From: Siphonodentalium dalli
Lineage: Eukaryota; Mollusca; Scaphopoda; Gadilida; Siphonodentaliidae
DNA length: 64,000 bases
Assembly: GCA_032622095.1 (NCBI GenBank)
Contig: CP136064.1
Location: 258,211,863 to 258,275,862 of the forward strand
Direction: 5' to 3'
Below the pieces are notes generated by a model that was not told where the DNA came from, searched no databases, and saw only the letters and a list, made by a program, of their open reading frames with translations. A program made the translations under genes and the position numbers. Each line of letters starts with the position of its first letter. Position 1 is the stretch's first letter. Positions 1-64,000 of this stretch are shown in pieces.

Positions 1-205
1 GGGTAATGGATGTTTTTTTATTTTATGTCCTAAAAATTGTAAGAAACATTTATTTAAAAAAAATGATAAAAAATTGTTAGGCCAATGCATTCTCTTATAT
101 ATGCGAGGCGACCTATGGTCAACTCGCATATATAAGAGAATGCATTGGCACAGGGTAAAAAAATCCCGACTTATGATAGGATTTGATATGACGGGTCACA
201 TATAT
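1..205 (+). mobile_element. MITE family B, 5'-truncated by window edge
   Basis: Right part of a family B element. It holds one complete palindrome (about 80-152) followed by CACAGGGTAAAAAAATCCCGAC and the terminal GGATTTGATATGACGGGTCACATA. The same layout recurs at 5717-6103, 16223-16682 and 36307-36771, where both ends are visible. Non-coding. Confidence 0.8.
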
Positions 206-504
206 AGAAACATTTTTAATTAGAGTTGAAGATGTCTTCTGTAAACGTCAGGTTACAGGTTATCTTAAAATAAAATTTAATAAGTTATTTATATTCACTT
301 TATGGCTCCATAAACTAAGTTACGAATTTCCACATACAAGACGTAATACAATTAATTGACGGATAGTGGATTGGGCAACGCGTGGTACACATCGTGTCAA
401 ATATTATGTTGATAATTATTAAGGGACGTGAACTCAAGCCATTCATTGACTATATACATTAAAATTATTGAGTATCTGAGACTATTATGCATATAATATA
501 TCAT

Positions 505-905
505 TTAACCCTTTACCCAACAAACCGGCCAAAACCGGCCAAATAAAGCTTCAACGGCCTAAAATATATTCGGTCTGTCTCAATAGAACCATACAAACAT
601 GGATATCATTGGAATCGGCTCATTGACCACATTGTGATAGTTACAGTTATGCCCTGTGCCAATGCATTCTCTTATATATGCGAGTCGACCATAGGTCGCC
701 TCGCATATATAAGAGAATGCATTGGCCTAAAAATAATCTTTTTTTTAACACTTTTTACCATTTTTTCTTACATTCTTTAACAATTTTATATTTTTTAATG
801 TGTTAAGCCAATGCATTCTCTTATATATGCGAGGCGACCTATGGTCGACTCGCATATATAAGAGAATGCATTGGCACAGGGCCCTTCTGTTGGGTAAAGG
901 GTTAA
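505..905 (-). mobile_element. MITE family A, copy 1 (double hairpin, TTAA ends)
   Basis: Complete element bounded by TTAACCCTTTACCCAAC and its inverse GTTGGGTAAAGGGTTAA. It contains two palindromes of about 68 bp (near 657-726 and 808-876) separated by a T/A-rich spacer. The TTAA flanks and CCC start resemble piggyBac-type ends; the superfamily is an inference. It is inverted relative to copies at 15141, 24945 and 40757. Confidence 0.85.
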
Positions 906-2857
906 TTGCTACATTTGCCTGAAAACTGTACAAAAATATCTCGATGATGAGTGTTCTATTTTTCCATTCCGGCTGATCTGTCCTATGTAACATTACGCCC
1001 TACTCAGTAGACAGTCAAGTAATGGGAATATGGTTACCTTATTCTAAGAAGCAGAACATATAGAAACCAGCAACAACATTTGAGTACAGTGCCCTTTACA
1101 TCTGCATCACATATTGCAAGAGTTAACGTGGAGGCAAATGATCACCCGTTTAAATGGCTAAATACTAGCTTTGTTATTTGTGTCGATTTCAAACTTTATG
1201 AACAACCACGTTTATAAGAAATATAATTTGCCAGTCGCGTAGTCCAAGTCTTCTTGTACTAAAACCAGCTAAGATATTGGGATGGCGATGCTGGTGTTTA
1301 GTCCAAGCCCGCTTGTATACCAATCCTATCACACGAGTTACGCCCACGATCTGTGGCGGGAATTTGTGGTGTATTTTACTCGATTTACCTAGCAAATCAC
1401 TACATGATGCTATATACATCGGAAAGGCTTACATCTTATGGTCATAATGGTGTATAATAATCTAACTTTAATGTTAAATTACACATAGAATATTCCGGTT
1501 GATTGCCACAAACATCGATTTGTTTCTCTGTTTGTTTACGTTTTAACCGAAAGCCGAAGTGGTCCGAATAAGTTCGGCATAATCCGCTGTTTGTTCTGGG
1601 AATTCTACTTTCCGTTTCTATATATAGCGCGGGTTTTCCGAACAAAAATGGCGAAAACCGATCGCCCGAAAGTCCAGTTTTCTATGTGCTTTCAGAACAA
1701 TTCCCGCACTAAAAACTTGATGACATAATGGAGGATCAGAACGGTAGTTTTTTTGACAATTTTCGCAAGCAACTTGTCAAAATTGGAGCAAATTAGAACT
1801 CTTGTGTCTGACTTGCCATGCGTGTGATGTGCATTTTGACATCTTTGTTGATAAAATAATCGGAGAACCGAATCACACAGTTTCGAAATATAGTTCTTCC
1901 GTTTTAGTGGGACTTTTCAAACTTAAGGTTCATTTATTTAGTGTATTACATTTATATCTCCAATGTTTAATTAATCTATTTATTATTTTATTTATTGACA
2001 CACATAATTACGATTACAATGGAGAATTCATCGTAATTTGCGTTGTTGTCCAAAATCTACGGAATATTTTCAACGGAAAATGCCGAACACAGTTCGCGAG
2101 GTCAACCGAGTTCGCATACTTTTAAAAAATTGTAAACATTGAGGTAAATGTCTCTTTTCGCATTAAATTACCGTTTTAAATTCACAACTGATGTGGGTTT
2201 CAGATAAAATAGCATGTCTTCTGCGGAAAATATCCGTTTATTGTCGCAATTGTGATATTTTATTTCATATAATTGTGGTTTTATTTGAGCGGGTCACTAA
2301 CGCTTAAGCCGTGTCATAAGCGAGCATATAGGGCGGTCTTGGACTAAACACCAGCATCGCCATCCCAATACTTAGCTGGTCAATGGTCGAACAAACTACA
2401 GCTTTACAAGCAATTTTACATTGATCGGCTGGAAACACAATGAAGCATTCTCCTATATAATGGTGCCATTGTGATGTTGTCCTTCGGTGACTTGCAGGAA
2501 CTGTCGGCCTCGTAACCTTGCGATAAATCTCGTGGGCGTAGAATGCTGAAACATCGATACAGACGTTCACACGGCCAGTTCGCTTTGCATTATCTCATAA
2601 GATTCATTTTAAGAAATGGATGTTGATTTGCTTGCGTTCCATAGAGTGCAAGTCGATCTGACGTTCAAACACATAAAACTGTCAGACCAACTTGCATCAC
2701 AAAATCAACAATCATTACTTATATTTATACTCAACCGAGTCAACGGGAAGATTAGAAGAGCAATAAACGCCCATTTCCTACGTATTTTCTCGTGACTTGA
2801 TGCAAGTTGCGTCTACACAGCAATTGATGACAGTTGGGGGTCAGCGCGCGACGTCAT
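906..2857. other. No gene recognised; distant inverted repeat
   Basis: About 2 kb with no convincing gene. A segment of about 47 bp at 1264-1311 recurs inverted at 2332-2380 (shared core GGGATGGCGATGCTGG), suggesting the remains of a mobile element. Short ATG-initiated frames near 1649 and 1728 look mildly coding-like but match nothing I recognise. Confidence 0.4.
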
Positions 2858-3060
2858 GATAAGATAAGATTTATTTTCATAAACGCAAATAAAGGCAGTA
2901 TACTAACAATACAATGCATACTAAAACAATAATTAATAAATAATTACATGTGAACATGGCATGTCTATATAACTACATGTGAACATGGCATGTCTATATA
3001 ATTACATGTGAACATGGCATGTCTATATAACGACATGTGTTTTATTGTGTGATGGTGTGC
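2858..3060. repeat. Possible LINE/SINE 3' end and 30-bp tandem repeat
   Basis: Read on the minus strand, this ends in a tail of repeated TCTTATC units next to a CGACGTCATG flank, as 3' ends of non-LTR elements do. Within it, 2941-3030 holds three copies of a 30-bp unit with core ACATGTGAACATGGCATG. The family is not identified. Confidence 0.4.
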
Positions 3061-3087
3061 ATAATATTCATTCAGAACGCTTATCAA

Positions 3088-3506
3088 AGAAGCGCCGGAC
3101 CACGTTAAGAAGCGCCGGACCACGTTAAGAAGCGCCGGACCACGTTAAGAAGCGCCGGACCACGTTATGAAGCGCCGGACCACGTTAAGAAGCGCCGGAC
3201 CACGTTAAGAAGCGCCGGACCACGTTAAGAAGCGCCGGACCACGTTATGAAGCGCCGGACCACGTTAAGAAGCGCCGGACCACGTTAAGAAGCGCCGGAC
3301 CACGTTAAGAAGCGCCGGACCACGTTAAGAAGCGCCGGACCACGTTAAGAAGCGCCGGACCACGTTAAGAAGCGCCGGACCACGTTAAGAAGCACCGGAC
3401 CACGTTATGAAGCGCCGGACCACGTTAAGAAGCGCCGGACCACGTTAAGAAGCGCCGGACCACGTTAAGAAGCGCCGGACCACGTTAAGAAGCGCCGGAC
3501 CACGTT
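3088..3506. repeat. 20-bp tandem repeat, about 21 copies
   Basis: Near-perfect array of the unit AGAAGCGCCGGACCACGTTA. Variation is limited to an occasional TTATGA for TTAAGA and one CACCGG for CGCCGG. The unit is GC-rich inside AT-rich DNA. The length is not a multiple of three, so it is not a coding array. Confidence 0.95.
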
Positions 3507-3630
3507 GCAGATTTTGCTGCTTATGTCAGGGGTATCATTCTTCATTATACAACTACCAACAATTTGGAAATGTTTATTTCTGAGATCGAAATAGTGTGGA
3601 TACTCCATAATGAAGTGATAGTTATTTTCT

Positions 3631-3720
3631 ATATGTGACCCGCCATATCAAATCCAGTCGGAAGTCGGGATTTTTTTTTATTCTGTGCCAATGCATTCTC
3701 TTATATATGCGAGTCGACCA
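3631..3720 (+). mobile_element. MITE family B, left fragment split by a nested insertion
   Basis: Starts with the family B terminus TATGTGACCCGCCATATC and runs to the centre of the first palindrome (GAGTCGACCA), where it stops abruptly. The matching remainder resumes at 5717 after a 2-kb insertion. Confidence 0.85.
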
Positions 3721-5716
3721 AGTACGTTAATCCAGAGTATGCGCAACTGGCGCGAGATCTCGCAAAAGATCGCGAACTCTTTTGTTCCGTTTAAAAGCGG
3801 GCGTGATTGCGCGAGACTGCTGTTTCCATTGGTAATTGCATAAACAACATGGCGATAACCACGACAATTGTAGTCGTAGTCTTAACTGCATATATTAATG
3901 AAATAAAACAAAACCAAACATTTGTACGTGGGTTTAATATTACCAGAGGATTACATGAGCGTGATAATGCCAAACAAATCCTCATGTTTTCGTCTTCTTT
4001 TATTTTAATAGCAATTATAGCATCGTATTGTTAATCCTGTGTGCAATTAATTACGATTTCCGCACCATTGCTAGTAGCAATTTGCTACTATTAGCCATTA
4101 TATTGTCATGGCTGTCAAGATATAACTTATATTACTTATTTCAACAAAAAGTCGCCAATCCACAACAGACGCTTTGATTGTTTTGCCGATGGTGGTGATG
4201 TAATTAATTACCTATTATGACTAATTGCATTTCCCCAACATAGGCCCCTACTGTGTGGATACACTGGATAGGTGTTACATGATCATCTAATATGGGTGAT
4301 TTGAGTAAACAACTCCACATTCCTAATAGCTTTAAACATCCATAATTACACATACTTATAATCAACCCATTCAATTATATTGTAGTGGCTATTTGTCAAT
4401 AATTCCAGCATGGCAGTAGAATTGTGGTACATTTGAGATAGAGATCGTAAATCTGGTCTAGCCTAAATAATTTGGGCAGTATGATAAAGTGACACAATCC
4501 TCAACTTTTTTTTACATTCTACAATAAGATAATAGCTCTTTAATAATTTAATTTAAATGTAGTAAATGTAAATGTATTAGACATACATTTAATAAAACAA
4601 GGAACGCTCTTTATTGTTACACATCACATTCCATATGGTGTCACATGTAAAAATAACATATGATTTCAATGATGATAACTAACTTGGCATAATATTATAA
4701 CTTTCTAGGACGAAAGAGAATTGATGTTGCTAACTTGCTAGTCCAACAATGCACGTGATGATATCATGACAATAATTTGATCTGTTTAACGCATGTGAAG
4801 CACAACTGTCAGTGAAAAGATCCCAAACAAAACTTGCAAGATTGTGTGTTTATTATTATATAAGACACAATTAATTTTAAGTTAATTCCACTGTACATTA
4901 CAAGTAAAACAGTTCCAATATTATTCAAAGCTAAATTGGCCAGTGGGTTTTGTTAAATTTGTCCAGTGAATCGCCCAACAAAATTATTGAGTGCCATGGC
5001 ATGTTTTCATTGCACCTGGCGAAATGGTGAAATTTTTGGAAACTTTGTACAAGTAATTTTCGGTAATCTAATGCAAGATCAAACTGAAATTGCTTAGATT
5101 GTAGGAATACTGTCTTATGAACACAAACAGACTTGTCTGGTCGAAATTATATGAAGTAATCTACCTTTTTTGTGATTAGATAGGAACCATCTATTTCTAC
5201 TGAAAAATAAGTCGAAATTAGGATACACAACCGATCTTTTGATACTTAGGTAAAAGTTTTGCAGTTTCGTGAACGTAACCGACATTTGCTGGAAAATCAA
5301 TTATAAAGAAACTGTAGGAGTACAAAATTTATCTCACACGACCAATTACGTTTATTTAATTGAAGAAAAATGAAATGTTCGTAGTTTTCCCATTGTTCGT
5401 TGACATGCAATCAAAACAACCAGAACAATCGTCGAATAAAGCCATCGAATTTACGTTTCTGCGGTCAGAAAACATTAATTAACTACAATCAAAACATACA
5501 ACCAAACACGAAGAAAAGACTTATTCAGTAAATAAAACATGTTACTTACTTATTATTGGAATTATTCACACTTATGTACTCCACAGAACAACTAAACAGG
5601 TACTTCAAACATCGTCTGAAATGAGATCTCGTCAATTCCCGTAGCGTTCGCGATATCTCCACGATGCGTTATAGAGCCAGCACTGTGAGTCTCGCAAACT
5701 CTGGATACAGGTACAT
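3721..5716. mobile_element. Mutator-like nonautonomous element (about 2 kb), nested in a family B MITE
   Basis: The insertion is flanked by a perfect 10-bp duplication GAGTCGACCA (3711-3720 and 5717-5726). Its ends are imperfect inverted repeats sharing ATCCAGAGT and TGCG within the first 25 bp. A 9-11 bp target duplication fits Mutator-like elements; TIR similarity is short, so the superfamily is tentative. The interior is AT-rich and I recognise no transposase; open frames at 3791-4034 on both strands are short and unconvincing. Confidence 0.7.
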
Positions 5717-6103
5717 GAGTCGACCATAGGTCGCCTCGCATATATAAGAGAATGCATTGGCCTAACAATTTTTTACAATTTTAATAATTATTTCTTGTAT
5801 TCTTTAACAATTTTATAATTTCACCCATACAGAGCCCCAGACAAACATGAGCAGACGACACTATTCTATATGCTTCTATATATGTGTGGGGTTCCCTGCA
5901 GGGTAATGGATGTTTTTTATTTTATGTCCTAAAAATTGTCAGAAACATTTATTTAAAAAAAATGATAAAAAATTGTTAGGCCAATGCATTCTCTTATATA
6001 TGCGAGGCGACCTATGGTCGACTCGCATATATAAGAGAATGCATTGGCACAGGGTAAAAAAATCCCGACTTCCGACTGGATTTGATATGGCGGGTCACAT
6101 ATT
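5717..6103 (+). mobile_element. MITE family B, right part after the nested insertion
   Basis: Resumes at the palindrome centre and continues through the spacer that includes GAGCCCCAGACAAACATGAG and its partial inverse TGTGGGGTTCCCTGCAG, then a second palindrome (about 5979-6047) and the terminus GATATGGCGGGTCACATA. Together with 3631-3720 it forms one complete element. Confidence 0.85.
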
Positions 6104-6499
6104 AGAACCGGTCCTGCATTTAAAGTACAATCTCTGCTCTTCCTTAATTATAGGCTGATGATGTCTACCTTTCTCCATAACGAGCTATGATCACTATTAC
6201 GAATTAATCCTATCTTTTACAGAAAGGGTGTTTGTTAAGTAAGTAATCATTTTAAAACAACCTGTACGTTCTGAGTTTATTTTTCGGTCCATCTCGTGTC
6301 TCTTGACTTATTTGGCATGTTCTCCCCGAAGCTTACGCTTAAGAATTCTACTGCTAGTAATGAAACCTGTATATTTTGACAGCCAAATGCGATTATTGTC
6401 CTGAATAAAGAGCTACATTTAGCTTTCCTCATCACATATTCAGATACGGCTGATGCCATTATTTTGTTTTGAGATACATGTCATAATTTTGCACCATAA
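6104..6499. other. No gene recognised
   Basis: AT-rich sequence between a family B element and a decayed LINE. I see no gene or structured repeat; the open frame on the minus strand here has no recognisable similarity. Confidence 0.4.
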
Positions 6500-7215
6500 T
6501 TAGCCATTCTGCATAATATTGCGATAGAACATGGATATCTACCTAGCTTTGCTCTAACTGCATGATTTGGTGCGTACTTACCTACTCCCAATATATGCTT
6601 CCAATAATATAAGCAGTGTGTAACTTGTCGCAACCCAAACTATACTGGTTACTTCGTGACGTTCCACACCCCATACGTCACATCCGTATACTATGATTGG
6701 TTTGATCAATCTATCGAATAATTTCATAAGACATTCATTGAAGGAAATGCTGTTGCCCTAAATGCATTCAAAATGGAGTACATAGCTTTCTGACCTATTG
6801 GAAAAGCGCATATTGTGCTTTGGGAAACTTCCCGTCATCTGAAAATTTTATTCCCAGATTTGTATAAATTTTTAACGTTCTCAATTTGATTACTCTTTAT
6901 ATTGAATACCCGAACGTTAGTGCGATACTTAGATACGAAAGTAACACATTTAGTTTTCTCAACATTAAGTTTAAATTTGTTCTGATAAGTATATTCCTCA
7001 AGCTTGTCAAGACATCTCTAAACCCGCCTGGCTTTCCGACACCAGGGCTAAATATTCAGCAAAGAGCAGATGGTTTAGTTTGTAATTTAGAAGAGTGGTG
7101 GCTCCATAACTATTGTCAAATATATTCTGGATATCATCAATGAACATCTCGAAGAGGTTCGGAGATAAAGTGTATCCTTGCAGTACAAGGGGGCCCTAAC
7201 CTTACGTTTGTCAGT
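6500..7215 (-). pseudogene. Decayed LINE reverse transcriptase fragment
   Basis: Reading the minus strand in several frames gives a broken reverse transcriptase. A block resembling the GxPLSPxLFxxFIxDI region lies near 7215-7140 (seen as TLSPNLFEMFIDDI). It is followed by LLFAEYLALVSES, where active elements have a YADD/FADD catalytic box, so one catalytic aspartate is lost. Near 6720-6650 is LIKPIIVYGCDVWG, matching the conserved KPxLLYGSEVWG region, then a GVGKYAPNHAVRAKLGRYP-like block. Frameshifts and stops separate these. It is a dead Jockey/CR1/I-like copy; the clade is not resolved. Confidence 0.7.
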
Positions 7216-8238
7216 GTAAAACAGTCTACGTATGTGTGCATTGTTATTTCAAAGAAATTACACTTGATCATCTTAATCCCAAACGCGTGGATCGATTGTT
7301 AAATTTTAGACTATATATGATTGTTTCCCACTTGTTTCGACGATTTTGTGGATTTTCGCAATGCCCGAGTTGTACAATTAATAGGTGATTGCAAATATTT
7401 TTTTCGGTTTCATTTACATTATATACCGAAAATTAGCTCAGATCGGACGGTGAATCTTTAAAGACACATGGCGGTTTGCGCTCCAAAATATACCTAATAA
7501 TATTCGCTATTGAATGTATCCCGCGGTGTCGAAATAGGTCGAAACATACTTGAACTACATTTCTATGAGCATTATATGTCTCAGAAAGACGCATTGGTGT
7601 CATTAAAATACAACTTTGAACACGATGTGTGTTGTAAATTTGGATAAATATTCATAAAAATAACTACTGTGAGCAAGATTATTCTCCATTTCTATTTGAT
7701 CACCAAACCGGAGTGTTTCACATCACTTATTGCACCGTATAACAAAAGCTATTAACGGACAATTGTGTCCCCCAGATACTTATGTTAGCACAACCTCTTG
7801 GCGTTTATGTGTGATAAAGGTTATGCTTCCATGATTTGATCGCAGATTGATATATAATTTTCATTTGTGTTCACGCCTGTACAGGTTTTATCGTTATTGT
7901 CTTACTTTGCGAACATTGGGGGTAGAATACTGCGCATAAAAAGCAGCTTCGGGCAAATATTTGACCTACTAACGTATACAATTCATATAAAGCAAATTAA
8001 TGTTCAAGTATTCAACAACACAAACGCTGTCACCAACATAATTATAGGAGCAATCGGCGTAGTGCAATATACAAAAGCAACTTTTCATTTCAATACTTCG
8101 CTTACAACAACACTTCATGGTATATAATTTTCAAATTTAACAAGGATATACTATACAGCGCTGTATAACAGTAGTAAGCTGTATAACGGGTTCTCGGAAG
8201 TCAACAGAGGAAACAACAAGAAAAATAACAATAACAAT
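7216..8238. other. Upstream region of the P450 gene
   Basis: About 1 kb of AT-rich DNA without recognised repeats, presumably holding the promoter and 5' leader of the P450. Immediately before the ATG is an A-rich leader (AAATAACAATAACAATATGG). I see no unambiguous TATA box. A short ATG frame at 7867-8127 has no recognisable similarity. Confidence 0.35.
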
Positions 8239-9774
8239 ATGGCTCTTCTTGAAGACTATATTACATCCATCTCATGTGGCGGATTATTTTGGATTATTGT
8301 TGTGACCTGTGTTACGTGGCTCGTGTACAGAGTTTACATAGCACCGAAGCTCTCGCCGTTAAACAAAATCCCTGGTTACAGAGGCAACTGGTTGATGGGG
8401 ATATTAAGTGCAGGCGTGTCGGAGAGGAAGGACGCTGGCCTTGTTATTCTAGAGCAAGTGCAAAAGTTAGGCAGAGAAGTGTTCAGGGTACATGGCCTCC
8501 TCGGACGTCCGGTCCTCGCAATAGCTGATCCCGAATGGTATAAATATGTCACTGTTACAACGAATAGTAATACCAGAAAACCACATGCCTTGTATGCGGC
8601 TATCGAGGAACTTTCGGGTCCCAATGGCCTTATTACTGTGGAAGGAGAACAGCATCGCAACCAGAGACGATTATGTAGCCAGGCTTTCAATTCGAATATG
8701 CTCATGTCTCTTTTTGGGAGAGTTGAGAGAGACAGCATGAATCTTATCAGATATTGGAAGCAACTTATCGAGAGAGATAACTGCGTTAAGAAAGCTCCCC
8801 CTGGCGGTTTGGTTAAGATTGATAACGATTTGCACAGAGCGGCATTAGATATGATCGTGGGTACAGCATTTGACTATGAATCCTCAATACTGTGGAACCC
8901 AGACGGGGAAATAAACAAAGCCATACGAGAATGTATGAGTAGCTTCGCTGTCACACCGGCTCGCTTCATTCCATTCTTCAAATATCTACCGATACCAAAA
9001 AATTGGTCTTTTAATAAAAGTAAGCGAATATTGAGTGAACTGATATACGATATCATATCTAAAAAGCAGAATAGGACCGACATTATCGATGGAAGTGCAC
9101 CCGCAAATAATTTGTTGACGATGATGATTCAGGCAAGGGACGACGACAATAAACCAATGACTTATAAGCAGTTACACGATCAAGTAATGACATTCCTGTT
9201 TAGTGGTGCCAGTAGCCCGCCTGCGACTATGTCGTGGTGCCTATATTCACTAGCTTGTCACCAAGATATTCAAGAAAAAGTGCGTAAAGAAGTGACTAGT
9301 ATTGTCCCCGACATTGATACACCTTTAACCATTGATCTAATTGACCAAATGACATACCTACTCTGCACACTTAAAGAAACACTTCGTCTTCATACGCCAA
9401 CGCCGGTAATTGCCAGAGAACTTGTGAACGATGACGTAATCGATGGCTGGGACATCCCTGCTGGAACGCATATACTTCTTTTTAATTCAGCTATTCAATT
9501 GAGCTCCAAATATTGGAAGGAACCAGATAACTTTCGGCCGGAAAGGTTTCTTCGTGAAGATAATATACAGCCCTTCACATTTCTCCCATTTTCGGCCGGT
9601 CCCAGGATGTGCATAGGTTACAAGTTTGGTTTGATGGAAATGAAAATATATCTCGCCCAGTTACTGAGACAATTTAAGTTTGAATTGACTCCGGGCATGG
9701 AGGATGTTGGTTGCCGTCCTGGATTATCGAGTATTCCAGAACCACCACTTGTTTTAAAACTAACATTATTGTAG
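8239..9774 (+). CDS. Cytochrome P450, intronless, with atypical I-helix
   Basis: Full-length 511-residue microsomal-type P450, normal size for the family. Residues about 14-32 form a hydrophobic N-terminal anchor, followed by a basic, proline-containing linker before the catalytic domain, so it should sit on the ER membrane. The ExxR motif is E380-R383 (KETLR), the PERF motif is at 433-437 (RPERF), and the heme loop FSAGPRMCIG places the thiolate ligand at Cys458. The I-helix oxygen-activation motif, usually [AG]Gx[DE]T[TS], reads SGASSP at 322-327: the acidic residue is Ser325 and the threonine position is Ser326, followed by two prolines. No intron interrupts the frame. The start is the first ATG of the long frame with a typical anchor behind it. 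General resemblance is to CYP4/CYP46-like sequences, but I do not assign a family or substrate. The altered I-helix could mean a non-monooxygenase reaction; that is inference. Confidence 0.95.
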   Translation: MALLEDYITSISCGGLFWIIVVTCVTWLVYRVYIAPKLSPLNKIPGYRGNWLMGILSAGVSERKDAGLVILEQVQKLGREVFRVHGLLGRPVLAIADPEWYKYVTVTTNSNTRKPHALYAAIEELSGPNGLITVEGEQHRNQRRLCSQAFNSNMLMSLFGRVERDSMNLIRYWKQLIERDNCVKKAPPGGLVKIDNDLHRAALDMIVGTAFDYESSILWNPDGEINKAIRECMSSFAVTPARFIPFFKYLPIPKNWSFNKSKRILSELIYDIISKKQNRTDIIDGSAPANNLLTMMIQARDDDNKPMTYKQLHDQVMTFLFSGASSPPATMSWCLYSLACHQDIQEKVRKEVTSIVPDIDTPLTIDLIDQMTYLLCTLKETLRLHTPTPVIARELVNDDVIDGWDIPAGTHILLFNSAIQLSSKYWKEPDNFRPERFLREDNIQPFTFLPFSAGPRMCIGYKFGLMEMKIYLAQLLRQFKFELTPGMEDVGCRPGLSSIPEPPLVLKLTLL

Positions 9775-10560
9775 GTTACAAACAACTTATGAAATAGAGT
9801 TATACTTCGTGAACCAGAATCCGCATTTTAAAATGTCTGCCTGCTGATTGGTGGATCACCACTGAGGGAAAAGTTCCCGAGCGGGCAGTTGGGGTGGGGG
9901 GGGGGGGGGGGGGGGGTCGCGAAACAATTCAAGGATACAATGTTCAGGTAGGTGGGTCTGGGCGCCAATTGCAGGTTTTTAAAATGCCATGTAATATGTG
10001 TTCTTTTATAACACGATATCATGGGGTGGGTCCCGTTTTTTACGAGGAAAACACTTCACAGAAAAAAATTATTCCATCAGTTGGGATTAGTTGTTTTAAC
10101 GGAATTCTGAGGCGGTGCATTCATGTAACCAATATATTATATATTATAATTTATATTTATGGCTAATAATATGATCTTGAGGGCGTTACCATTTCTGACT
10201 ATGGTTATCTTGTATATACTGATATGTACGGTGCATAATGGCAGTGCTTGCAGGTATTGGGGTGGCGGATCAACAAGCCCCCGTGTTTCTGCCATTGGCA
10301 AAGAATACCTGTATTTTGTCGGTGTGTTCTTCAATTACTTGTTTTGGTTAATGGAACAGACAGCAGATGGAACGTTATATAATTAAAAAGAGGCTGGGCG
10401 ACTATTTGGTCATCTAGCCGCTGCTAGTCACCAAGTCGGAGAAAACGCTGCTTTCAAAACTTCTTTGATGCATATATATATATACACGTAGACTGGTGCT
10501 GGTAATCTATGGGTATGAATGCTGAACCTTATTTGACAAGTTTAATTAATAATAATTATT
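9775..10560. other. P450 3' flank with poly-G tract; no gene
   Basis: Contains a G-rich tract at about 9890-9917 (more than 20 consecutive G after a GGGGT start), a potential quadruplex former and a common assembly trouble spot. No AATAAA was obvious close to the P450 stop. The rest holds only short frames without similarity. Confidence 0.45.
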
Positions 10561-10789
10561 CTTGTAACGCGCCCGTGATGATGGGCCCTAGGCGCTGGAC
10601 AATTATTACCCCGATGAGCCTGAACGTTCAGTAATCCATCTACTGCTCCCCGGGGAGAGGGGGAGGTACAGTCACAATGTGACTAGCATACTGACAAGAT
10701 CTTTCACTGCTCATAATCGGGTACCCGGTTTAACGCTTAGGTGGAGCGAAACAGACACAGTACGAGTGACCTTGCTCAGGGGTCACAAC

Positions 10790-10957
10790 TTGGCGCGAAA
10801 CTCGAACAGCGTGCGATCTCACAATTGCCCGCTAATCGATTTTCGGACAAGCCACTGTTGTGTGAAACTCACTTTGGCCAGCTGGAGGCGCGAACGCATG
10901 CCGATGTGTTGACAGCGACACAAGTCCGACGCGCTAACCACCGGACCACGGAGCTCC
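10790..10957 (-). mobile_element. tRNA-derived SINE-like element, copy 1
   Basis: On the minus strand the head (10954 down to 10875) starts GCTCCGTGGTCCGGTGG and carries an A-box-like TGGTTAGCGCG and a B-box-like GCGTTCGCGCC at tRNA-like spacing. This is the split Pol III promoter of tRNA-derived SINEs. A related copy lies at 50526-50692. The body boundary at the 10790 side is approximate. Confidence 0.6.
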
Positions 10958-11569
10958 ATTAGTGAGTGGTTTGTGATTTTCTGATATTTCTGGTGTTTTT
11001 CATTGAGCTTACATGCATGATTGGCATTTCATTCGGATGGTTATTTAAAATATTTCACATCCAGTGTCTGTCTTATCCTGCTATTTTCACCGTTTTTCAT
11101 CGAACTTTGGTGGTGGGTCCCGCAATATTAATAATAAAAAAAATCAACCTTGTGTCCTGCAATGATTTCATGACCCCCTCCCATGGAGTGGAGAATGCAA
11201 ATCATACCTATCTGCGTAAATACGGCAATAGTTTTTGTTGTATAAATAGACACGAAAAGTCTGGTTTGGTCAAGAAGTTGTGTAAGGGGGTTTGGGTATT
11301 TTTATGCTGCATGGTTATAATGTTTATTTTTGCAAATAGTTGGATAGTTGTGAAAATGCGAGATTTTAGTTTTAAAAAAAAACTCCGAAAGGGGTGGTTT
11401 GTTTTCACCATATGGTATATCGGGTGACGTTCTCAGCGAAACTTTACCATTTACAAATAGACTTACCCTATCGCCACCGGAACTTATATTTAACACTATC
11501 GCCGAAGGAAAATAATTAGTTGTACCAAAAGTTCGGATGTGGCTGCCACGGTTGCAACTGCATAAGCCA
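10958..11569. other. No gene recognised before the assembly gap
   Basis: T-rich sequence with one long but low-complexity-looking open frame on the plus strand (10966-11427) that shows no domain I recognise. It ends at the run of Ns. Confidence 0.4.
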
Positions 11570-11669
11570 NNNNNNNNNNNNNNNNNNNNNNNNNNNNNNN
11601 NNNNNNNNNNNNNNNNNNNNNNNNNNNNNNNNNNNNNNNNNNNNNNNNNNNNNNNNNNNNNNNNNNNNN
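11570..11669. other. Assembly gap of exactly 100 N
   Basis: Exactly 100 undetermined bases, the conventional placeholder for a gap of unknown size. The missing 5' exons of WRAP73 could be in sequence lost here. Confidence 0.98.
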
Positions 11670-12560
11670 AGGTGACTCACATTCAGATTTGTTCAAATGA
11701 GTTCATCAGGTCAAATAGGTGAGAAGTCAGGGCCATAACTCTTTCCTTCCATAGTAAATCTTAAAACAATTTCTTCTCAAGAACCATCTGGACTATTTAG
11801 ATTATGTTTGGTATGGATGGTCATTCGGTGACTGGGGTTTAGATTTTTTCAGATTTGGGGTCATTTTAGGAAAATCAGTTCAGTTCAACTCTTAAAATCT
11901 AATGTCTGAAATTACCAAATGAATGGATCTCATAGATGGGGATTCATGTTTGTTCAAATAGGGGCGGAGATAAGAGATTTAATTATCAACCAGCCACCCT
12001 ACCTGTGCTCCGGCGGAGCTATAGTCATCACTCCTCGTCCGTCCATCGTCTGTCCGTCCATCTGTCCGACAACAATTATTTGAACATCTTCTCCTCTGGA
12101 ACCATAAGACCAAATGGGTTCATATTTGGTGTGGATGTTCCCTAGGTGATTCTCATTCAGATTTGTTCAAATGCGGTCACTGGGTCAAATAGTTGCGAAG
12201 CCAGGGCCATAACTCTTTCCCACCATAGTAATTCTTTTAAACATCTTCAGAACAATAAGACCGAATGGTTTCATATTTGGTGTGGATGTTCCCTAGGTGA
12301 CTCACATTCAGATTTGTTCAAATGAGTTCACTTGAAATAGTTGCGAAGCCAGGGCCATAACTCTTTCCCTCCATCGTATTCTTAAAGTGACTTCTTCTCA
12401 AATACCATCAGGCTATATGGGTTCATATTTGGTATGAAGGATCCTTGGGTGACTGGGGTTCAGATTTGTTCAAATCAGGTCACTGGGTCAAATGTGGGCG
12501 GGGCCAGGGACATAACTCCAAATTTTTTGTTTTAGATTTAACTCTTTAGATATCTACTTC
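11670..12560. repeat. Degenerate tandem dispersed repeat (GGGCCATAACTCTTTCC type)
   Basis: Several diverged copies of a unit of about 130-250 bp containing CACATTCAGATTTGTTCAAAT, a TTGCGAAGCCAGGGCCATAA block and a TTCATATTTGGTGTGGATG block. Related 'gggccataactc' sequence recurs at 45965-46560. It looks like a molluscan-type dispersed repeat and is non-coding. Confidence 0.65.
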
Positions 12561-12804
12561 TTTTAAAGTGATTATGAAAAGTTCTGACTGTTGTGGTCTC
12601 CAGAGTCCCAGTCTTATCAGTCTTTGCAGTCTGGTGAGCGACCCCACAGTCATTGACTGTCTTGTTAAATATTAACCTCTGCACAAACGGTGCTCACCCA
12701 TGATTGCAAGCACTCAGGGTGACCCGGTCGACATTAGCGCTCTTCGTCAGTCCTAATGTAATGAATATACATTCAATATTTTCTGACAATAGGCCTCTTG
12801 AGAC

Positions 12805-13645
12805 ACAGTTGTCCAGAGAGGGGTGATTATGTACATGTAGACATGTAATCTTGAGATACAGTTAGTTTATGACCTTCACAGAGAGGGTGATTTTGTACAT
12901 GTAGACTGGTAATCTTGAGATACAGTTAGTTTATGACCTTCGTCAGAGAGAGTGATTTTGTACATGTAGACTGGTAATCTTGAGACACAGTTAGTTTATG
13001 AACTTCGTCAGAGAGGGTGATTTTGTACATGTAGACTGGTAATCTTGAGATACAGTTAGTTTATGAACTTCGTCAGAGAGGGTGATTTTGTACATGTAGA
13101 CTGGTAATCTTGAGACACAGTTAGTTTATGAACTTCACAGAGAGGGGTGATTATGTACATGTAGACTGGTAATCTTGAGATACAGTTAGTTTATGACCTT
13201 CACAGAGAGGGGTGATTATGTACATGTAGACTGGTAATCTTGAGATACAGTTAGTTTATGAACTTCACAGAGAGGGGTGATTATGTACATGTAGACTGGT
13301 AATCTTGAGATACAGTTAGTTTATGAACTTCACAGAGAGGGGTGATTATGTACATGTAGACTGGTAATCTTGAGATACAGTTAGTTTATGAACTTCACAG
13401 AGAGGGTGATTTTGTACATGTAGACTGGTAATCTTGAGATACAGTTAGTTTATGACCTTCGTCAGAGAGGGTGATTTTGTACATGTAGACTGGTAATCTT
13501 GAGACACAGTTAGTTTATGACCTTCACAGAGAGGGTAATTTTGTACATGTAGACTGGTAATCTTGAGATACCGTTAGTTTATGACCCCGCCAGAGAGGGT
13601 AATTTTGTACATGTAGACTGGTAACCTTGACATACAGTTAGTTTA
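12805..13645. repeat. Minisatellite, unit about 63-65 bp, about 13 copies
   Basis: Tandem units share TGTACATGTAGACTGGTAAT, CTTGAGATACAGTTAGTTTA and GACCTTC(GT/AC)AGAGAGG segments. Two unit variants alternate: one with GTCAGAGAGGGTGATTTTG, the other with CACAGAGAGGGGTGATTATG. Confidence 0.95.
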
Positions 13646-13899
13646 ACCCTTTCATGACAGGAGCTTCCTGAAATTTTGCGAAAACCGTGTGCCAATGCAT
13701 TCTCCTATATATGCGAGTCGTCCATAGGGTGCCTCGCATGTATAAGAGAATGCATTGGCCTAACAATATTACCTTGACCTTGTAAGCCAGTGCATTCTCT
13801 TATATATGCGAGGTTCCCTTTGAGAGAATTGCATATATAAGAGAATTCACTGGCACAGGGTCTTTAATGCTGCACCATGCAGTTCCCGTCATAAAAGGT
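13643..13899. mobile_element. MITE family C, copy 1
   Basis: Begins TTAACCCTTTCATGACAGGA and ends CCCGTCATAAAAGGTTA. The first hairpin arm set is the CCAATGCATTCTC palindrome, the second is the related CCAGTGCATTCTC palindrome; TTCCTGAAATTTTGCG on one side and TTTAATGCTGCACCATGCAG on the other define this family's subterminal sequence. Confidence 0.8.
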
Positions 13900-15140
13900 T
13901 ATGACCTTCATAGACAGGGTGATCCTGTAATAGTATACTTAAAGATATGTGTTTATAGATTAAACTGCCTGCTTAAAATATGTTAATAGCTAAAGAATCT
14001 GAGAATGGAAGAAAAACAATTCATTATTTACATATAAAAAATTTAATGCCATAAAAACAGCCATTGGGCTTTGGGCAAACAGCTTTCTCACATGTGAATT
14101 ATTTTGGTAGATTGATACATGTAATGCTTAAATTAATCCATTTATCGTCCTTCAAAATCGTCCAGAACACTATAAGCGTACAGTCAGTCCACTCTTATTG
14201 TATTGTACACGACATCTCCCCAGGCATCTCCCTTTAGGATATCTTCTCCCACCATGGATATACCCCCATCACCTGTGACAAAATATCAGTTTCACTTTGA
14301 CAGTATAATGTCCTGGAATGATGAGAAAGTTTGCTCGTAATGTCAGGCTTGGACTAGGAAGGTGGGAAGATGTTCAGATCTGGACATCACTACCACACCC
14401 CAATCATGAAAAATGTTGTATCTGAAACCTGTATATCTTCCCTCAGGCTGTTAGAATAATAATCACTAATTTACAGTGGAGTCAAGACTGTCAAGGTGGC
14501 CACCATGTACTTCCAAGGTGACTTCAAACATAATATAGAATATATTTTTATACTTCGTTAGGTTGGAAGGGGAGGTGTACATACTAGCAACAGCTTGTTC
14601 GTCCATCTGTCCATCCGTTCGTGGACGCAACTTTGTCTGATCTTGTATTCCTTCATTTTTCTGTCAATATTTTTTAAATTTAGTGACATGGGAACCTGTG
14701 CACCTGTGATTATGAGGTCTGTCCAACTTTGTTTTATCAGAGTTATTCCCCATTTTTCAACTTATTATGAGATCCATCCGAGAATTTTTACTATAGTCAT
14801 CCCTCTGTTTAACTGTCTAGCAACGTATGTAAGTTTGTGCAAGCTTGTATTCCTTCCTTTCCTGTTCAATTTCTATGAAACTTGGCAAAGGTATTTATCA
14901 CCATGGCAACCTGTCCACCTGTGATTATGAGATTGGTTGGACATATTTTAGTTGATTTATTATAAATTGCTTACGTAGTATACACATGTACATAATTTGA
15001 GGATCAAAAGAGTAATCTCCTTTTAAGATGGCTACATTTTTTTGTAGCTGATGTCAGATTGGGACAGTCACATCTCTAGTTCTCACATATTTAGTCCAAG
15101 CCATTAAATCTTTGGCTTACTGGTAGTAAAGGACCATCAT
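13900..15140. other. No gene; dispersed repeat at about 14560-14945
   Basis: Mostly AT-rich sequence. The part at 14560-14945 contains two copies of a unit with TTGTATTCCTTC, a mutated GAAACTTGG block and CACCTGTGATTATGAG, a dispersed repeat with a distant relative near 48860-49100. Its 109-codon open frame is repeat-derived. Confidence 0.5.
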
Positions 15141-15541
15141 TTAACCCTTTACCCAACAGAACGGCCCTGTGCCAATGCATTCTCTTATATATGCGATTCG
15201 ACCATAGGTCGCCTCGCATATATAAGAGAATGCATTGGCTTAACACATTAAAAATTATAAAATTGTTAAAGAATGTAAGAAAAAATGGTAAAAAGTGTTA
15301 AAAAAAGATTTTTTTTTAGGCCAATGCATTCTCTTATATATGCGAGGCGACATATGGTCGACTCGCATATATAAGAGAATGCATTGGCACAGGGCATAAC
15401 TGTAACCATCACAATGTGATCAAGGAGCCGGTTCCAATGATATCCATATTTGTATGGTTCTATTGAGACAGACCGAAGATATTTTAGGCTGTTGAAGCTT
15501 TATTTGGCCGGTTTTGGCCGGTTTGTTGGGTAAAGGGTTAA
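15141..15541 (+). mobile_element. MITE family A, copy 2
   Basis: Complete copy with TTAACCCTTTACCCAAC and GTTGGGTAAAGGGTTAA ends, two palindromes (about 15172-15240 and 15320-15388) and the right-hand TTTGGCCGGTTTTGGCCGG block. Nearly identical to the copy at 24945-25344, indicating recent spread. Confidence 0.9.
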
Positions 15542-15846
15542 TAGAGCGTAGTTATCCCAATGACCTATTGTCTTCATAGTTCAGCCTACATCACTCCTGC
15601 CCAGGTAATTATATAGACACCCTATCAGCTATGCCTTTATAGTATATATTAGATGTATCACAAGCCTGATATCGATTCTTAATTGTTGCCTTTTCTGACC
15701 TCAGCGAATTGATTATTTTTTACCTCTTCTTCTCCTGTTTGAGATTGTTAATTATAAATAAGGTCTTCATATTTCCAAACTCTTCATCCGCCTATGGCCA
15801 TTTGTTGAATTTATTATCTCAACCATTCAAGACAGGAAATAGTGTG

Positions 15847-16222
15847 TCTGATATTTGCAGAATGAGGTCCCCCAGAGGGTGAATTTAGTGATGCTACAGC
15901 GGGATAGCATCACCAAATTCACCCTCTGGGGAGCTCATTCTGCTTAGACCTCATCTTCTGGGAAGTATCTAGTCTCAAATTGACATTGTTTTCAGTTACT
16001 TTTTCCTTCTTTTCAGTATGTATATCCCCTAATTTGCAGAAGATAAAATGCATAATCGAGATGACTAATGGGTGAACATCAACTTCAACTATGGAACTTC
16101 AATCTGATCCCAGGTCTCCCATTGCAGTTGATGCCAAAGAAGAATGAGGTTCCCAGAGGGTGAATTTGGTGATGTTCACTAAATTCACCCTCTGGGGACC
16201 TCATTCTGCAAATTTCACACAC
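15847..16222. mobile_element. Fold-back element family E, copy 1 (two hairpins)
   Basis: Two palindromes (15862-15941 and 16142-16210), each built from CAGAATGAGGTCCCCAGAGG and GGTGAATTTAGTGATG arms, flank a unique spacer with TTTGCAGAAGATAAAATGCA. Outer ends read GTGTCTGATATTTGCAG and its inverse. It abuts the next family B element. Confidence 0.8.
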
Positions 16223-16682
16223 CATATGTGACCCGCCATATCAAATCCAGTCGTAAGTTGGGATTTTTTTACCCTGTGTCAATGCATTCTCTTATATATG
16301 CGAGTCGATCATAGGTCGCCTCGCATATATAAGAGAATGCATTGGCCTAACAATTTTTATTTTTTTTAAATAAATGTTTCTTACAATTTTTAGGACATAA
16401 AATAAAAAACATCCATTACCCTGCAGGGAGCCCCACACATATATAGAAGCATATAGAAGAGTGTCGTCTGCTTATGTTTGTCTGGGGCTCTGTATGGGTG
16501 AAATTATAAAATTGTTAAAGAATACAAGAAAAATTTATTAAAATTGTACAAAAATTTGGCCAATGCATTATCTTATATATGCGAGGCGACCTATGGTCGA
16601 CTCGCATATATAAGAGAATGCATTGGCACAGGGTAAAAAAAATCCCGACTTACGACTGGATTTGATATGGTGGGTCACATAT
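16223..16682 (+). mobile_element. MITE family B, complete copy
   Basis: Both ends are present: TATGTGACCCGCCATATC on the left and GATATGGTGGGTCACATA on the right, with two cassette palindromes and the central GAGCCCCAC / GGGGCTC inverted segment. TA flanks are consistent with a Tc1/mariner-like TA duplication, which is an inference. Confidence 0.85.
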
Positions 16683-16916
16683 TTCCAGACTTGCATCTAA
16701 TTAAGTCTTGATATGGCCACCCTATTTAGTCCATGTGCACATGTGGCGTTAGCTTTTCCTCAGTCAAATTTGGACGGCCACACCTCTAGTAGGTCCAACT
16801 AAACCTGCATAACGATCAATGCACTCCATTGGCCCTGGAATTTTTCACAGGTAGTCTTTCTAGAAATAGCCTATAACTTCCAAGTATAAATTGGTTTGTT
16901 GAGTTATTAGAGCAGT

Positions 16917-17265
16917 TAAGCCTTTCATGACGGGTGCTGCGATGGTGCAGCATTAAATATCCTGTGCCAGTGCATTCTCTTATAATTGTTGTAGGAAGAG
17001 ATGACCCATCTTTAACCCTTTCATGATGGGAGCTATTGCTGGTGCAGCATTAAAGGTCATGTGACATTGCATTCTTATATGTGTGAGTCTTGCATATATA
17101 AGAGAATGCACTGGCTTACAAGGTCAATGTAAATATTGTTAGGCCAATGTATTCTCTTATATATATGCGATGCCCCTATGGGAGACTCGCATATATATAA
17201 GAGAATGCATTGGCACATGGTTTTCACAATATTTCAGGAAGCTCCAGTCATGGAATGGTTAATTA
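16917..17265. mobile_element. MITE family C: partial copy plus adjacent complete copy
   Basis: At 16917-16990 is a truncated end (CCTTTCATGACGGG, GGTGCAGCATTAAA, start of a palindrome). At 17014-17265 is a complete copy running from TTAACCCTTTCATGATGG to TCCAGTCATGGAATGGTTAA. A diverged dispersed repeat (GTCCAAGTGCACATG type) surrounds them at about 16700-16870 and 17340-17500. Confidence 0.7.
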
Positions 17266-17269
17266 GTAG

Positions 17270-19049
17270 AAAGATTGGTTTATTTTCCAGGAAAAAGATA
17301 TCGTTGGAGCAAATTTAATTAATATTAATACATATTAGGCCATAAAATGGCTACCGCATTTGTGGCTTGTCCAAGTGCACATGCAGGCAATAGATTTTCT
17401 TTTGTCCAATTTGGATGACCACACCTTTAGTAGGTGGTTGTCTTTTGTCCTACAAAACTTGCAGAATGATGAATGCACTCGGTCCTGGGGTTAATCTTTC
17501 CCATAAATTTGTTCCAAATGAGGGACCACTAAATACTAACCAATACGCACAAAAGCCGTTATTCAAATGCAATCTATTTCAAACATGCGTAGCGACATTG
17601 CTGTTATTGTGCTAAAATACCTATATAACGGTAATCTTTTGTTACTCCGCAATAGTTTCTGAAACTCGAGTGTAGAACCTTCAGTGATCTAAATAGACTG
17701 CGCACAAAGGCTCCTACTTCCTATTAGAAGCGACAAAGGGCTGTCATCAATGGATCTGCAGTTTGAGGTCACATGTGTATTGGCTCAGTAAATCTTTTCA
17801 CATCCATTATTGCAGAAATTTTTAATCATTGCCACCCCGGAAAGAATTAACGTTCGCTCTGATAATCGGGGGGAAATGTTGAGTTCTTATGTGCATGTGT
17901 GGTTAATTATGGTTTTTCAAACATTGCACTATGTATTTTCAGTTCATTCTTTCCCCTATTATTGATATTCAAGGCATTGTTTTTGAAAGTTTCAATTCAT
18001 TTCATTTATTTTGATAATGGGGAAATGTTTAGTTTTTATGTGCTATTTAGTGCATTCTGGATAATTTTGATAATTCAAACATTGCACCATGTATTTATAA
18101 TCCATGCCTTCCAAAAGTACAGCATTCATAAGATTATTGTTTCACTGTTCAGAAGGACATATTTTTCAACATTTTACTTTCAAATGAAGGTTCCCATCCT
18201 TTTTTACAATAACGGTTTTTCTATTTATTCAGATTCTAGTGTAAAAAATAACACATTTGAACAAAATTTGCCATTTGAAATACATCATCTTGGGTTATAC
18301 AGAAATTGTTATATCACATTAAACCCCTGTTATATCATTTAAAAAGCCATTACATATTTCCTTACCTGTCACTAGTGATGAATAGGCACGTGCTTTCTGG
18401 TAATCACTTGGCATCGCGCCAACAAAATTTACATTGATTCAGACAGATTAATACTACTTTGAATAGCTGTGCATGACACAAACACCAGACAATCCAAAAT
18501 GATTGCTTTGTCCATTAAAGTTTAATTCTTTTCCAGCTTTCAACGAAAATTGACACAAAAACAAAGAGGCAAATTGGGGGACTATATTTTTGGTTGCCCG
18601 GGAGAGCACACAATACTGTTGTATACGGTTGTGACGCGTCTCAGCCAACGCTGTATATATATCTGCATTTGGCAGCTTCTTTTAAGGATTTTGATTTGTT
18701 AAAAAGGCATAAAGCTCTAGTTTTTTTTCTTATGATATACAAGATCTTCAACTTGTTATGTTGGGATATAAGATTTTATGAAACTCGTTTGATAAATTGA
18801 TTCATGACCAACATAACCTGTTGGAGATCCTCTACATCCTTTATTTGAATAGTTTGAAACATTTAGCTTTTAATGATGCTCTGTGGAACAAAGCCGAGAT
18901 GTTAAAATAGATTTTTGTTATGTTATTGTTGTAACTGAATGTCTGGAACTCTGAATACATCTTCAGGCTTCCCAGGGAGTCTTGATAACCTGGAATGACC
19001 TTGAATCTGAACAATGACCATTCAAGGTCTGGAGAGTTCTTAATCCTGA
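17270..19049. other. AT-rich stretch, no established gene
   Basis: Contains an AT-rich plus-strand open frame of 147 codons (17899-18342) dominated by F, I, Y and S codons; I see no domain and regard it as chance. On the minus strand, 18411 to 18368 encodes MPSDYQKARAYSSLVT followed by a strong donor-like CAG/GTAAGG; see findings. Confidence 0.4.
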
Positions 19050-19297
19050 GGTTCATGACTGGAGCTGCGCTGGTGCAGCATTAAAGATCCTGTGCCAGTG
19101 CATTCTCTTATATATATATGAGACTCCCACAGGAAGCCTCGCATTTATAAGAGAATGCACTGGCTCACAAGGTCAAGGTAAATATTGTTAGGCCTATATT
19201 TCTCTTCTATATGCAACGCTCCCGCATATATAAGAGAATACATTGGCACAGGTTTTTCGCAAAATTTCAGGAAGCTCCAGTCATGGAAGGATTAAAT
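19050..19297. mobile_element. MITE family C, copy
   Basis: Runs from TCATGACTGGAGCTGCGCTG through GGTGCAGCATTAAAG, two degraded palindromes, and TTTCAGGAAGCTCCAGTCATG to GGATTAAA. The second hairpin is shortened. Confidence 0.7.
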
Positions 19298-19350
19298 TAC
19301 TATAAGGTGACTTGAACAGCCTTTAATTTTACCAGTAATTCCAGTATATA

Positions 19351-19565
19351 CAGTAATGCCCTAAATAATCAAATCCTTAACCACAGCAGAATTATGGGTA
19401 ATTTTTCAGGATTTAGTCGAAAATATGGCTTGTTTTTGCATTCATCGGAAACCTCTCACTGAGAGCTTTCCGATGAATGGCAAGAAGCCATATTTCCGAC
19501 TAAATCCTGAAAAATTACCCATAATTCTGCTGTGGTTAAGGAGTCAATTATTTAAGGCATTACTG
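19351..19565. mobile_element. Fold-back element family F, copy 1 (long perfect hairpin)
   Basis: An almost perfect palindrome of about 215 bp with arms of about 100 bp: CAGTAATGCCCTAAATAATC at one end and its inverse at the other, containing TTTCAGGATTTAGTCG and TTCATCGGAAA. Copies lie at 30448, 37825 and 38560. Transcription across it would give a long RNA stem. Confidence 0.85.
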
Positions 19566-20212
19566 TACATATATACATATGCAGTGTTCACTAGTCGTAT
19601 AAGTTAAGATCTTGAAAAAACTTGAACATAGCCAAGAAATGACCTTGAATCATTGAATGGCCTTGAATTTCAATAGTTCTGACCTGTGGGAATGCTGATA
19701 TTTAATGTTCATTTCATCGTAAAAGAAGAAAAAAACAGTATTCTGCGTACCAGCCTCCGAGGAGACATTAAAGTGACACATGGCTGAAGGATGCCTGATA
19801 TTACAATGGATTTACCTATTTCTCTGTTTATACCTGTAATTAACCTGATTTTTTAATATGCATTCATGGGCAAATAAAAATGGTGTGTTGGTTAAGGGAA
19901 TAGAATTGAGGGAGGTAAACATTGAGATACATAAACACATACATGTATATCATATCACATTTATAAATATCTTGTATCTAGCTACCTCTGCATATGTTTA
20001 CCTCCTATTGATGACATGTTAGTGTTTCGATACATAGGATATTCACTTTACATGAAATGTTGGTTTGTGAGGTGTGCATGGGAGGGGGTACATGTCTAGT
20101 CAAAAAACAATAAAAAATGAGTATACAGTATAAAAGATGGAGCGTTATTTCATGCAGCATTCTTATGTAAGGCTATCTGAATTACTATATCAGATTATAA
20201 GCATTGAGAACT

Positions 20213-20866
20213 TAAAGGCCCACTTAAGTTTCGAGTCACTGATTTTTTTTTTTTATAGTGCCTTGATATATGGTTTTAATAACAATCTATGCCATAAAAT
20301 ATGATTAAAATACTATAATTCATCACCATTTGAAACCTCTGTGACTCAGAAGATGCCCATAGAGAAATAGAAAACAGCTGAATAATTGTGGCGGCTCTCA
20401 GAATTCAACAGAATTCAAACTAAAAATGTATTTTCAATGGAAGGGGAATAACTCTATCTTTAAAATATAGAGTTATTCCCCCTCCATTGAAAATGATACA
20501 CTTTGCACTACAAAACAGATGAAACTTAAGCACAAAAACATGTGGGTAACTCAAAAAAACAAAATGTTCACAGTTTATTATACACCGGACAATGTTTTGG
20601 AGCTTACTCTTTCAAATGGTATATATTACGGCATATATTATGGCATATATTATGGTATATATTATGGTATATATTATGGTATAATTATGGTATATATTAT
20701 GGTATATATTATGGTATATATTACGGCATATATTACGGCATATATTACGGTATATATTACGGTATATATTACGGTATATATTACGGTATATATTACGGTA
20801 TATATTACGGTATATATTATGGTATATATTATGGCATATATTCGAAAATTAAGTGGGCCATTAAAG
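20213..20866. mobile_element. MITE with internal hairpin and 12-bp array
   Basis: Ends are imperfect inverted repeats: AAAGGCCCACTTAAGTTTCG on the left and an inverse match ending AAGTGGGCCATTAAAG on the right. Inside is a hairpin at about 20427-20502 (AATAACTCTAT / ATAGAGTTATT) and the array described separately. Confidence 0.6.
20617..20842. repeat. 12-bp tandem repeat TATATTAYGGYA
   Basis: About 18 units of TATATTAYGGYA, mostly GGTATATATTAC/T. Because 12 is divisible by three, all frames stay open, giving repetitive GIYY- or VYIM-type frames that are artefacts of the array. Confidence 0.9.
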
Positions 20867-21192
20867 ATGCTCTATCTCTTCCTAACAGGACTTCCAACAA
20901 CGACATACTTCATATGAAACTCCTGTTTAAACTTTAATGTACTTTTAATGTACATATTGTAAAAATACAAGAGAAATATCTTTTAACGTGAAAGTGTTTT
21001 TTGATAGATAGGTCCCGATAATAAATATTGTTATATTCTAATAATTGACATTTCAATGAAATTATATTGTGGTAAAATTACAGTGAATTTCACCTTATAA
21101 TGCTGTTAATTATCTTGCAATGTCAAATTGATGTTGACACTTTCATATGTTGATATTTATATCTGTATATAGTATAGATTTGTATTTTTCAG

Positions 21193-21270
21193 GTGAGGTT
21201 GTTGAATAATATAACATGGAAGAAGTTCAGTGAATTTAGTCACCCTGCTACAATAGAGAACAATGATGCA
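21193..21270 (+). CDS. WRAP73: WRAP73 exon (first in window)
   Basis: Encodes 26 residues starting VRLLNNITWKKFSEFSHP, matching the human KVRILNHVTWK strand of a WD repeat. Acceptor TATTTTTCAG, donor GCA/GTAAGT. It starts and ends in phase 0. Confidence 0.88.
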
Positions 21271-24200
21271 GTAAGTTTAAAACAAGGGCGTGGCTAGAGT
21301 ATCTCCGTTAGGAGGGTCCAACTTATTATTTCCAACACCCCCCCCCCCATATCCCGAATTAGACAGTCTCAAGTTAAAGGAATAGGGTGCTGAAAAAACA
21401 ATAATATTTTCTTTCAATATACCGATAATATATATACATAATGTCCATTGGGCGCAAATAATCTAATATTCGGCCGCCATTCGCTATTTTTATAACGATT
21501 ATAAAAAATTCCGAAGTTAGCCGAAGATTTTGTTGTAGACGAAGTCACGTGATCATCGGTCCGATCACGTGATTGTCACATGTAAACAGAAGCATAGCAC
21601 GTGATCGATCACGTGGTAACCCATTGACAACGCATATATACGCTACGGCAGTATTTTAAGTTTGCATGTAATTGATCGCGGCCTTAGATTGTCGCGTTAT
21701 CACACTAGTACACTACGAATGCAAAACTTTGCCGAAAACATCGCCGTTCTCGTAATTAAATGTCTTTATCGTGTTATTATTATGATATGTATCGCGATGT
21801 GTTGTTACTATAAAGCCATGCCCGTATATTATTCAGTTTTGCACGCATTTATCTATATCAACATATTTTTTTTCATTACCGGAATAGTCCAAGTTATATT
21901 ATATATTATATATTCATATAAAGATTGCATATATACATGTATATGCGAAGACTTGCACAGTTATTAGGCAATTATAATCTCGTAAACATTCCAATTTCCA
22001 GATAACCTTTGTCTTGTGTCAATAAAGAGCGTTTCGTTTTAATTTATCGTAACGCGGTAAAACAAAAAAATATCGGTTTATTGCTGTCGGATTTAATCAA
22101 TTATAATCAAGTCATTCATTACCAATATTATATGATAAGTTCATTTTTCTTGGTTATGAATCATGTATATATTAGCCTTAGGGCAATATGGTGTTTATAT
22201 ATTTTTCGGAATATTGCTTCCCCTGCCCCCAAACTATCTTGCCGATTGTCACTGATGAAATCACTGCGTTTTGCGTGGTTATTGGCCTATAAAATTAACA
22301 CTCTAGCGATGCGGTCTATTGAATATGCAGGTCATAACTCGACCTCTATGTGTCAATTACGCATAACAATTGGATTATAAAATATATAAACATCCAATCA
22401 TATATAACACTTTTTGAAGGAGGGATAATAATCCGGTTTAATATGTAAGCACATATACAAGCGTTCTTTATTCGCAATATATCGTAATAGTGAACGCTCT
22501 TTATTGTGTCAATGTAAAGGGACTGGACTTAGAACAGTTGTCATCGTGATTTTTTTTACTGATTACACCAATACAGGTCAATACATGTACCGTACACAAA
22601 CCTCCGATATGTATGCTTTATATACCCTTCCAAGTCATAGCAATTTCCGCTTTATTAAACTCTTTTTATTCGTACCATATTAGGAAAACTCTTAACATGG
22701 AATGCTCTTTATTGAGCCATGGTGAAGGAAATGACTTATAATAGTTGTTATCGTGAGTTATTCAACATACTCTCCACTTTAACTGTATTCGTAACCATGA
22801 CTGACTTGTCAAATTAAACGTTCTTTATTTGGTATATGTAATCGGTTTCTGATTTTGCGCAACGGGTTTCCCACAGAAATCCCGCCAAATGGCACGTAAA
22901 CGAACATCGTTTGGAAATGAATACAGCATTATACCTAACTGAGAGTCACTGGGCCGGCCACAGCCGAAAACACTGCATTTATATGGCATTGTTATGAATG
23001 AATGATTGTAAATACGGGACACTCGGGGCATATATACGGAAAATTAAAACAACATCGTGAACACGCGCCCGAATAGAGTTCACATACCTGCTCGTGTTTT
23101 TATAAGCTTTATTTTTGACTCGAAAGTTTTATCTACCCCGCTCAATCGGCCTTCTATAGTTTTTTTGTCAAAACAATAACTTTCCAAACAGCGCTTAAGA
23201 CAAATCACAAGTGAATATAACTCACAGCGCGCGATGACAATTAACCATGTGTACACAATGCTATTGATATGCCCCGCAGTAACTCAATCACGCTCACGCG
23301 CTGATGTGTATTCCGGATTTTCCATCGTCATATAGGTAGACACAATTAACTCCGACTCCGATTCCGTGTTTTTAATTAGTTTACCTCGCTTGACGTCATG
23401 CGAGGTTTTGCGACGGAGATAGCCGACAACCGGTGGCGGTATTATTTATTTATTTCTCGGCTTATTTATTACGCGATTTTCATGGGACTTGGATTATTGT
23501 GATCACAATAGGGGTGGCTTTCCGATAGAGTTTTGTTGTTTCATGAGCATTGTAATCCTTTAAAGGTACTCAATCGGATTAAGCACCACTAAATTACTAT
23601 TTCTTTGGCTTCGGGGGTAAAAAATATTTGATTTGAGTCAAGGAACCCACCCTTCAAAGCTCAGAGTGATCAGATATCGATTTTTGAAATTTCTTAATTT
23701 TTTTTAGATCTGGTCCACTAACATGTGCTCAAACAGACAAATTACGGACAAATCCAGGATGTAAGATGGATAACTCTAAAAGCAAGTGGTTATTATTGTT
23801 AGTAATAACCACTTTATTTTAGAGTTATCCATCTTACACCCGCAATTTGTCGGTTTGAGCGCGTGGAAGTGTACCAGATCTAAAAAAAAATCAAATTTCA
23901 TAAATCAATATCTGTTCACTCTGAGCTTTGAATGGAGAGTTCCTCGACTCAAATCAAATATTTTTTACCCACGAAGCCAAAGAAATAGTAATTTAGGGGT
24001 GCTTGATCGGATTGAGCGCCTTTAATATGTCCAGAAAATTATATTTGCATGCCACCTTCCCCCTCTTGGGTTGGAACTTTGCATCTGTATCTCAAGTTGT
24101 CCAACTTTGGTCCCTATTATGGTTGGAAATTTTTAACTGATGGCCATTGTAGTCCAAATTTTACCAGAAGTGCTGTAAGAATATATTTGCCTCTTGGTCC

Positions 24201-27200
24201 AAAAATCAATCTATCAGAACAATTGCAACCAATCTATAGTCTCAAATTAACATTGTTTTATGTTACTTTTCCCCCCTTCTGTTCAGTTTCTATATCCCCT
24301 AATTTACAGAAGATAAAATGCATAATTGAGGTGACTAATGGGTGAACATCACTAACTTCGACTGGGGAACTTCAATCTGATCCTAGGTCTCCCATAGCAG
24401 TTGAGGCCTAAACAGAATGAGGTTTCCAGAGGGTGAATTTGGTGACATACATATTCACCCTCTGGGGACCTCATTATGCAAATGACAGACACCATTTCAA
24501 GGCTTGGTCTCTCTTCATCAGTTTGTCATGTTGTTTATATATTTTAAGGTCATATATAGGGAGATCGAGATTAGAGGTCCAGTGCCTAATGGGAAGCTCT
24601 CAGCGATGACATCAACCCTGTTCCAAGCTCAGAGTAAATGTGAGTATCTAAAAATCAAAGTAGCAGAAGGGAGGTAACTCTAAATCTGTGCTCAACAATG
24701 TTGATTCAGTATACTTTAATAGAACTACAAATTTTAGTTTCGAAATGCTGATATTTTTTACAGCTATCTGAAAGGTATCTGTCAAAAGAAGAGAGGTAAC
24801 TCTAAATATAGTATGTCAATATTTGCTCAACAATTTAACCCTTTCTGTTAAAAATACTCATTGAAGAGTAGTTCACTTTAGAAATGTTCAGATAAAAGTT
24901 CAACAAACGTGAATTGAACTTATTATCTAAACATTTCCCTCCAATTAACCCTTTACCCAACAGAAGGGCCCTGTGCCAATGCATTCTCTTATATATGCGA
25001 GTCGACCATAGGTCGCCTCGCATATATAAGAGAATGCATTGGCTTAACACATTAAAAATTATAAAATTGTTAAAGAATGTAAGAAAAAATGGTAAAAAGT
25101 GTTAAAAAAAGATTTTTTTTAGGCCAATGCATTCTCTTATATATGCGAGGCGACCTATGGTCGACTCGCATATATAAGAGAATGCATTGGCACAGGGCAT
25201 AACTGTAACTATCACAATGTGGTCAAGGAGCCGGTTCCAATGATATCCATATTTGTATGGTTCTATTGAGACAGACCGAAGATATTTTAGGCTGTTGCAG
25301 CTTTATTTGGCCGGTTTTGGCCGGTTTGTTGGGTAAAGGGTTAATGGGACTATTTCTTACTTGTAATATCTGTTGTCTGCTTCTTTTTCCTGAAAACCCC
25401 TCCAGATGAATAATAGACAATTCCAATGTATACTGTTTTAACTGAGTGGGAGAATCCATTTAGTAAAGAGAGGGTTAACTCCTGATCAACTTTCAATATG
25501 CCCTGTCATTAAATTGCGGCTATATTTGATCCACCAGGCCCTGTTCCGTGGTTTTAGTGCTACAGATCAAAGTTCTGGAGCAGCATTTCCATATATGGAG
25601 TTTTGAATTATTCATGAGTTCAATATACGGAAATGCTACTCCAGAACTTTGAAATGTAGCACTAAAACCATGGAACCGGGGCTGGTTGAATCTCTGAAAC
25701 CATGGAACGGAGCTGGATGACATCATTTTGTGGTTTGAACGAGACATATCCATTTAAATTTGCTCAGTTTTAAATGTGCACAATATCCTTATCACACAGA
25801 CGGCATGCCTTCTGGAAAAAACTTGTAGCTATTATTTTCAATAATATTGGTTCATTTTCAGATGAGGCTGTTCCGGTGCCTGTAAAAATCCCAACAGTCA
25901 AACCAGATATCAACAAGGCGAACCCGAAGCTCGGCGTCGGATTGTTAGCATTTAGTAATGACTGCAGATACATGTATAGTAGGAATGGTGAGTTCGTGGG
26001 TCGGATTGTTAACATTTAGTAATGACTGTAAATACATGTATAGTAGGAATGGTGAGTTCGGCGTCGGATTGTTAACATTTAGTAATGACTGCAGATACAT
26101 GTATAGTAGGAATGGTGAGTTCGGCATCGGATTGTTAACATTTAGTAATGACTGCAGATACATGTATAGTAGGAATGGTGAGTTTGGCATCGGATTGTTA
26201 ACATTTAGTAATGACTGTAGATACATGTATAGTAGGAATGGTGAGTTCGGCATCGGATTGTTAACATTTAGTAATGACTGCAGATACATGTATAGTAGGA
26301 ATGGTGAGTTCGGCATCGGATTGTTAACATTTAGTAATGACTGTAGATACATGTATAGTAGGAATGGTGAGTTCGGCATCGAATTGTTAACATTTAGTAA
26401 TGACTGCAGATACATGTATAGTAGGAATGGTGAGTTCAATTAACCTTCCACGACTGGATCTTCCTGAAATTTGGCAAAAGCCCTGTGCCAATGTATTCTC
26501 TTATATGTGCGAATCTCCCATAGGGAGCCTTGCATATATAAGAGGATAAATTGGCCAAACAATATTTACCTTGACCTTTTAAGCCAATGCATTTTCTTAT
26601 ATAATCTTTAATGCTGCACCATCACAGGGTTAACCCTATCGGTACCTAATTTCTGCCCTCTCTGAGCTGAGTGTTTCTGGTAATTTGCTCATGGTTAGCT
26701 TGGCACCGTGACGTTCTATGGTCGTTTGTTGAACTTTTTATCTAGCCTAATGGAACTACTCATCATTGAGTATTCAGTACAGAAAGGGTTATCCCAATTC
26801 CTTGTATCAGCAGATAGTATTCCCTCCCCTACATCAGAAACACTGAGTAAAATCATTGGTGAATTCCCTCCCCTACATCAGAAACACTGAATAAAATCAT
26901 TGGTGAATTCCCTCCCCTTCTGTTATTCCCGTTTTCAAAACTATTGTCCTACTAATGCGATAAAAATTTGGCAATGAGATTTACTACCACAAGATACAGG
27001 TCAAGTTCGATTTCTGATTCTGACTGCCAATTTTTACCACGGTTATGGCCTTTTATTGGAATTTGCACTCAATGTTTGTTTCCAGATGATAACTTCTGTA
27101 AATGTTAACTGAATGCAATGTAATTTGGTATGCTGGTTTACAACCATAAAATACAGGTCAAGTTTTATTTTGGGTTCCACCCGCTGAGTTACGAACTGTA

Positions 27201-30176
27201 ATGTAATATCCAATCCAGAGTATGGGACAAACATTTTCAGTAGCTTAATGTAGTTAATGTAGTTATTAATGTTCATGCTTTTTCACAGACAACATGCCGA
27301 CTGCCCTATGGATTTGGGACATGACGAAGTTGTCACTAAAGACTGTGCTACTACAAGTTGCTCCTATTAAATGTGAGTTCCTTCATCATATATATATCAG
27401 GTCTCATTGGATGAGGGGTCACTATTAAATGTGAGTTACTTCATCATATATCTATCAGGTCTCGTGGTGTGAGAGTCACTATTAAATGTGAGTTCCTTCA
27501 TCATATATCTATCGGGTCTCATGGGGTGAGAAGTCACTTTTTGTTAAATTTTAGAAATAAATTTATTTTATAGACCTGATCTTTTAAAGGGGTACTGTAC
27601 CCAAGATGTTGTTGTTGGTTTCTATAATCCCCGAGTCGGAGAATAAGGTAACAACTTTTCCATTATTTGAAAGTCTGTTGAGTACGAAGTAGTGTTACGG
27701 ATGGCAAATTTACCGGAATGCAAAATTACAAATTGTCGTTGTCGAGTAATTTTGTACAGTTTTCAACCAAATGAATCAAATAAAAATTATATTATATGCA
27801 TAGTAGTCCCATATACTCATTTAAGTTATTGTATCGTCACTAGTCAATGAGTGGCTTGAGTTTTCTCCCCGTATAAGCATAATGTTTCAAACGATCGTGT
27901 GTGCAATGGGTTTACTAATCCAGTATCCCTCAATTATAATTTGATTACGTTTTGTACACGGAAATTCGTATTTTAAATGACGCCATTTTATGGCTCCAGC
28001 CATAAATTCAATTTATATTAAATTATTAACTTTTAAATTATTAAAATTTAAGATAGCCTATTAACATGAGCGTTTACAGAATACATCTTCGACTCAAATT
28101 ACTTATGTTTCTATATAGTATCGATAATAGATCGTTGTTATCACCGGAAATTTATTGAAAATGGCGTACAGTACCCCTTTAAGTCACGCATACTTTCAGA
28201 TGTTAATGTGACTTATTCTGTGAATGAGAACTAATTTGCAGTACCAGGGTGAATTACATTCAAGATATTGTACGCTGATCTTCGTGCGCTAGTGTGCGAG
28301 GAACAAGCCTTATAATAGTCAGGGGCGCCGGAAGAGGGGGGGCAGCTGACCCCCCTGCCCTTGACCAAGGGGGGCGAGCAGGGGCAGGACTTGCCCTTTT
28401 TCTGGAGACACAAAATGCTTTTTGTGTGTTTAATCTCGTGTTTTTATAGCAAAATGTGACTTTTTTGGTCCAAATACCACCAATATCACAAGGAATATTA
28501 ATTTTTTGTCAATTTTATCACAAAACGGCCATAAAAACCGACAAATACCTTTAAAATAGGGATTTTTGCCACAATGAATTTATGGTTAAGTGCCCTTTTT
28601 GTAGGCTCTGCCCACCCTGCCCTTGGATGGTTCCGGCGCCCCTGATAATAGTGTGTCTGACATTTGCAGAATGAGGTCCCCAGAGGGTGACTTCAGAGAT
28701 GCTACCCTACAGTGGGCTAGCATCACTAAATTTACTCTCTATGGACCTCATTCTGCTTAGGCCTCATCTTCTGGGCTTCTGGGAAGTTTATATAGTTTTA
28801 GTTACTTTTTCCCTTCTGTTCAGTTTCTATATCCTCTAATTTGCAGAAGATAAATTGCATAATCAAGATGACTAATCGGTGAACATCACCAACAACTGGG
28901 GAACATCAATCTGATCATAGACCTCCCATAGTAGTTGAGGCATAAGCAGAATGAGGTCCCCAAAGGGTGAATTTGGTTATGATAGCCAGCTATGCAGGAT
29001 TGTGTCACTAAATTCACCCTCTGGAGACCTCATTCTGTAAATATCAGACACACTAAATTCAGACTTGGTTACGTATTTTACTGATATGTTTTTTTCTCAT
29101 CAGGTGCTGAGTGGGATCCCACCCAGACTCGACTGGCGTTGAGCACGGCAAATAATAAGCTCTACATGTGGTCTCCGAGTGGCTGTCTATCTGTTATAGT
29201 TCCCTCGGAAAGTAAGTTTCTATTAAATTTCATTTCTATTTGAAGGATCTATGTAGAATATGCTGCTAGTAACTCTTACTGTTTATTTCTGTAAATTCTG
29301 TTAGAATGATTTCAGGATCTGGTAGATGTTAAATCCGGGATTTAAATGTGTCTTTTCCCTCCTTATCACCCATGTTATCTCACATTCAACACTAAATATC
29401 AACACAAATCGAATATCATAATTATATTCTAATTAACAGAACTGAAAAAGTTCCGGCATTGACATCGACATGATTGTGCTAAGCTCTTATGTCACTGCGC
29501 ATGCCAATAATACACAGTGTCTAACTAAAAATATGAGACCAGGTTTAGGGGCTAATTAACCCTTTACCCAACAAAGCGGCCAAAAACGCCCAAATAAAGC
29601 TTCAACAGCCTAAAATATCTTCGGTCTGTCTCAATACCACCATACAAATATGGATATCATTGGAACCGGTTCATTGACCACATTGTGATGGTTACAGTTA
29701 TACCCTGTGCCAATGCATTCTCTTATATATGCGAGTCTACCATAGGTCGCCTCGCATATATAAGAGAATGCATTGGCCTAAAAAAAATCTTTTTTTAACA
29801 CTTTTTACCATTTTTTCTTACATTCTTTAACAATTTTATAATTTTTAATGTGTTAAGCCAATGCATTCTCTTATATATGCGAGGCGACCTATGGTCGACT
29901 CGCATATATAAGAGAATGCATTGGCACAGGGCCCTTCTGTTGGGCAAAGGGTTAAATGATAAATTATTTTCCATATGATGGGTTTGGAACTGCAAAGTAA
30001 CTGAGATTTTTATTATATATTTAATTGTTGATTTCAACCTTTCAGGTGCTTTTAACGTTCATTCACTGAAGTGGCATAAAGACGGCGATTCCGTGATATT
30101 ACTCGGGAAGGACCAGATGTGTGTGTGTTACCTGTCTGGTGAAAATAGTGAGCCGGAAGTGGACAGTGCTGCATGA
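21193..30176 (+). CDS. WRAP73: WRAP73 (WDR8) orthologue, 3' six exons, 5' part missing
   Basis: Spliced gene with exons 21193-21270, 24549-24639, 25862-25987, 27289-27372, 29104-29211 and 30046-30176, all with AG/GT borders and matching phases. They sum to 618 bp, 205 codons plus stop. The joined product aligns end to end with the C-terminal half of human WRAP73, a WD40-repeat protein of centriolar satellites and spindle poles that works with SSX2IP/MSD1 in microtubule anchoring. Telling matches are VRLLNNITWK, the VPVPVKIPTVKPDINKANPK block, MPTALWIWDM, AEWDPTQTRLAL, LYMWSPSGC and the terminal GDSVILLGKD. The exons for the first half of the protein (human residues 1 to about 250) were not found in the upstream 21 kb; they may lie in the 11570-11669 gap or the assembly may be wrong. 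Introns are filled with MITEs. Two exons run into tandem arrays of their own 5' splice sites. It converges on TPRG1L. Confidence 0.9.
21538..21620. promoter_or_regulatory. E-box cluster in WRAP73 intron
   Basis: Four CACGTG motifs within about 75 bp, including the palindrome CACGTGATCGATCACGTG and a GATCATCGGTCCGATC dyad between two of them; a CACATG also lies there. These match the core bound by bHLH-zip factors of the MITF/TFEB/USF/Myc type. Function is not shown, and the dyads may instead belong to a transposon. Confidence 0.35.
22825..22989 (-). pseudogene. THAP zinc-finger fragment, antisense in WRAP73 intron
   Basis: A 54-residue frame beginning MPYKCSVFGCG and continuing through LYSFPNDVRLRAIWRDF. 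This matches the start of a THAP domain: Met-Pro, the C-x4-C pair, the SFP motif and the invariant Trp. The second half of the domain (C-x2-H and the AVPTIF box) is absent, with a stop after TYTK and no clear donor. It is either a truncated copy of a THAP-bearing transposon (P-element/THAP9-like) or the first exon of a broken gene. Codons look undisturbed, so loss may be recent. Confidence 0.65.
23384..23405. promoter_or_regulatory. Palindrome with central CRE (TGACGTCA)
   Basis: CCTCGCTTGACGTCATGCGAGG is an interrupted palindrome whose centre is a full CREB/ATF site. It is about 400 bp upstream of the THAP fragment on its strand. A regulatory role is conjecture. Confidence 0.25.
23561..24024. 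mobile_element. Fold-back element family G, copy 1
   Basis: A 460-bp palindrome with arms of about 225 bp. Terminal TAAAGGTACTCAATCGGATT pairs with GATCGGATTGAGCGCCTTTA; the centre is a hairpin of ATAACTCTAAAA / TTTTAGAGTTAT arms around TTATTATTGTTAGTAATAA. Another copy lies at 44606-45028 and half a copy at 57786-58017. Confidence 0.85.
24233..24510. mobile_element. Fold-back element family E, partial copy
   Basis: Retains the family E spacer (TACAGAAGATAAAATGCA, GGTCTCCCATAGCAGTTGAG) and the right palindrome (about 24415-24480). The left palindrome is missing. It ends just before the WRAP73 exon at 24549. Confidence 0.7.
24549..24639 (+). CDS. WRAP73: WRAP73 exon
   Basis: Reads VIYREIEIRGPVPNGK and ends AQSK plus the first base of a Tyr codon. 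It aligns with human VVYKEAEKSP...ESKYE, the linker before the final WD repeats. Acceptor TATTTTAAG, donor AAAT/GTGAGT. Confidence 0.85.
24945..25344 (+). mobile_element. MITE family A, copy 3
   Basis: Complete copy with TTAA-flanked termini and two palindromes, inserted in the WRAP73 intron. Differs at only a few bases from 15141-15541. Confidence 0.9.
25539..25682. repeat. Fold-back element, about 145 bp
   Basis: Arms TTTTAGTGCTACA / TGTAGCACTAAAA, then CAAAGTTCTGGAG / CTCCAGAACTTTG, then GCATTTCC / GGAAATGC around an AT-rich loop. It lies 180 bp before a WRAP73 exon. Confidence 0.75.
25862..25987 (+). CDS. WRAP73: WRAP73 exon whose donor is tandemly amplified
   Basis: Encodes VPVPVKIPTVKPDINKANPK, then the LGVGLLAFSNDCRYMYSRN segment, matching human [26 protein letters not shown]. 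Acceptor TTCATTTTCAG, donor AGGAATG/GTGAGT. The last 49 bp and the donor are repeated seven more times downstream. This first copy keeps GCA (Ala) where later copies have ACA, so it is the ancestral one. Confidence 0.88.
25939..26439 (+). repeat. 63-bp array of exon end plus 5' splice site, 8 copies
   Basis: Unit starts at 25939, 26003, 26066, 26129, 26192, 26255, 26318 and 26381: first step 64 bp, all others 63 bp. Each unit contains 49 bp of exon end and the donor AATG/GTGAGTTC. GTGAGT occurs at 25988, 26052, 26115, 26178, 26241, 26304, 26367 and 26430. Reading on from the true exon meets TAG at 26017 in the second unit, so only the first donor is productive. Confidence 0.95.
26440..26634. 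mobile_element. MITE family C, copy
   Basis: Starts TTAACCTTCCACGACTGG and CTTCCTGAAATTTGGC and ends TTTAATGCTGCACC then CAGGGTTAA. The second hairpin is deleted to one arm. It abuts the splice-donor array. Confidence 0.75.
26818..26930. repeat. 55-bp tandem duplication
   Basis: Two full copies and a partial copy of a unit with TTCCCTCCCCTACATCAG and AACACTGA(A/G)TAAAATCATT. Confidence 0.85.
27289..27372 (+). CDS. WRAP73: WRAP73 exon with triplicated donor
   Basis: Reads (D)NMPTALWIWDMTKLSLK then TVLLQVAPIK, matching human NIPNAVWVWDIQKLRLF. Acceptor CTTTTTCACAG, donor AAAT/GTGAGT. The exon end and donor recur twice downstream. Confidence 0.9.
27361..27535 (+). repeat. 57-58-bp array of exon end plus 5' splice site, 3 copies
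   Basis: Units share CTATTAAATGTGAGTT and TTCATCATATATATATCAGG-type sequence. GTGAGT lies at 27373, 27431 and 27488. Only the last nine bases of the exon are in the unit. Reading past the first donor meets a TAA in CTATTAAATG of the second unit. Confidence 0.9.
27588..28178. mobile_element. TTAA-flanked MITE (piggyBac-like)
   Basis: Inverted ends AGGGGTACTGTAC and GTACAGTACCCCT are each bordered by TTAA. Length 591 bp, non-coding. The TTAA duplication suggests mobilisation by a piggyBac-type transposase. Confidence 0.75.
28320..28644. mobile_element. hAT-like MITE with perfect 8-bp duplication
   Basis: Termini CAGGGGCGCCGGAA and TTCCGGCGCCCCTG are flanked by ATAATAGT on both sides (28312-28319 and 28645-28652). 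An 8-bp duplication with CAGGG-type ends is characteristic of hAT elements. Confidence 0.85.
28665..29048. mobile_element. Fold-back element family E, complete copy
   Basis: Two palindromes (about 28673-28760 and 28950-29038) with the family spacer between them. It follows the hAT MITE and ends 55 bp before a WRAP73 exon. Confidence 0.8.
29104..29211 (+). CDS. WRAP73: WRAP73 exon
   Basis: Reads (C)AEWDPTQTRLALSTANNK then LYMWSPSGCLSVIVPSE, matching human [20 protein letters not shown] with LWSPAGCMSVQVP. Acceptor TTCTCATCAG, donor GAAA/GTAAGT. This is a core WD repeat. Confidence 0.92.
29556..29955 (-). mobile_element. MITE family A, copy 4
   Basis: Complete inverted copy in the last WRAP73 intron, with TTAA-flanked ends and two palindromes, ending 90 bp before the last exon. 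Confidence 0.88.
30046..30176 (+). CDS. WRAP73: WRAP73 terminal exon
   Basis: Reads (S)AFNVHSLKWHKDGDSVIL then LGKDQMCVCYLSG and a short acidic tail ending DSAA before TGA at 30174. It matches human [20 protein letters not shown]; the human tail is a little longer. Acceptor TTTCAACCTTTCAG. No AATAAA is visible close to the stop; one at 30946 lies in a MITE. Confidence 0.9.
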
Positions 30177-30447
30177 AGTGTTCATCATTTACATCACAAT
30201 CACATTTACATCCTCATCACATTTACATTATCATCACACTTACATTTACATTTGAGACTACCACCCATCTTTTTTCTGAGCCCTATGCTTGATTCTGCTT
30301 GTCTCGATTCTAACTACATAAATGGATCCCGTTTACAGCGAAATTCAACAATTTAGTCATTCTACTTCATATTCATTTTCTAAATCAATAGAATTAATTG
30401 ATAAGCTCACTATAAAGATCACTGGGGGTAACATAATTCATTCCCAT

Positions 30448-30663
30448 ACAGTAATGCTCTTAAGTAATCGACCCCTTAACCACAGCAAAATTATGGGTAA
30501 CTTTTCAGGATTTAGTCGGAAATATGGCTTGTTGCCATTCATCGGAAAGCTTTCAGGGAGAGCTTTCCGATGAATGGCAACAGGCCATATTTCCGACTAA
30601 ATCCTGAAAAGTTACCCATAACTCTGCTGTGGTTAAGGAGTCGATTACTTAGAGCATTACTGT
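30448..30663. mobile_element. Fold-back element family F, copy 2
   Basis: Near-perfect palindrome of about 215 bp with ACAGTAATGC and GCATTACTGT ends; the loop is a few bases around CAGGGAGAG. Lies 270 bp downstream of the WRAP73 stop. Confidence 0.88.
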
Positions 30664-30878
30664 ATATGCCATACAGTAACTAGTTCGGGACTATATTATC
30701 TCTGCCACCAGGCTGTTGTATGGCAATCTCGCCGAAAAATAATGTGTCTGTGAAATACACTAAATATAATCCCTGTTATTTGATTAAATTAACTGTATAC
30801 AATGTTGTTTTTATCCAAAATAGTTCATGTATTCCTTATTTTAGATTCTTAACTGGATCCAGGATTTCATGTCTTTTT

Positions 30879-31291
30879 TTTTACTGTATACACCCATCAG
30901 TAAGCCCATCCTCGAAGATAAGCCCTGTCTGGGTCTTTTACTCATAATAAAACATGGGGTGGTCCTCGTAGATAAGCCCACCCCCATTTTTGAGCATTTG
31001 GAAAGTGAATACAATTATGTCTTCCTATCCTGAAGAATTGGAGAAGATACTTAAGCACTGTTTCTGGTTATTATCATGTGATTTTATCTTCTTATTAATA
31101 TAAATAAAACACATTATTATCTTTATTCAATACAAAAATATGTTATTGGTATAAAACATGATGGTAGGTCGACACCTGAAGGCTAACTGAATTTTTTGCA
31201 TGTGGAGTCCTCGTGAGTAAGCCCAGTACCCACTTTTCCGGTAAATATGTGCACAAACCCAAGGCTTACTGACTGGTATATACAGTAAAAC
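30879..31291. mobile_element. MITE with TTTACTGTATAYACC termini
   Basis: Inverted ends of about 28 bp (TTTACTGTATACACC and ATCAGTAAGCC on the left, inverse on the right), with further AAGCCC(A/C) repeats inside. A plus-strand AATAAA at 30946 might serve as WRAP73 poly(A) signal, which is speculative. Confidence 0.65.
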
Positions 31292-31467
31292 GAGATTGCA
31301 ATCTCAGAAAGTTTGAAAATCCGTCAATCTTCTTATCTGATTCATTGGCAATGCATTGTATATGATCTATGAGATTTGTTTATTGTTTGCATTTCAACGC
31401 ATGTGGTGTTTTACAACCATTGGTTTCCATATAAAATATGAATTGTCTTCCATAAATGGAAGCTCTA

Positions 31468-31728
31468 TGTCACAAACTTGGCACATGTATGTAAGCAGCT
31501 CACAAACAAGGCAATCGTCACATGTATGTAAACAGATCACAAACATGGCAAACGCCACATGTATATTAATTAGCACACTCACAAACATGGCACACGTCAC
31601 ATGTATGTAAACAGCTCACAAACATGACACACGTCACATGTATGTTAGCAACTCACAAACATGGCACACGTCACATGTATGTAAACAGCTCACAAACATG
31701 ACACACGTCACATGTATGTAAACAGCTC
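31468..31728. repeat. About 37-bp tandem repeat, 6-7 copies
   Basis: Unit contains CACATGTATGTAAACAGCTC and ACAAACATGGCACACGT. Open frames on both strands here derive from the array. Confidence 0.85.
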
Positions 31729-31805
31729 AGTTGCATTAAGTATTCCCCAATTTCCAACTTGTCATTTATGAAGCATCCATCTAAATGGGCTTTAATCCCA
31801 TGTTC

Positions 31806-31864
31806 AGGATAGCATCATTAAGTTCACCCTCTGGGGACCTCATTCCACAAATGTGAGACACACC
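31806..31864. mobile_element. Family E fragment
   Basis: One palindrome arm (AGTTCACCCTCTGGGGACCT) plus the outer end (AAATGTGAGACACACC). Confidence 0.65.
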
Positions 31865-33900
31865 ATGTCCATGACTCCATATTCATACATTCCAAACAAG
31901 ATTTGTTCAGATATCACTTTTTTTTATAAATATTGAATCAAATTTCCATCCAAACTTACTGATGTTATTTATTATATTTATAATAAAATGTTGACAAAAG
32001 TTCACCAAGTATCATTACACATGGCAGATACATGTATGGGTTACTGATTCATATACATATCCTTGAAGGTCATTTATTCCAAGAAATCCCACAAGGTCTG
32101 AAGCCAGAAACCGACATGAGGGGCTGAAGGGTACAAATTTCTGACAAGTTTTTGACGAAATTTACAGATGTAAATAACTTCACGGTAACAAATTAACTCC
32201 AGTCTAATTCAAATCAGACTCTTATAAACAAGATACGAATTACTGAGTCTAAACGATTTCACTATCAATCATATTACCGCCACTATAAATAGCTTATGCA
32301 TGCAATCCTTGCATTATGACATCACAGTGCACAAATAGTTTTACAATTTCGCAAATAACTAAACCGGGTGTCAATAACTTGAAATTCTATTCTCGTTGCA
32401 AGGTATTTAATATTGGTAAATTTTGGACCCCTTTGACAGAGCATGCGCAATTTGAAGTTTTGAGTTTGAGTCATCTGGCACGTCGTATAAAACAGCGTTC
32501 TGCCAGAGACGTGCTGAATCTTGGACGTAACGTCGTCAATATACATTGAAGGTAATGGTACAGTATGAAGTACTATGGGGATATGCATGTATTGACTGAC
32601 AAAGGACGTTTCACGAAATTTCGGAATAAATATATTGCAAAGATATATACGAAGGTTCAAAGGTAATGAATGACACGATCCAGATTTTTAAAACAACAAA
32701 CCCGTTTCCGAGATTTATGCACAGTATATTAGAAGTATAAATAAAGACACAATGAGGGCCAGTTTATAGTGCATTGTCAGATGACACTATCATGGCATAT
32801 TTTCGTGAACTTCCCAAGGGAAATGATTATTGCAGATGGCATTTTGTATCAGAAATGCTAAAATTGTTTGAAATATACGATTACGGCATGTGCCAGCTGG
32901 CTTGACATATAAATAAAATAACGTAGCACATGCCAGATGCGCCAATGTCAAGCCAAGCGAAGATAGCACGACCCATGTCTGGCGTGACGTATAAAACGGG
33001 CCTAAGAATTTTGAAATTGGTTAATCTTAATTTGAGTTGTAAAGCTGGACAAACCAAAATTGCAATTTTTTTTACAAACTAAGGTCGATAAACGGAGACA
33101 AATTGAAAATGCAAACAATGCCATTTGGCATTCATTTGAAAGCATTCATTATGGCAAACATCCACACCAAATTTCATTCAGATCCAACAACCCATGGATG
33201 GGATATGTGCTTTGAGCAGACAAAAAGAAATGATTTCCAGATAAACAAAGAAGGATAACTTTTAACATGAAAAAAAGTGACGTGCATGCACGTTTATTTG
33301 GAATACTTGAGTAGAGGGGGTGCTTATTCTAGTCGACTCGAACCCTATTACTATGCCATCAACTGGCCTGCCCAGACCAAGTCTTCTTGGTCCACAAGAG
33401 CTTGGGATATTGGTTGTGATGATGCAGTTTTGGATCGAGTCCCCTCCCATTAATCTTCTATAACAGACTTTACATCCAGAATCAAGGGCATGAGTTATCT
33501 TGCTTGTATGTCTTTGGACTAAGTCAAATGGATGCTTTGCATATATGAACAGAGGGCAGCCATTTCCAAGCATGATAATATCAAACATGCATATATCAGA
33601 GATCTGTTAAATGTCAAAGAAACAAGATTTATTAGTAAACAAAGCCTTGTTTTCCAGAGAAATTTGATTGTCGCGCTATCAGAAAATGCATGTAAATAAT
33701 ACATTAAATGATCGTATCATCACTTTACAATTTTCTACCGAGGTAAATGATATATAATTTTGAAGAGGGATTAATTGTGGACATGTCAGCTGATTAATCA
33801 CATTCAGGGGTTTATGTGAATGCCCAGGCTTCACATGTATATGTAGTGCGTCTTTGGAATGAAAGTCCGTTATAAAAGAGCAATGGGGCAGGACATTATG
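31865..33900. other. Convergent intergenic region, no gene recognised
   Basis: Between WRAP73 and TPRG1L. AT-rich sequence without a recognised gene. Around 32880-33000 there are inverted GCATGTGCCAG / ACATGCCAGA and CATGTCTGGCGTGACG motifs, possibly a decayed hairpin element. Short open frames at 32316-32660 and 33262-33921 lack domains. Confidence 0.4.
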
Positions 33901-34373
33901 ATATTTAACACTAACTATCAAATGATAACTGGCCTCCCCTGCTGAAGTGTGATGGAATATTAAATAGACATATTCAGTATTTAACGCTGGTAGTTTTAAT
34001 GATAGCTGGCCTCCCCTGCTGAAGTGTGATGGAATATTAAATAGACATATTCAGTATTTAACGCTGATAGTTTTAATGATAGCTGGCCTCCCCTGCTGAA
34101 GTGTGATGGAATAATTAAATGGACATTACGGTATAGCTGGCCTCCCCTGCTGATGTGTGGTGGAATATTAAATGGACATTACGGTATTCAACGCTATGAT
34201 AGTTTTAATGATAGCTGGCTTCCCCTAACACTATAACTATAAAATGATAGCTGGCCTCCCCTGCTGAAGTGTGATGGAATATTAAATAGACATTATGGTA
34301 TAGCTGGCCTCCCCTGCTGAAGTGTGGTGTAATATTAAATGGACATTACGGTATTCAACGCTATGATAGTTTA
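33901..34373. repeat. Minisatellite, unit about 60-85 bp, about 7 copies
   Basis: Units share GATAGCTGGCCTCCCCTGCT and GAAGTGTGATGGAATATTAA, with variable spacing between. Confidence 0.9.
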
Positions 34374-34588
34374 ATGATAAATGTTAAACAATCAGCAAGA
34401 ACAAACAGAATAAATAAACATTTTACACACAACAGTTCTCATTGTATCACATATATTAAGGTTCATCTTTCTCAGGGAGAACATGCTCTTGAGACAGGGA
34501 CCCGCCCCGAGGTTTCAAATTGGGAGAAGTCACTTCTCCCTGTTTGGTTATCAGGGAGAAATGAACTGTTATCGGAGAAGTAACAATG

Positions 34589-34709
34589 ACTGAAGTTCAA
34601 TTTACACCCCAACATCACTCATTCTATGATCCATTAAGTATTATGCAAGACAAGAGCCCATCTATATAACCATTATAGTGAGTACAACATCACTATAATC
34701 AGTAAATTT
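34589..34709. repeat. 121-bp direct repeat, left copy
   Basis: Almost identical to 35091-35211 (GAAGTTCAATTTACACCCCA ... CACTATAATCAGTAAA). The two copies flank a family B MITE. Related copies exist at 41240-42050 (split by a hAT MITE) and inverted at about 52745-52870. Confidence 0.9.
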
Positions 34710-35090
34710 GACCCGCTATATCAAATCCAGTCGTAAGTCGGGATTTTTTTACCCTGTGCCAATGCATTCTCTTATATATGCGAGTCGACCATAGGTCGCC
34801 TCGCATATATAAGAGAATGCATTGGCCTAACAATTTTTTACAATTTTAATAAATTTTTCTTGTATTCTTTAACAATTTTATAATTTTACCCATACAGAGC
34901 CCCAGACACACTTGAGTTCTATATGCTTCTATATATGTGTGGGGCTCCCTGCAGGGTAATGGATGTTTTTTATTTTATGTCCTAAAAATTGTTAGGCCAA
35001 TGCATTCTCTTATATATGCGAGGCGACCTATGGTCGACTCGCATATATAAGAGAATGCATTAGCACAGGGTAAAAAAATCCCGACTTACG
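34710..35090 (+). mobile_element. MITE family B, right end missing
   Basis: Left end TTTGACCCGCTATATC, two cassette palindromes (about 34757-34827 and 34994-35064), then the sequence breaks at CCCGACTTACGACTG, where the family normally continues with GATTTGATATGGCGGGTC; instead the 121-bp repeat resumes. Confidence 0.85.
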
Positions 35091-35211
35091 ACTGAAGTTC
35101 AATTTACACCCCAACATCACTCATTCTATGATCCATTAAGTATTATGCAAGACAAGAGCCCATCTATATAACCATTATAGTGAGTACAACATCACTATAA
35201 TCAGTAAATAT
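35091..35211. repeat. 121-bp direct repeat, right copy
   Basis: Second copy of 34589-34709, joined to the truncated MITE at the shared GACTG. Confidence 0.9.
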
Positions 35212-35771
35212 GCTGTTTGGACATATGCATACTGGTATATGAGAGGTCACTTCTCCCTTGAACAAAAAATCGGAGAAATTGCCATTTTAGGGAGAAGATG
35301 TCTCCCCAAAGTCGCCATCTGGGCTGGTCACTGTCTTGAGACATGCAAACAAACAAAATGTGTCAACTGCAACCTCACTAAACATGGACATATCATCTTA
35401 GTTTCCTTTTATTGATTGTGACATATACCCCACAATCAGTGCTAAATGATGGGCACATAATTAACAAGTATATTAACCTAACAGAATGAAAATAGGTGTT
35501 CAACGATTGGAAGTGAAAATGCATGTATTAGTAGTTTTGCAAGAAAACCTGTGTTTTTCGGGGGAAAACTACTCCATCCTTAGAAAACTGCTAACAGATA
35601 CCTCAACATGAACATAACATAACCAGGGCACAGCAAATCTTGAATATTCACTTTTTTATCAAAACATTTCAGAATTGTGCATGACAATGACTATTAAAAT
35701 TTATATAAAATCAAATATAATATCATACAGTTTAAAACAGTTTGTCATAAATGAAAGAAACATGCATGGTT
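35212..35771. other. No gene recognised
   Basis: AT-rich intergenic DNA with GGGAGAAG / CTTCTCCC motifs at 35245-35320 that belong to the dispersed repeat flanking the family B copy. Confidence 0.4.
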
Positions 35772-36014
35772 TAATCCTTCCATGACTGGAGTTTCCTGAA
35801 ATTTTGAGAAAAGCACCGAAAACCCTATACCATAGGGAGACTCGCATATATAAGAGAATACATTGGCCTAATAATATTTACCTTCACAGTGTAAACCAGT
35901 CAATCATCATATATGCGAGGCTCCCTATGGGAGACTCACATATTTAAGAGAATGCACTTGCACAGGATCTTTAATGCTGCATCAGCGCAGCTCCCATCAT
36001 GAAAAAGGGTTAAA
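35772..36014. mobile_element. MITE family C, copy
   Basis: Runs from TTTAATCCTTCCATGACTGG to CAGCTCCCATCATGAAAAAG with GGTTAA. The first hairpin has lost one arm. Confidence 0.75.
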
Positions 36015-36306
36015 AATCAATTGATTCAAACCCACATGTAAATTTAATTCAAATGAAAATTTCAGATTCACCGAGCCCTGAACATAACATGCATACAAAC
36101 TCAATTCTCAATTCAACAAATGTAAATAAATGAAACATAAGAAGCACTTCTCATATAGCATGTGATGCTAGGAAAACACCAAATGAAAATGATCAAAATG
36201 AAATAAAAATATAAAAAAAGCGCTGAGTATATGTATATTGTTGTGGATTGATTCTATAAACCCTTTTTATTTCTGAAGGACTGTCCAATTCAGTTTGAAA
36301 CTGACT

Positions 36307-36771
36307 ATATGTGACCCGGCATATCAAATCCAGTCGTAAGTCGGGATTTTTTTTACCCTGTGCCAATGCATTCTCTTATATATGCGAGTCGACCATAGGT
36401 TGCCTCGCATATATAAGAGAATGCATTGGCCTAACAATTTTTTACAATTTTAATAATTTTTTCTTGTATTCTTTTACAATTTTATAATTTCACCCATACA
36501 GAGCCCCAGACAAACATGAGCAGACGACACTCTTCTATATGCTTCTATATATGTGTGGGGCTCCCTGCAGGGTAATGGATGTTTTTAATTTTATGTCCTA
36601 AAAATTGTAAGAAACATTTATTTTAAAAAAATGATAAAAAATTGTTAGGCCAATGCATTCTCTTATATATGCGAGGCGACCTATGGTCGACTCGCATATA
36701 TAAGAGAATGCATTGGCACAGGGTAAAAAAAATCTGACTTTCGACTGGATTTGATATGGCGGGTCACATAT
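36307..36771 (+). mobile_element. MITE family B, complete copy
   Basis: Both termini, both palindromes and the GAGCCCCAG / TGGGGCTC central inverted segment are present. One of the best copies for defining the family consensus. Confidence 0.88.
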
Positions 36772-36807
36772 TATACCTGGCTATAAAAAATAGTTGAGAT
36801 GTTTATA

Positions 36808-36985
36808 ACCCTTCCATGACAAGAGTTTCCTGAAATTTTGCTTAAACCCTGCGCTAATGCATTCTCTTACAAGTGCGAGTCTCCCATTGGGAGCCTCACA
36901 TATATAAGACAATGCATTTGGCTTAGCAATATTTACCCCTTTACCTTGTAAGCCAGTGCATTCTCATATATATGCAAGGTTCAAC
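36808..36985. mobile_element. MITE family C, right-truncated copy
   Basis: Starts AACCCTTCCATGACAAGAG and reaches the first arm of the second palindrome (CCAGTGCATTCTCATATATA), then stops. Confidence 0.7.
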
Positions 36986-37460
36986 TACTATCATGACAGC
37001 GATCCATGGTATTCATTTTTTTCTCAGTCTTTAAGAAATTTCCAGACAAAAAGCAGCAAAGGACGCCCACATTTGACATTACATGTATATTGGCAGATTT
37101 TTATATACCAAAAAACGTCAAGGCATTTATATCCTGTTTGTGACATCAGGTAATGAAAAATTTATCCGTAAACTATTACCGGGTATATATTTGGTGATTT
37201 ATGCTTCTAGAGAGTTGCCCATTATTTTGACAAAATTAATTTCAGAATCACCTAGCCAATCATACTTGTGTAGGTCATGTGACCTAAAACTTATTTGGGA
37301 AATTATAATCAGACTTGATCTTAGCTAGCAATAGATCAACCACACAATTGTTTTGATTAACAATGGACAGGTTTAAATTAGAAAACATCAAACTTCACAC
37401 ACCAAGCATCAAGAGACTATAACAACCCATGGGAAAATCATTTCAACGATGGCTGAACTT

Positions 37461-37590
37461 TTAACCCTTTCATGACCGAGCTGTGCTGGTGCAGCATTAA
37501 ATATCATGTGCCAGTGCATTCTATTATTATATGCAAGTCTCCCATATGAAGCTTCGCATATATGAAGAGAATGCACGGCATCACGGCCTT
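37461..37590. mobile_element. MITE family C, fragment
   Basis: TTTAACCCTTTCATGACCGA, GGTGCAGCATTAAA and one degraded palindrome; the rest is absent. Confidence 0.65.
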
Positions 37591-37824
37591 AATAACGATA
37601 TAATAAGGCGTTAACTGATGTCTATGTTTACGCATGTATGAGTCTCCACTAATATGTAGTATATTGCTATTCGTTATGTGATAAAAGATGTCCTTAAGTT
37701 AAATGGACATAAATCATTCATTTTTTACTTCAACAGAGTATGTTTATCCACTAAATAGAACACAGACATCAATTGTAATGCAACCTTTGACATTCTCCAA
37801 ACAAAACCTCGCAAATAATCAACT

Positions 37825-38040
37825 ACAGTAATGCTCTGAGTAATCGACTTCTTAAACACAGCATAATTATGTGTAACTTTTCAGGATTTAGTCGGAAATA
37901 TGGCTTGTTGCCATTCATCGGAAAGCTCTCGGGGAGAGCTTTCCGATGAATGGCAACAAGCCATATTTCCGACTAAATCCTGAAAAGTTACCCATAATTC
38001 TGCTGTAGTTAAGAAGTCGATTACTTAGAGCATTACTGTA
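37825..38040. mobile_element. Fold-back element family F, copy 3
   Basis: Near-perfect palindrome of about 215 bp, centre CTCTCGGGGAGAG. Confidence 0.88.
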
Positions 38041-38084
38041 AGTACTCAAAGGCGATGAACTTGTGATACACAAGTTCGGCAATG

Positions 38085-38195
38085 AGCATTAAATAGCATC
38101 ACACACACATACGTAAACAAGGTAGATAACACCCCCACACACATATGTAAACAAGGTAGATAGCCCCCCCCCCCCCCACACACACATAAACAAGG
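38085..38195. repeat. Low-complexity CA/C-rich repeat
   Basis: Three diverged copies of ACACACATACGTAAACAAGG-type units with a run of C. Confidence 0.7.
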
Positions 38196-38559
38196 AACAT
38201 ATAAGAGAACATCAACAAATGTTCAACCCAAGTGGTCGTCCACTAATATAAAATGGAATGTAAAGTTGAAATAGAGCAAAATATTGAAATGAGCAACTAC
38301 AAAGGATATATCGTTCTGAAAATTTACAACATAATTATAAGACCAATATCAGAGTCTTGACTGATGGGGTTGGGGGGGGGGTGATGATGGTGGGTACTGA
38401 TAAATCCATATTACAGTTCTATTAAATTAGTATCCTCATTGTGGTTGAAAAAATATTTATTGTCTAAAATTCCAATAAAACTTTTTACGTTCTATGTTCT
38501 ATTTTAAACCACCAAAATTTACTTCAATTCCAAGTCAGCAGCCCCTTATTCTTTGAACT

Positions 38560-38773
38560 ACAGTAATGCCCTAAATAATCGACTCCTTAACCACAGCAGA
38601 ATTATGGGTAACTTTTCAGGATTTAGTCGGAAATATGGCTTGTTGCCATTCATCGGAAAGCTCTGTGAGAGCTTTCTGATGAATGGCAACAAGCCATATT
38701 TCCAACTAAATCCTGCATAGTTACCCATAATTCTGCTGTGGTTAAGGAGTCAATTATATAGGACATTACTGTA
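38560..38773. mobile_element. Fold-back element family F, copy 4
   Basis: Same palindrome as copies 1-3 with more arm mismatches (for example GCATAG for GAAAAG), so it is older. Confidence 0.85.
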
Positions 38774-39462
38774 TCACTTAAGGATCTGTAGCTTTACGTC
38801 ATCATTACTACTCTAACTATTCTACCTGATAATGCTACAATGGGAAGTCATTGCAGGCCTTAAAATCCATCATATTTTGCAAGAATCAAAACAATGTTTC
38901 TACAGAGAATCAAGACTTTAAGAGAATCATGGGCCTATTTAGACAATTAATCTTTCTGATCTAGCAGGATCTGGCCTAACAAAAACAAATTGTAAAGAAA
39001 ATTGAATTAGAAATACACGTGGCTCAATGACCTTTACATATTGAGAAAAAAGACATTTTGATAAGAAAATACAGGTTGTCTCGAATTGAAACTATGATTA
39101 CCCAGAAGAAAGAATTATTGTGAAACAAACAAACAATAACAGGGTCGGGGGTAACAAGAGTTCAATTTAAAAATCTAGGTCTTATAAACATACATAAATT
39201 GTTCAGATTAGGTCAATTAGTCAATTTCCCATGTCAAAAAAATTTGAAAATCACATGCTTTTTTATTTTATTTTTTATTTTGGAGGCACATGCCAACGAA
39301 GCATTCCACCTGTCCATAGGCTATCTCCAGGTCTAATGTCAGTTACCTGTGGCCATTATTTATTATCAAATGCCTTTAAAAAGTTAGTTATCCAATCTCA
39401 ATTGCAATTATTTTGATAGAAAGCAAATAGGAAGGTTGCATGTGCACAAGCCTGAGTTTAGA
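38774..39462. other. No gene recognised
   Basis: AT-rich intergenic DNA; nothing structured seen. Confidence 0.4.
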
Positions 39463-39893
39463 GCCTGTCATTTGCAGAATGAGGTCCCCAGAGGGTAAAT
39501 TTAGTGACGCTATCCTGCATAGTGGGCTAGCATCACCAAATTCACCCTCTGCAGTCCTCATTCAGCTTCATCTGCTATGGGAGACATACCGTAGACTCGG
39601 ATTGAAGTTCCCAAAGAGTGAATATTGTTATGTACACCAATTGGGAATCTCGATTATGCAATATGTTGTCTGTCAATTTGGGGATATAGAGAAAGTAAAC
39701 TAAAAAAAGAAATAGAATCTATGTGAAGACGTTTCTATAGAAATTTTATAATAAAGAACTTTCCAGAGAAGGTGAGGCCTAAGCAGAATAAGGTCCCCAG
39801 ACGGTGAATTTAGTGATGCTAGCCCACTATGCGGGATAGTATCACTAAATTCACCCTCTGGGGACCTCATTCTGCAAATGACAGGCACACTAA
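39463..39893. mobile_element. Fold-back element family E, complete copy
   Basis: Left hairpin about 39475-39565, right hairpin about 39790-39878, spacer between them inverted in part relative to other copies. Ends TGTCATTTGCAG and CTGCAAATGACAG. Confidence 0.8.
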
Positions 39894-40319
39894 AGTCAGT
39901 CTTGCATGTGCAGGATCCCTGTATCATGCACGCAAGCCTGAGAAATGGGAAATTGACTTTATGTGACCTTGTAGCCCTGAACGTCTCGTAAACAGATGAC
40001 TGAATCAACATTACTTCAGCAATCCTTGAGATATGAATATACTAGGACATGTATTTAGGAGATAAAACACTATGCTATGTGCTAATTACCGTAGGTATGG
40101 GTGTACTTATACAACATATCAATTGTATTTACATTGTGTATATTGCACTGTCCTTCACGTCACAGGCATGAGTAGCTAACTAGCAACATATCATTTGACA
40201 AATTTTTCCTCGGCAAAAATTTCTCCAGCTGAAAATAAATTGCCAGCACTATTTCAGAGCAAAATGTATTATTTCACAAACAATATTTTATGAATAACTG
40301 AATATTTATAATTGAACTC
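39894..40319. other. No gene recognised
   Basis: AT-rich intergenic DNA without recognised features. Confidence 0.4.
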
Positions 40320-40553
40320 GTTAATCCTTTCATGACGGGAGCTGTGCTGGTGCAGCATTAAAGATCCAGTGCCAGTGCTTTCTTGTGTATATATGAGTCT
40401 CCCATAGGGAGCCTCGCAAAAAAAGAGAATGCACTGGCTTACAAGGCCAAGGTAAATATTGTTAGGCTAATGTAATTGCTTATAAATGCGAGGCTCCCTG
40501 TGGGAGAATGCATTGGCACTGGGTTTTCAAGAAGCTCCAATCATGGAAGGGTT
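40320..40553. mobile_element. MITE family C, copy
   Basis: TTAATCCTTTCATGACGGGA to CCAATCATGGAAGGGTTAA, with two degraded hairpins. Confidence 0.78.
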
Positions 40554-40756
40554 AATATACAAGACTTTCCTTTTCTTTGGAATCTAGTTTCAATTATCAT
40601 CAGCCATTGATTTCAGTCAGGAAAGATTTTCCACCCCATGCCTCTCCTATAATAGATGTTACTGGAAGTGATACACTTCTATTGTATATACATGTATAGC
40701 ATAAGCATTTCCATAGATCATGGGTTATTATTAACCCTTTGAGATGGATTATCTCT

Positions 40757-41189
40757 TTAACCCTTTACCCAACAGAACGGCCCTGTGCCAATGTATTCTC
40801 TTATATATGCGAGTCGACCATAGGTCGCCTCGCATATATAAGAGAATGCATTGGCTTAACACATATTAAAAATGATAAAATTGTCAAAGAATGTAGGAAA
40901 ATATTATAAAAATTGTTAAAAAATGTAAGAAAAAAATATAAAATTGTTAAAGAATGTTTTTTTTTAGGCCAATGCATTCTCTTATATATGCGAGGCGACC
41001 TATGGTCGACTCGCATATATAAGAGAATGCATTGGCACAGGGCATACCTGTAACCATCACAATGTGGTCAATGAACCGGTTCCAATGATATCCATATTTG
41101 TATGGTGTTATTGAGACAGTGCGAAAATATTTTAGGCTGTTGGAGCTTTATTTGGGCGTTTTTGGCCGGTTTGTTGGGTAAAGGGTTAA
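40757..41189 (+). mobile_element. MITE family A, copy 5
   Basis: Complete, with an expanded inter-hairpin spacer (about 40858-40965) in which the AAATTGTTAAAGAATGTAAG segment is repeated. Ends as in other A copies. Confidence 0.88.
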
Positions 41190-41309
41190 GAGAGAAATAA
41201 GCTCTAGAAATAAGTGGACTGTTATCAGAGAGAAGTAACAATGGCTGAAATTCAATTTACATCCCAACATCACCCTTCTATTATCCAATAAGTATTATGC
41301 AACATAAAG

Positions 41310-41987
41310 CAGGGTTTCCGCTAGGGGTAGGGGAATGGGGCCGGTAGCCGTCAAGGGGAAAAATCCAGGTAAAAGTAGCCTGTTTTACTTTTAGCACTGG
41401 TTGAACTACTTTTGTTATATCGGCCAATAGAATCGTGTGAGAGTAGAAACAGCAGATTGTTTTGTTCCATTTCTGCCCAAGTGCCAAGCTATCAAACCTT
41501 ATACATGTACATGTAACTTTAAAACTAGTAAATTTATTAGATATATATTAATTTACGAAGTACATGTACAGAAAACCAGTAATTTTAATCCCGAGTTAAA
41601 CGTGCTCGTTAATGTTAAAAGACTCACTGTGGAAGACACAGCAGATGTTTCGGATGCATAACGTAATCGGAATATATTAAGGCTGATTACATACAACCGC
41701 AACGTAACTAACCGACCTCAAAGGCATAGCTCCTAGCGATGTCAGTTCTGATCACTTCCTGTTTCAATTTAACAACGCGTTTAGAGTGTACACTCACAAG
41801 ATATAAAATAAATTCACCTTTTAAAATTCCTTAGTACTATAATCTATTCCAACAAAATTCAGAAGTTTTAAACATCTTTATACCTTTATAGACATGCAGT
41901 ATGTCCTGGGGTATGGCAGGAGGGGAAAACTTGGCGAGGGGAACGGGGCCGTCAAGGGGACCCTGTGCCGGTATAGCGGAAACCCTG
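41310..41987. mobile_element. hAT-like MITE in the 121-bp repeat
   Basis: Termini CAGGGTTTCCGCTA and TAGCGGAAACCCTG are flanked by CATAAAG on both sides (41303-41309, 41988-41994). Subterminal GGCCGTCAAGGGGA-type sequence occurs at both ends. It splits a copy of the dispersed repeat seen at 34589. Confidence 0.8.
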
Positions 41988-42188
41988 CATAAAGAGCCCA
42001 TTTATAAAAACATTAGTGAGTAAGAACATCACTATAATCAGTAAATCAGAGAAGCCACTTCTCCCTAGAACAAAATAGGGAGAAGTGGCACATATTAGGG
42101 AGAAGATGTCTCCCAAGTCGCCCTCTAAGCTGATTCTTGCAACATTATTTTCCATCATACATTGAGGATAATTCATGCTATAAACATT

Positions 42189-42497
42189 AACCCTTTGAGT
42201 GCCACGGGCCGATCTCATCGGCCCTAATTTACGGTGTGTAAAATCGGGGTTGAATTTTTTTCGGGTATGCTTAAGCATGCTATAGCGAATTTAAAAACAA
42301 ACTGGATAACACCTTAGGGGCATGTTATAACTCATTAAAATTGTAAAAAATAATAACAAAAGATGAAAAATTGTTAGGCCAATGCATTCTCTTATATATG
42401 CGAGGCGACCTATGGTCGACTCGCATATATAAGAGAATGCATTGGTACAGGGTATATGGGTTGATACAAAAATTGGACCTGGCACTGAAAGGGTTAA
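42189..42497. mobile_element. MITE family D (single cassette hairpin, TTAACCCTTTGAGTGCCA ends)
   Basis: Inverted ends TTAACCCTTTGAGTGCCA and TGGCACTGAAAGGGTTAA surround unrelated sequence plus one intact cassette palindrome (about 42379-42446) with the TTGTTAGGCCAATGC approach sequence. The only copy of this terminus type in the window. A GGGCCGATCTCATCGGCCC hairpin lies near the left end. Confidence 0.8.
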
Positions 42498-42642
42498 ACA
42501 CATTACTAAATACAACATTGTTATAGTGAGAGACCCTGAATATTGATGACAAATATGTCCTTGTTTTTATATTTACCTTTATGTTGTCAGTCAATATAAA
42601 ATGTACAGAAATTTTATATCAATGAGCTCGGAAAAGCTTCAG

Positions 42643-43008
42643 TGGGCTAGCATAACTAAATTCACCCTCAGGGGACCTCATTCTGCTTAGGCCTCATCTT
42701 CTCTGGAAAGTATCTTCATTATCAAATTAACAAGTTTTTTTTAGAAACTTCTTTAGAAAGTTTCTTTTTCTTTTTTAGTTTTGTTTCCTTATATCCCCAA
42801 ATTGGCAGACGACACAATGCATAATCGAGGTGCCCAATGGGTGCAATTCACTATCTTCACCATCTGGGAACTTAAATCTGTGTCTGGGTCTCCCATAGCA
42901 GATGAGGCCATGCAGAATAAGGTCCCCAGATGCATTTGGTGAGGCTAGCCTGTTGTGCAGGGTAGCGTCACTAAATTCACCCTCTGGGGACCTGACTCTG
43001 CAAATTAT
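42643..43008. mobile_element. Fold-back element family E, degraded copy
   Basis: Left hairpin reduced to one arm; right palindrome partly intact (about 42910-43000). The inter-hairpin spacer is recognisable. Confidence 0.7.
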
Positions 43009-43722
43009 ATACATGTAGTTGGAGAGGTATGGGTTGGCTCTTCTTCCTATGCCACCACCAGCAGATATTCCATGATGAAAAGGTCCTAAAGGATGAAGAG
43101 ATCGGGTTCTAGCATGTCCCATAAGTGACGCAAAAAGGGTCAAGTTACTACAAATTAGGCAGCTGGTTCAATTGAGACAAGAACCAGTCTACTACATGAA
43201 AATCAGCAACGACAGTCCTACCAGTATGATGTACATGTATTTCGCGGATGTAAAAAAAAAAATTTAAAATAAGTTTCTCAAAGTATGCACCATGAATGAA
43301 CATTGCTATCTAAGCTGTCGTATGAAGTTGTTGTGATTATCTGGTCTGTTTAACCCTTTCCATAATAAATACTCATTGACGAGTAGTTCCCTTAATAAAT
43401 GTTCAGAAAATAAGTTTGTTGAACTTATAATCTAAACATTACCCACCAATAGATAAGAATCCTTCGGAACTTGTATTATGTCATCGACTTCAATTTTATG
43501 AGCATGAGATGAATAACAGACCATTTCAATGCATATTTTTATAACTGAATGAAAAAATCCTATGCATTTTCTAATGTTGAATAGACTGGTTCCAAGTCCA
43601 ATACTGCAAAAATATCAAATAGTAGTAACCTGACCCTCTTAATATGAGGGACAGCCCATTACCTGCATAGTGCTCAGTAATACAGACTTTCTACTAGCCG
43701 GACTAGTGTGTGCATCGAGAGA
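43009..43722. other. TPRG1L 3' flank
   Basis: Presumed 3' UTR and downstream region of TPRG1L on the minus strand. I did not identify a convincing minus-strand AATAAA. Confidence 0.35.
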
Positions 43723-44068
43723 TCAGTAACATATCCCATTTCTGTCTTTAAAGTACCCCAAGCTACTCTGATTGAAAATCATCGCTCCGAAACTTGCGTA
43801 GCTTTCGATCTCAATCGGACCCTCGACCGCGCTCAATTTCTCCCCGGGTCGTTTCTTCTTCCAGTTTTTTGTGACAGCTTGCACGAGAGATTCGTAGAAG
43901 TCATCGACGTTATACAATGTGGTCTCATTTTCTTTAGGATTGTAAAGTAGCGGGTGGTGGACCAGGGTAATCCATGGAATGTCGGAACACCATGGGTTCC
44001 ATTTCTGACCAAACGATAGCTCTGCTCCTTTGTTCCACTTTAACTGGATTCCTCCGTGCTGTCGCTCT
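43723..44068 (-). CDS. TPRG1L: TPRG1L terminal exon
   Basis: Begins after TGTATTTTAG and reads ERQHGGIQLKWNKGAEL, then FGQKWNPWCSDIPWITLVHH, and ends SLGYFKDRNGICY. Human counterpart: [32 protein letters not shown] and LGYSMTRGKIGF. Most of the conserved C-terminal domain is here. Confidence 0.92.
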
Positions 44069-46451
44069 CTAAAATACAACATTAAAGTAGCATTTATATG
44101 GCTGTGTTAGTTCATTGCAGTGACACAACCTGTTGTCTGCGTTAAACCATATTAATGCAGAGCTTCCGATTGTAACTGATATGTTAAATATTGGAATAGA
44201 TGCAAATGTTGCAAATCAATTTGTTAAAACAAATTTCATGATAATGCTAAACCTGTCAAATTCTAACACCAGATTTTGCTAAACCTGTCAAATTCTAACA
44301 CCAGACTTTGCATTTTGATGGGACCCCCATATCAGTCCTGCGTGTAGCATTTGCAGGGCTTTCTTAGGCATTTAATTTTTTATTACTTGGTTTACGAATT
44401 TCCCTACCTGAAAAAAAGCTGTTTGTCAATAAAAATAAAATTTTAGTTTTCGTTTTTTTTATTTCCGCCAATGGGAATATTAATCCAGAAATATAAACGA
44501 GAGGCCGATCACGATCGGCAGATGTTTAACCCATACCTTGGCGATAACGATTAGCTATTTTCATAAATCCTTACACCAACCTTTTCAACAATTCACATCT
44601 TACTATTAAAGCTACTCGATCCGATTAAGCACCCCTCAGTTACGTTTTATTTGACTTCGGGGGTAAAAAATATTTTATTCAAATCGAGGAACCCATTCCT
44701 CAAAGCTCAGAATAAGCAGATATCAATTTTTAAAATCTATTATCTTTAACCACCTGGAATATTTAGTGGCCGTATGAAAGTTGATGAAGATGGATAACTC
44801 TAAAATCAAGTGTTTTTTTTGTGTCAGATATATGACAAAGTAGCAAAATTTCATTGTACAAAATGTTGATAAATAACAGATTTTGGGCAATTTTATACTA
44901 GTGGACTGTGGTTAGCATTATTTTTGGGCAATTAATTGACTCTGATAACAGAAGCGGAATTTCAAAAAAACTGTTGTTGTTGGAATCTGATGATATGGGG
45001 ACCATCAAATCGGATTGAGTACCTTTAAGTTCACAAGTGGCATAAGACTTATTGGGCACCTTCCATATGAACATGGATATGGCATTTGATTCCAACCTAT
45101 TAAGTCAGTTTAAAATAGATATATAGTCTTATAGAGCTCAGTCCATAGTCAGGCAGAAGAACCATACATAACAGTTAAAGATAAACTATTTTAAAAATTT
45201 TGTAAAATATGATTGATAATGATTGGATATAACATACTTTAATGCATAATTATGAGATAACTAGAGGTCACCAGGGATATGAGATTGAAGATATTAGATT
45301 TATTACATTGGATAGCATACTGTATGTCTATGGAATGGGTGGGTTAATTTTGATAATATTTTAAAGCAATTAAACCAAATGACCCTCTCTGTACAGGTTA
45401 ACCGTTAGGGGTGGTGTGTTATCATAAACTATGACTTGAAATATAATATAATCAATGACAAATATTTGAGTTATTAAATGAGATAGCAAGGGGTTGATCG
45501 TAATCACACTAATGAACTGATAAAAATAGTCTATAAATGCATGTATATGGATTTAGAAGCCCACACAATAAGTCAGTCTCAAGAATACAAGCAACATAAT
45601 TATTATCCTGCACCCCAAACGCAATAGAGGGAATTTCAAAATAAGACATTTCCTCTAATGTTTTTAGAAATCCTTACTGAACCTGGCTCAAAGTGAAAGA
45701 TATAATTTAATATCTGCCTATCAGATATCATGTGTCTATGGAATGGGTTAATATTAATCCCAAAAAAGAGCTATGTTGGAGTTGATAAATCCTGAGAAGT
45801 CACTGTCCACACACTATGGAAATTCAATAAACAACAGATAGCTATTAAAGTGCAGCAGTGAGTATCAGATTTCATTACCACGTATCAATAATAGAGATTA
45901 TCTCTAGTCTCTCTTTACTGATACCTCAGTTGGAAGCTGCCACAGTTATTTCTTGTAAGCAAATCTCAAATCTGTTCAATTCTTAGTTAAAAGGGGCCAT
46001 AATTCTGGTATAAAAAACAGGATCTGACCCATATTCAAACTAGATCTGTATTTTGAGTTGATAAACTCGCATACCAAATTTGGTTCTTATCAGTTGAAAA
46101 ATGGTTGATTCATCAAAATATGCAGAAATTCTATATCAAAGGGCCATAACTCCTTTAAAAAATATCGGATCAAACCCATATTCGAACTCGATCTGTATTT
46201 TGGTCCGAGAAACTTACATACCAAATTTGATTCTGAACAGATATTTTTTTTTTTGAGTTATGGTAGCTATGAATGAATTCTAAGTCGAAAAAGGGCCATA
46301 ACTCCGTAATAAAAACTCGGATCGGACCCATATTCGAACTTGATCTGTCTTTTATGCTGAGAAATTCAACTACAAAATTTGGTTCCGATCAGATATAAAA
46401 TGTTCGAGTTATCGCACCATGCGTAAAGTGTCTACAGACAGACAGCCAGCC

Positions 46452-46483
<32 letters not shown>

Positions 46484-49400
46484 GGACGGACAGACTAACG
46501 ACGAGTGGTCAATCCGGACAACGACACTATGTTTACCATACTATGGTATGGGTAAACATAAAAAATGAGAAAAAAGTAGAAGTTTACATAAAATATATAA
46601 CAACATCGATTGAACAGCGAAGCATCCCGGTGATGTTTATGGTACTGAATGTTAATGCCAACATGGCAGGTGCTGATATTGGCGATATTTTTTCATCTAT
46701 CCGTATCATGCTTTAAAGAAACATCCAAATAAAAATATATATTTGCCCATGCTTGTTTTAGATGAGATTATTACACAGCAAATATTTTTTTCTCCAGACC
46801 CTATTTATTGATAATTTAAATTAAAAAAAAATAATACAGATTGTTTTCCTCCCACCTTCCCTACCTTTGAGCCATAATAATCCGTAAACCAAGTAATAAC
46901 AAATTAAATGCCTTACAAGCCCTATGAAGCCTAGTGGTAAACTTAAAACAATTGATATATTCACAACTGGACAAACTTCTCTGTTCAAATAGTACTTAGA
47001 AATGTGTAATTTGCTGAATTTGTGATTATTACATTTTATTATTTCAATCAACTTTTTTATTTAGTATGCCTGCAACACTGATACAATGTTCAGAAGTATA
47101 TGTCTTTGATAGTACCACAATTTATCTTCATTTCTATAATATGGAAGTTTTAAGTACTTCCCAGATCACATGTTCCTTGAATCAGACTGACTATTGGCAA
47201 TTTTCCCCAACAGTAAGATACATGTAATTCAGCAATTTTATATTCCATATTAAATTCAGCTCCATGAAGGCCCCCGATATAGGAAACACCTGGGCATGGG
47301 CCTTATTTCAGGCCCCGCTGCAAATGGTGTTCTATAATTTGCAGAATGAGGTCCTCAGAGAGTTGGTGATGTTCACCCATTATAGTCACCTCGATTATGA
47401 ATGTTATCTGTAACCAATTAGGGGATATAGAAACTGAACAGACGGGGAAAAGTAACTAAAAAGAATGTTAATTTGAGACTAGAGATACCTCCCAGAAGAT
47501 GAAGCCTAAGCAGAATGATGCATCGCTAAATTCACCCTCTGGGGACCTCATTCTACAAATGACAGTAAGACTCTATGCCGGCTTGGGCCGTGTGCCGTGT
47601 ATAAGATGCAATGCCTGCAACAACTGCCTTTACTGGATCATTACTCTCATAAATTGAGTCAAATTCCCTTCACAGACTAACCTGCCATCTTCAATCAATT
47701 GAAAATAAGTAACGATATAATGAATGTGCTTAATTGCCATATTAGACATGTGTTTGGGCTTGACTTGAGTTGAAAATAGTACCTCTCTGTTAGGTGTATT
47801 AATGGATACAGCATAACGGAGATATCGCAGCCGCCTGAACAACTTAGTGGTATTGCCTGTTAGTGCTGGGCGGTATTTTGGTATACGGATTAAAATCGGT
47901 CAATTTTGTTTTTAACAGGTACACCAAACTCGTAGTTTAGTCGCAGTTTGCGTGAATTTTTTAAAGGTAAAACCACATATTACCGCTCAACAATGACTAG
48001 TCAAGGCGAATTTGATTGTTTTGCTCTGCGTAAACTAAATTTTTATAATATTTATTACAATTTGAGCAATAACGTTCCCCACATTTAAATGCTGTGCGGT
48101 TCTGTCTATGTATACATATTAGGTGTCTTGTATACAACATCGATTCGCCAGTCACATTCAGATTATGAGTGACTGAGATCGGCAATTCATGTACTAATAG
48201 TTAACTGCTTTCCTTCATGTTTAATAATCCCAGATTATCAAGACCAAGCCTTGAAATAGTGTGTCTGTCATTTGCAGAATGAGGTCCCCAGAGGGTGAAT
48301 TTAGTGATGCTACCCCGCATAGTGGGCTAGCATCACCAAATTCACCCTCTGGGGACCTCATTCTGCAAATGACAGACACCCTATTTCAAGGCTTGATTAA
48401 GACTCTATTCATGCATGAATGATAATTCCCATGATAATCCTTGGACCAAGTGAGAATTCAAGTGACTTGAAGTGAGAATTCCTAATAACATAGTAATTTC
48501 AAAGCTCATCCTAAGCACCATTTGCAATTTGTGTCTGGTATATATACCATTTTTCGATTCCAATTTTGTACCTGGAACAAATTTTTGCCATCTGAAGAGA
48601 TTTGTTCGGGATATATTTAAGAGATTAGCTTCACCTAAAGAGGTGGAGCAAATCTGTTTTTACTAAGTACAACTAGAGGCACCATACAAAAAATATACAT
48701 CATTTGGTAGCAATGACAATATAGGTTGATAAATATACAAAATATCATTATACAGACTCTATATATGGGTGAAAAATCAACTACAATACATCCAACCAAA
48801 CTCGTAATCACAAAATTACATACATTGCTAAATATTTTTAAGTCAAAAAGGGGGATAACTTTACTGAAAAAGGTTGGACGGATCTCATAATTGCAGGAGC
48901 ACAGGTTTCGATATTAAATGGTCAATAATTTTGCTGTTTCAAAAACATTACCGTTATCCATAAATGAAGTAATAAAATTAGGACTAATTTACAGGGTTGC
49001 AAAAAAATTGAAAACTTGAAATAGGGCAATAACACCACTAAAAAATTTGGATGGACCTCATAATCGGAAAAACTGATGTCCACGGACGGATGGAAGGACA
49101 TGGTGATTCCAAATATACCCCCCCCACCATAAATTTGTTAGAGGCAGGGAGGGGGGCATTATGAAAAGCGATTTCACATGCAAATAAAGCAAACACAAAC
49201 ATATATGGTAGAACCTGGTAATTTTAGATAATGATTTGATACTCACGGCATAACGGAATAATGAGGATACTTCACTTCAGATCACCAACATATGTGGTAG
49301 AGCTGGGTAATTTTAGATAATGATTTGATACTCACGGCATAACGGAATAATGAGGATACTTCACTTCAGATCACCAACATATGTGGTAGAGCCGGGTAAT

Positions 49401-52400
49401 ATAAGATAATGATTTGATACTCACGGCATAACGGAATAATGAGGATACTTCACTTCAGATCACCAACATATGTGGTAGAGCCGGGTAATATAAGATAATG
49501 ATTTGATACTCACGGCATAACGGAATAATGAGGATACTTCACTTCAGATCACCAACATATGTGGTAGAGCCGGGTAATATAAGATAATGATTTGATACTC
49601 ACGGCATAACGGAATAATGAGGATACTTCACTTCAGATCACCAACATATGTGGTAGAGCCGGGTAATATAAGATAATGATTTGATACTCACGGCATAACG
49701 GAATAATGAGGATACTTCACTTCAGATCACCAACATATGTGGTAGAGCCGGGTAATATAAGATAATGATTTGATACTCACGGCATAACGGAATAATGAGG
49801 ATCACCAACATATGTGGTAGAGCCGGGTAATTTTAGATAATGATTTGATACTCACGGCATAACGGAATACTGAGGATACTTCAGATCGCCAACATTGATG
49901 ACGTCGAGAATATGATGAAAAATTCTTTTGAACTCCTGAACTTTCTTGTTTATGAAGTTGAATTTGTAAATTAGTAGACTATTGTCCATCAGGAGTACAA
50001 TTTTCTCATGCTCACAATCCCAGTGGTCAATTCTAAAAAGAATGAATAACACAATTTAAGACATATTATGGACTTGTTCGGATGCGTGAAACTGACAAGT
50101 TAGTACTCAGATGCTATGCCAACTGGGAGAATTTAGTAATCTACTAACATCGCCGAAAATCTCAAGCAAATCGACCGCACCACTCCATACAAAACATCAT
50201 CTGAACTACAATGTAGGCTCAATTGTAAATAGTTACTTCTTGATTCGAGATGCAACTATCTGCATTAAACTAACAAAAAGATTTCGCCATCGAGAGTCAC
50301 TATATTTAAATAATATATATAAGAATGACGGTGTCTGTTGTCAATTTGGATAAAACACTTGTAAAAATAAATGCTTTGAAAAAGATTATTCTCCATTCTA
50401 CTTTCACGTCACTTTAATGTATTTTCAAAATAATAAAATATTTTAACATTTAATAGCTCCTCCAGGCAAGACATAATGAAATCCAAGGCCACTGTGAATA
50501 AAAACAAAGGTGCAAGTTTAAATAATAATAATAAGGTCACAAATAATAAGGTCACAACTTGGTGTGAGATTTGAACTGCGAACAACCCAACAGCACATGT
50601 TGTTAATCCGACCAAACCACGGTTGGGAGAGACTCAATAATCCACTGATGTGTTGACAGCGAAGACAAGTCCGACACTCTGATCACGGAGCACCCCCAAG
50701 TTTGGGCCATTTGAAAAAGCATTGGGCCATTTATTTATTGAGCAATGTAAATAAGAGCAAGCCTTGAAATAGGGTGTCTGTCATTTGCAGAATGAGGTCC
50801 CAAGAGGGTGAATTTAGTGATGCTACCCCGCATGAGGTGTAAGCAGAATGAGGTCCCCAGAGGGTGAATGTGGTGATGCTAGCCCGCTATGCGGGGTAGC
50901 ATCACTAAATTCACCCTCTGGGGACCTCATTCTGCAAATGACAGACAACGTATTTCAAGGCTTGAATAAGCTTGATTAAAATGATTTTCATAAAAAGGTC
51001 CATTTCTATTGATAACACTATGACTGAATATCTGATCTGCTTGATGATGTGGGGAAATAATAGAATTACTTTGAAATACACTCCATTTTGTTTTGAAATT
51101 CTACAGCATAGAACAAATTTTAATCAAGAACGGGACATTTAAAGGCACGGATGGCCTTTGTGGTGGATATGCTGTTAAAATAGTCACACCTGTTAAAACT
51201 GAGATAAACAGAAAGATTATTAAAATATAGACGTATTTTGTTCTTATACCAATTATAAATATCACGTAAATACCGGCAGTATGTTATCAATTTTCAAGTT
51301 AGTAAGCTGTGTTACAAATATGTAAACAAAAGCTAGGTTGTGTAACATTTTTGGCTTTCATTTACATAACAAAGTGTACAAACTTGACAACTAACATACT
51401 ATTTACGTGATATTTATGATTGGTATAAGAACAGTCTGTCTATATTTTAATATTCTTCCTGTTTCTGGCAGTTTTAACGGATGTAACAGCAAAACCCACT
51501 CAGAAGGCCATCCGTCCTGTTAACTATTGAGAACAGGATGTAGCACAGAACTACATTCAAGTGATTACAGTGAGAATAGCTGACATATTGTGACTGAGTT
51601 ATTGTCACATGCCTCAAATCCAATCACTACATGTAACAATAGGGATTTGATTGTCACCTGCCAGACAACAGTTTATATCTGTCATTACAGCCTTTTAAAT
51701 TCTCTTAATTTCGGCACACTGCGGTAGACCTGTGAGAAAAAACTTTTAATTTTACTTCAAGAGACTTAATTTATTCTCTTCTGCGGGCAGGGACCAGCCT
51801 AGAGGGCGACTTGGGAGGCAGGGACCAGCCTAGCGGGTGACTTGGGAGGCAGTGACCCGCCTAGACGGCAACATGGGAGGCAGGGACCAGCCTAGAGGGT
51901 GACTTGGGAGGCAGGGATCAGTATAGAGGGCAACATGGGAGGCAGGGACCAGCCTAGAGGGTCACTTGGGAGGCAGGGACCAGCCTAGAGGGCGACTGGG
52001 GAGGCAGGGACCAGCCTAAAGGGCAACATGGGAGGCAGGGACCAGCCTAGAGGGTGACTTGAGAGGCAGGGACCAGCCTAGAGGGTGACTTGGGAGTCAG
52101 GGACCAGCATAGAAGGCGACTTGGGAGGCAGGGACCAGCCTATAGGGCGACTTGGGAGGCAGGGACCAGCCTAGAGGGTGACTTGGTGAGACAGGGACCA
52201 GCCTAGAGGGCGACTTGATAGGCAGGGACCAGCCTAGAGGGTGACTTGGGAGGCAGGGACCAGCCTAGACGGTGACTTGGGAGGCAGGGACCAGCCTAGA
52301 GGGCGACTTGGGTGGCAGGGACCAGCCTAGAGGGCGACTTGGGAGGCAGGGACCAGCCTAGAGGGTGACTTGGAAGATACGGACCTGCCTAGAGGGTGAC

Positions 52401-55400
52401 TTGTGAGACATCTTCACCCTAAAATGTGCCCCTATTTTTGTCTCAGGGAGAAAGGACTTCTCTCTCATATACCATTATACATACATGTATGCCCCAAAAG
52501 CATGTTTAGCCCTTTCATGAAGGGTGCTGCGCTGATGCAGCATTAAAGATCCTGTGCCAGTGCATTCTCTTATATATGTGAGTCTCCCATGGGGAGCCTC
52601 GCATATATAAGAGAATGCACTGGCTTACAAGGTCAATGTAAATATTGTTAGGCCAATGTAGTCTCTTATATATGCGAGACACCCTATGGTACTCAAATAT
52701 ATAAGAGAATGCATTGGCACAGGATTTTCATGGAAGGGTTAAAGTATATTTATTGATTATAATGGTGTTCTTACTCACAATAATGGTTTTATAAATAGGC
52801 TGTTGTGTTGCGTGATACTTATTGGATCACAGAAGGGTGATGTCGGGGTGTAAATTGAACTTTATCCATTGTTACTTCTCGCTTATAACTGTTCACTTGT
52901 CCCTAATAACCAAAAAGGCAGAAGTGACTTCTCTCAAGTTGATACCACTAGGCTGGTCCCTGGGGGATTAATTCCTGAATTTGTTCTGGAGTTTGTGTAT
53001 TTATACATACTCAGAAAGTAGCCAAGCTCCAATAAGAGAACCATCTATCTCTTCCTTTGATTCTTTCTTACATTCCGCAACAGCAGCTTCAAAGTTGTTA
53101 CCCTGCAACAAATATAAATACATGTATAGATGTTTAATACATGAAGTTGATGTGAATATTTTCACTTTCCTTCCTTTCAAATTTAAGGCAATGAGCACCA
53201 TGTGAAAGACCCAAAGACACTCTATAATTGTCTTTGTTTAGACCAAAAAAATAATACCTGCGTTTAGGATTACATGGTCTAAAATAATTAAGATAGGTAG
53301 GCAGGGAATTTGTTTTTTATTTTTTTTATTTTTTTATTCTAAATTCCATTGGGTCATTGACAATTTAATCTAGAAAGCTTCACAATTAAGATAAAATTGA
53401 ATGGTTCAAAAGTAAATATTGTTATCTTGAATTAGTCAGAGCACTAGACTAATAAAACTTCTAAACGTTTTTGTAGGAGAGGTTTGAAAGTGGGTAAGAT
53501 GCCTTTCGATGCCCTTCCCACTGAACAAAAAAAAAATTATCTGTGTCTACAGTCCAATAAAAAGTTTTGGGTAGGCACCTTTTTCTAGGGTAGGTAGGGA
53601 AACCCTAAACACAGATTTTTTTTTTTTGGCCTTACATTGTAGAGTTAGTCTCCAATTGAATATCAACCAATCAAAGTTGCATCATAAATTATTCTGATAA
53701 GAGAGAGGTGACTACTGACAATTCTGCATATCATACTTATTTCTTTGTTAAAAATGCTATTTAACCCTCTGATGACTGGAGCTTCCTGAATTTTTACGAA
53801 AACCCTGTGCCAATGCATTCTTTTATTATGCAACTCGCAAACCAGCTTGTAAACCAGTGCATTCTCTTATGCATTCGAGGCTCCCTATGGGAGACTCGCA
53901 TATATAAGAGAATGCTCTGGCACAGGCTCCCAACATGAAAGGTTAAAAATACTGGCTTGTGTAACTGATTGTTGGTCAACCTAATTGGTGATTGTCAGGG
54001 TTCACTCTGTTGGTGGCCAAATTGGCCAATGACCACTATTTGTTTTTAAATGCAAAGAAAATTTGATTTGGCCAAACTTTTTGATAAGGCCAAAAAAAAT
54101 TTATACATTTGTTTCCGCTAACGGACTGAAAAAAAATTGGGCAGGTAGGTAGGCAAAACTTTTTTATCTTTTTATTTTTCAGGATGCAATTCACTGTGTC
54201 ATATTTAAGGAAATTTTAGACATTACAGGCCATATTATTGCTAATTTGCCTATCCCATAAAGATATAACAAAAACACAATCTCAGGGAGATATAACAAAG
54301 CTAAAATGGGACAATAACTTTCATTTTATTGTCAGATATATATATATACTAGAAGGTGACCCGACTTCGTCCGGGCTATTAAAAAACCAAATTTCAAGTC
54401 GATTGCTCCACCCGTTTCCTAGATCTGGTCTGCGCATGCGCGAAGCTGGTGTCGCACGTGCTCGGCGACCCGATAAAATTCGTATCCGGGGCAAGATACA
54501 TTCACATACCAAATTTAAAGTCAATATCTCAACCCGTTTCCGAGATCTCGTCTGCGCATGCGCGAAGCTGGCGTCGCACGTGCTCGGCGACCCGATAAAA
54601 TTCGTATCCGGGGCAAGATACATTCACATACCAAATTTCAAGTCGATAGCTACACCCGTTTCCGAGATATATAGCCCAATGTCATTTGCGGATACCTCGG
54701 CCGGTGATGAGTTAACGCGACACAGTCAAATGCATCGGCAGGGTGAGAGTTAACGTAATCTAACTTTATGACATCTGACGACGTCATAGAAATTACGCAT
54801 TGATTTTATCCTGATAAAAGCATCGTACCACTTGTACCTAATAATTGAGGCAGATAACTAAAACGGATACATACATATTATATATCGTTGGAAAGATGAA
54901 GCCACACAGATTCTAACCGTGCAAATTATATGACTGGCAATTTATTATTCGCGCTATATCGAATCGATTTGTGAGCACCGAACTGAAATATATTAGCGCA
55001 AAAACGGCGTAAAAATAGATTTGACCTCCGCACGTGAAAAGTTGACCTCGCACGGACAAATAAATATGCCTATGTTCGTCTCCGGCCGAAAATACCCTAA
55101 AATACAAAATTTCATCGAAATTGGCTTAGTCGTTTTGGAGTCCATCGATTTCAAACACACACACAAACAAACACATACACACACACACAGATCTTTCAAA
55201 ATATATAATAGATATAAAATTCAAAACCTATATAGTTTGAGTCCGGACATTCAATGTCAGACTGAATGAATCACCCATACTATCATAGGGTACAGGTCGT
55301 TTCGTTGCGGCGCATATTCCCGGGGCCGCAGGCGCATACGACACTATGGGTGGTGGGATGGGGTGGTGGGCGGACGCTTAATATTTATATTATTATTATT

Positions 55401-58400
55401 GTGGGCTGTTGCAGACGCTCTACGGCACATAAGATACTCTGGGTGGTGGGATGGGGCGGTGGGCGGGCGCTTATATATATTATTATTGTGGGCGGTTGCG
55501 GCGCATATTCCCGGGGCCGTAAACGCATATTAAAGACACTATGGGTGGTGGGCGGGCGCTTATATATATTATTTTTGTGGGACGTTGCAGACGTTCTACG
55601 GGCGCCTGTGGCGCATAAGATACTATGGGTGGTGGAATGGGGTGGTGGGTCGGCACTTTATATATTATCACCATGACGGCATTTGTGGCACGTCAGGCCA
55701 AGAAGAATGTGTTCCTCCTCGGCCATTTTGAATGATTTTGAACACAAGTTGTCTCTCACCAATTAGATTTCCGGTTTCCGGTTTGGTCTTAGTTACCGGG
55801 GTACGTTTAAACGCGGTATTACTAAATAACGAACACCGCTATGTTTGCTGTTTTAGAGATTTAGATTTTTTTTTTTTTAATTTCAAAATAAAAAGTTTAG
55901 AGTCGGCGGTTTAAAATAGGGTCGGTCGGGTTAGCGGAAACAAACGTATAATTTTGTTAGGCCTAAAAAAGTTTCAAGTCTATAGTCAGCAATCACCTCT
56001 CTGATTATCATCAGAAATCCAAAACCAGGGGCAGATAATCAGCAGTCGCTCTCCTGTGTATAGATAACATGCTACCTACTAATCAAAACAGACAGGGACG
56101 TACCAACAGGGGGTGTGGGGGGGGGTGTCTCACCCCCCAAATGAGGACCATAATTTTCAATAGTTGGAAATTTCATGACTCAAATTCCAATAGTTGGAAA
56201 TTAAAAGTAACAAGTATATCGAATGATCCAAGTGTTTCAATCAGAGTTCGCGATTTTCCGACTCAGAATTTGTGCTGGTTATTTATTTTCCAACTCAGAA
56301 TTCCAATTCTAAATACTCGTCACCGATTTTCCAATTCCGGAATTGTACAAATTGTTTTTTCCGACTCCGAATTCCGTCATTTTGATTTGCCACTGAGCGG
56401 GGAGGTAAAGGGACAGTTACAACGCAAAAGAATATAAGCTAAAACATTTCAATAGAATCGAATAAATCATGACTAAGACAATGAGTAAGATGCAAAAAAT
56501 GTCAAATTACGCTGTAGCCTGTACGCTTGATTATCATCGATCGGTAAGTAATGATTATATGTTGATAACTTGCTAAGTCATTTGGAAGAATATAATTAAT
56601 TTTACAGGTTTGAACAAATTGCGGAATGTTTTTTGTACTACATGTACCGCCAATAACTTGTACGAATCTACGTCAAATTTACCAAATAAGCCAAATTTCC
56701 TGCATTTCAATAAAGGAAATGTTTCAATTCTGCATTATTGACTGCTATGTATGAGCTAATGTTTTTGAAAATAATGAATGATAAAAAAGTTATTTTTTCC
56801 TGTTTTTACAATTTAACCCAAAAGTTTACTACTGCTGCTACTACCAGTGCTGGGCCATTGTGGGGATTCATGCAGTGGCAAACTGGCATTTATGGTACTG
56901 GTGTTGTATCAGTTGTAATTGTAGTTTGTACAGAAATGCCTGTTGTTGTTAATACAGTCATTTGAGTAAATAAATTCCAGTAATGCTCATTACCTGAACA
57001 CATACATGTATATGAAATTGAAAGCAAAGCATTTCCTTCAAGTTCAGACTGGTATGCTTTACCAACCATAGATTCATGGTCACTAGTCTATTAGTAATGT
57101 CAAACCTCCATATCTTTCTGAGGACAGCTTTAACAATATAACAATCATTCACCATGCATACATGTACGTGTTACCAATGTGTGAGTTATAACTTGCGACT
57201 CCTTGGAATTTGAATACATGTAACTCATTTCGTTCCTAAACCATATTCTGATTAATATCATGTATAATGTACTGCATGCACAGTGTACAGGAACTCAATA
57301 CATAAAACATGGATCAATGCTTCTTGTTACTATTGTCTTTATTTACAAGAAACCCAAATTATTAAGCCATTAAAGCCAATATTGGAATTTTGCATTTACT
57401 CAAAACCAAAATCTGATCCAGTTGGAACCCCCCTAGGATCGTCCCTGAAAACAGAGGATTAGCTACTGGAAAGGTGTCATTCATTAATCAAGTGACCATA
57501 CTTCAGTGGTTTCAAAATAAGACAATGTAGGCGAATCAGTGATCGTTTATGTTGATATGTACATTACAGACTATTACCTATTTCAGTGTTTTCAGTTCCC
57601 AACACTGCACATTTTCATTGTCACTTATGTCCAACTAAAAATTATCAGTTATTTTTGTGCGTGTTATATATTTTTTTTAAATTGACCACAAAATGTAGGA
57701 TATATATATCCCCCCATAACTAGTTCACAACTCCGCCCCAACTATTAACTTTATCGACCCTGTTAAAAAAAATTATTGTTAACAGTACCCACTTGATTTT
57801 AGAGTTATCCATCTTACACCCGCAGTTTGTCCGTTTTGAGCACGTGGTTCTGTCAACTTGTGGCCCACGTCTCCGAAAATTAATAGATTTCAAAAATTGA
57901 TATCTAATCACTCTGAGCTTTTATGGGTGGGTTCCTTGACTCGAATCAAATATTTTCTACCCCCAAAGCCAAAGAAATAGTAATTTAGGAGCGTCTAATC
58001 AGACTGAGTACCTTTAATAAATTATAATGACACAAGGTTGCCTTTCTAATTGACATTAACATGATCACTCAATCGTCCATTAATAACAAAATTTATACCA
58101 ATTGAATGTTAGTTGACTTCCTTATCATGTGCCATCATTACTAATTTTTCGCACGGATCGACCAATGTTATTTTGTCGCACTGATAATAGGCAATTCCAC
58201 TCAAAATTTCTAACTGATGTGCTTGCACTAAAACTGGTGTCATTTTAAAGGGCCATGAAAACAATACATAAAACTGTTTACAGAATTTAAAAATTCCTTA
58301 TAGTTTTGGAGTTATGGTCATTTAAAGGTGAAAAAAATAGGTGTTTTTTTGGTAATCGGCTCCCAGTGCTTAATGACTAATCTCCAAAGTATGGGATGGA

Positions 58401-61149
58401 CCAAAAATGACCTTTTTTCAGGTTGATTTTTGTTGATTTTCATAATAAAATTACAGTAAAATTATTCTAACTCTGAAATTACTCGACCAATGTGCATGAA
58501 ACTTGCCATGTGTCCTCGGGGAAATATATGTTCACGCGTTGACTGGACCAATATGCAAATTAGTTACTCAGACTTTGACTAATTTGCATATAATTTGCAT
58601 ATTTAATGAGGAAATTGGACTAAAAATCAGCGAAAAAGTTACTTTTCAGGGAATTTATACCCAAAAAATGGGAAAATTTATGTTTTGCATTAAGAATATG
58701 TCAATGGTGTTGTTATTGGTCCATCATGACCAACCATAGATGACCATGGGTTCAGTAGTATGCAAATTAGATGTTATGAATAGCCACACCCCTTTCTGGT
58801 CGAAACATGTGTGTATTCGTAGGTAATGTTGGCTGCGTGGGGGATTATAAAAACCAACTATAAAAATAACCGAAGACTGTCATATTATAGTGCGATTATA
58901 TTATTCTAAATTATACCATGTCCCCACTGGGCAAAATATTTCATAAATGTGTTAGAATTTACAGCAATTACTATTCGCATATTTATATTGCATACTAATG
59001 AGGTCATATCATAAAGAGACACAGTATCGTTGCGAGTCTATGAATCTGCATGTACCTACAGATTACTTACAATGGATCTGGGATAATCTATCACATTATA
59101 AGATATTGTAAACATAGCAGTAAAACAATGAGTGAACATTGACATTAGCAAGCACATTCGAATCTTGGTCCAATGTCTGATTAATTATTAGTAAGAAAGT
59201 TGTTATAAGTACATATAACCACTATTGGAGTAAGGATAATCCAAATCGAACTAGTCAGTGACTGCGCTCCAGAATTGTTATCCAGACAAATTATTGATTG
59301 ATTCATGGTGCAACTCATGCATGTTTAAATGGTTTTTTTATGTTGCTCAATGTTGACACAATATTTATTTCACCCCATAATTAATTCGACAAAGGAGAAC
59401 CACATACAATAGTCAAGGGTGTTCAACTTGAGCAGTTGAGATGGTTTTGAGTAACTACTACTACTATGCAGCCAGCACATGTCAGTGTGTTAAATTGATT
59501 GACTTGTAATTGTTTGTTTACCTGAATTATATCAGATATGTAATGTAATAAAATTAAATGCATGTTGAAGTTGACTTTTGCACATGACAATTATCAAGAA
59601 AACGATTCCTGCAGCAGAAAGGTCCACATACTACATGCACATGTCTGTTTTGTAAAAATTTCTATCAGTGTTGACATGCTATATTCAGTACGGTAAGTCA
59701 CCGCGGGGACAAAGTGAAAGTAGAAACCCAATTTAATTGGCAGAGAAAAATCATAAATATTTGCCCAAATACTCTTTAAATATCAAAACTAAACAATTTT
59801 AAAGCTAATTTTAGTTATAACCAAACCTAATTGTGTTTAAATAGACGCTTTAAACGAAGACATTTGTCAAATTACGTTCAGAATTCAATGCATTTCGCAA
59901 GGACGTCAGAGGTCACGTAACCGGATATAACTGTGTTTGACCTAGTGTTACGCCCTATTTTCGGGGGTGGTGTTTGTTTAGGTAAATGTCCGGAGGGGCA
60001 AACTAAAATATAGGAAGCGGGTGTGATGCGTTTTAGATTGCCGAGACCGTGCTCTATCTAATTTTCGGGTATACTTTTTTTCCAAAGTCCATTTTGTGTC
60101 AAATTTTCTTCAATTAAAACTTCAAACAGCCATAAAAATCTTTAAAATCGATTAGAAAAAAAGTATACCCGATAAAAATGAAGAGTGCAATCTCCTCTGT
60201 CTGATGACATACATTTCGGCCAATGAGAATAAGATTTGCCCCTCCGGGTTTCAACTTGTTTACAAAACGCAATTGATGGAACAGCCAAAAAAGCCGGTCC
60301 GCCATGCCGTTACGTCGCTTTTCATGCCGACACACCACTCAAATGCAATTATCGCCCACAAATCCCAAGAATATCACACAAATTATACATCAAATGAAAG
60401 ATAAATTCCAAATGGACACAACACAGAAAGAATTATGAAGTTTCCTTTTGTTTATTTTTTATACGAAGCGATTGTTTGTCCAAAACATCGTTTTTTTACG
60501 AATTTACAACAGATTACGTCGTACGTTGGAAGTGCCTACTGATAAGGCGATGATAATCATACATGGTACGATACCGATTTAGTATGACACTGTTTTTAAT
60601 ATTTGTATTTGAAATATGGTGTTAGGCTATGCCTCTTGTATCAAATTTACAAAACGACGATATTCATATTTAACTATTATAGTTGAACATAACTAAAATA
60701 GTTGAATGCAGGATGTGCCTGACCTTAAATTGGCTTAATTAATAGTGGAATTCAGGATGTGCCTGACATGCAGGATGTGCCTGACCTGTCTACTCGATAT
60801 TTGATAACCTCCACAGAGCAGGGAAAACAGCAAATAAATGTTAGAAATATACCTGATAACTGAAGAAACTGTCACTATCTTTCTCGCCCTTCACAAAACC
60901 AGGTCTTATCGATGTTTTACTCGATGTGCTCAACACACTTTTTCTGGAGTAAACACTCCCCGGGCGATCGGTGCGGTTGAACCCGCCTCCTGTAAATTTC
61001 ACATCAGAATCGTCGCCATTGGTAGCAGCTGTCTCTATCTGAAGCGTTGCTCCTATAAAATTCCCTTCTTGTGCAGCCTTTTCTTCGTCCATTATTGCTT
61101 CGGGAGCCGGAACTTTCGTCTTTTGCGTTTCTGAACCAGCGTCAGCCAT
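43723..61149 (-). CDS. TPRG1L: TPRG1L-like gene, complete, four exons
   Basis: Exons on the minus strand are 61149-60853, 53102-53011, 50032-49856 and 44068-43723; phases join and the sum is 912 bp, 303 residues plus stop (human TPRG1L is about 272). The family (TPRG1/TPRG1L, with an hSac2-like domain) includes mover, a synaptic-vesicle-associated presynaptic protein in vertebrates. Diagnostic matches: GAWLLSEIDHWD, KIVLLMDNSLLIYKFNFI, QKWNPWCSDIPW and LGYFKDRNGI at the C-terminus. The N-terminal exon is acidic and low-complexity, as is usual. The start ATG is chosen because it opens the frame after an A-rich leader. A transposon sits 34 bp upstream of it. Exon 3's donor is amplified in an 89-bp array. 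The gene converges on WRAP73. Confidence 0.92.
44606..45028. mobile_element. Fold-back element family G, degraded copy
   Basis: Ends TTAAAGCTACTCGATCCG and CAAATCGGATTGAGTACC pair; the left arm is well preserved, the right arm is largely replaced. Lies in the last TPRG1L intron. Confidence 0.7.
45029..45964. other. TPRG1L intron sequence, nothing recognised
   Basis: AT-rich intronic DNA with no structured repeat that I can support. Confidence 0.4.
45965..46560. repeat. Dispersed repeat with GGGCCATAACTCC units and GACA array
   Basis: Three diverged units of about 170 bp (AAAGGGCCATAACTCC, GATCTGTATTTT, CATACCAAATTTG), followed by a CAGACAGACAGA tract at about 46435-46490 and a hairpin TTTACCATACTATGGTATGGGTAAA. 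Confidence 0.75.
46561..47326. other. TPRG1L intron sequence, nothing recognised
   Basis: AT-rich; no feature supported. Confidence 0.4.
47327..47565. mobile_element. Family E, degraded copy
   Basis: AGAATGAGGTCCTCAGAG on the left and TTCACCCTCTGGGGACCTCA on the right, with a partly inverted spacer. Confidence 0.65.
48246..48400. mobile_element. Family E compact hairpin, near-perfect palindrome
   Basis: Single palindrome of about 150 bp whose ends extend into CAAGCCTTGAAATAG / CTATTTCAAGGCTTG. It shows the outer terminus of the family best. Recent deletion of the spacer and one hairpin is likely. Confidence 0.85.
48401..49204. other. TPRG1L intron; weak dispersed repeat
   Basis: Contains a diverged copy of the dispersed repeat at 14560 (GGACGGATCTCATAATTGCA, 48880-49100) and poly-C/poly-G short runs; no gene. 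Confidence 0.4.
49205..49870 (-). repeat. 89-bp array of exon end plus 5' splice site, 8 copies
   Basis: On the minus strand each unit carries about 35-40 bp of TPRG1L exon-3 end (GTATCCTCATTATTCCGTTA then TGCC) followed by GTGAGTATC and intron. Donor 5' G positions are 49855 (true), 49780, 49691, 49602, 49513, 49424, 49335 and 49246: first step 75 bp, all others 89 bp. Reading through the true donor gives CCG TGA at once. Confidence 0.95.
49856..50032 (-). CDS. TPRG1L: TPRG1L exon 3
   Basis: Reads (E)IDHWDCEHEKIVLLMDNS, then LLIYKFNFINKKVQEF and YPQYSVMP; human counterpart [20 protein letters not shown] then ICKYDFISLQC. Acceptor CATTCTTTTTAG, donor ATGCC/GTGAGT. Confidence 0.92.
50526..50692 (-). 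mobile_element. tRNA-derived SINE-like element, copy 2
   Basis: Minus-strand head GCTCCGTGATCAGAGTGTCG then GACTTGTCTTCGCTGTCAAC matches the element at 10790-10957, with a degraded A box. Lies in a TPRG1L intron. Confidence 0.55.
50759..50966. mobile_element. Family E, rearranged copy
   Basis: Outer ends CAAGCCTTGAAATAG / TATTTCAAGGCTTG, one broken arm (50790-50832) and one intact palindrome (50838-50930). Confidence 0.8.
51131..51521. mobile_element. Fold-back MITE, about 390 bp
   Basis: Arms ACGGATGGCCTT / AAGGCCATCCGT and GTTCTTATACCAATTATAAA / inverse TTTATGATTGGTATAAGAAC, plus TATCACGTAAATA / TATTTACGTGATA. Only copy seen in the window. Confidence 0.75.
51787..52412. repeat. 31-bp minisatellite, about 20 copies
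   Basis: Unit GCAGGGACCAGCCTAGAGGG plus YGACTTGGGAG. GC-rich within AT-rich DNA, in a TPRG1L intron 600 bp from exon 2. Confidence 0.95.
52507..52741. mobile_element. MITE family C, copy
   Basis: TTTAGCCCTTTCATGAAGGG through GATGCAGCATTAAAG and two hairpins to CATGGAAGGGTTAAA. The TTCAGGAAGCTCC block is deleted. Confidence 0.75.
53011..53102 (-). CDS. TPRG1L: TPRG1L exon 2
   Basis: Reads GNNFEAAVAECKKESKEE then IDGSLIGAWLLSE; matches human IEQAVEEIR...DGEIQGVWLLTE. Acceptor TATTTGTTGCAG, donor TCTGA/GTATGT. Confidence 0.9.
53241..53632. mobile_element. MITE with GRCCAAAAAAA termini
   Basis: Left GACCAAAAAAATAATACCTG with CGTTTAGG, right CCTAAACACAGA then a T-run ending GGCC. TAGGTAGGCAGGG and GGGTAGGCACC boxes lie inside. 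Related ends bound the larger element at 54088-55963. Confidence 0.6.
53760..53947. mobile_element. MITE family C, copy
   Basis: TTTAACCCTCTGATGACTGG to GCTCCCAACATGAAAGGTTA. The first hairpin has lost its stem; the second is nearly intact. Confidence 0.75.
54088..55963. mobile_element. Composite element, about 1.9 kb, with GGCC-A-rich inverted ends
   Basis: Left GGCCAAAAAAAATTTATACA then TTTGTTTCCGCTAAC; right GTTAGCGGAAACAAACG then TATAATTTTGTTAGGCC. Inside: a unit of about 121 bp repeated twice (54421-54660; GCGCATGCGCGAAGCTGG, GTCGCACGTGCTCGGCGACC), a CA-rich microsatellite at 55155-55188 and the array at 55280-55680. The block from CTAGAAGGTGACCCGACTTC to ATATATAATAGATAT resembles a separate nested repeat. 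Confidence 0.55.
55280..55680. repeat. Degenerate tandem repeat with TGGGTGGTGGGATGGGG motif
   Basis: About four units containing CACTATGGGTGGTGGGATGG, GGTGGGCGGGCGCTTATATA and TTATTATTGTGGGC. Apparent open frames are repeat artefacts. The G-tracts could form quadruplexes. Confidence 0.75.
55964..57785. other. TPRG1L intron 1 sequence, no gene recognised
   Basis: AT-rich intron. At 56150-56380 are repeated (T/C)CCAATTCC / TTCCAACTC words (for example AATTCCAATAGTTGGAAAT), a low-complexity degenerate repeat. Confidence 0.4.
57786..58017. mobile_element. Family G, half copy (right arm)
   Basis: Retains ACTTGATTTTAGAGTTATCC through ATCAGACTGAGTACCTTTA; the left arm is absent, so it cannot fold. 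Confidence 0.7.
58018..60065. other. TPRG1L intron 1 sequence, no gene recognised
   Basis: AT-rich. Contains TTTGCATATAATTTGCATAT words near 58550-58600; no supported feature. Confidence 0.4.
60066..60171. mobile_element. Mini MITE, 106 bp
   Basis: Perfect inverted ends CGGGTATACTTTTTTTC and GAAAAAAAGTATACCCG around about 70 bp. In TPRG1L intron 1. Confidence 0.7.
60700..60800. repeat. Short repeat ATGCAGGATGTGCCTGACC, 3 copies
   Basis: GCAGGATGTGCCTGAC occurs at about 60708, 60750 (with TTCAGG) and 60770. It lies just downstream of TPRG1L exon 1. Confidence 0.7.
60853..61149 (-). CDS. TPRG1L: TPRG1L exon 1 with start codon
   Basis: Encodes 99 residues from MADAGSETQKTKVPAPEA to KDSDSFFSYQ, ending CAG/GTATAT in phase 0. 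The first 80 residues are acidic/Ser-rich and look disordered; FFSYQ corresponds to the human EYFVFR start of the conserved domain. The leader CAACAAAATAAAATGG gives an A at -3. Confidence 0.85.
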
Positions 61150-61182
61150 TTTATTTTGTTGATTCGTGACGTCACCGATGTG

Positions 61183-61830
61183 GGGTCCGTGACTACCCGC
61201 CCCCGAGACAACCCGCCCCCGATCACTGTGGGACAACCCGCCCCCACACAACCCGCCCCCAAAAATCAATTAGCGGTAATCAGTGGCTAATTAGGAGGTG
61301 TGAGGGGATTATGAGATGTTTGTTTAACGAAACTGGGTTGTTTTTTTATCGATTTTTATTTGATAACATAGACAACATAAAAACACATGTAATATAATAT
61401 AACTTATGAACACAAAAATGCATCAACTATAATATGTTTATTTATTACGAAGTTTAATGAACGAAATTTAAAAACGGAATGAATGAATATGAACGAAGAT
61501 TAAAAACACAATTTAATAAGTTTAACGAACAATGATTAATTTGATGCTGTCGCTGCTGCTGGTGTCTTTCTGCACTGTGCCGGTCTCTTCTTCGTTCCGT
61601 AGACTTTTGAACACTTCTTCAGGAAGCTGGCTGTTGTTAACCTCGGTGGATCGGACATATAATCATCCCAAAACTCCCTAATCTTCATGGTCTGAAGTCT
61701 GGTCTGATGATGGCTGAGGCGATGAGGTGGCATGGCCATGGTAGTTAAACCCGCCCTCATTTATCGGGACAACCCGCCCCCAAAACAGCATAGGGGCGGG
61801 TTGTCTCGGGGGCGGGTAGTCCCGTTCCCC
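61183..61830 (-). mobile_element. DNA transposon in the TPRG1L 5' leader
   Basis: Termini of about 37 bp share GACTACCCGCCCCCGAGACA and ACCCGCCCC, flanked by the duplication CGATGTG (61176-61182, 61831-61837; CCGATGTG as 8 bp also fits). Several further ACAACCCGCCCC boxes lie just inside each end. A 74-codon frame on minus (61760-61536) contains EFWDDYMSDPPRLTTASFLK and ends in a basic tail; I cannot place it in a transposase family. Superfamily unknown; the 7-8 bp duplication would fit hAT or P. Confidence 0.75.
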
Positions 61831-61837
61831 CGATGTG

Positions 61838-62329
61838 TCTTCTTTCTAAATATAGATATGACTATTTCACGTGCTGCAGGTAGATTTTCCTCGTGCTTTT
61901 AAATCACCCGAAAGCTCTCACCTGTTTAGTGACTCTGTTCAAATATTTGGGTATCAATTGGAATTCACCCAGACGGAAAAAATATTCTTCAGTTGTGGTA
62001 AATTCTTACTCACAAGACCATGGTTATGAAGAATCGTTTGTGGGCATGTTTCACCATATGACAGATACTCAGGTGCTATATGCCAACATGTCATCTGAGT
62101 ATGATAGTGAACCAACTGTAGGCCTATATCTAAAGGCCTATCTATATGACTAATTTTGTTTAATACAAACAAGGTTTTGAAAATAGTCCCCTCAAAAGAT
62201 GAGGCTCAAATATATATTGAATAGTTTAAATATCAGTGTACAGTCATTTGTAAATTATTTTGACCGGTAATGCAAATCCCTGTATTTGCATGATTGAGGC
62301 CGCGTATACCGACCACGTAGGCCTCAAAT
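61838..62329. other. TPRG1L upstream flank
   Basis: Original 5' flank beyond the transposon; CACGTG at about 61868 is one E-box. No gene recognised. Confidence 0.35.
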
Positions 62330-63430
62330 TTCAAGTTCAAGTTCAAAAGCTTTATTTATAAAGTCAGGCATTTTAAATTACAAACATGAGCATTAAGCTC
62401 TTAACTGACTTGTAAAACAATGAATATGTACATAAACAGTAACGTGAATAAAACACAACCTATCTGAAAAATAAATTACATGTATATTAGCTAAAACTTT
62501 GTAAAAGACGAGTAAAATCCCTGAGGACAGGTAGCCCTGACTCGATCAAAAGCGTGAGACACAAATTTGTATATTCATATACGGCACAGTAATGTGCACA
62601 ACGAGTCCATATTTCATTCCTGGATAACACGTTTTGTTCCATTCAGAGATACCAGACCAGAGAGTGCGGATTAAAATACGAAACATATGCATATAATTAG
62701 GATATCCTACAGGCACTGCATTTACATTTAAAACCATTCCAGGTTTGTAACATACATTCAAAGTCTTTCATCGTCTCTGCGGTTCTGCATGACTCTGGAA
62801 GAGAATTCCACACTTTAAGTGCCATGAATCTAAACGAGCTTAAACCGAAAGTAGTAGTATCAGGTGATGGCAGTTTCAGAGTCTCAGAATTTCTAAAAGA
62901 GTATGAACTATGTTTACGTTTCACCAGGCAGTCCAAATAGGAAGGAGTGCTAATGTTCTTCTTTAGTATTTTGAAAACTGTGAGTGCCATAAGTCTGAGT
63001 CTTTGGAGATGTAGATGCTCACAGTTTGCAATCTTTAGGAGAAAGTCATAATCAGATGTGTAGTCATTATAGATAAAACGAAAGGCTCTCTCCTGAATTT
63101 TCTCCAGCCTGTCCGTATAGGATACACTGCAGAAATGCCAGGTAAGAGGGCAGTAATTAAAATTTGAGAGGATGAAAGATTTGAAGATACATTTTTTGCC
63201 CGAGAGGGTCAGCATATGTCCAAGTCTCTTTAAGACATTTAGCTGCCTTGATGCCTTTGAACATAGCGAATCAATTTGAGTGTTAAACGTCACTTTACAG
63301 TCCAGAGTTATACCGAGTAATTTCACTTCCCCTATACATGGGATAAGATGTGAAGCATTTATGCCAGTTATAGATTTACTTTTGGGACCCAATGATATTG
63401 CTTGGAACTTCTCTGGATTTGCCTTCATGC
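62330..63430 (-). mobile_element. 5'-truncated LINE, 3' end of reverse transcriptase ORF
   Basis: The minus frame 63428-62697 (243 codons) begins NPEKFQAISLGPKSK and contains VKLLGITLDCKVTFNTQI, SFILSNFNYCPLTWHFCS and LEKIQERAFRFIYNDYTSDY. These are the conserved C-terminal connection regions of Jockey/CR1-type non-LTR reverse transcriptases. The catalytic palm lies upstream and is missing. The ORF is intact, so the copy is fairly young. The 3' UTR ends in repeated TTGAAC units at about 62332-62345, typical of CR1/L2-like tails. Confidence 0.85.
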
Positions 63431-64000
63431 CATTTAGTGCCTATCCCTATAGGCCCCTACACTGTGAGAAAACAGCTCAAATTTGGTTCCCCAATTACAA
63501 ATAACAACATAGAACAGTCAATTAGTCGGGGAGCCAATAATGTCCACCTGCACCCCCCCCCCCCCCCGATGATTACAAATAACCTTATTTTTATTGTTCC
63601 CTATGGTATCCAGATAAAGAATCAGGATTTCACCGAAAAATAAAGGTGGCCCTACTAGGTGCTAGAGCCATTTGAATCCAAGATGGCCGCCATTTCCTCT
63701 AATTCCGACAAGCTGTATTTAATCGTTGTAATAGATCGGTTGTTAGCAAAAGACACAGACACAATGTATGCCATTTTGTTGGTACGATGTCCTTCTTCAA
63801 AATGACGGCAAATAATAAAATAAAAAAATTCAAAATGGCCGCCAAAAAATGACGTCATATGTAAGAAAATAGGAAATTTAATTAATATTTCACCATATCT
63901 TCCATTGTTCTTCACATTAATCATTAGTAAATGGCAATGTTTTTCAGACAGTCATCAAGCGTGATAATATAGGGTCATTTTAAGACATTTTCCATTGACG
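63431..64000. other. No gene; poly-C run and dispersed repeat
   Basis: Poly-C at 63551-63567. The AAGATGGCCGCCATTT / CAAAATGGCCGCC words near 63680 and 63830 are inverted relative to each other and mark a dispersed repeat. Confidence 0.45.

Follow-up and report, generated by a model that had tools for sequence, protein, structure and literature searches.

Tandem arrays repeating the 5' splice sites of WRAP73 and TPRG1L exons in Siphonodentalium dalli are probably ordinary minisatellites across exon-intron borders

Three exons of two adjacent genes in a 64,000-nucleotide stretch of the Siphonodentalium dalli genome (hereafter, the window) each run into a tandem array of their own 5' splice site, which raises the question of whether donor sequences seed such duplications, whether the extra donors are selected, or whether repeats have arisen across these borders by chance. 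Tandem Repeats Finder (TRF) returned 34 rows of tandem repeats for the window, among them three donor-crossing arrays (A, B, and C) in which 9-57 bp of exon tail, together with the 5' splice site, is repeated in tandem into the intron, in two exons of WRAP73 and one of TPRG1L. The exons were located by tblastn with human WRAP73 and TPRG1L sequences, together with their reading frames. WRAP73 encodes a WD40 protein, and its exon A (25862..25987, + strand) is open up to the first donor, with its conserved coding end at 25987. Array A (25931..26437, + strand; 8.0 copies) has a 63-bp unit that consists of the last 57 exon bases (25931-25987) plus GTGAGT, only ~6-8 bp being intronic, and its donors lie at 25988, 26052, 26115, 26178, 26241, 26304, 26367, and 26430. 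WRAP73 exon B (27289..27372, + strand) leads into array B (27364..27538, + strand; 3.0 copies of 57 bp by TRF), whose 57-58-bp unit combines 9 exon bases with ~49 intron bases and places donors at 27373, 27431, and 27488. TPRG1L exon C (49856..50032, - strand), exon 3 of the initial annotation, is followed by array C (49194..49883, - strand). Its unit of 89 bp has an exonic share of ~28-38 bp; TRF gave 6.8 copies to 49802 and then longer-period rows to 49883, with donors (+ coordinates) at 49855, 49780, 49691, 49602, 49513, 49424, 49335, and 49246.

TRF and the donor positions thus agree with the initial annotation on three arrays of 8, 3, and 8 donors, and its view that they have one architecture in common is supported. 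GTGAGT is intact in every unit (8/8, 3/3, and 8/8 copies), and comparison of the units with each other revealed nothing shared beyond a single 7-bp match, in line with the claim that they are unrelated in sequence. Other details needed amendment. The unit lengths first given (63, 57-58, and 89 bp) hold except for the first step, which is 64 bp in A, followed by steps of 63 bp, and 75 bp in C, followed by steps of 89 bp; the range given for the exonic share, 9-49 bp, accommodates B and C but not the 57 bp of A. Of nine internal donors counted originally, we placed six by eye in the two genes (four in WRAP73, two in TPRG1L), and tblastn with human WRAP73 found no N-terminal exons of this gene in the window. 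Once the first donor is taken as the functional one, expansion confined to the intron, as initially stated, is true by definition.

Arrays of period at least 20 cover 8.4% of the window. One further minisatellite (51786-52407; 20 copies of 31 bp) occupies the TPRG1L intron before exon C and recurs in the second genomic copy described below (L002). A dispersed palindromic element of ~70-85 bp, found at 24975-25043, at 25123-25191, and elsewhere, resembles a miniature inverted-repeat element; the window contains its 20-base core word 17 times on the + strand and 21 times on the - strand.

When the genome (2.2 Gb in 9 contigs) was searched at the DNA level, the WRAP73-TPRG1L region was located twice on one contig, at C4:257296176 and C4:258237724, the latter being window position 25862. 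The second copy, 941.5 kb upstream, contains the TPRG1L exon and is 99.1% identical to the window over 23684-26311 and 97.6% identical over 49903-52295. It also has all three arrays (L001), with 6, 4, and 4 donors in A, B, and C versus 8, 3, and 8 in the window. Since both copies hold all arrays with differing copy numbers, the arrays are older than the split between the copies, and their lengths have changed since. The two copies could be alleles assembled side by side or the products of a recent duplication; other sampled exons form six pairs of close copies, 37-325 kb apart and with ~91-99% identity across the main aligned segments, which hints at retained haplotypes or recent local duplications in the assembly. 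The presence of the region twice, perhaps as retained haplotypes, makes local mistakes possible, and single-copy donors might have been falsely multiplied. We regard such an artifact as extremely improbable, because all three arrays occur in both copies, differ in copy number between them, and contain unit-specific substitutions, and because similar arrays occur at unrelated loci.

The two region copies also reveal how the units differ within an array. In array A, the exon copy reads TTAGCA, and the other copies (seven in the window and five in the sister array) read TTAACA; in array C, a 5-bp insertion found in 6/7 extra copies in the window and 3/3 in the sister is absent from the exon copy. 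The inner copies of A and C are therefore homogenized and the boundary copy is left out, as in the amphioxus arrays known as mirages. That the exon copy of A is distinct in both genomic copies is as expected if the coding copy lies outside the exchange.

Within the window, all 16 extra donors (7 + 2 + 7) introduce at least one stop. This regularity underlies the initial claim that only the exon-proximal donor keeps the frame and favors the proposal that selection maintains the extra donors as decoys or as an NMD-coupled switch, in which splicing from a distal donor would introduce a stop and reduce expression. The claim is correct for the window but does not extend to the sister copy, where array A advances by exactly 63 bp at each step and extra donors 2-6 (5/5) are in frame with no stop, so that each in-frame extra donor would add 21 residues. 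The proximal-only frame of array A in the window is thus an accident of a single extra base. Unit lengths are also divisible by three in 6 of 13 arrays judged by eye (A, L015, L018, L025, L119, and L137), near the 1/3 expected, which likewise speaks against a switch. Finally, among the internal copies of the seven arrays with enough copies (first and last copies excluded), variable columns are as frequent in the donor hexamer (7/42) as in the flanks (25/140; P = 1), i.e., the decoy donors are conserved no better than their surroundings. Two apparent signs of conservation were discarded: the lower mismatch frequency of extra donors (15/558 versus 260/3,542) was an array-edge effect, and the shortage of variable donor columns (8/78 versus 61/260 in the flanks; P = 0.010) vanished once the first and last copies were removed. 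We therefore consider a selected switch very improbable.

How often donors lie within arrays elsewhere in this genome was estimated from exons of five unrelated protein families (myosin, chaperonin, adaptin, MCM, and kinesin). From the match lists, 149 exons were picked by hand, leaving out long single-frame matches, near-duplicates, and many weaker matches, and 140 of them were fetched with flanks, the last nine kinesin exons being dropped. A site was scored as crossed if a TRF array (one setting) of period at least 20 extended at least 5 bp to either side of it. Donors were called for 128 of the 140 exons; the 12 others (L020, L049, L055, L079, L093, L102, L110, L111, L115, L116, L142, and L143) have no array of period at least 20 at the match end. 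Acceptors were called for 137 (L029, L057, and L078 left out). Six donors were set by hand (L015, L018, L060, L087, L108, and L122); for L122, the candidates all fall within its array but the precise donor is uncertain, and the automatic calls for L137 and L139 landed on a later copy. All crossing cases, 10 at donors and three at acceptors, were checked by eye, and the automatic scoring of L108 as crossed proved wrong on this reading and was corrected. Matches to the Sec1 family were kept out of the sample. The search for this family gave seven matches, three of which (C7:58679437, C7:116182668, and C1:237383657) are full length, each in one open frame of 578-686 codons, and look like intronless retrocopies.

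In this sample, 10/128 donors are crossed (7.8%; 95% confidence interval [CI], 3.8-13.9%), namely, those of L015, L018, L025, L071, L074, L085, L119, L122, L137, and L139. Intronic points +60 to +540 bp past the donor give a mean crossing rate of 8.2%, or 5.8% (0.8-9.4% by offset) when donor-crossing arrays are subtracted. At the other end of the intron, 3/137 acceptors (L040, L048, and L082) and 4.2% of points 60-340 bp upstream of acceptors are crossed; at exon midpoints, the count is 1/140. Intron points near donors are thus about twice as array covered as those near acceptors (8.2% versus 4.2%), partly owing to the donor-crossing arrays themselves (5.8% without them). Crossing is about as frequent at donors as in the adjoining intron, and the sample shows no clear donor excess.

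These figures bear on the initial suggestion that GTGAGT borders seed tandem duplication, e.g., where R-loops form or forks stall at the ends of exons, which would enrich arrays at 5' splice sites. Several observations favor it: three of six to nine window donors carry arrays, above the sampled rate; arrays cross donors at a higher rate than acceptors (unadjusted Fisher P = 0.045, with the intronic background differing between the two ends too); and the donor rate of 7.8% exceeds the strict background of 5.8%. This rate is not above that of unfiltered intronic points, however, the strict background falls within the CI for donors, and arrays cross acceptors as well. Because donor rate and intronic background are so similar, the sample offers no good evidence for seeding, which we judge improbable. 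A rate equal to background could also reflect seeding balanced by purging. As for the contention that three arrays among nine internal donors are hard to explain by random minisatellite birth, the probability of at least three at the 10/128 rate is 0.028 for nine donors and 0.008 for six, values uncorrected for the selection of a finding that was chosen for standing out. The same-gene clustering of arrays, with two pairs among the 10, is not significant (permutation P = 0.12). The initial annotation had proposed a genome-wide frequency scan against controls and 3' splice sites; the comparison made here covers the sampled exons of the five families.

Genome-wide counts of word triplets at array spacing were also inspected and then set aside as a test of seeding, with mixed results. 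GGTGAGT triplets outnumber those of the reversed control (11,530 versus 7,166, overlapping matches), as seeding would have it, whereas AGGTAAGT triplets do not (2,410 versus 2,622 for the reversed word). Among the GGTGAGT matches listed, most come from a single satellite at C1:5.918-5.923 Mb. Since such overlapping counts are weighted by a few long satellites, the position profile around splice sites was used as the main evidence instead.

Donor arrays elsewhere in the genome vary widely in length. The longest belongs to a kinesin gene (L139 and L155; C2:63733000-63735973, - strand), where the exon end plus the donor is repeated ~41 times in 34-bp units over ~1.4 kb, with the exact donor word in 34 copies. 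Exact-match donors number 13, 10, and 13 in another kinesin exon (L137) and two close copies of it. Across 13 arrays, GT is kept in 87/93 non-first copies. Only one close pair (L085 and L146) among the 14 related myosin exons viewed has a donor-crossing array, and such arrays therefore seem to come and go. The three acceptor arrays are mirror images, in which a pyrimidine-rich tract, AG, and the exon start are repeated upstream of the real exon in ~4 (L048), ~6 (L082), and ~2 (L040) copies.

We conclude, with a probability of roughly 0.8, that arrays A, B, and C are ordinary minisatellites that arose by chance across exon-intron borders and are tolerated there. A tandem duplication across the border would copy the exon tail together with the 5' splice site and create two identical donors; slippage or unequal exchange would then alter the copy number and homogenize the inner copies but leave the coding copy distinct. 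Splicing would normally pick the 5'-most donor and leave the protein unchanged, and the extra copies, being intronic and near-neutral if the first donor is used, would be free to expand, contract, and homogenize. Five observations form the basis of this reading: the architecture of the arrays, the difference in copy number between the two genomic copies, the similarity of the inner copies next to a distinct exon copy, a sampled rate near that of the intronic background, and the arrays at acceptors. We infer the use of the first donor from protein conservation, and the neutrality of the extra copies and the mutational process are likewise inferred.

Mirages are reportedly described in Canestro 2002, and internal duplication is said to be treated in Gao and Lynch 2009. 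In amphioxus, mirages are minisatellites spanning exon-intron boundaries in Adh3, troponin C, and the globin genes BflGb6 and BflGb9, with similar imperfect repeats in PGBD5 and with six versus three copies of the BflGb6 mirage between haplotypes (PMC3087553, PMC3902484); regular splicing was apparently undisturbed in the authors' RT-PCR (PMC3087553). The S. dalli arrays are similar in that units straddle the boundary, AG/GT signals persist in many copies, repeats occur at 5' as well as 3' boundaries, and, in A and C, homogenized inner copies coexist with a distinct boundary copy. Copy number here differs between two genomic copies that may be either alleles or duplicates. The arrays differ from mirages in that one of them reaches ~41 copies and in the comparison with a sampled intronic background, for which the mirage literature at hand yielded no counterpart. 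With regard to the host, a search for the molluscan hemocyanin domain PF14830 gave no match, a result that does not by itself establish absence.

Two other systems are related. In paralogs from human segmental duplications, internal tandem repeats vary, also at exon-intron boundaries, where they can change splicing; coding exons hold half of the variable repeats, and new introns can arise from repeats at boundaries (PMC2812944). Minisatellite expansion at exon-intron boundaries is the common element, but the arrays described here cross the border into an existing intron. Tandem duplications that copy a splice signal are likewise reported to make a new intron (PMC4974935, PMC3443670), and a splice signal is copied by tandem duplication here too, with the difference that duplication has multiplied an intron's donor. 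Our search of the literature, with few subscription journals within reach, found no genome-wide rate for boundary-spanning arrays. What is new here is the base rate, the very long donor arrays, and the lack of detectable purging of identical decoys, and the individual arrays look ordinary for a repeat-rich animal genome.

The rate matters because, in the sample, arrays are about as frequent at donors as at nearby points of the intron, and identical extra donors therefore seem to be tolerated, as the initial annotation had considered and as far as sequence can say. It is possible, and we propose it tentatively, that the first of many identical donors is chosen so reliably that arrays of up to ~40 copies cause no detectable fitness loss, with about 1 in 13 donors lying in arrays. 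Reporters with duplicated donors reportedly often favor the intron-proximal copy, which would be the opposite of what these genes need. The arrays thus raise the question of how splicing chooses the first of many identical signals, and their range of 2 to ~41 copies, along with alternative copy numbers within one assembly, provides a series for testing the choice among identical 5' splice sites. If this proposal is true, the genome would hold a natural, genome-wide set of duplicated-5'-splice-site constructs, and use of later donors could add in-frame 21-residue repeats in some of them, such as the sister WRAP73 array A.
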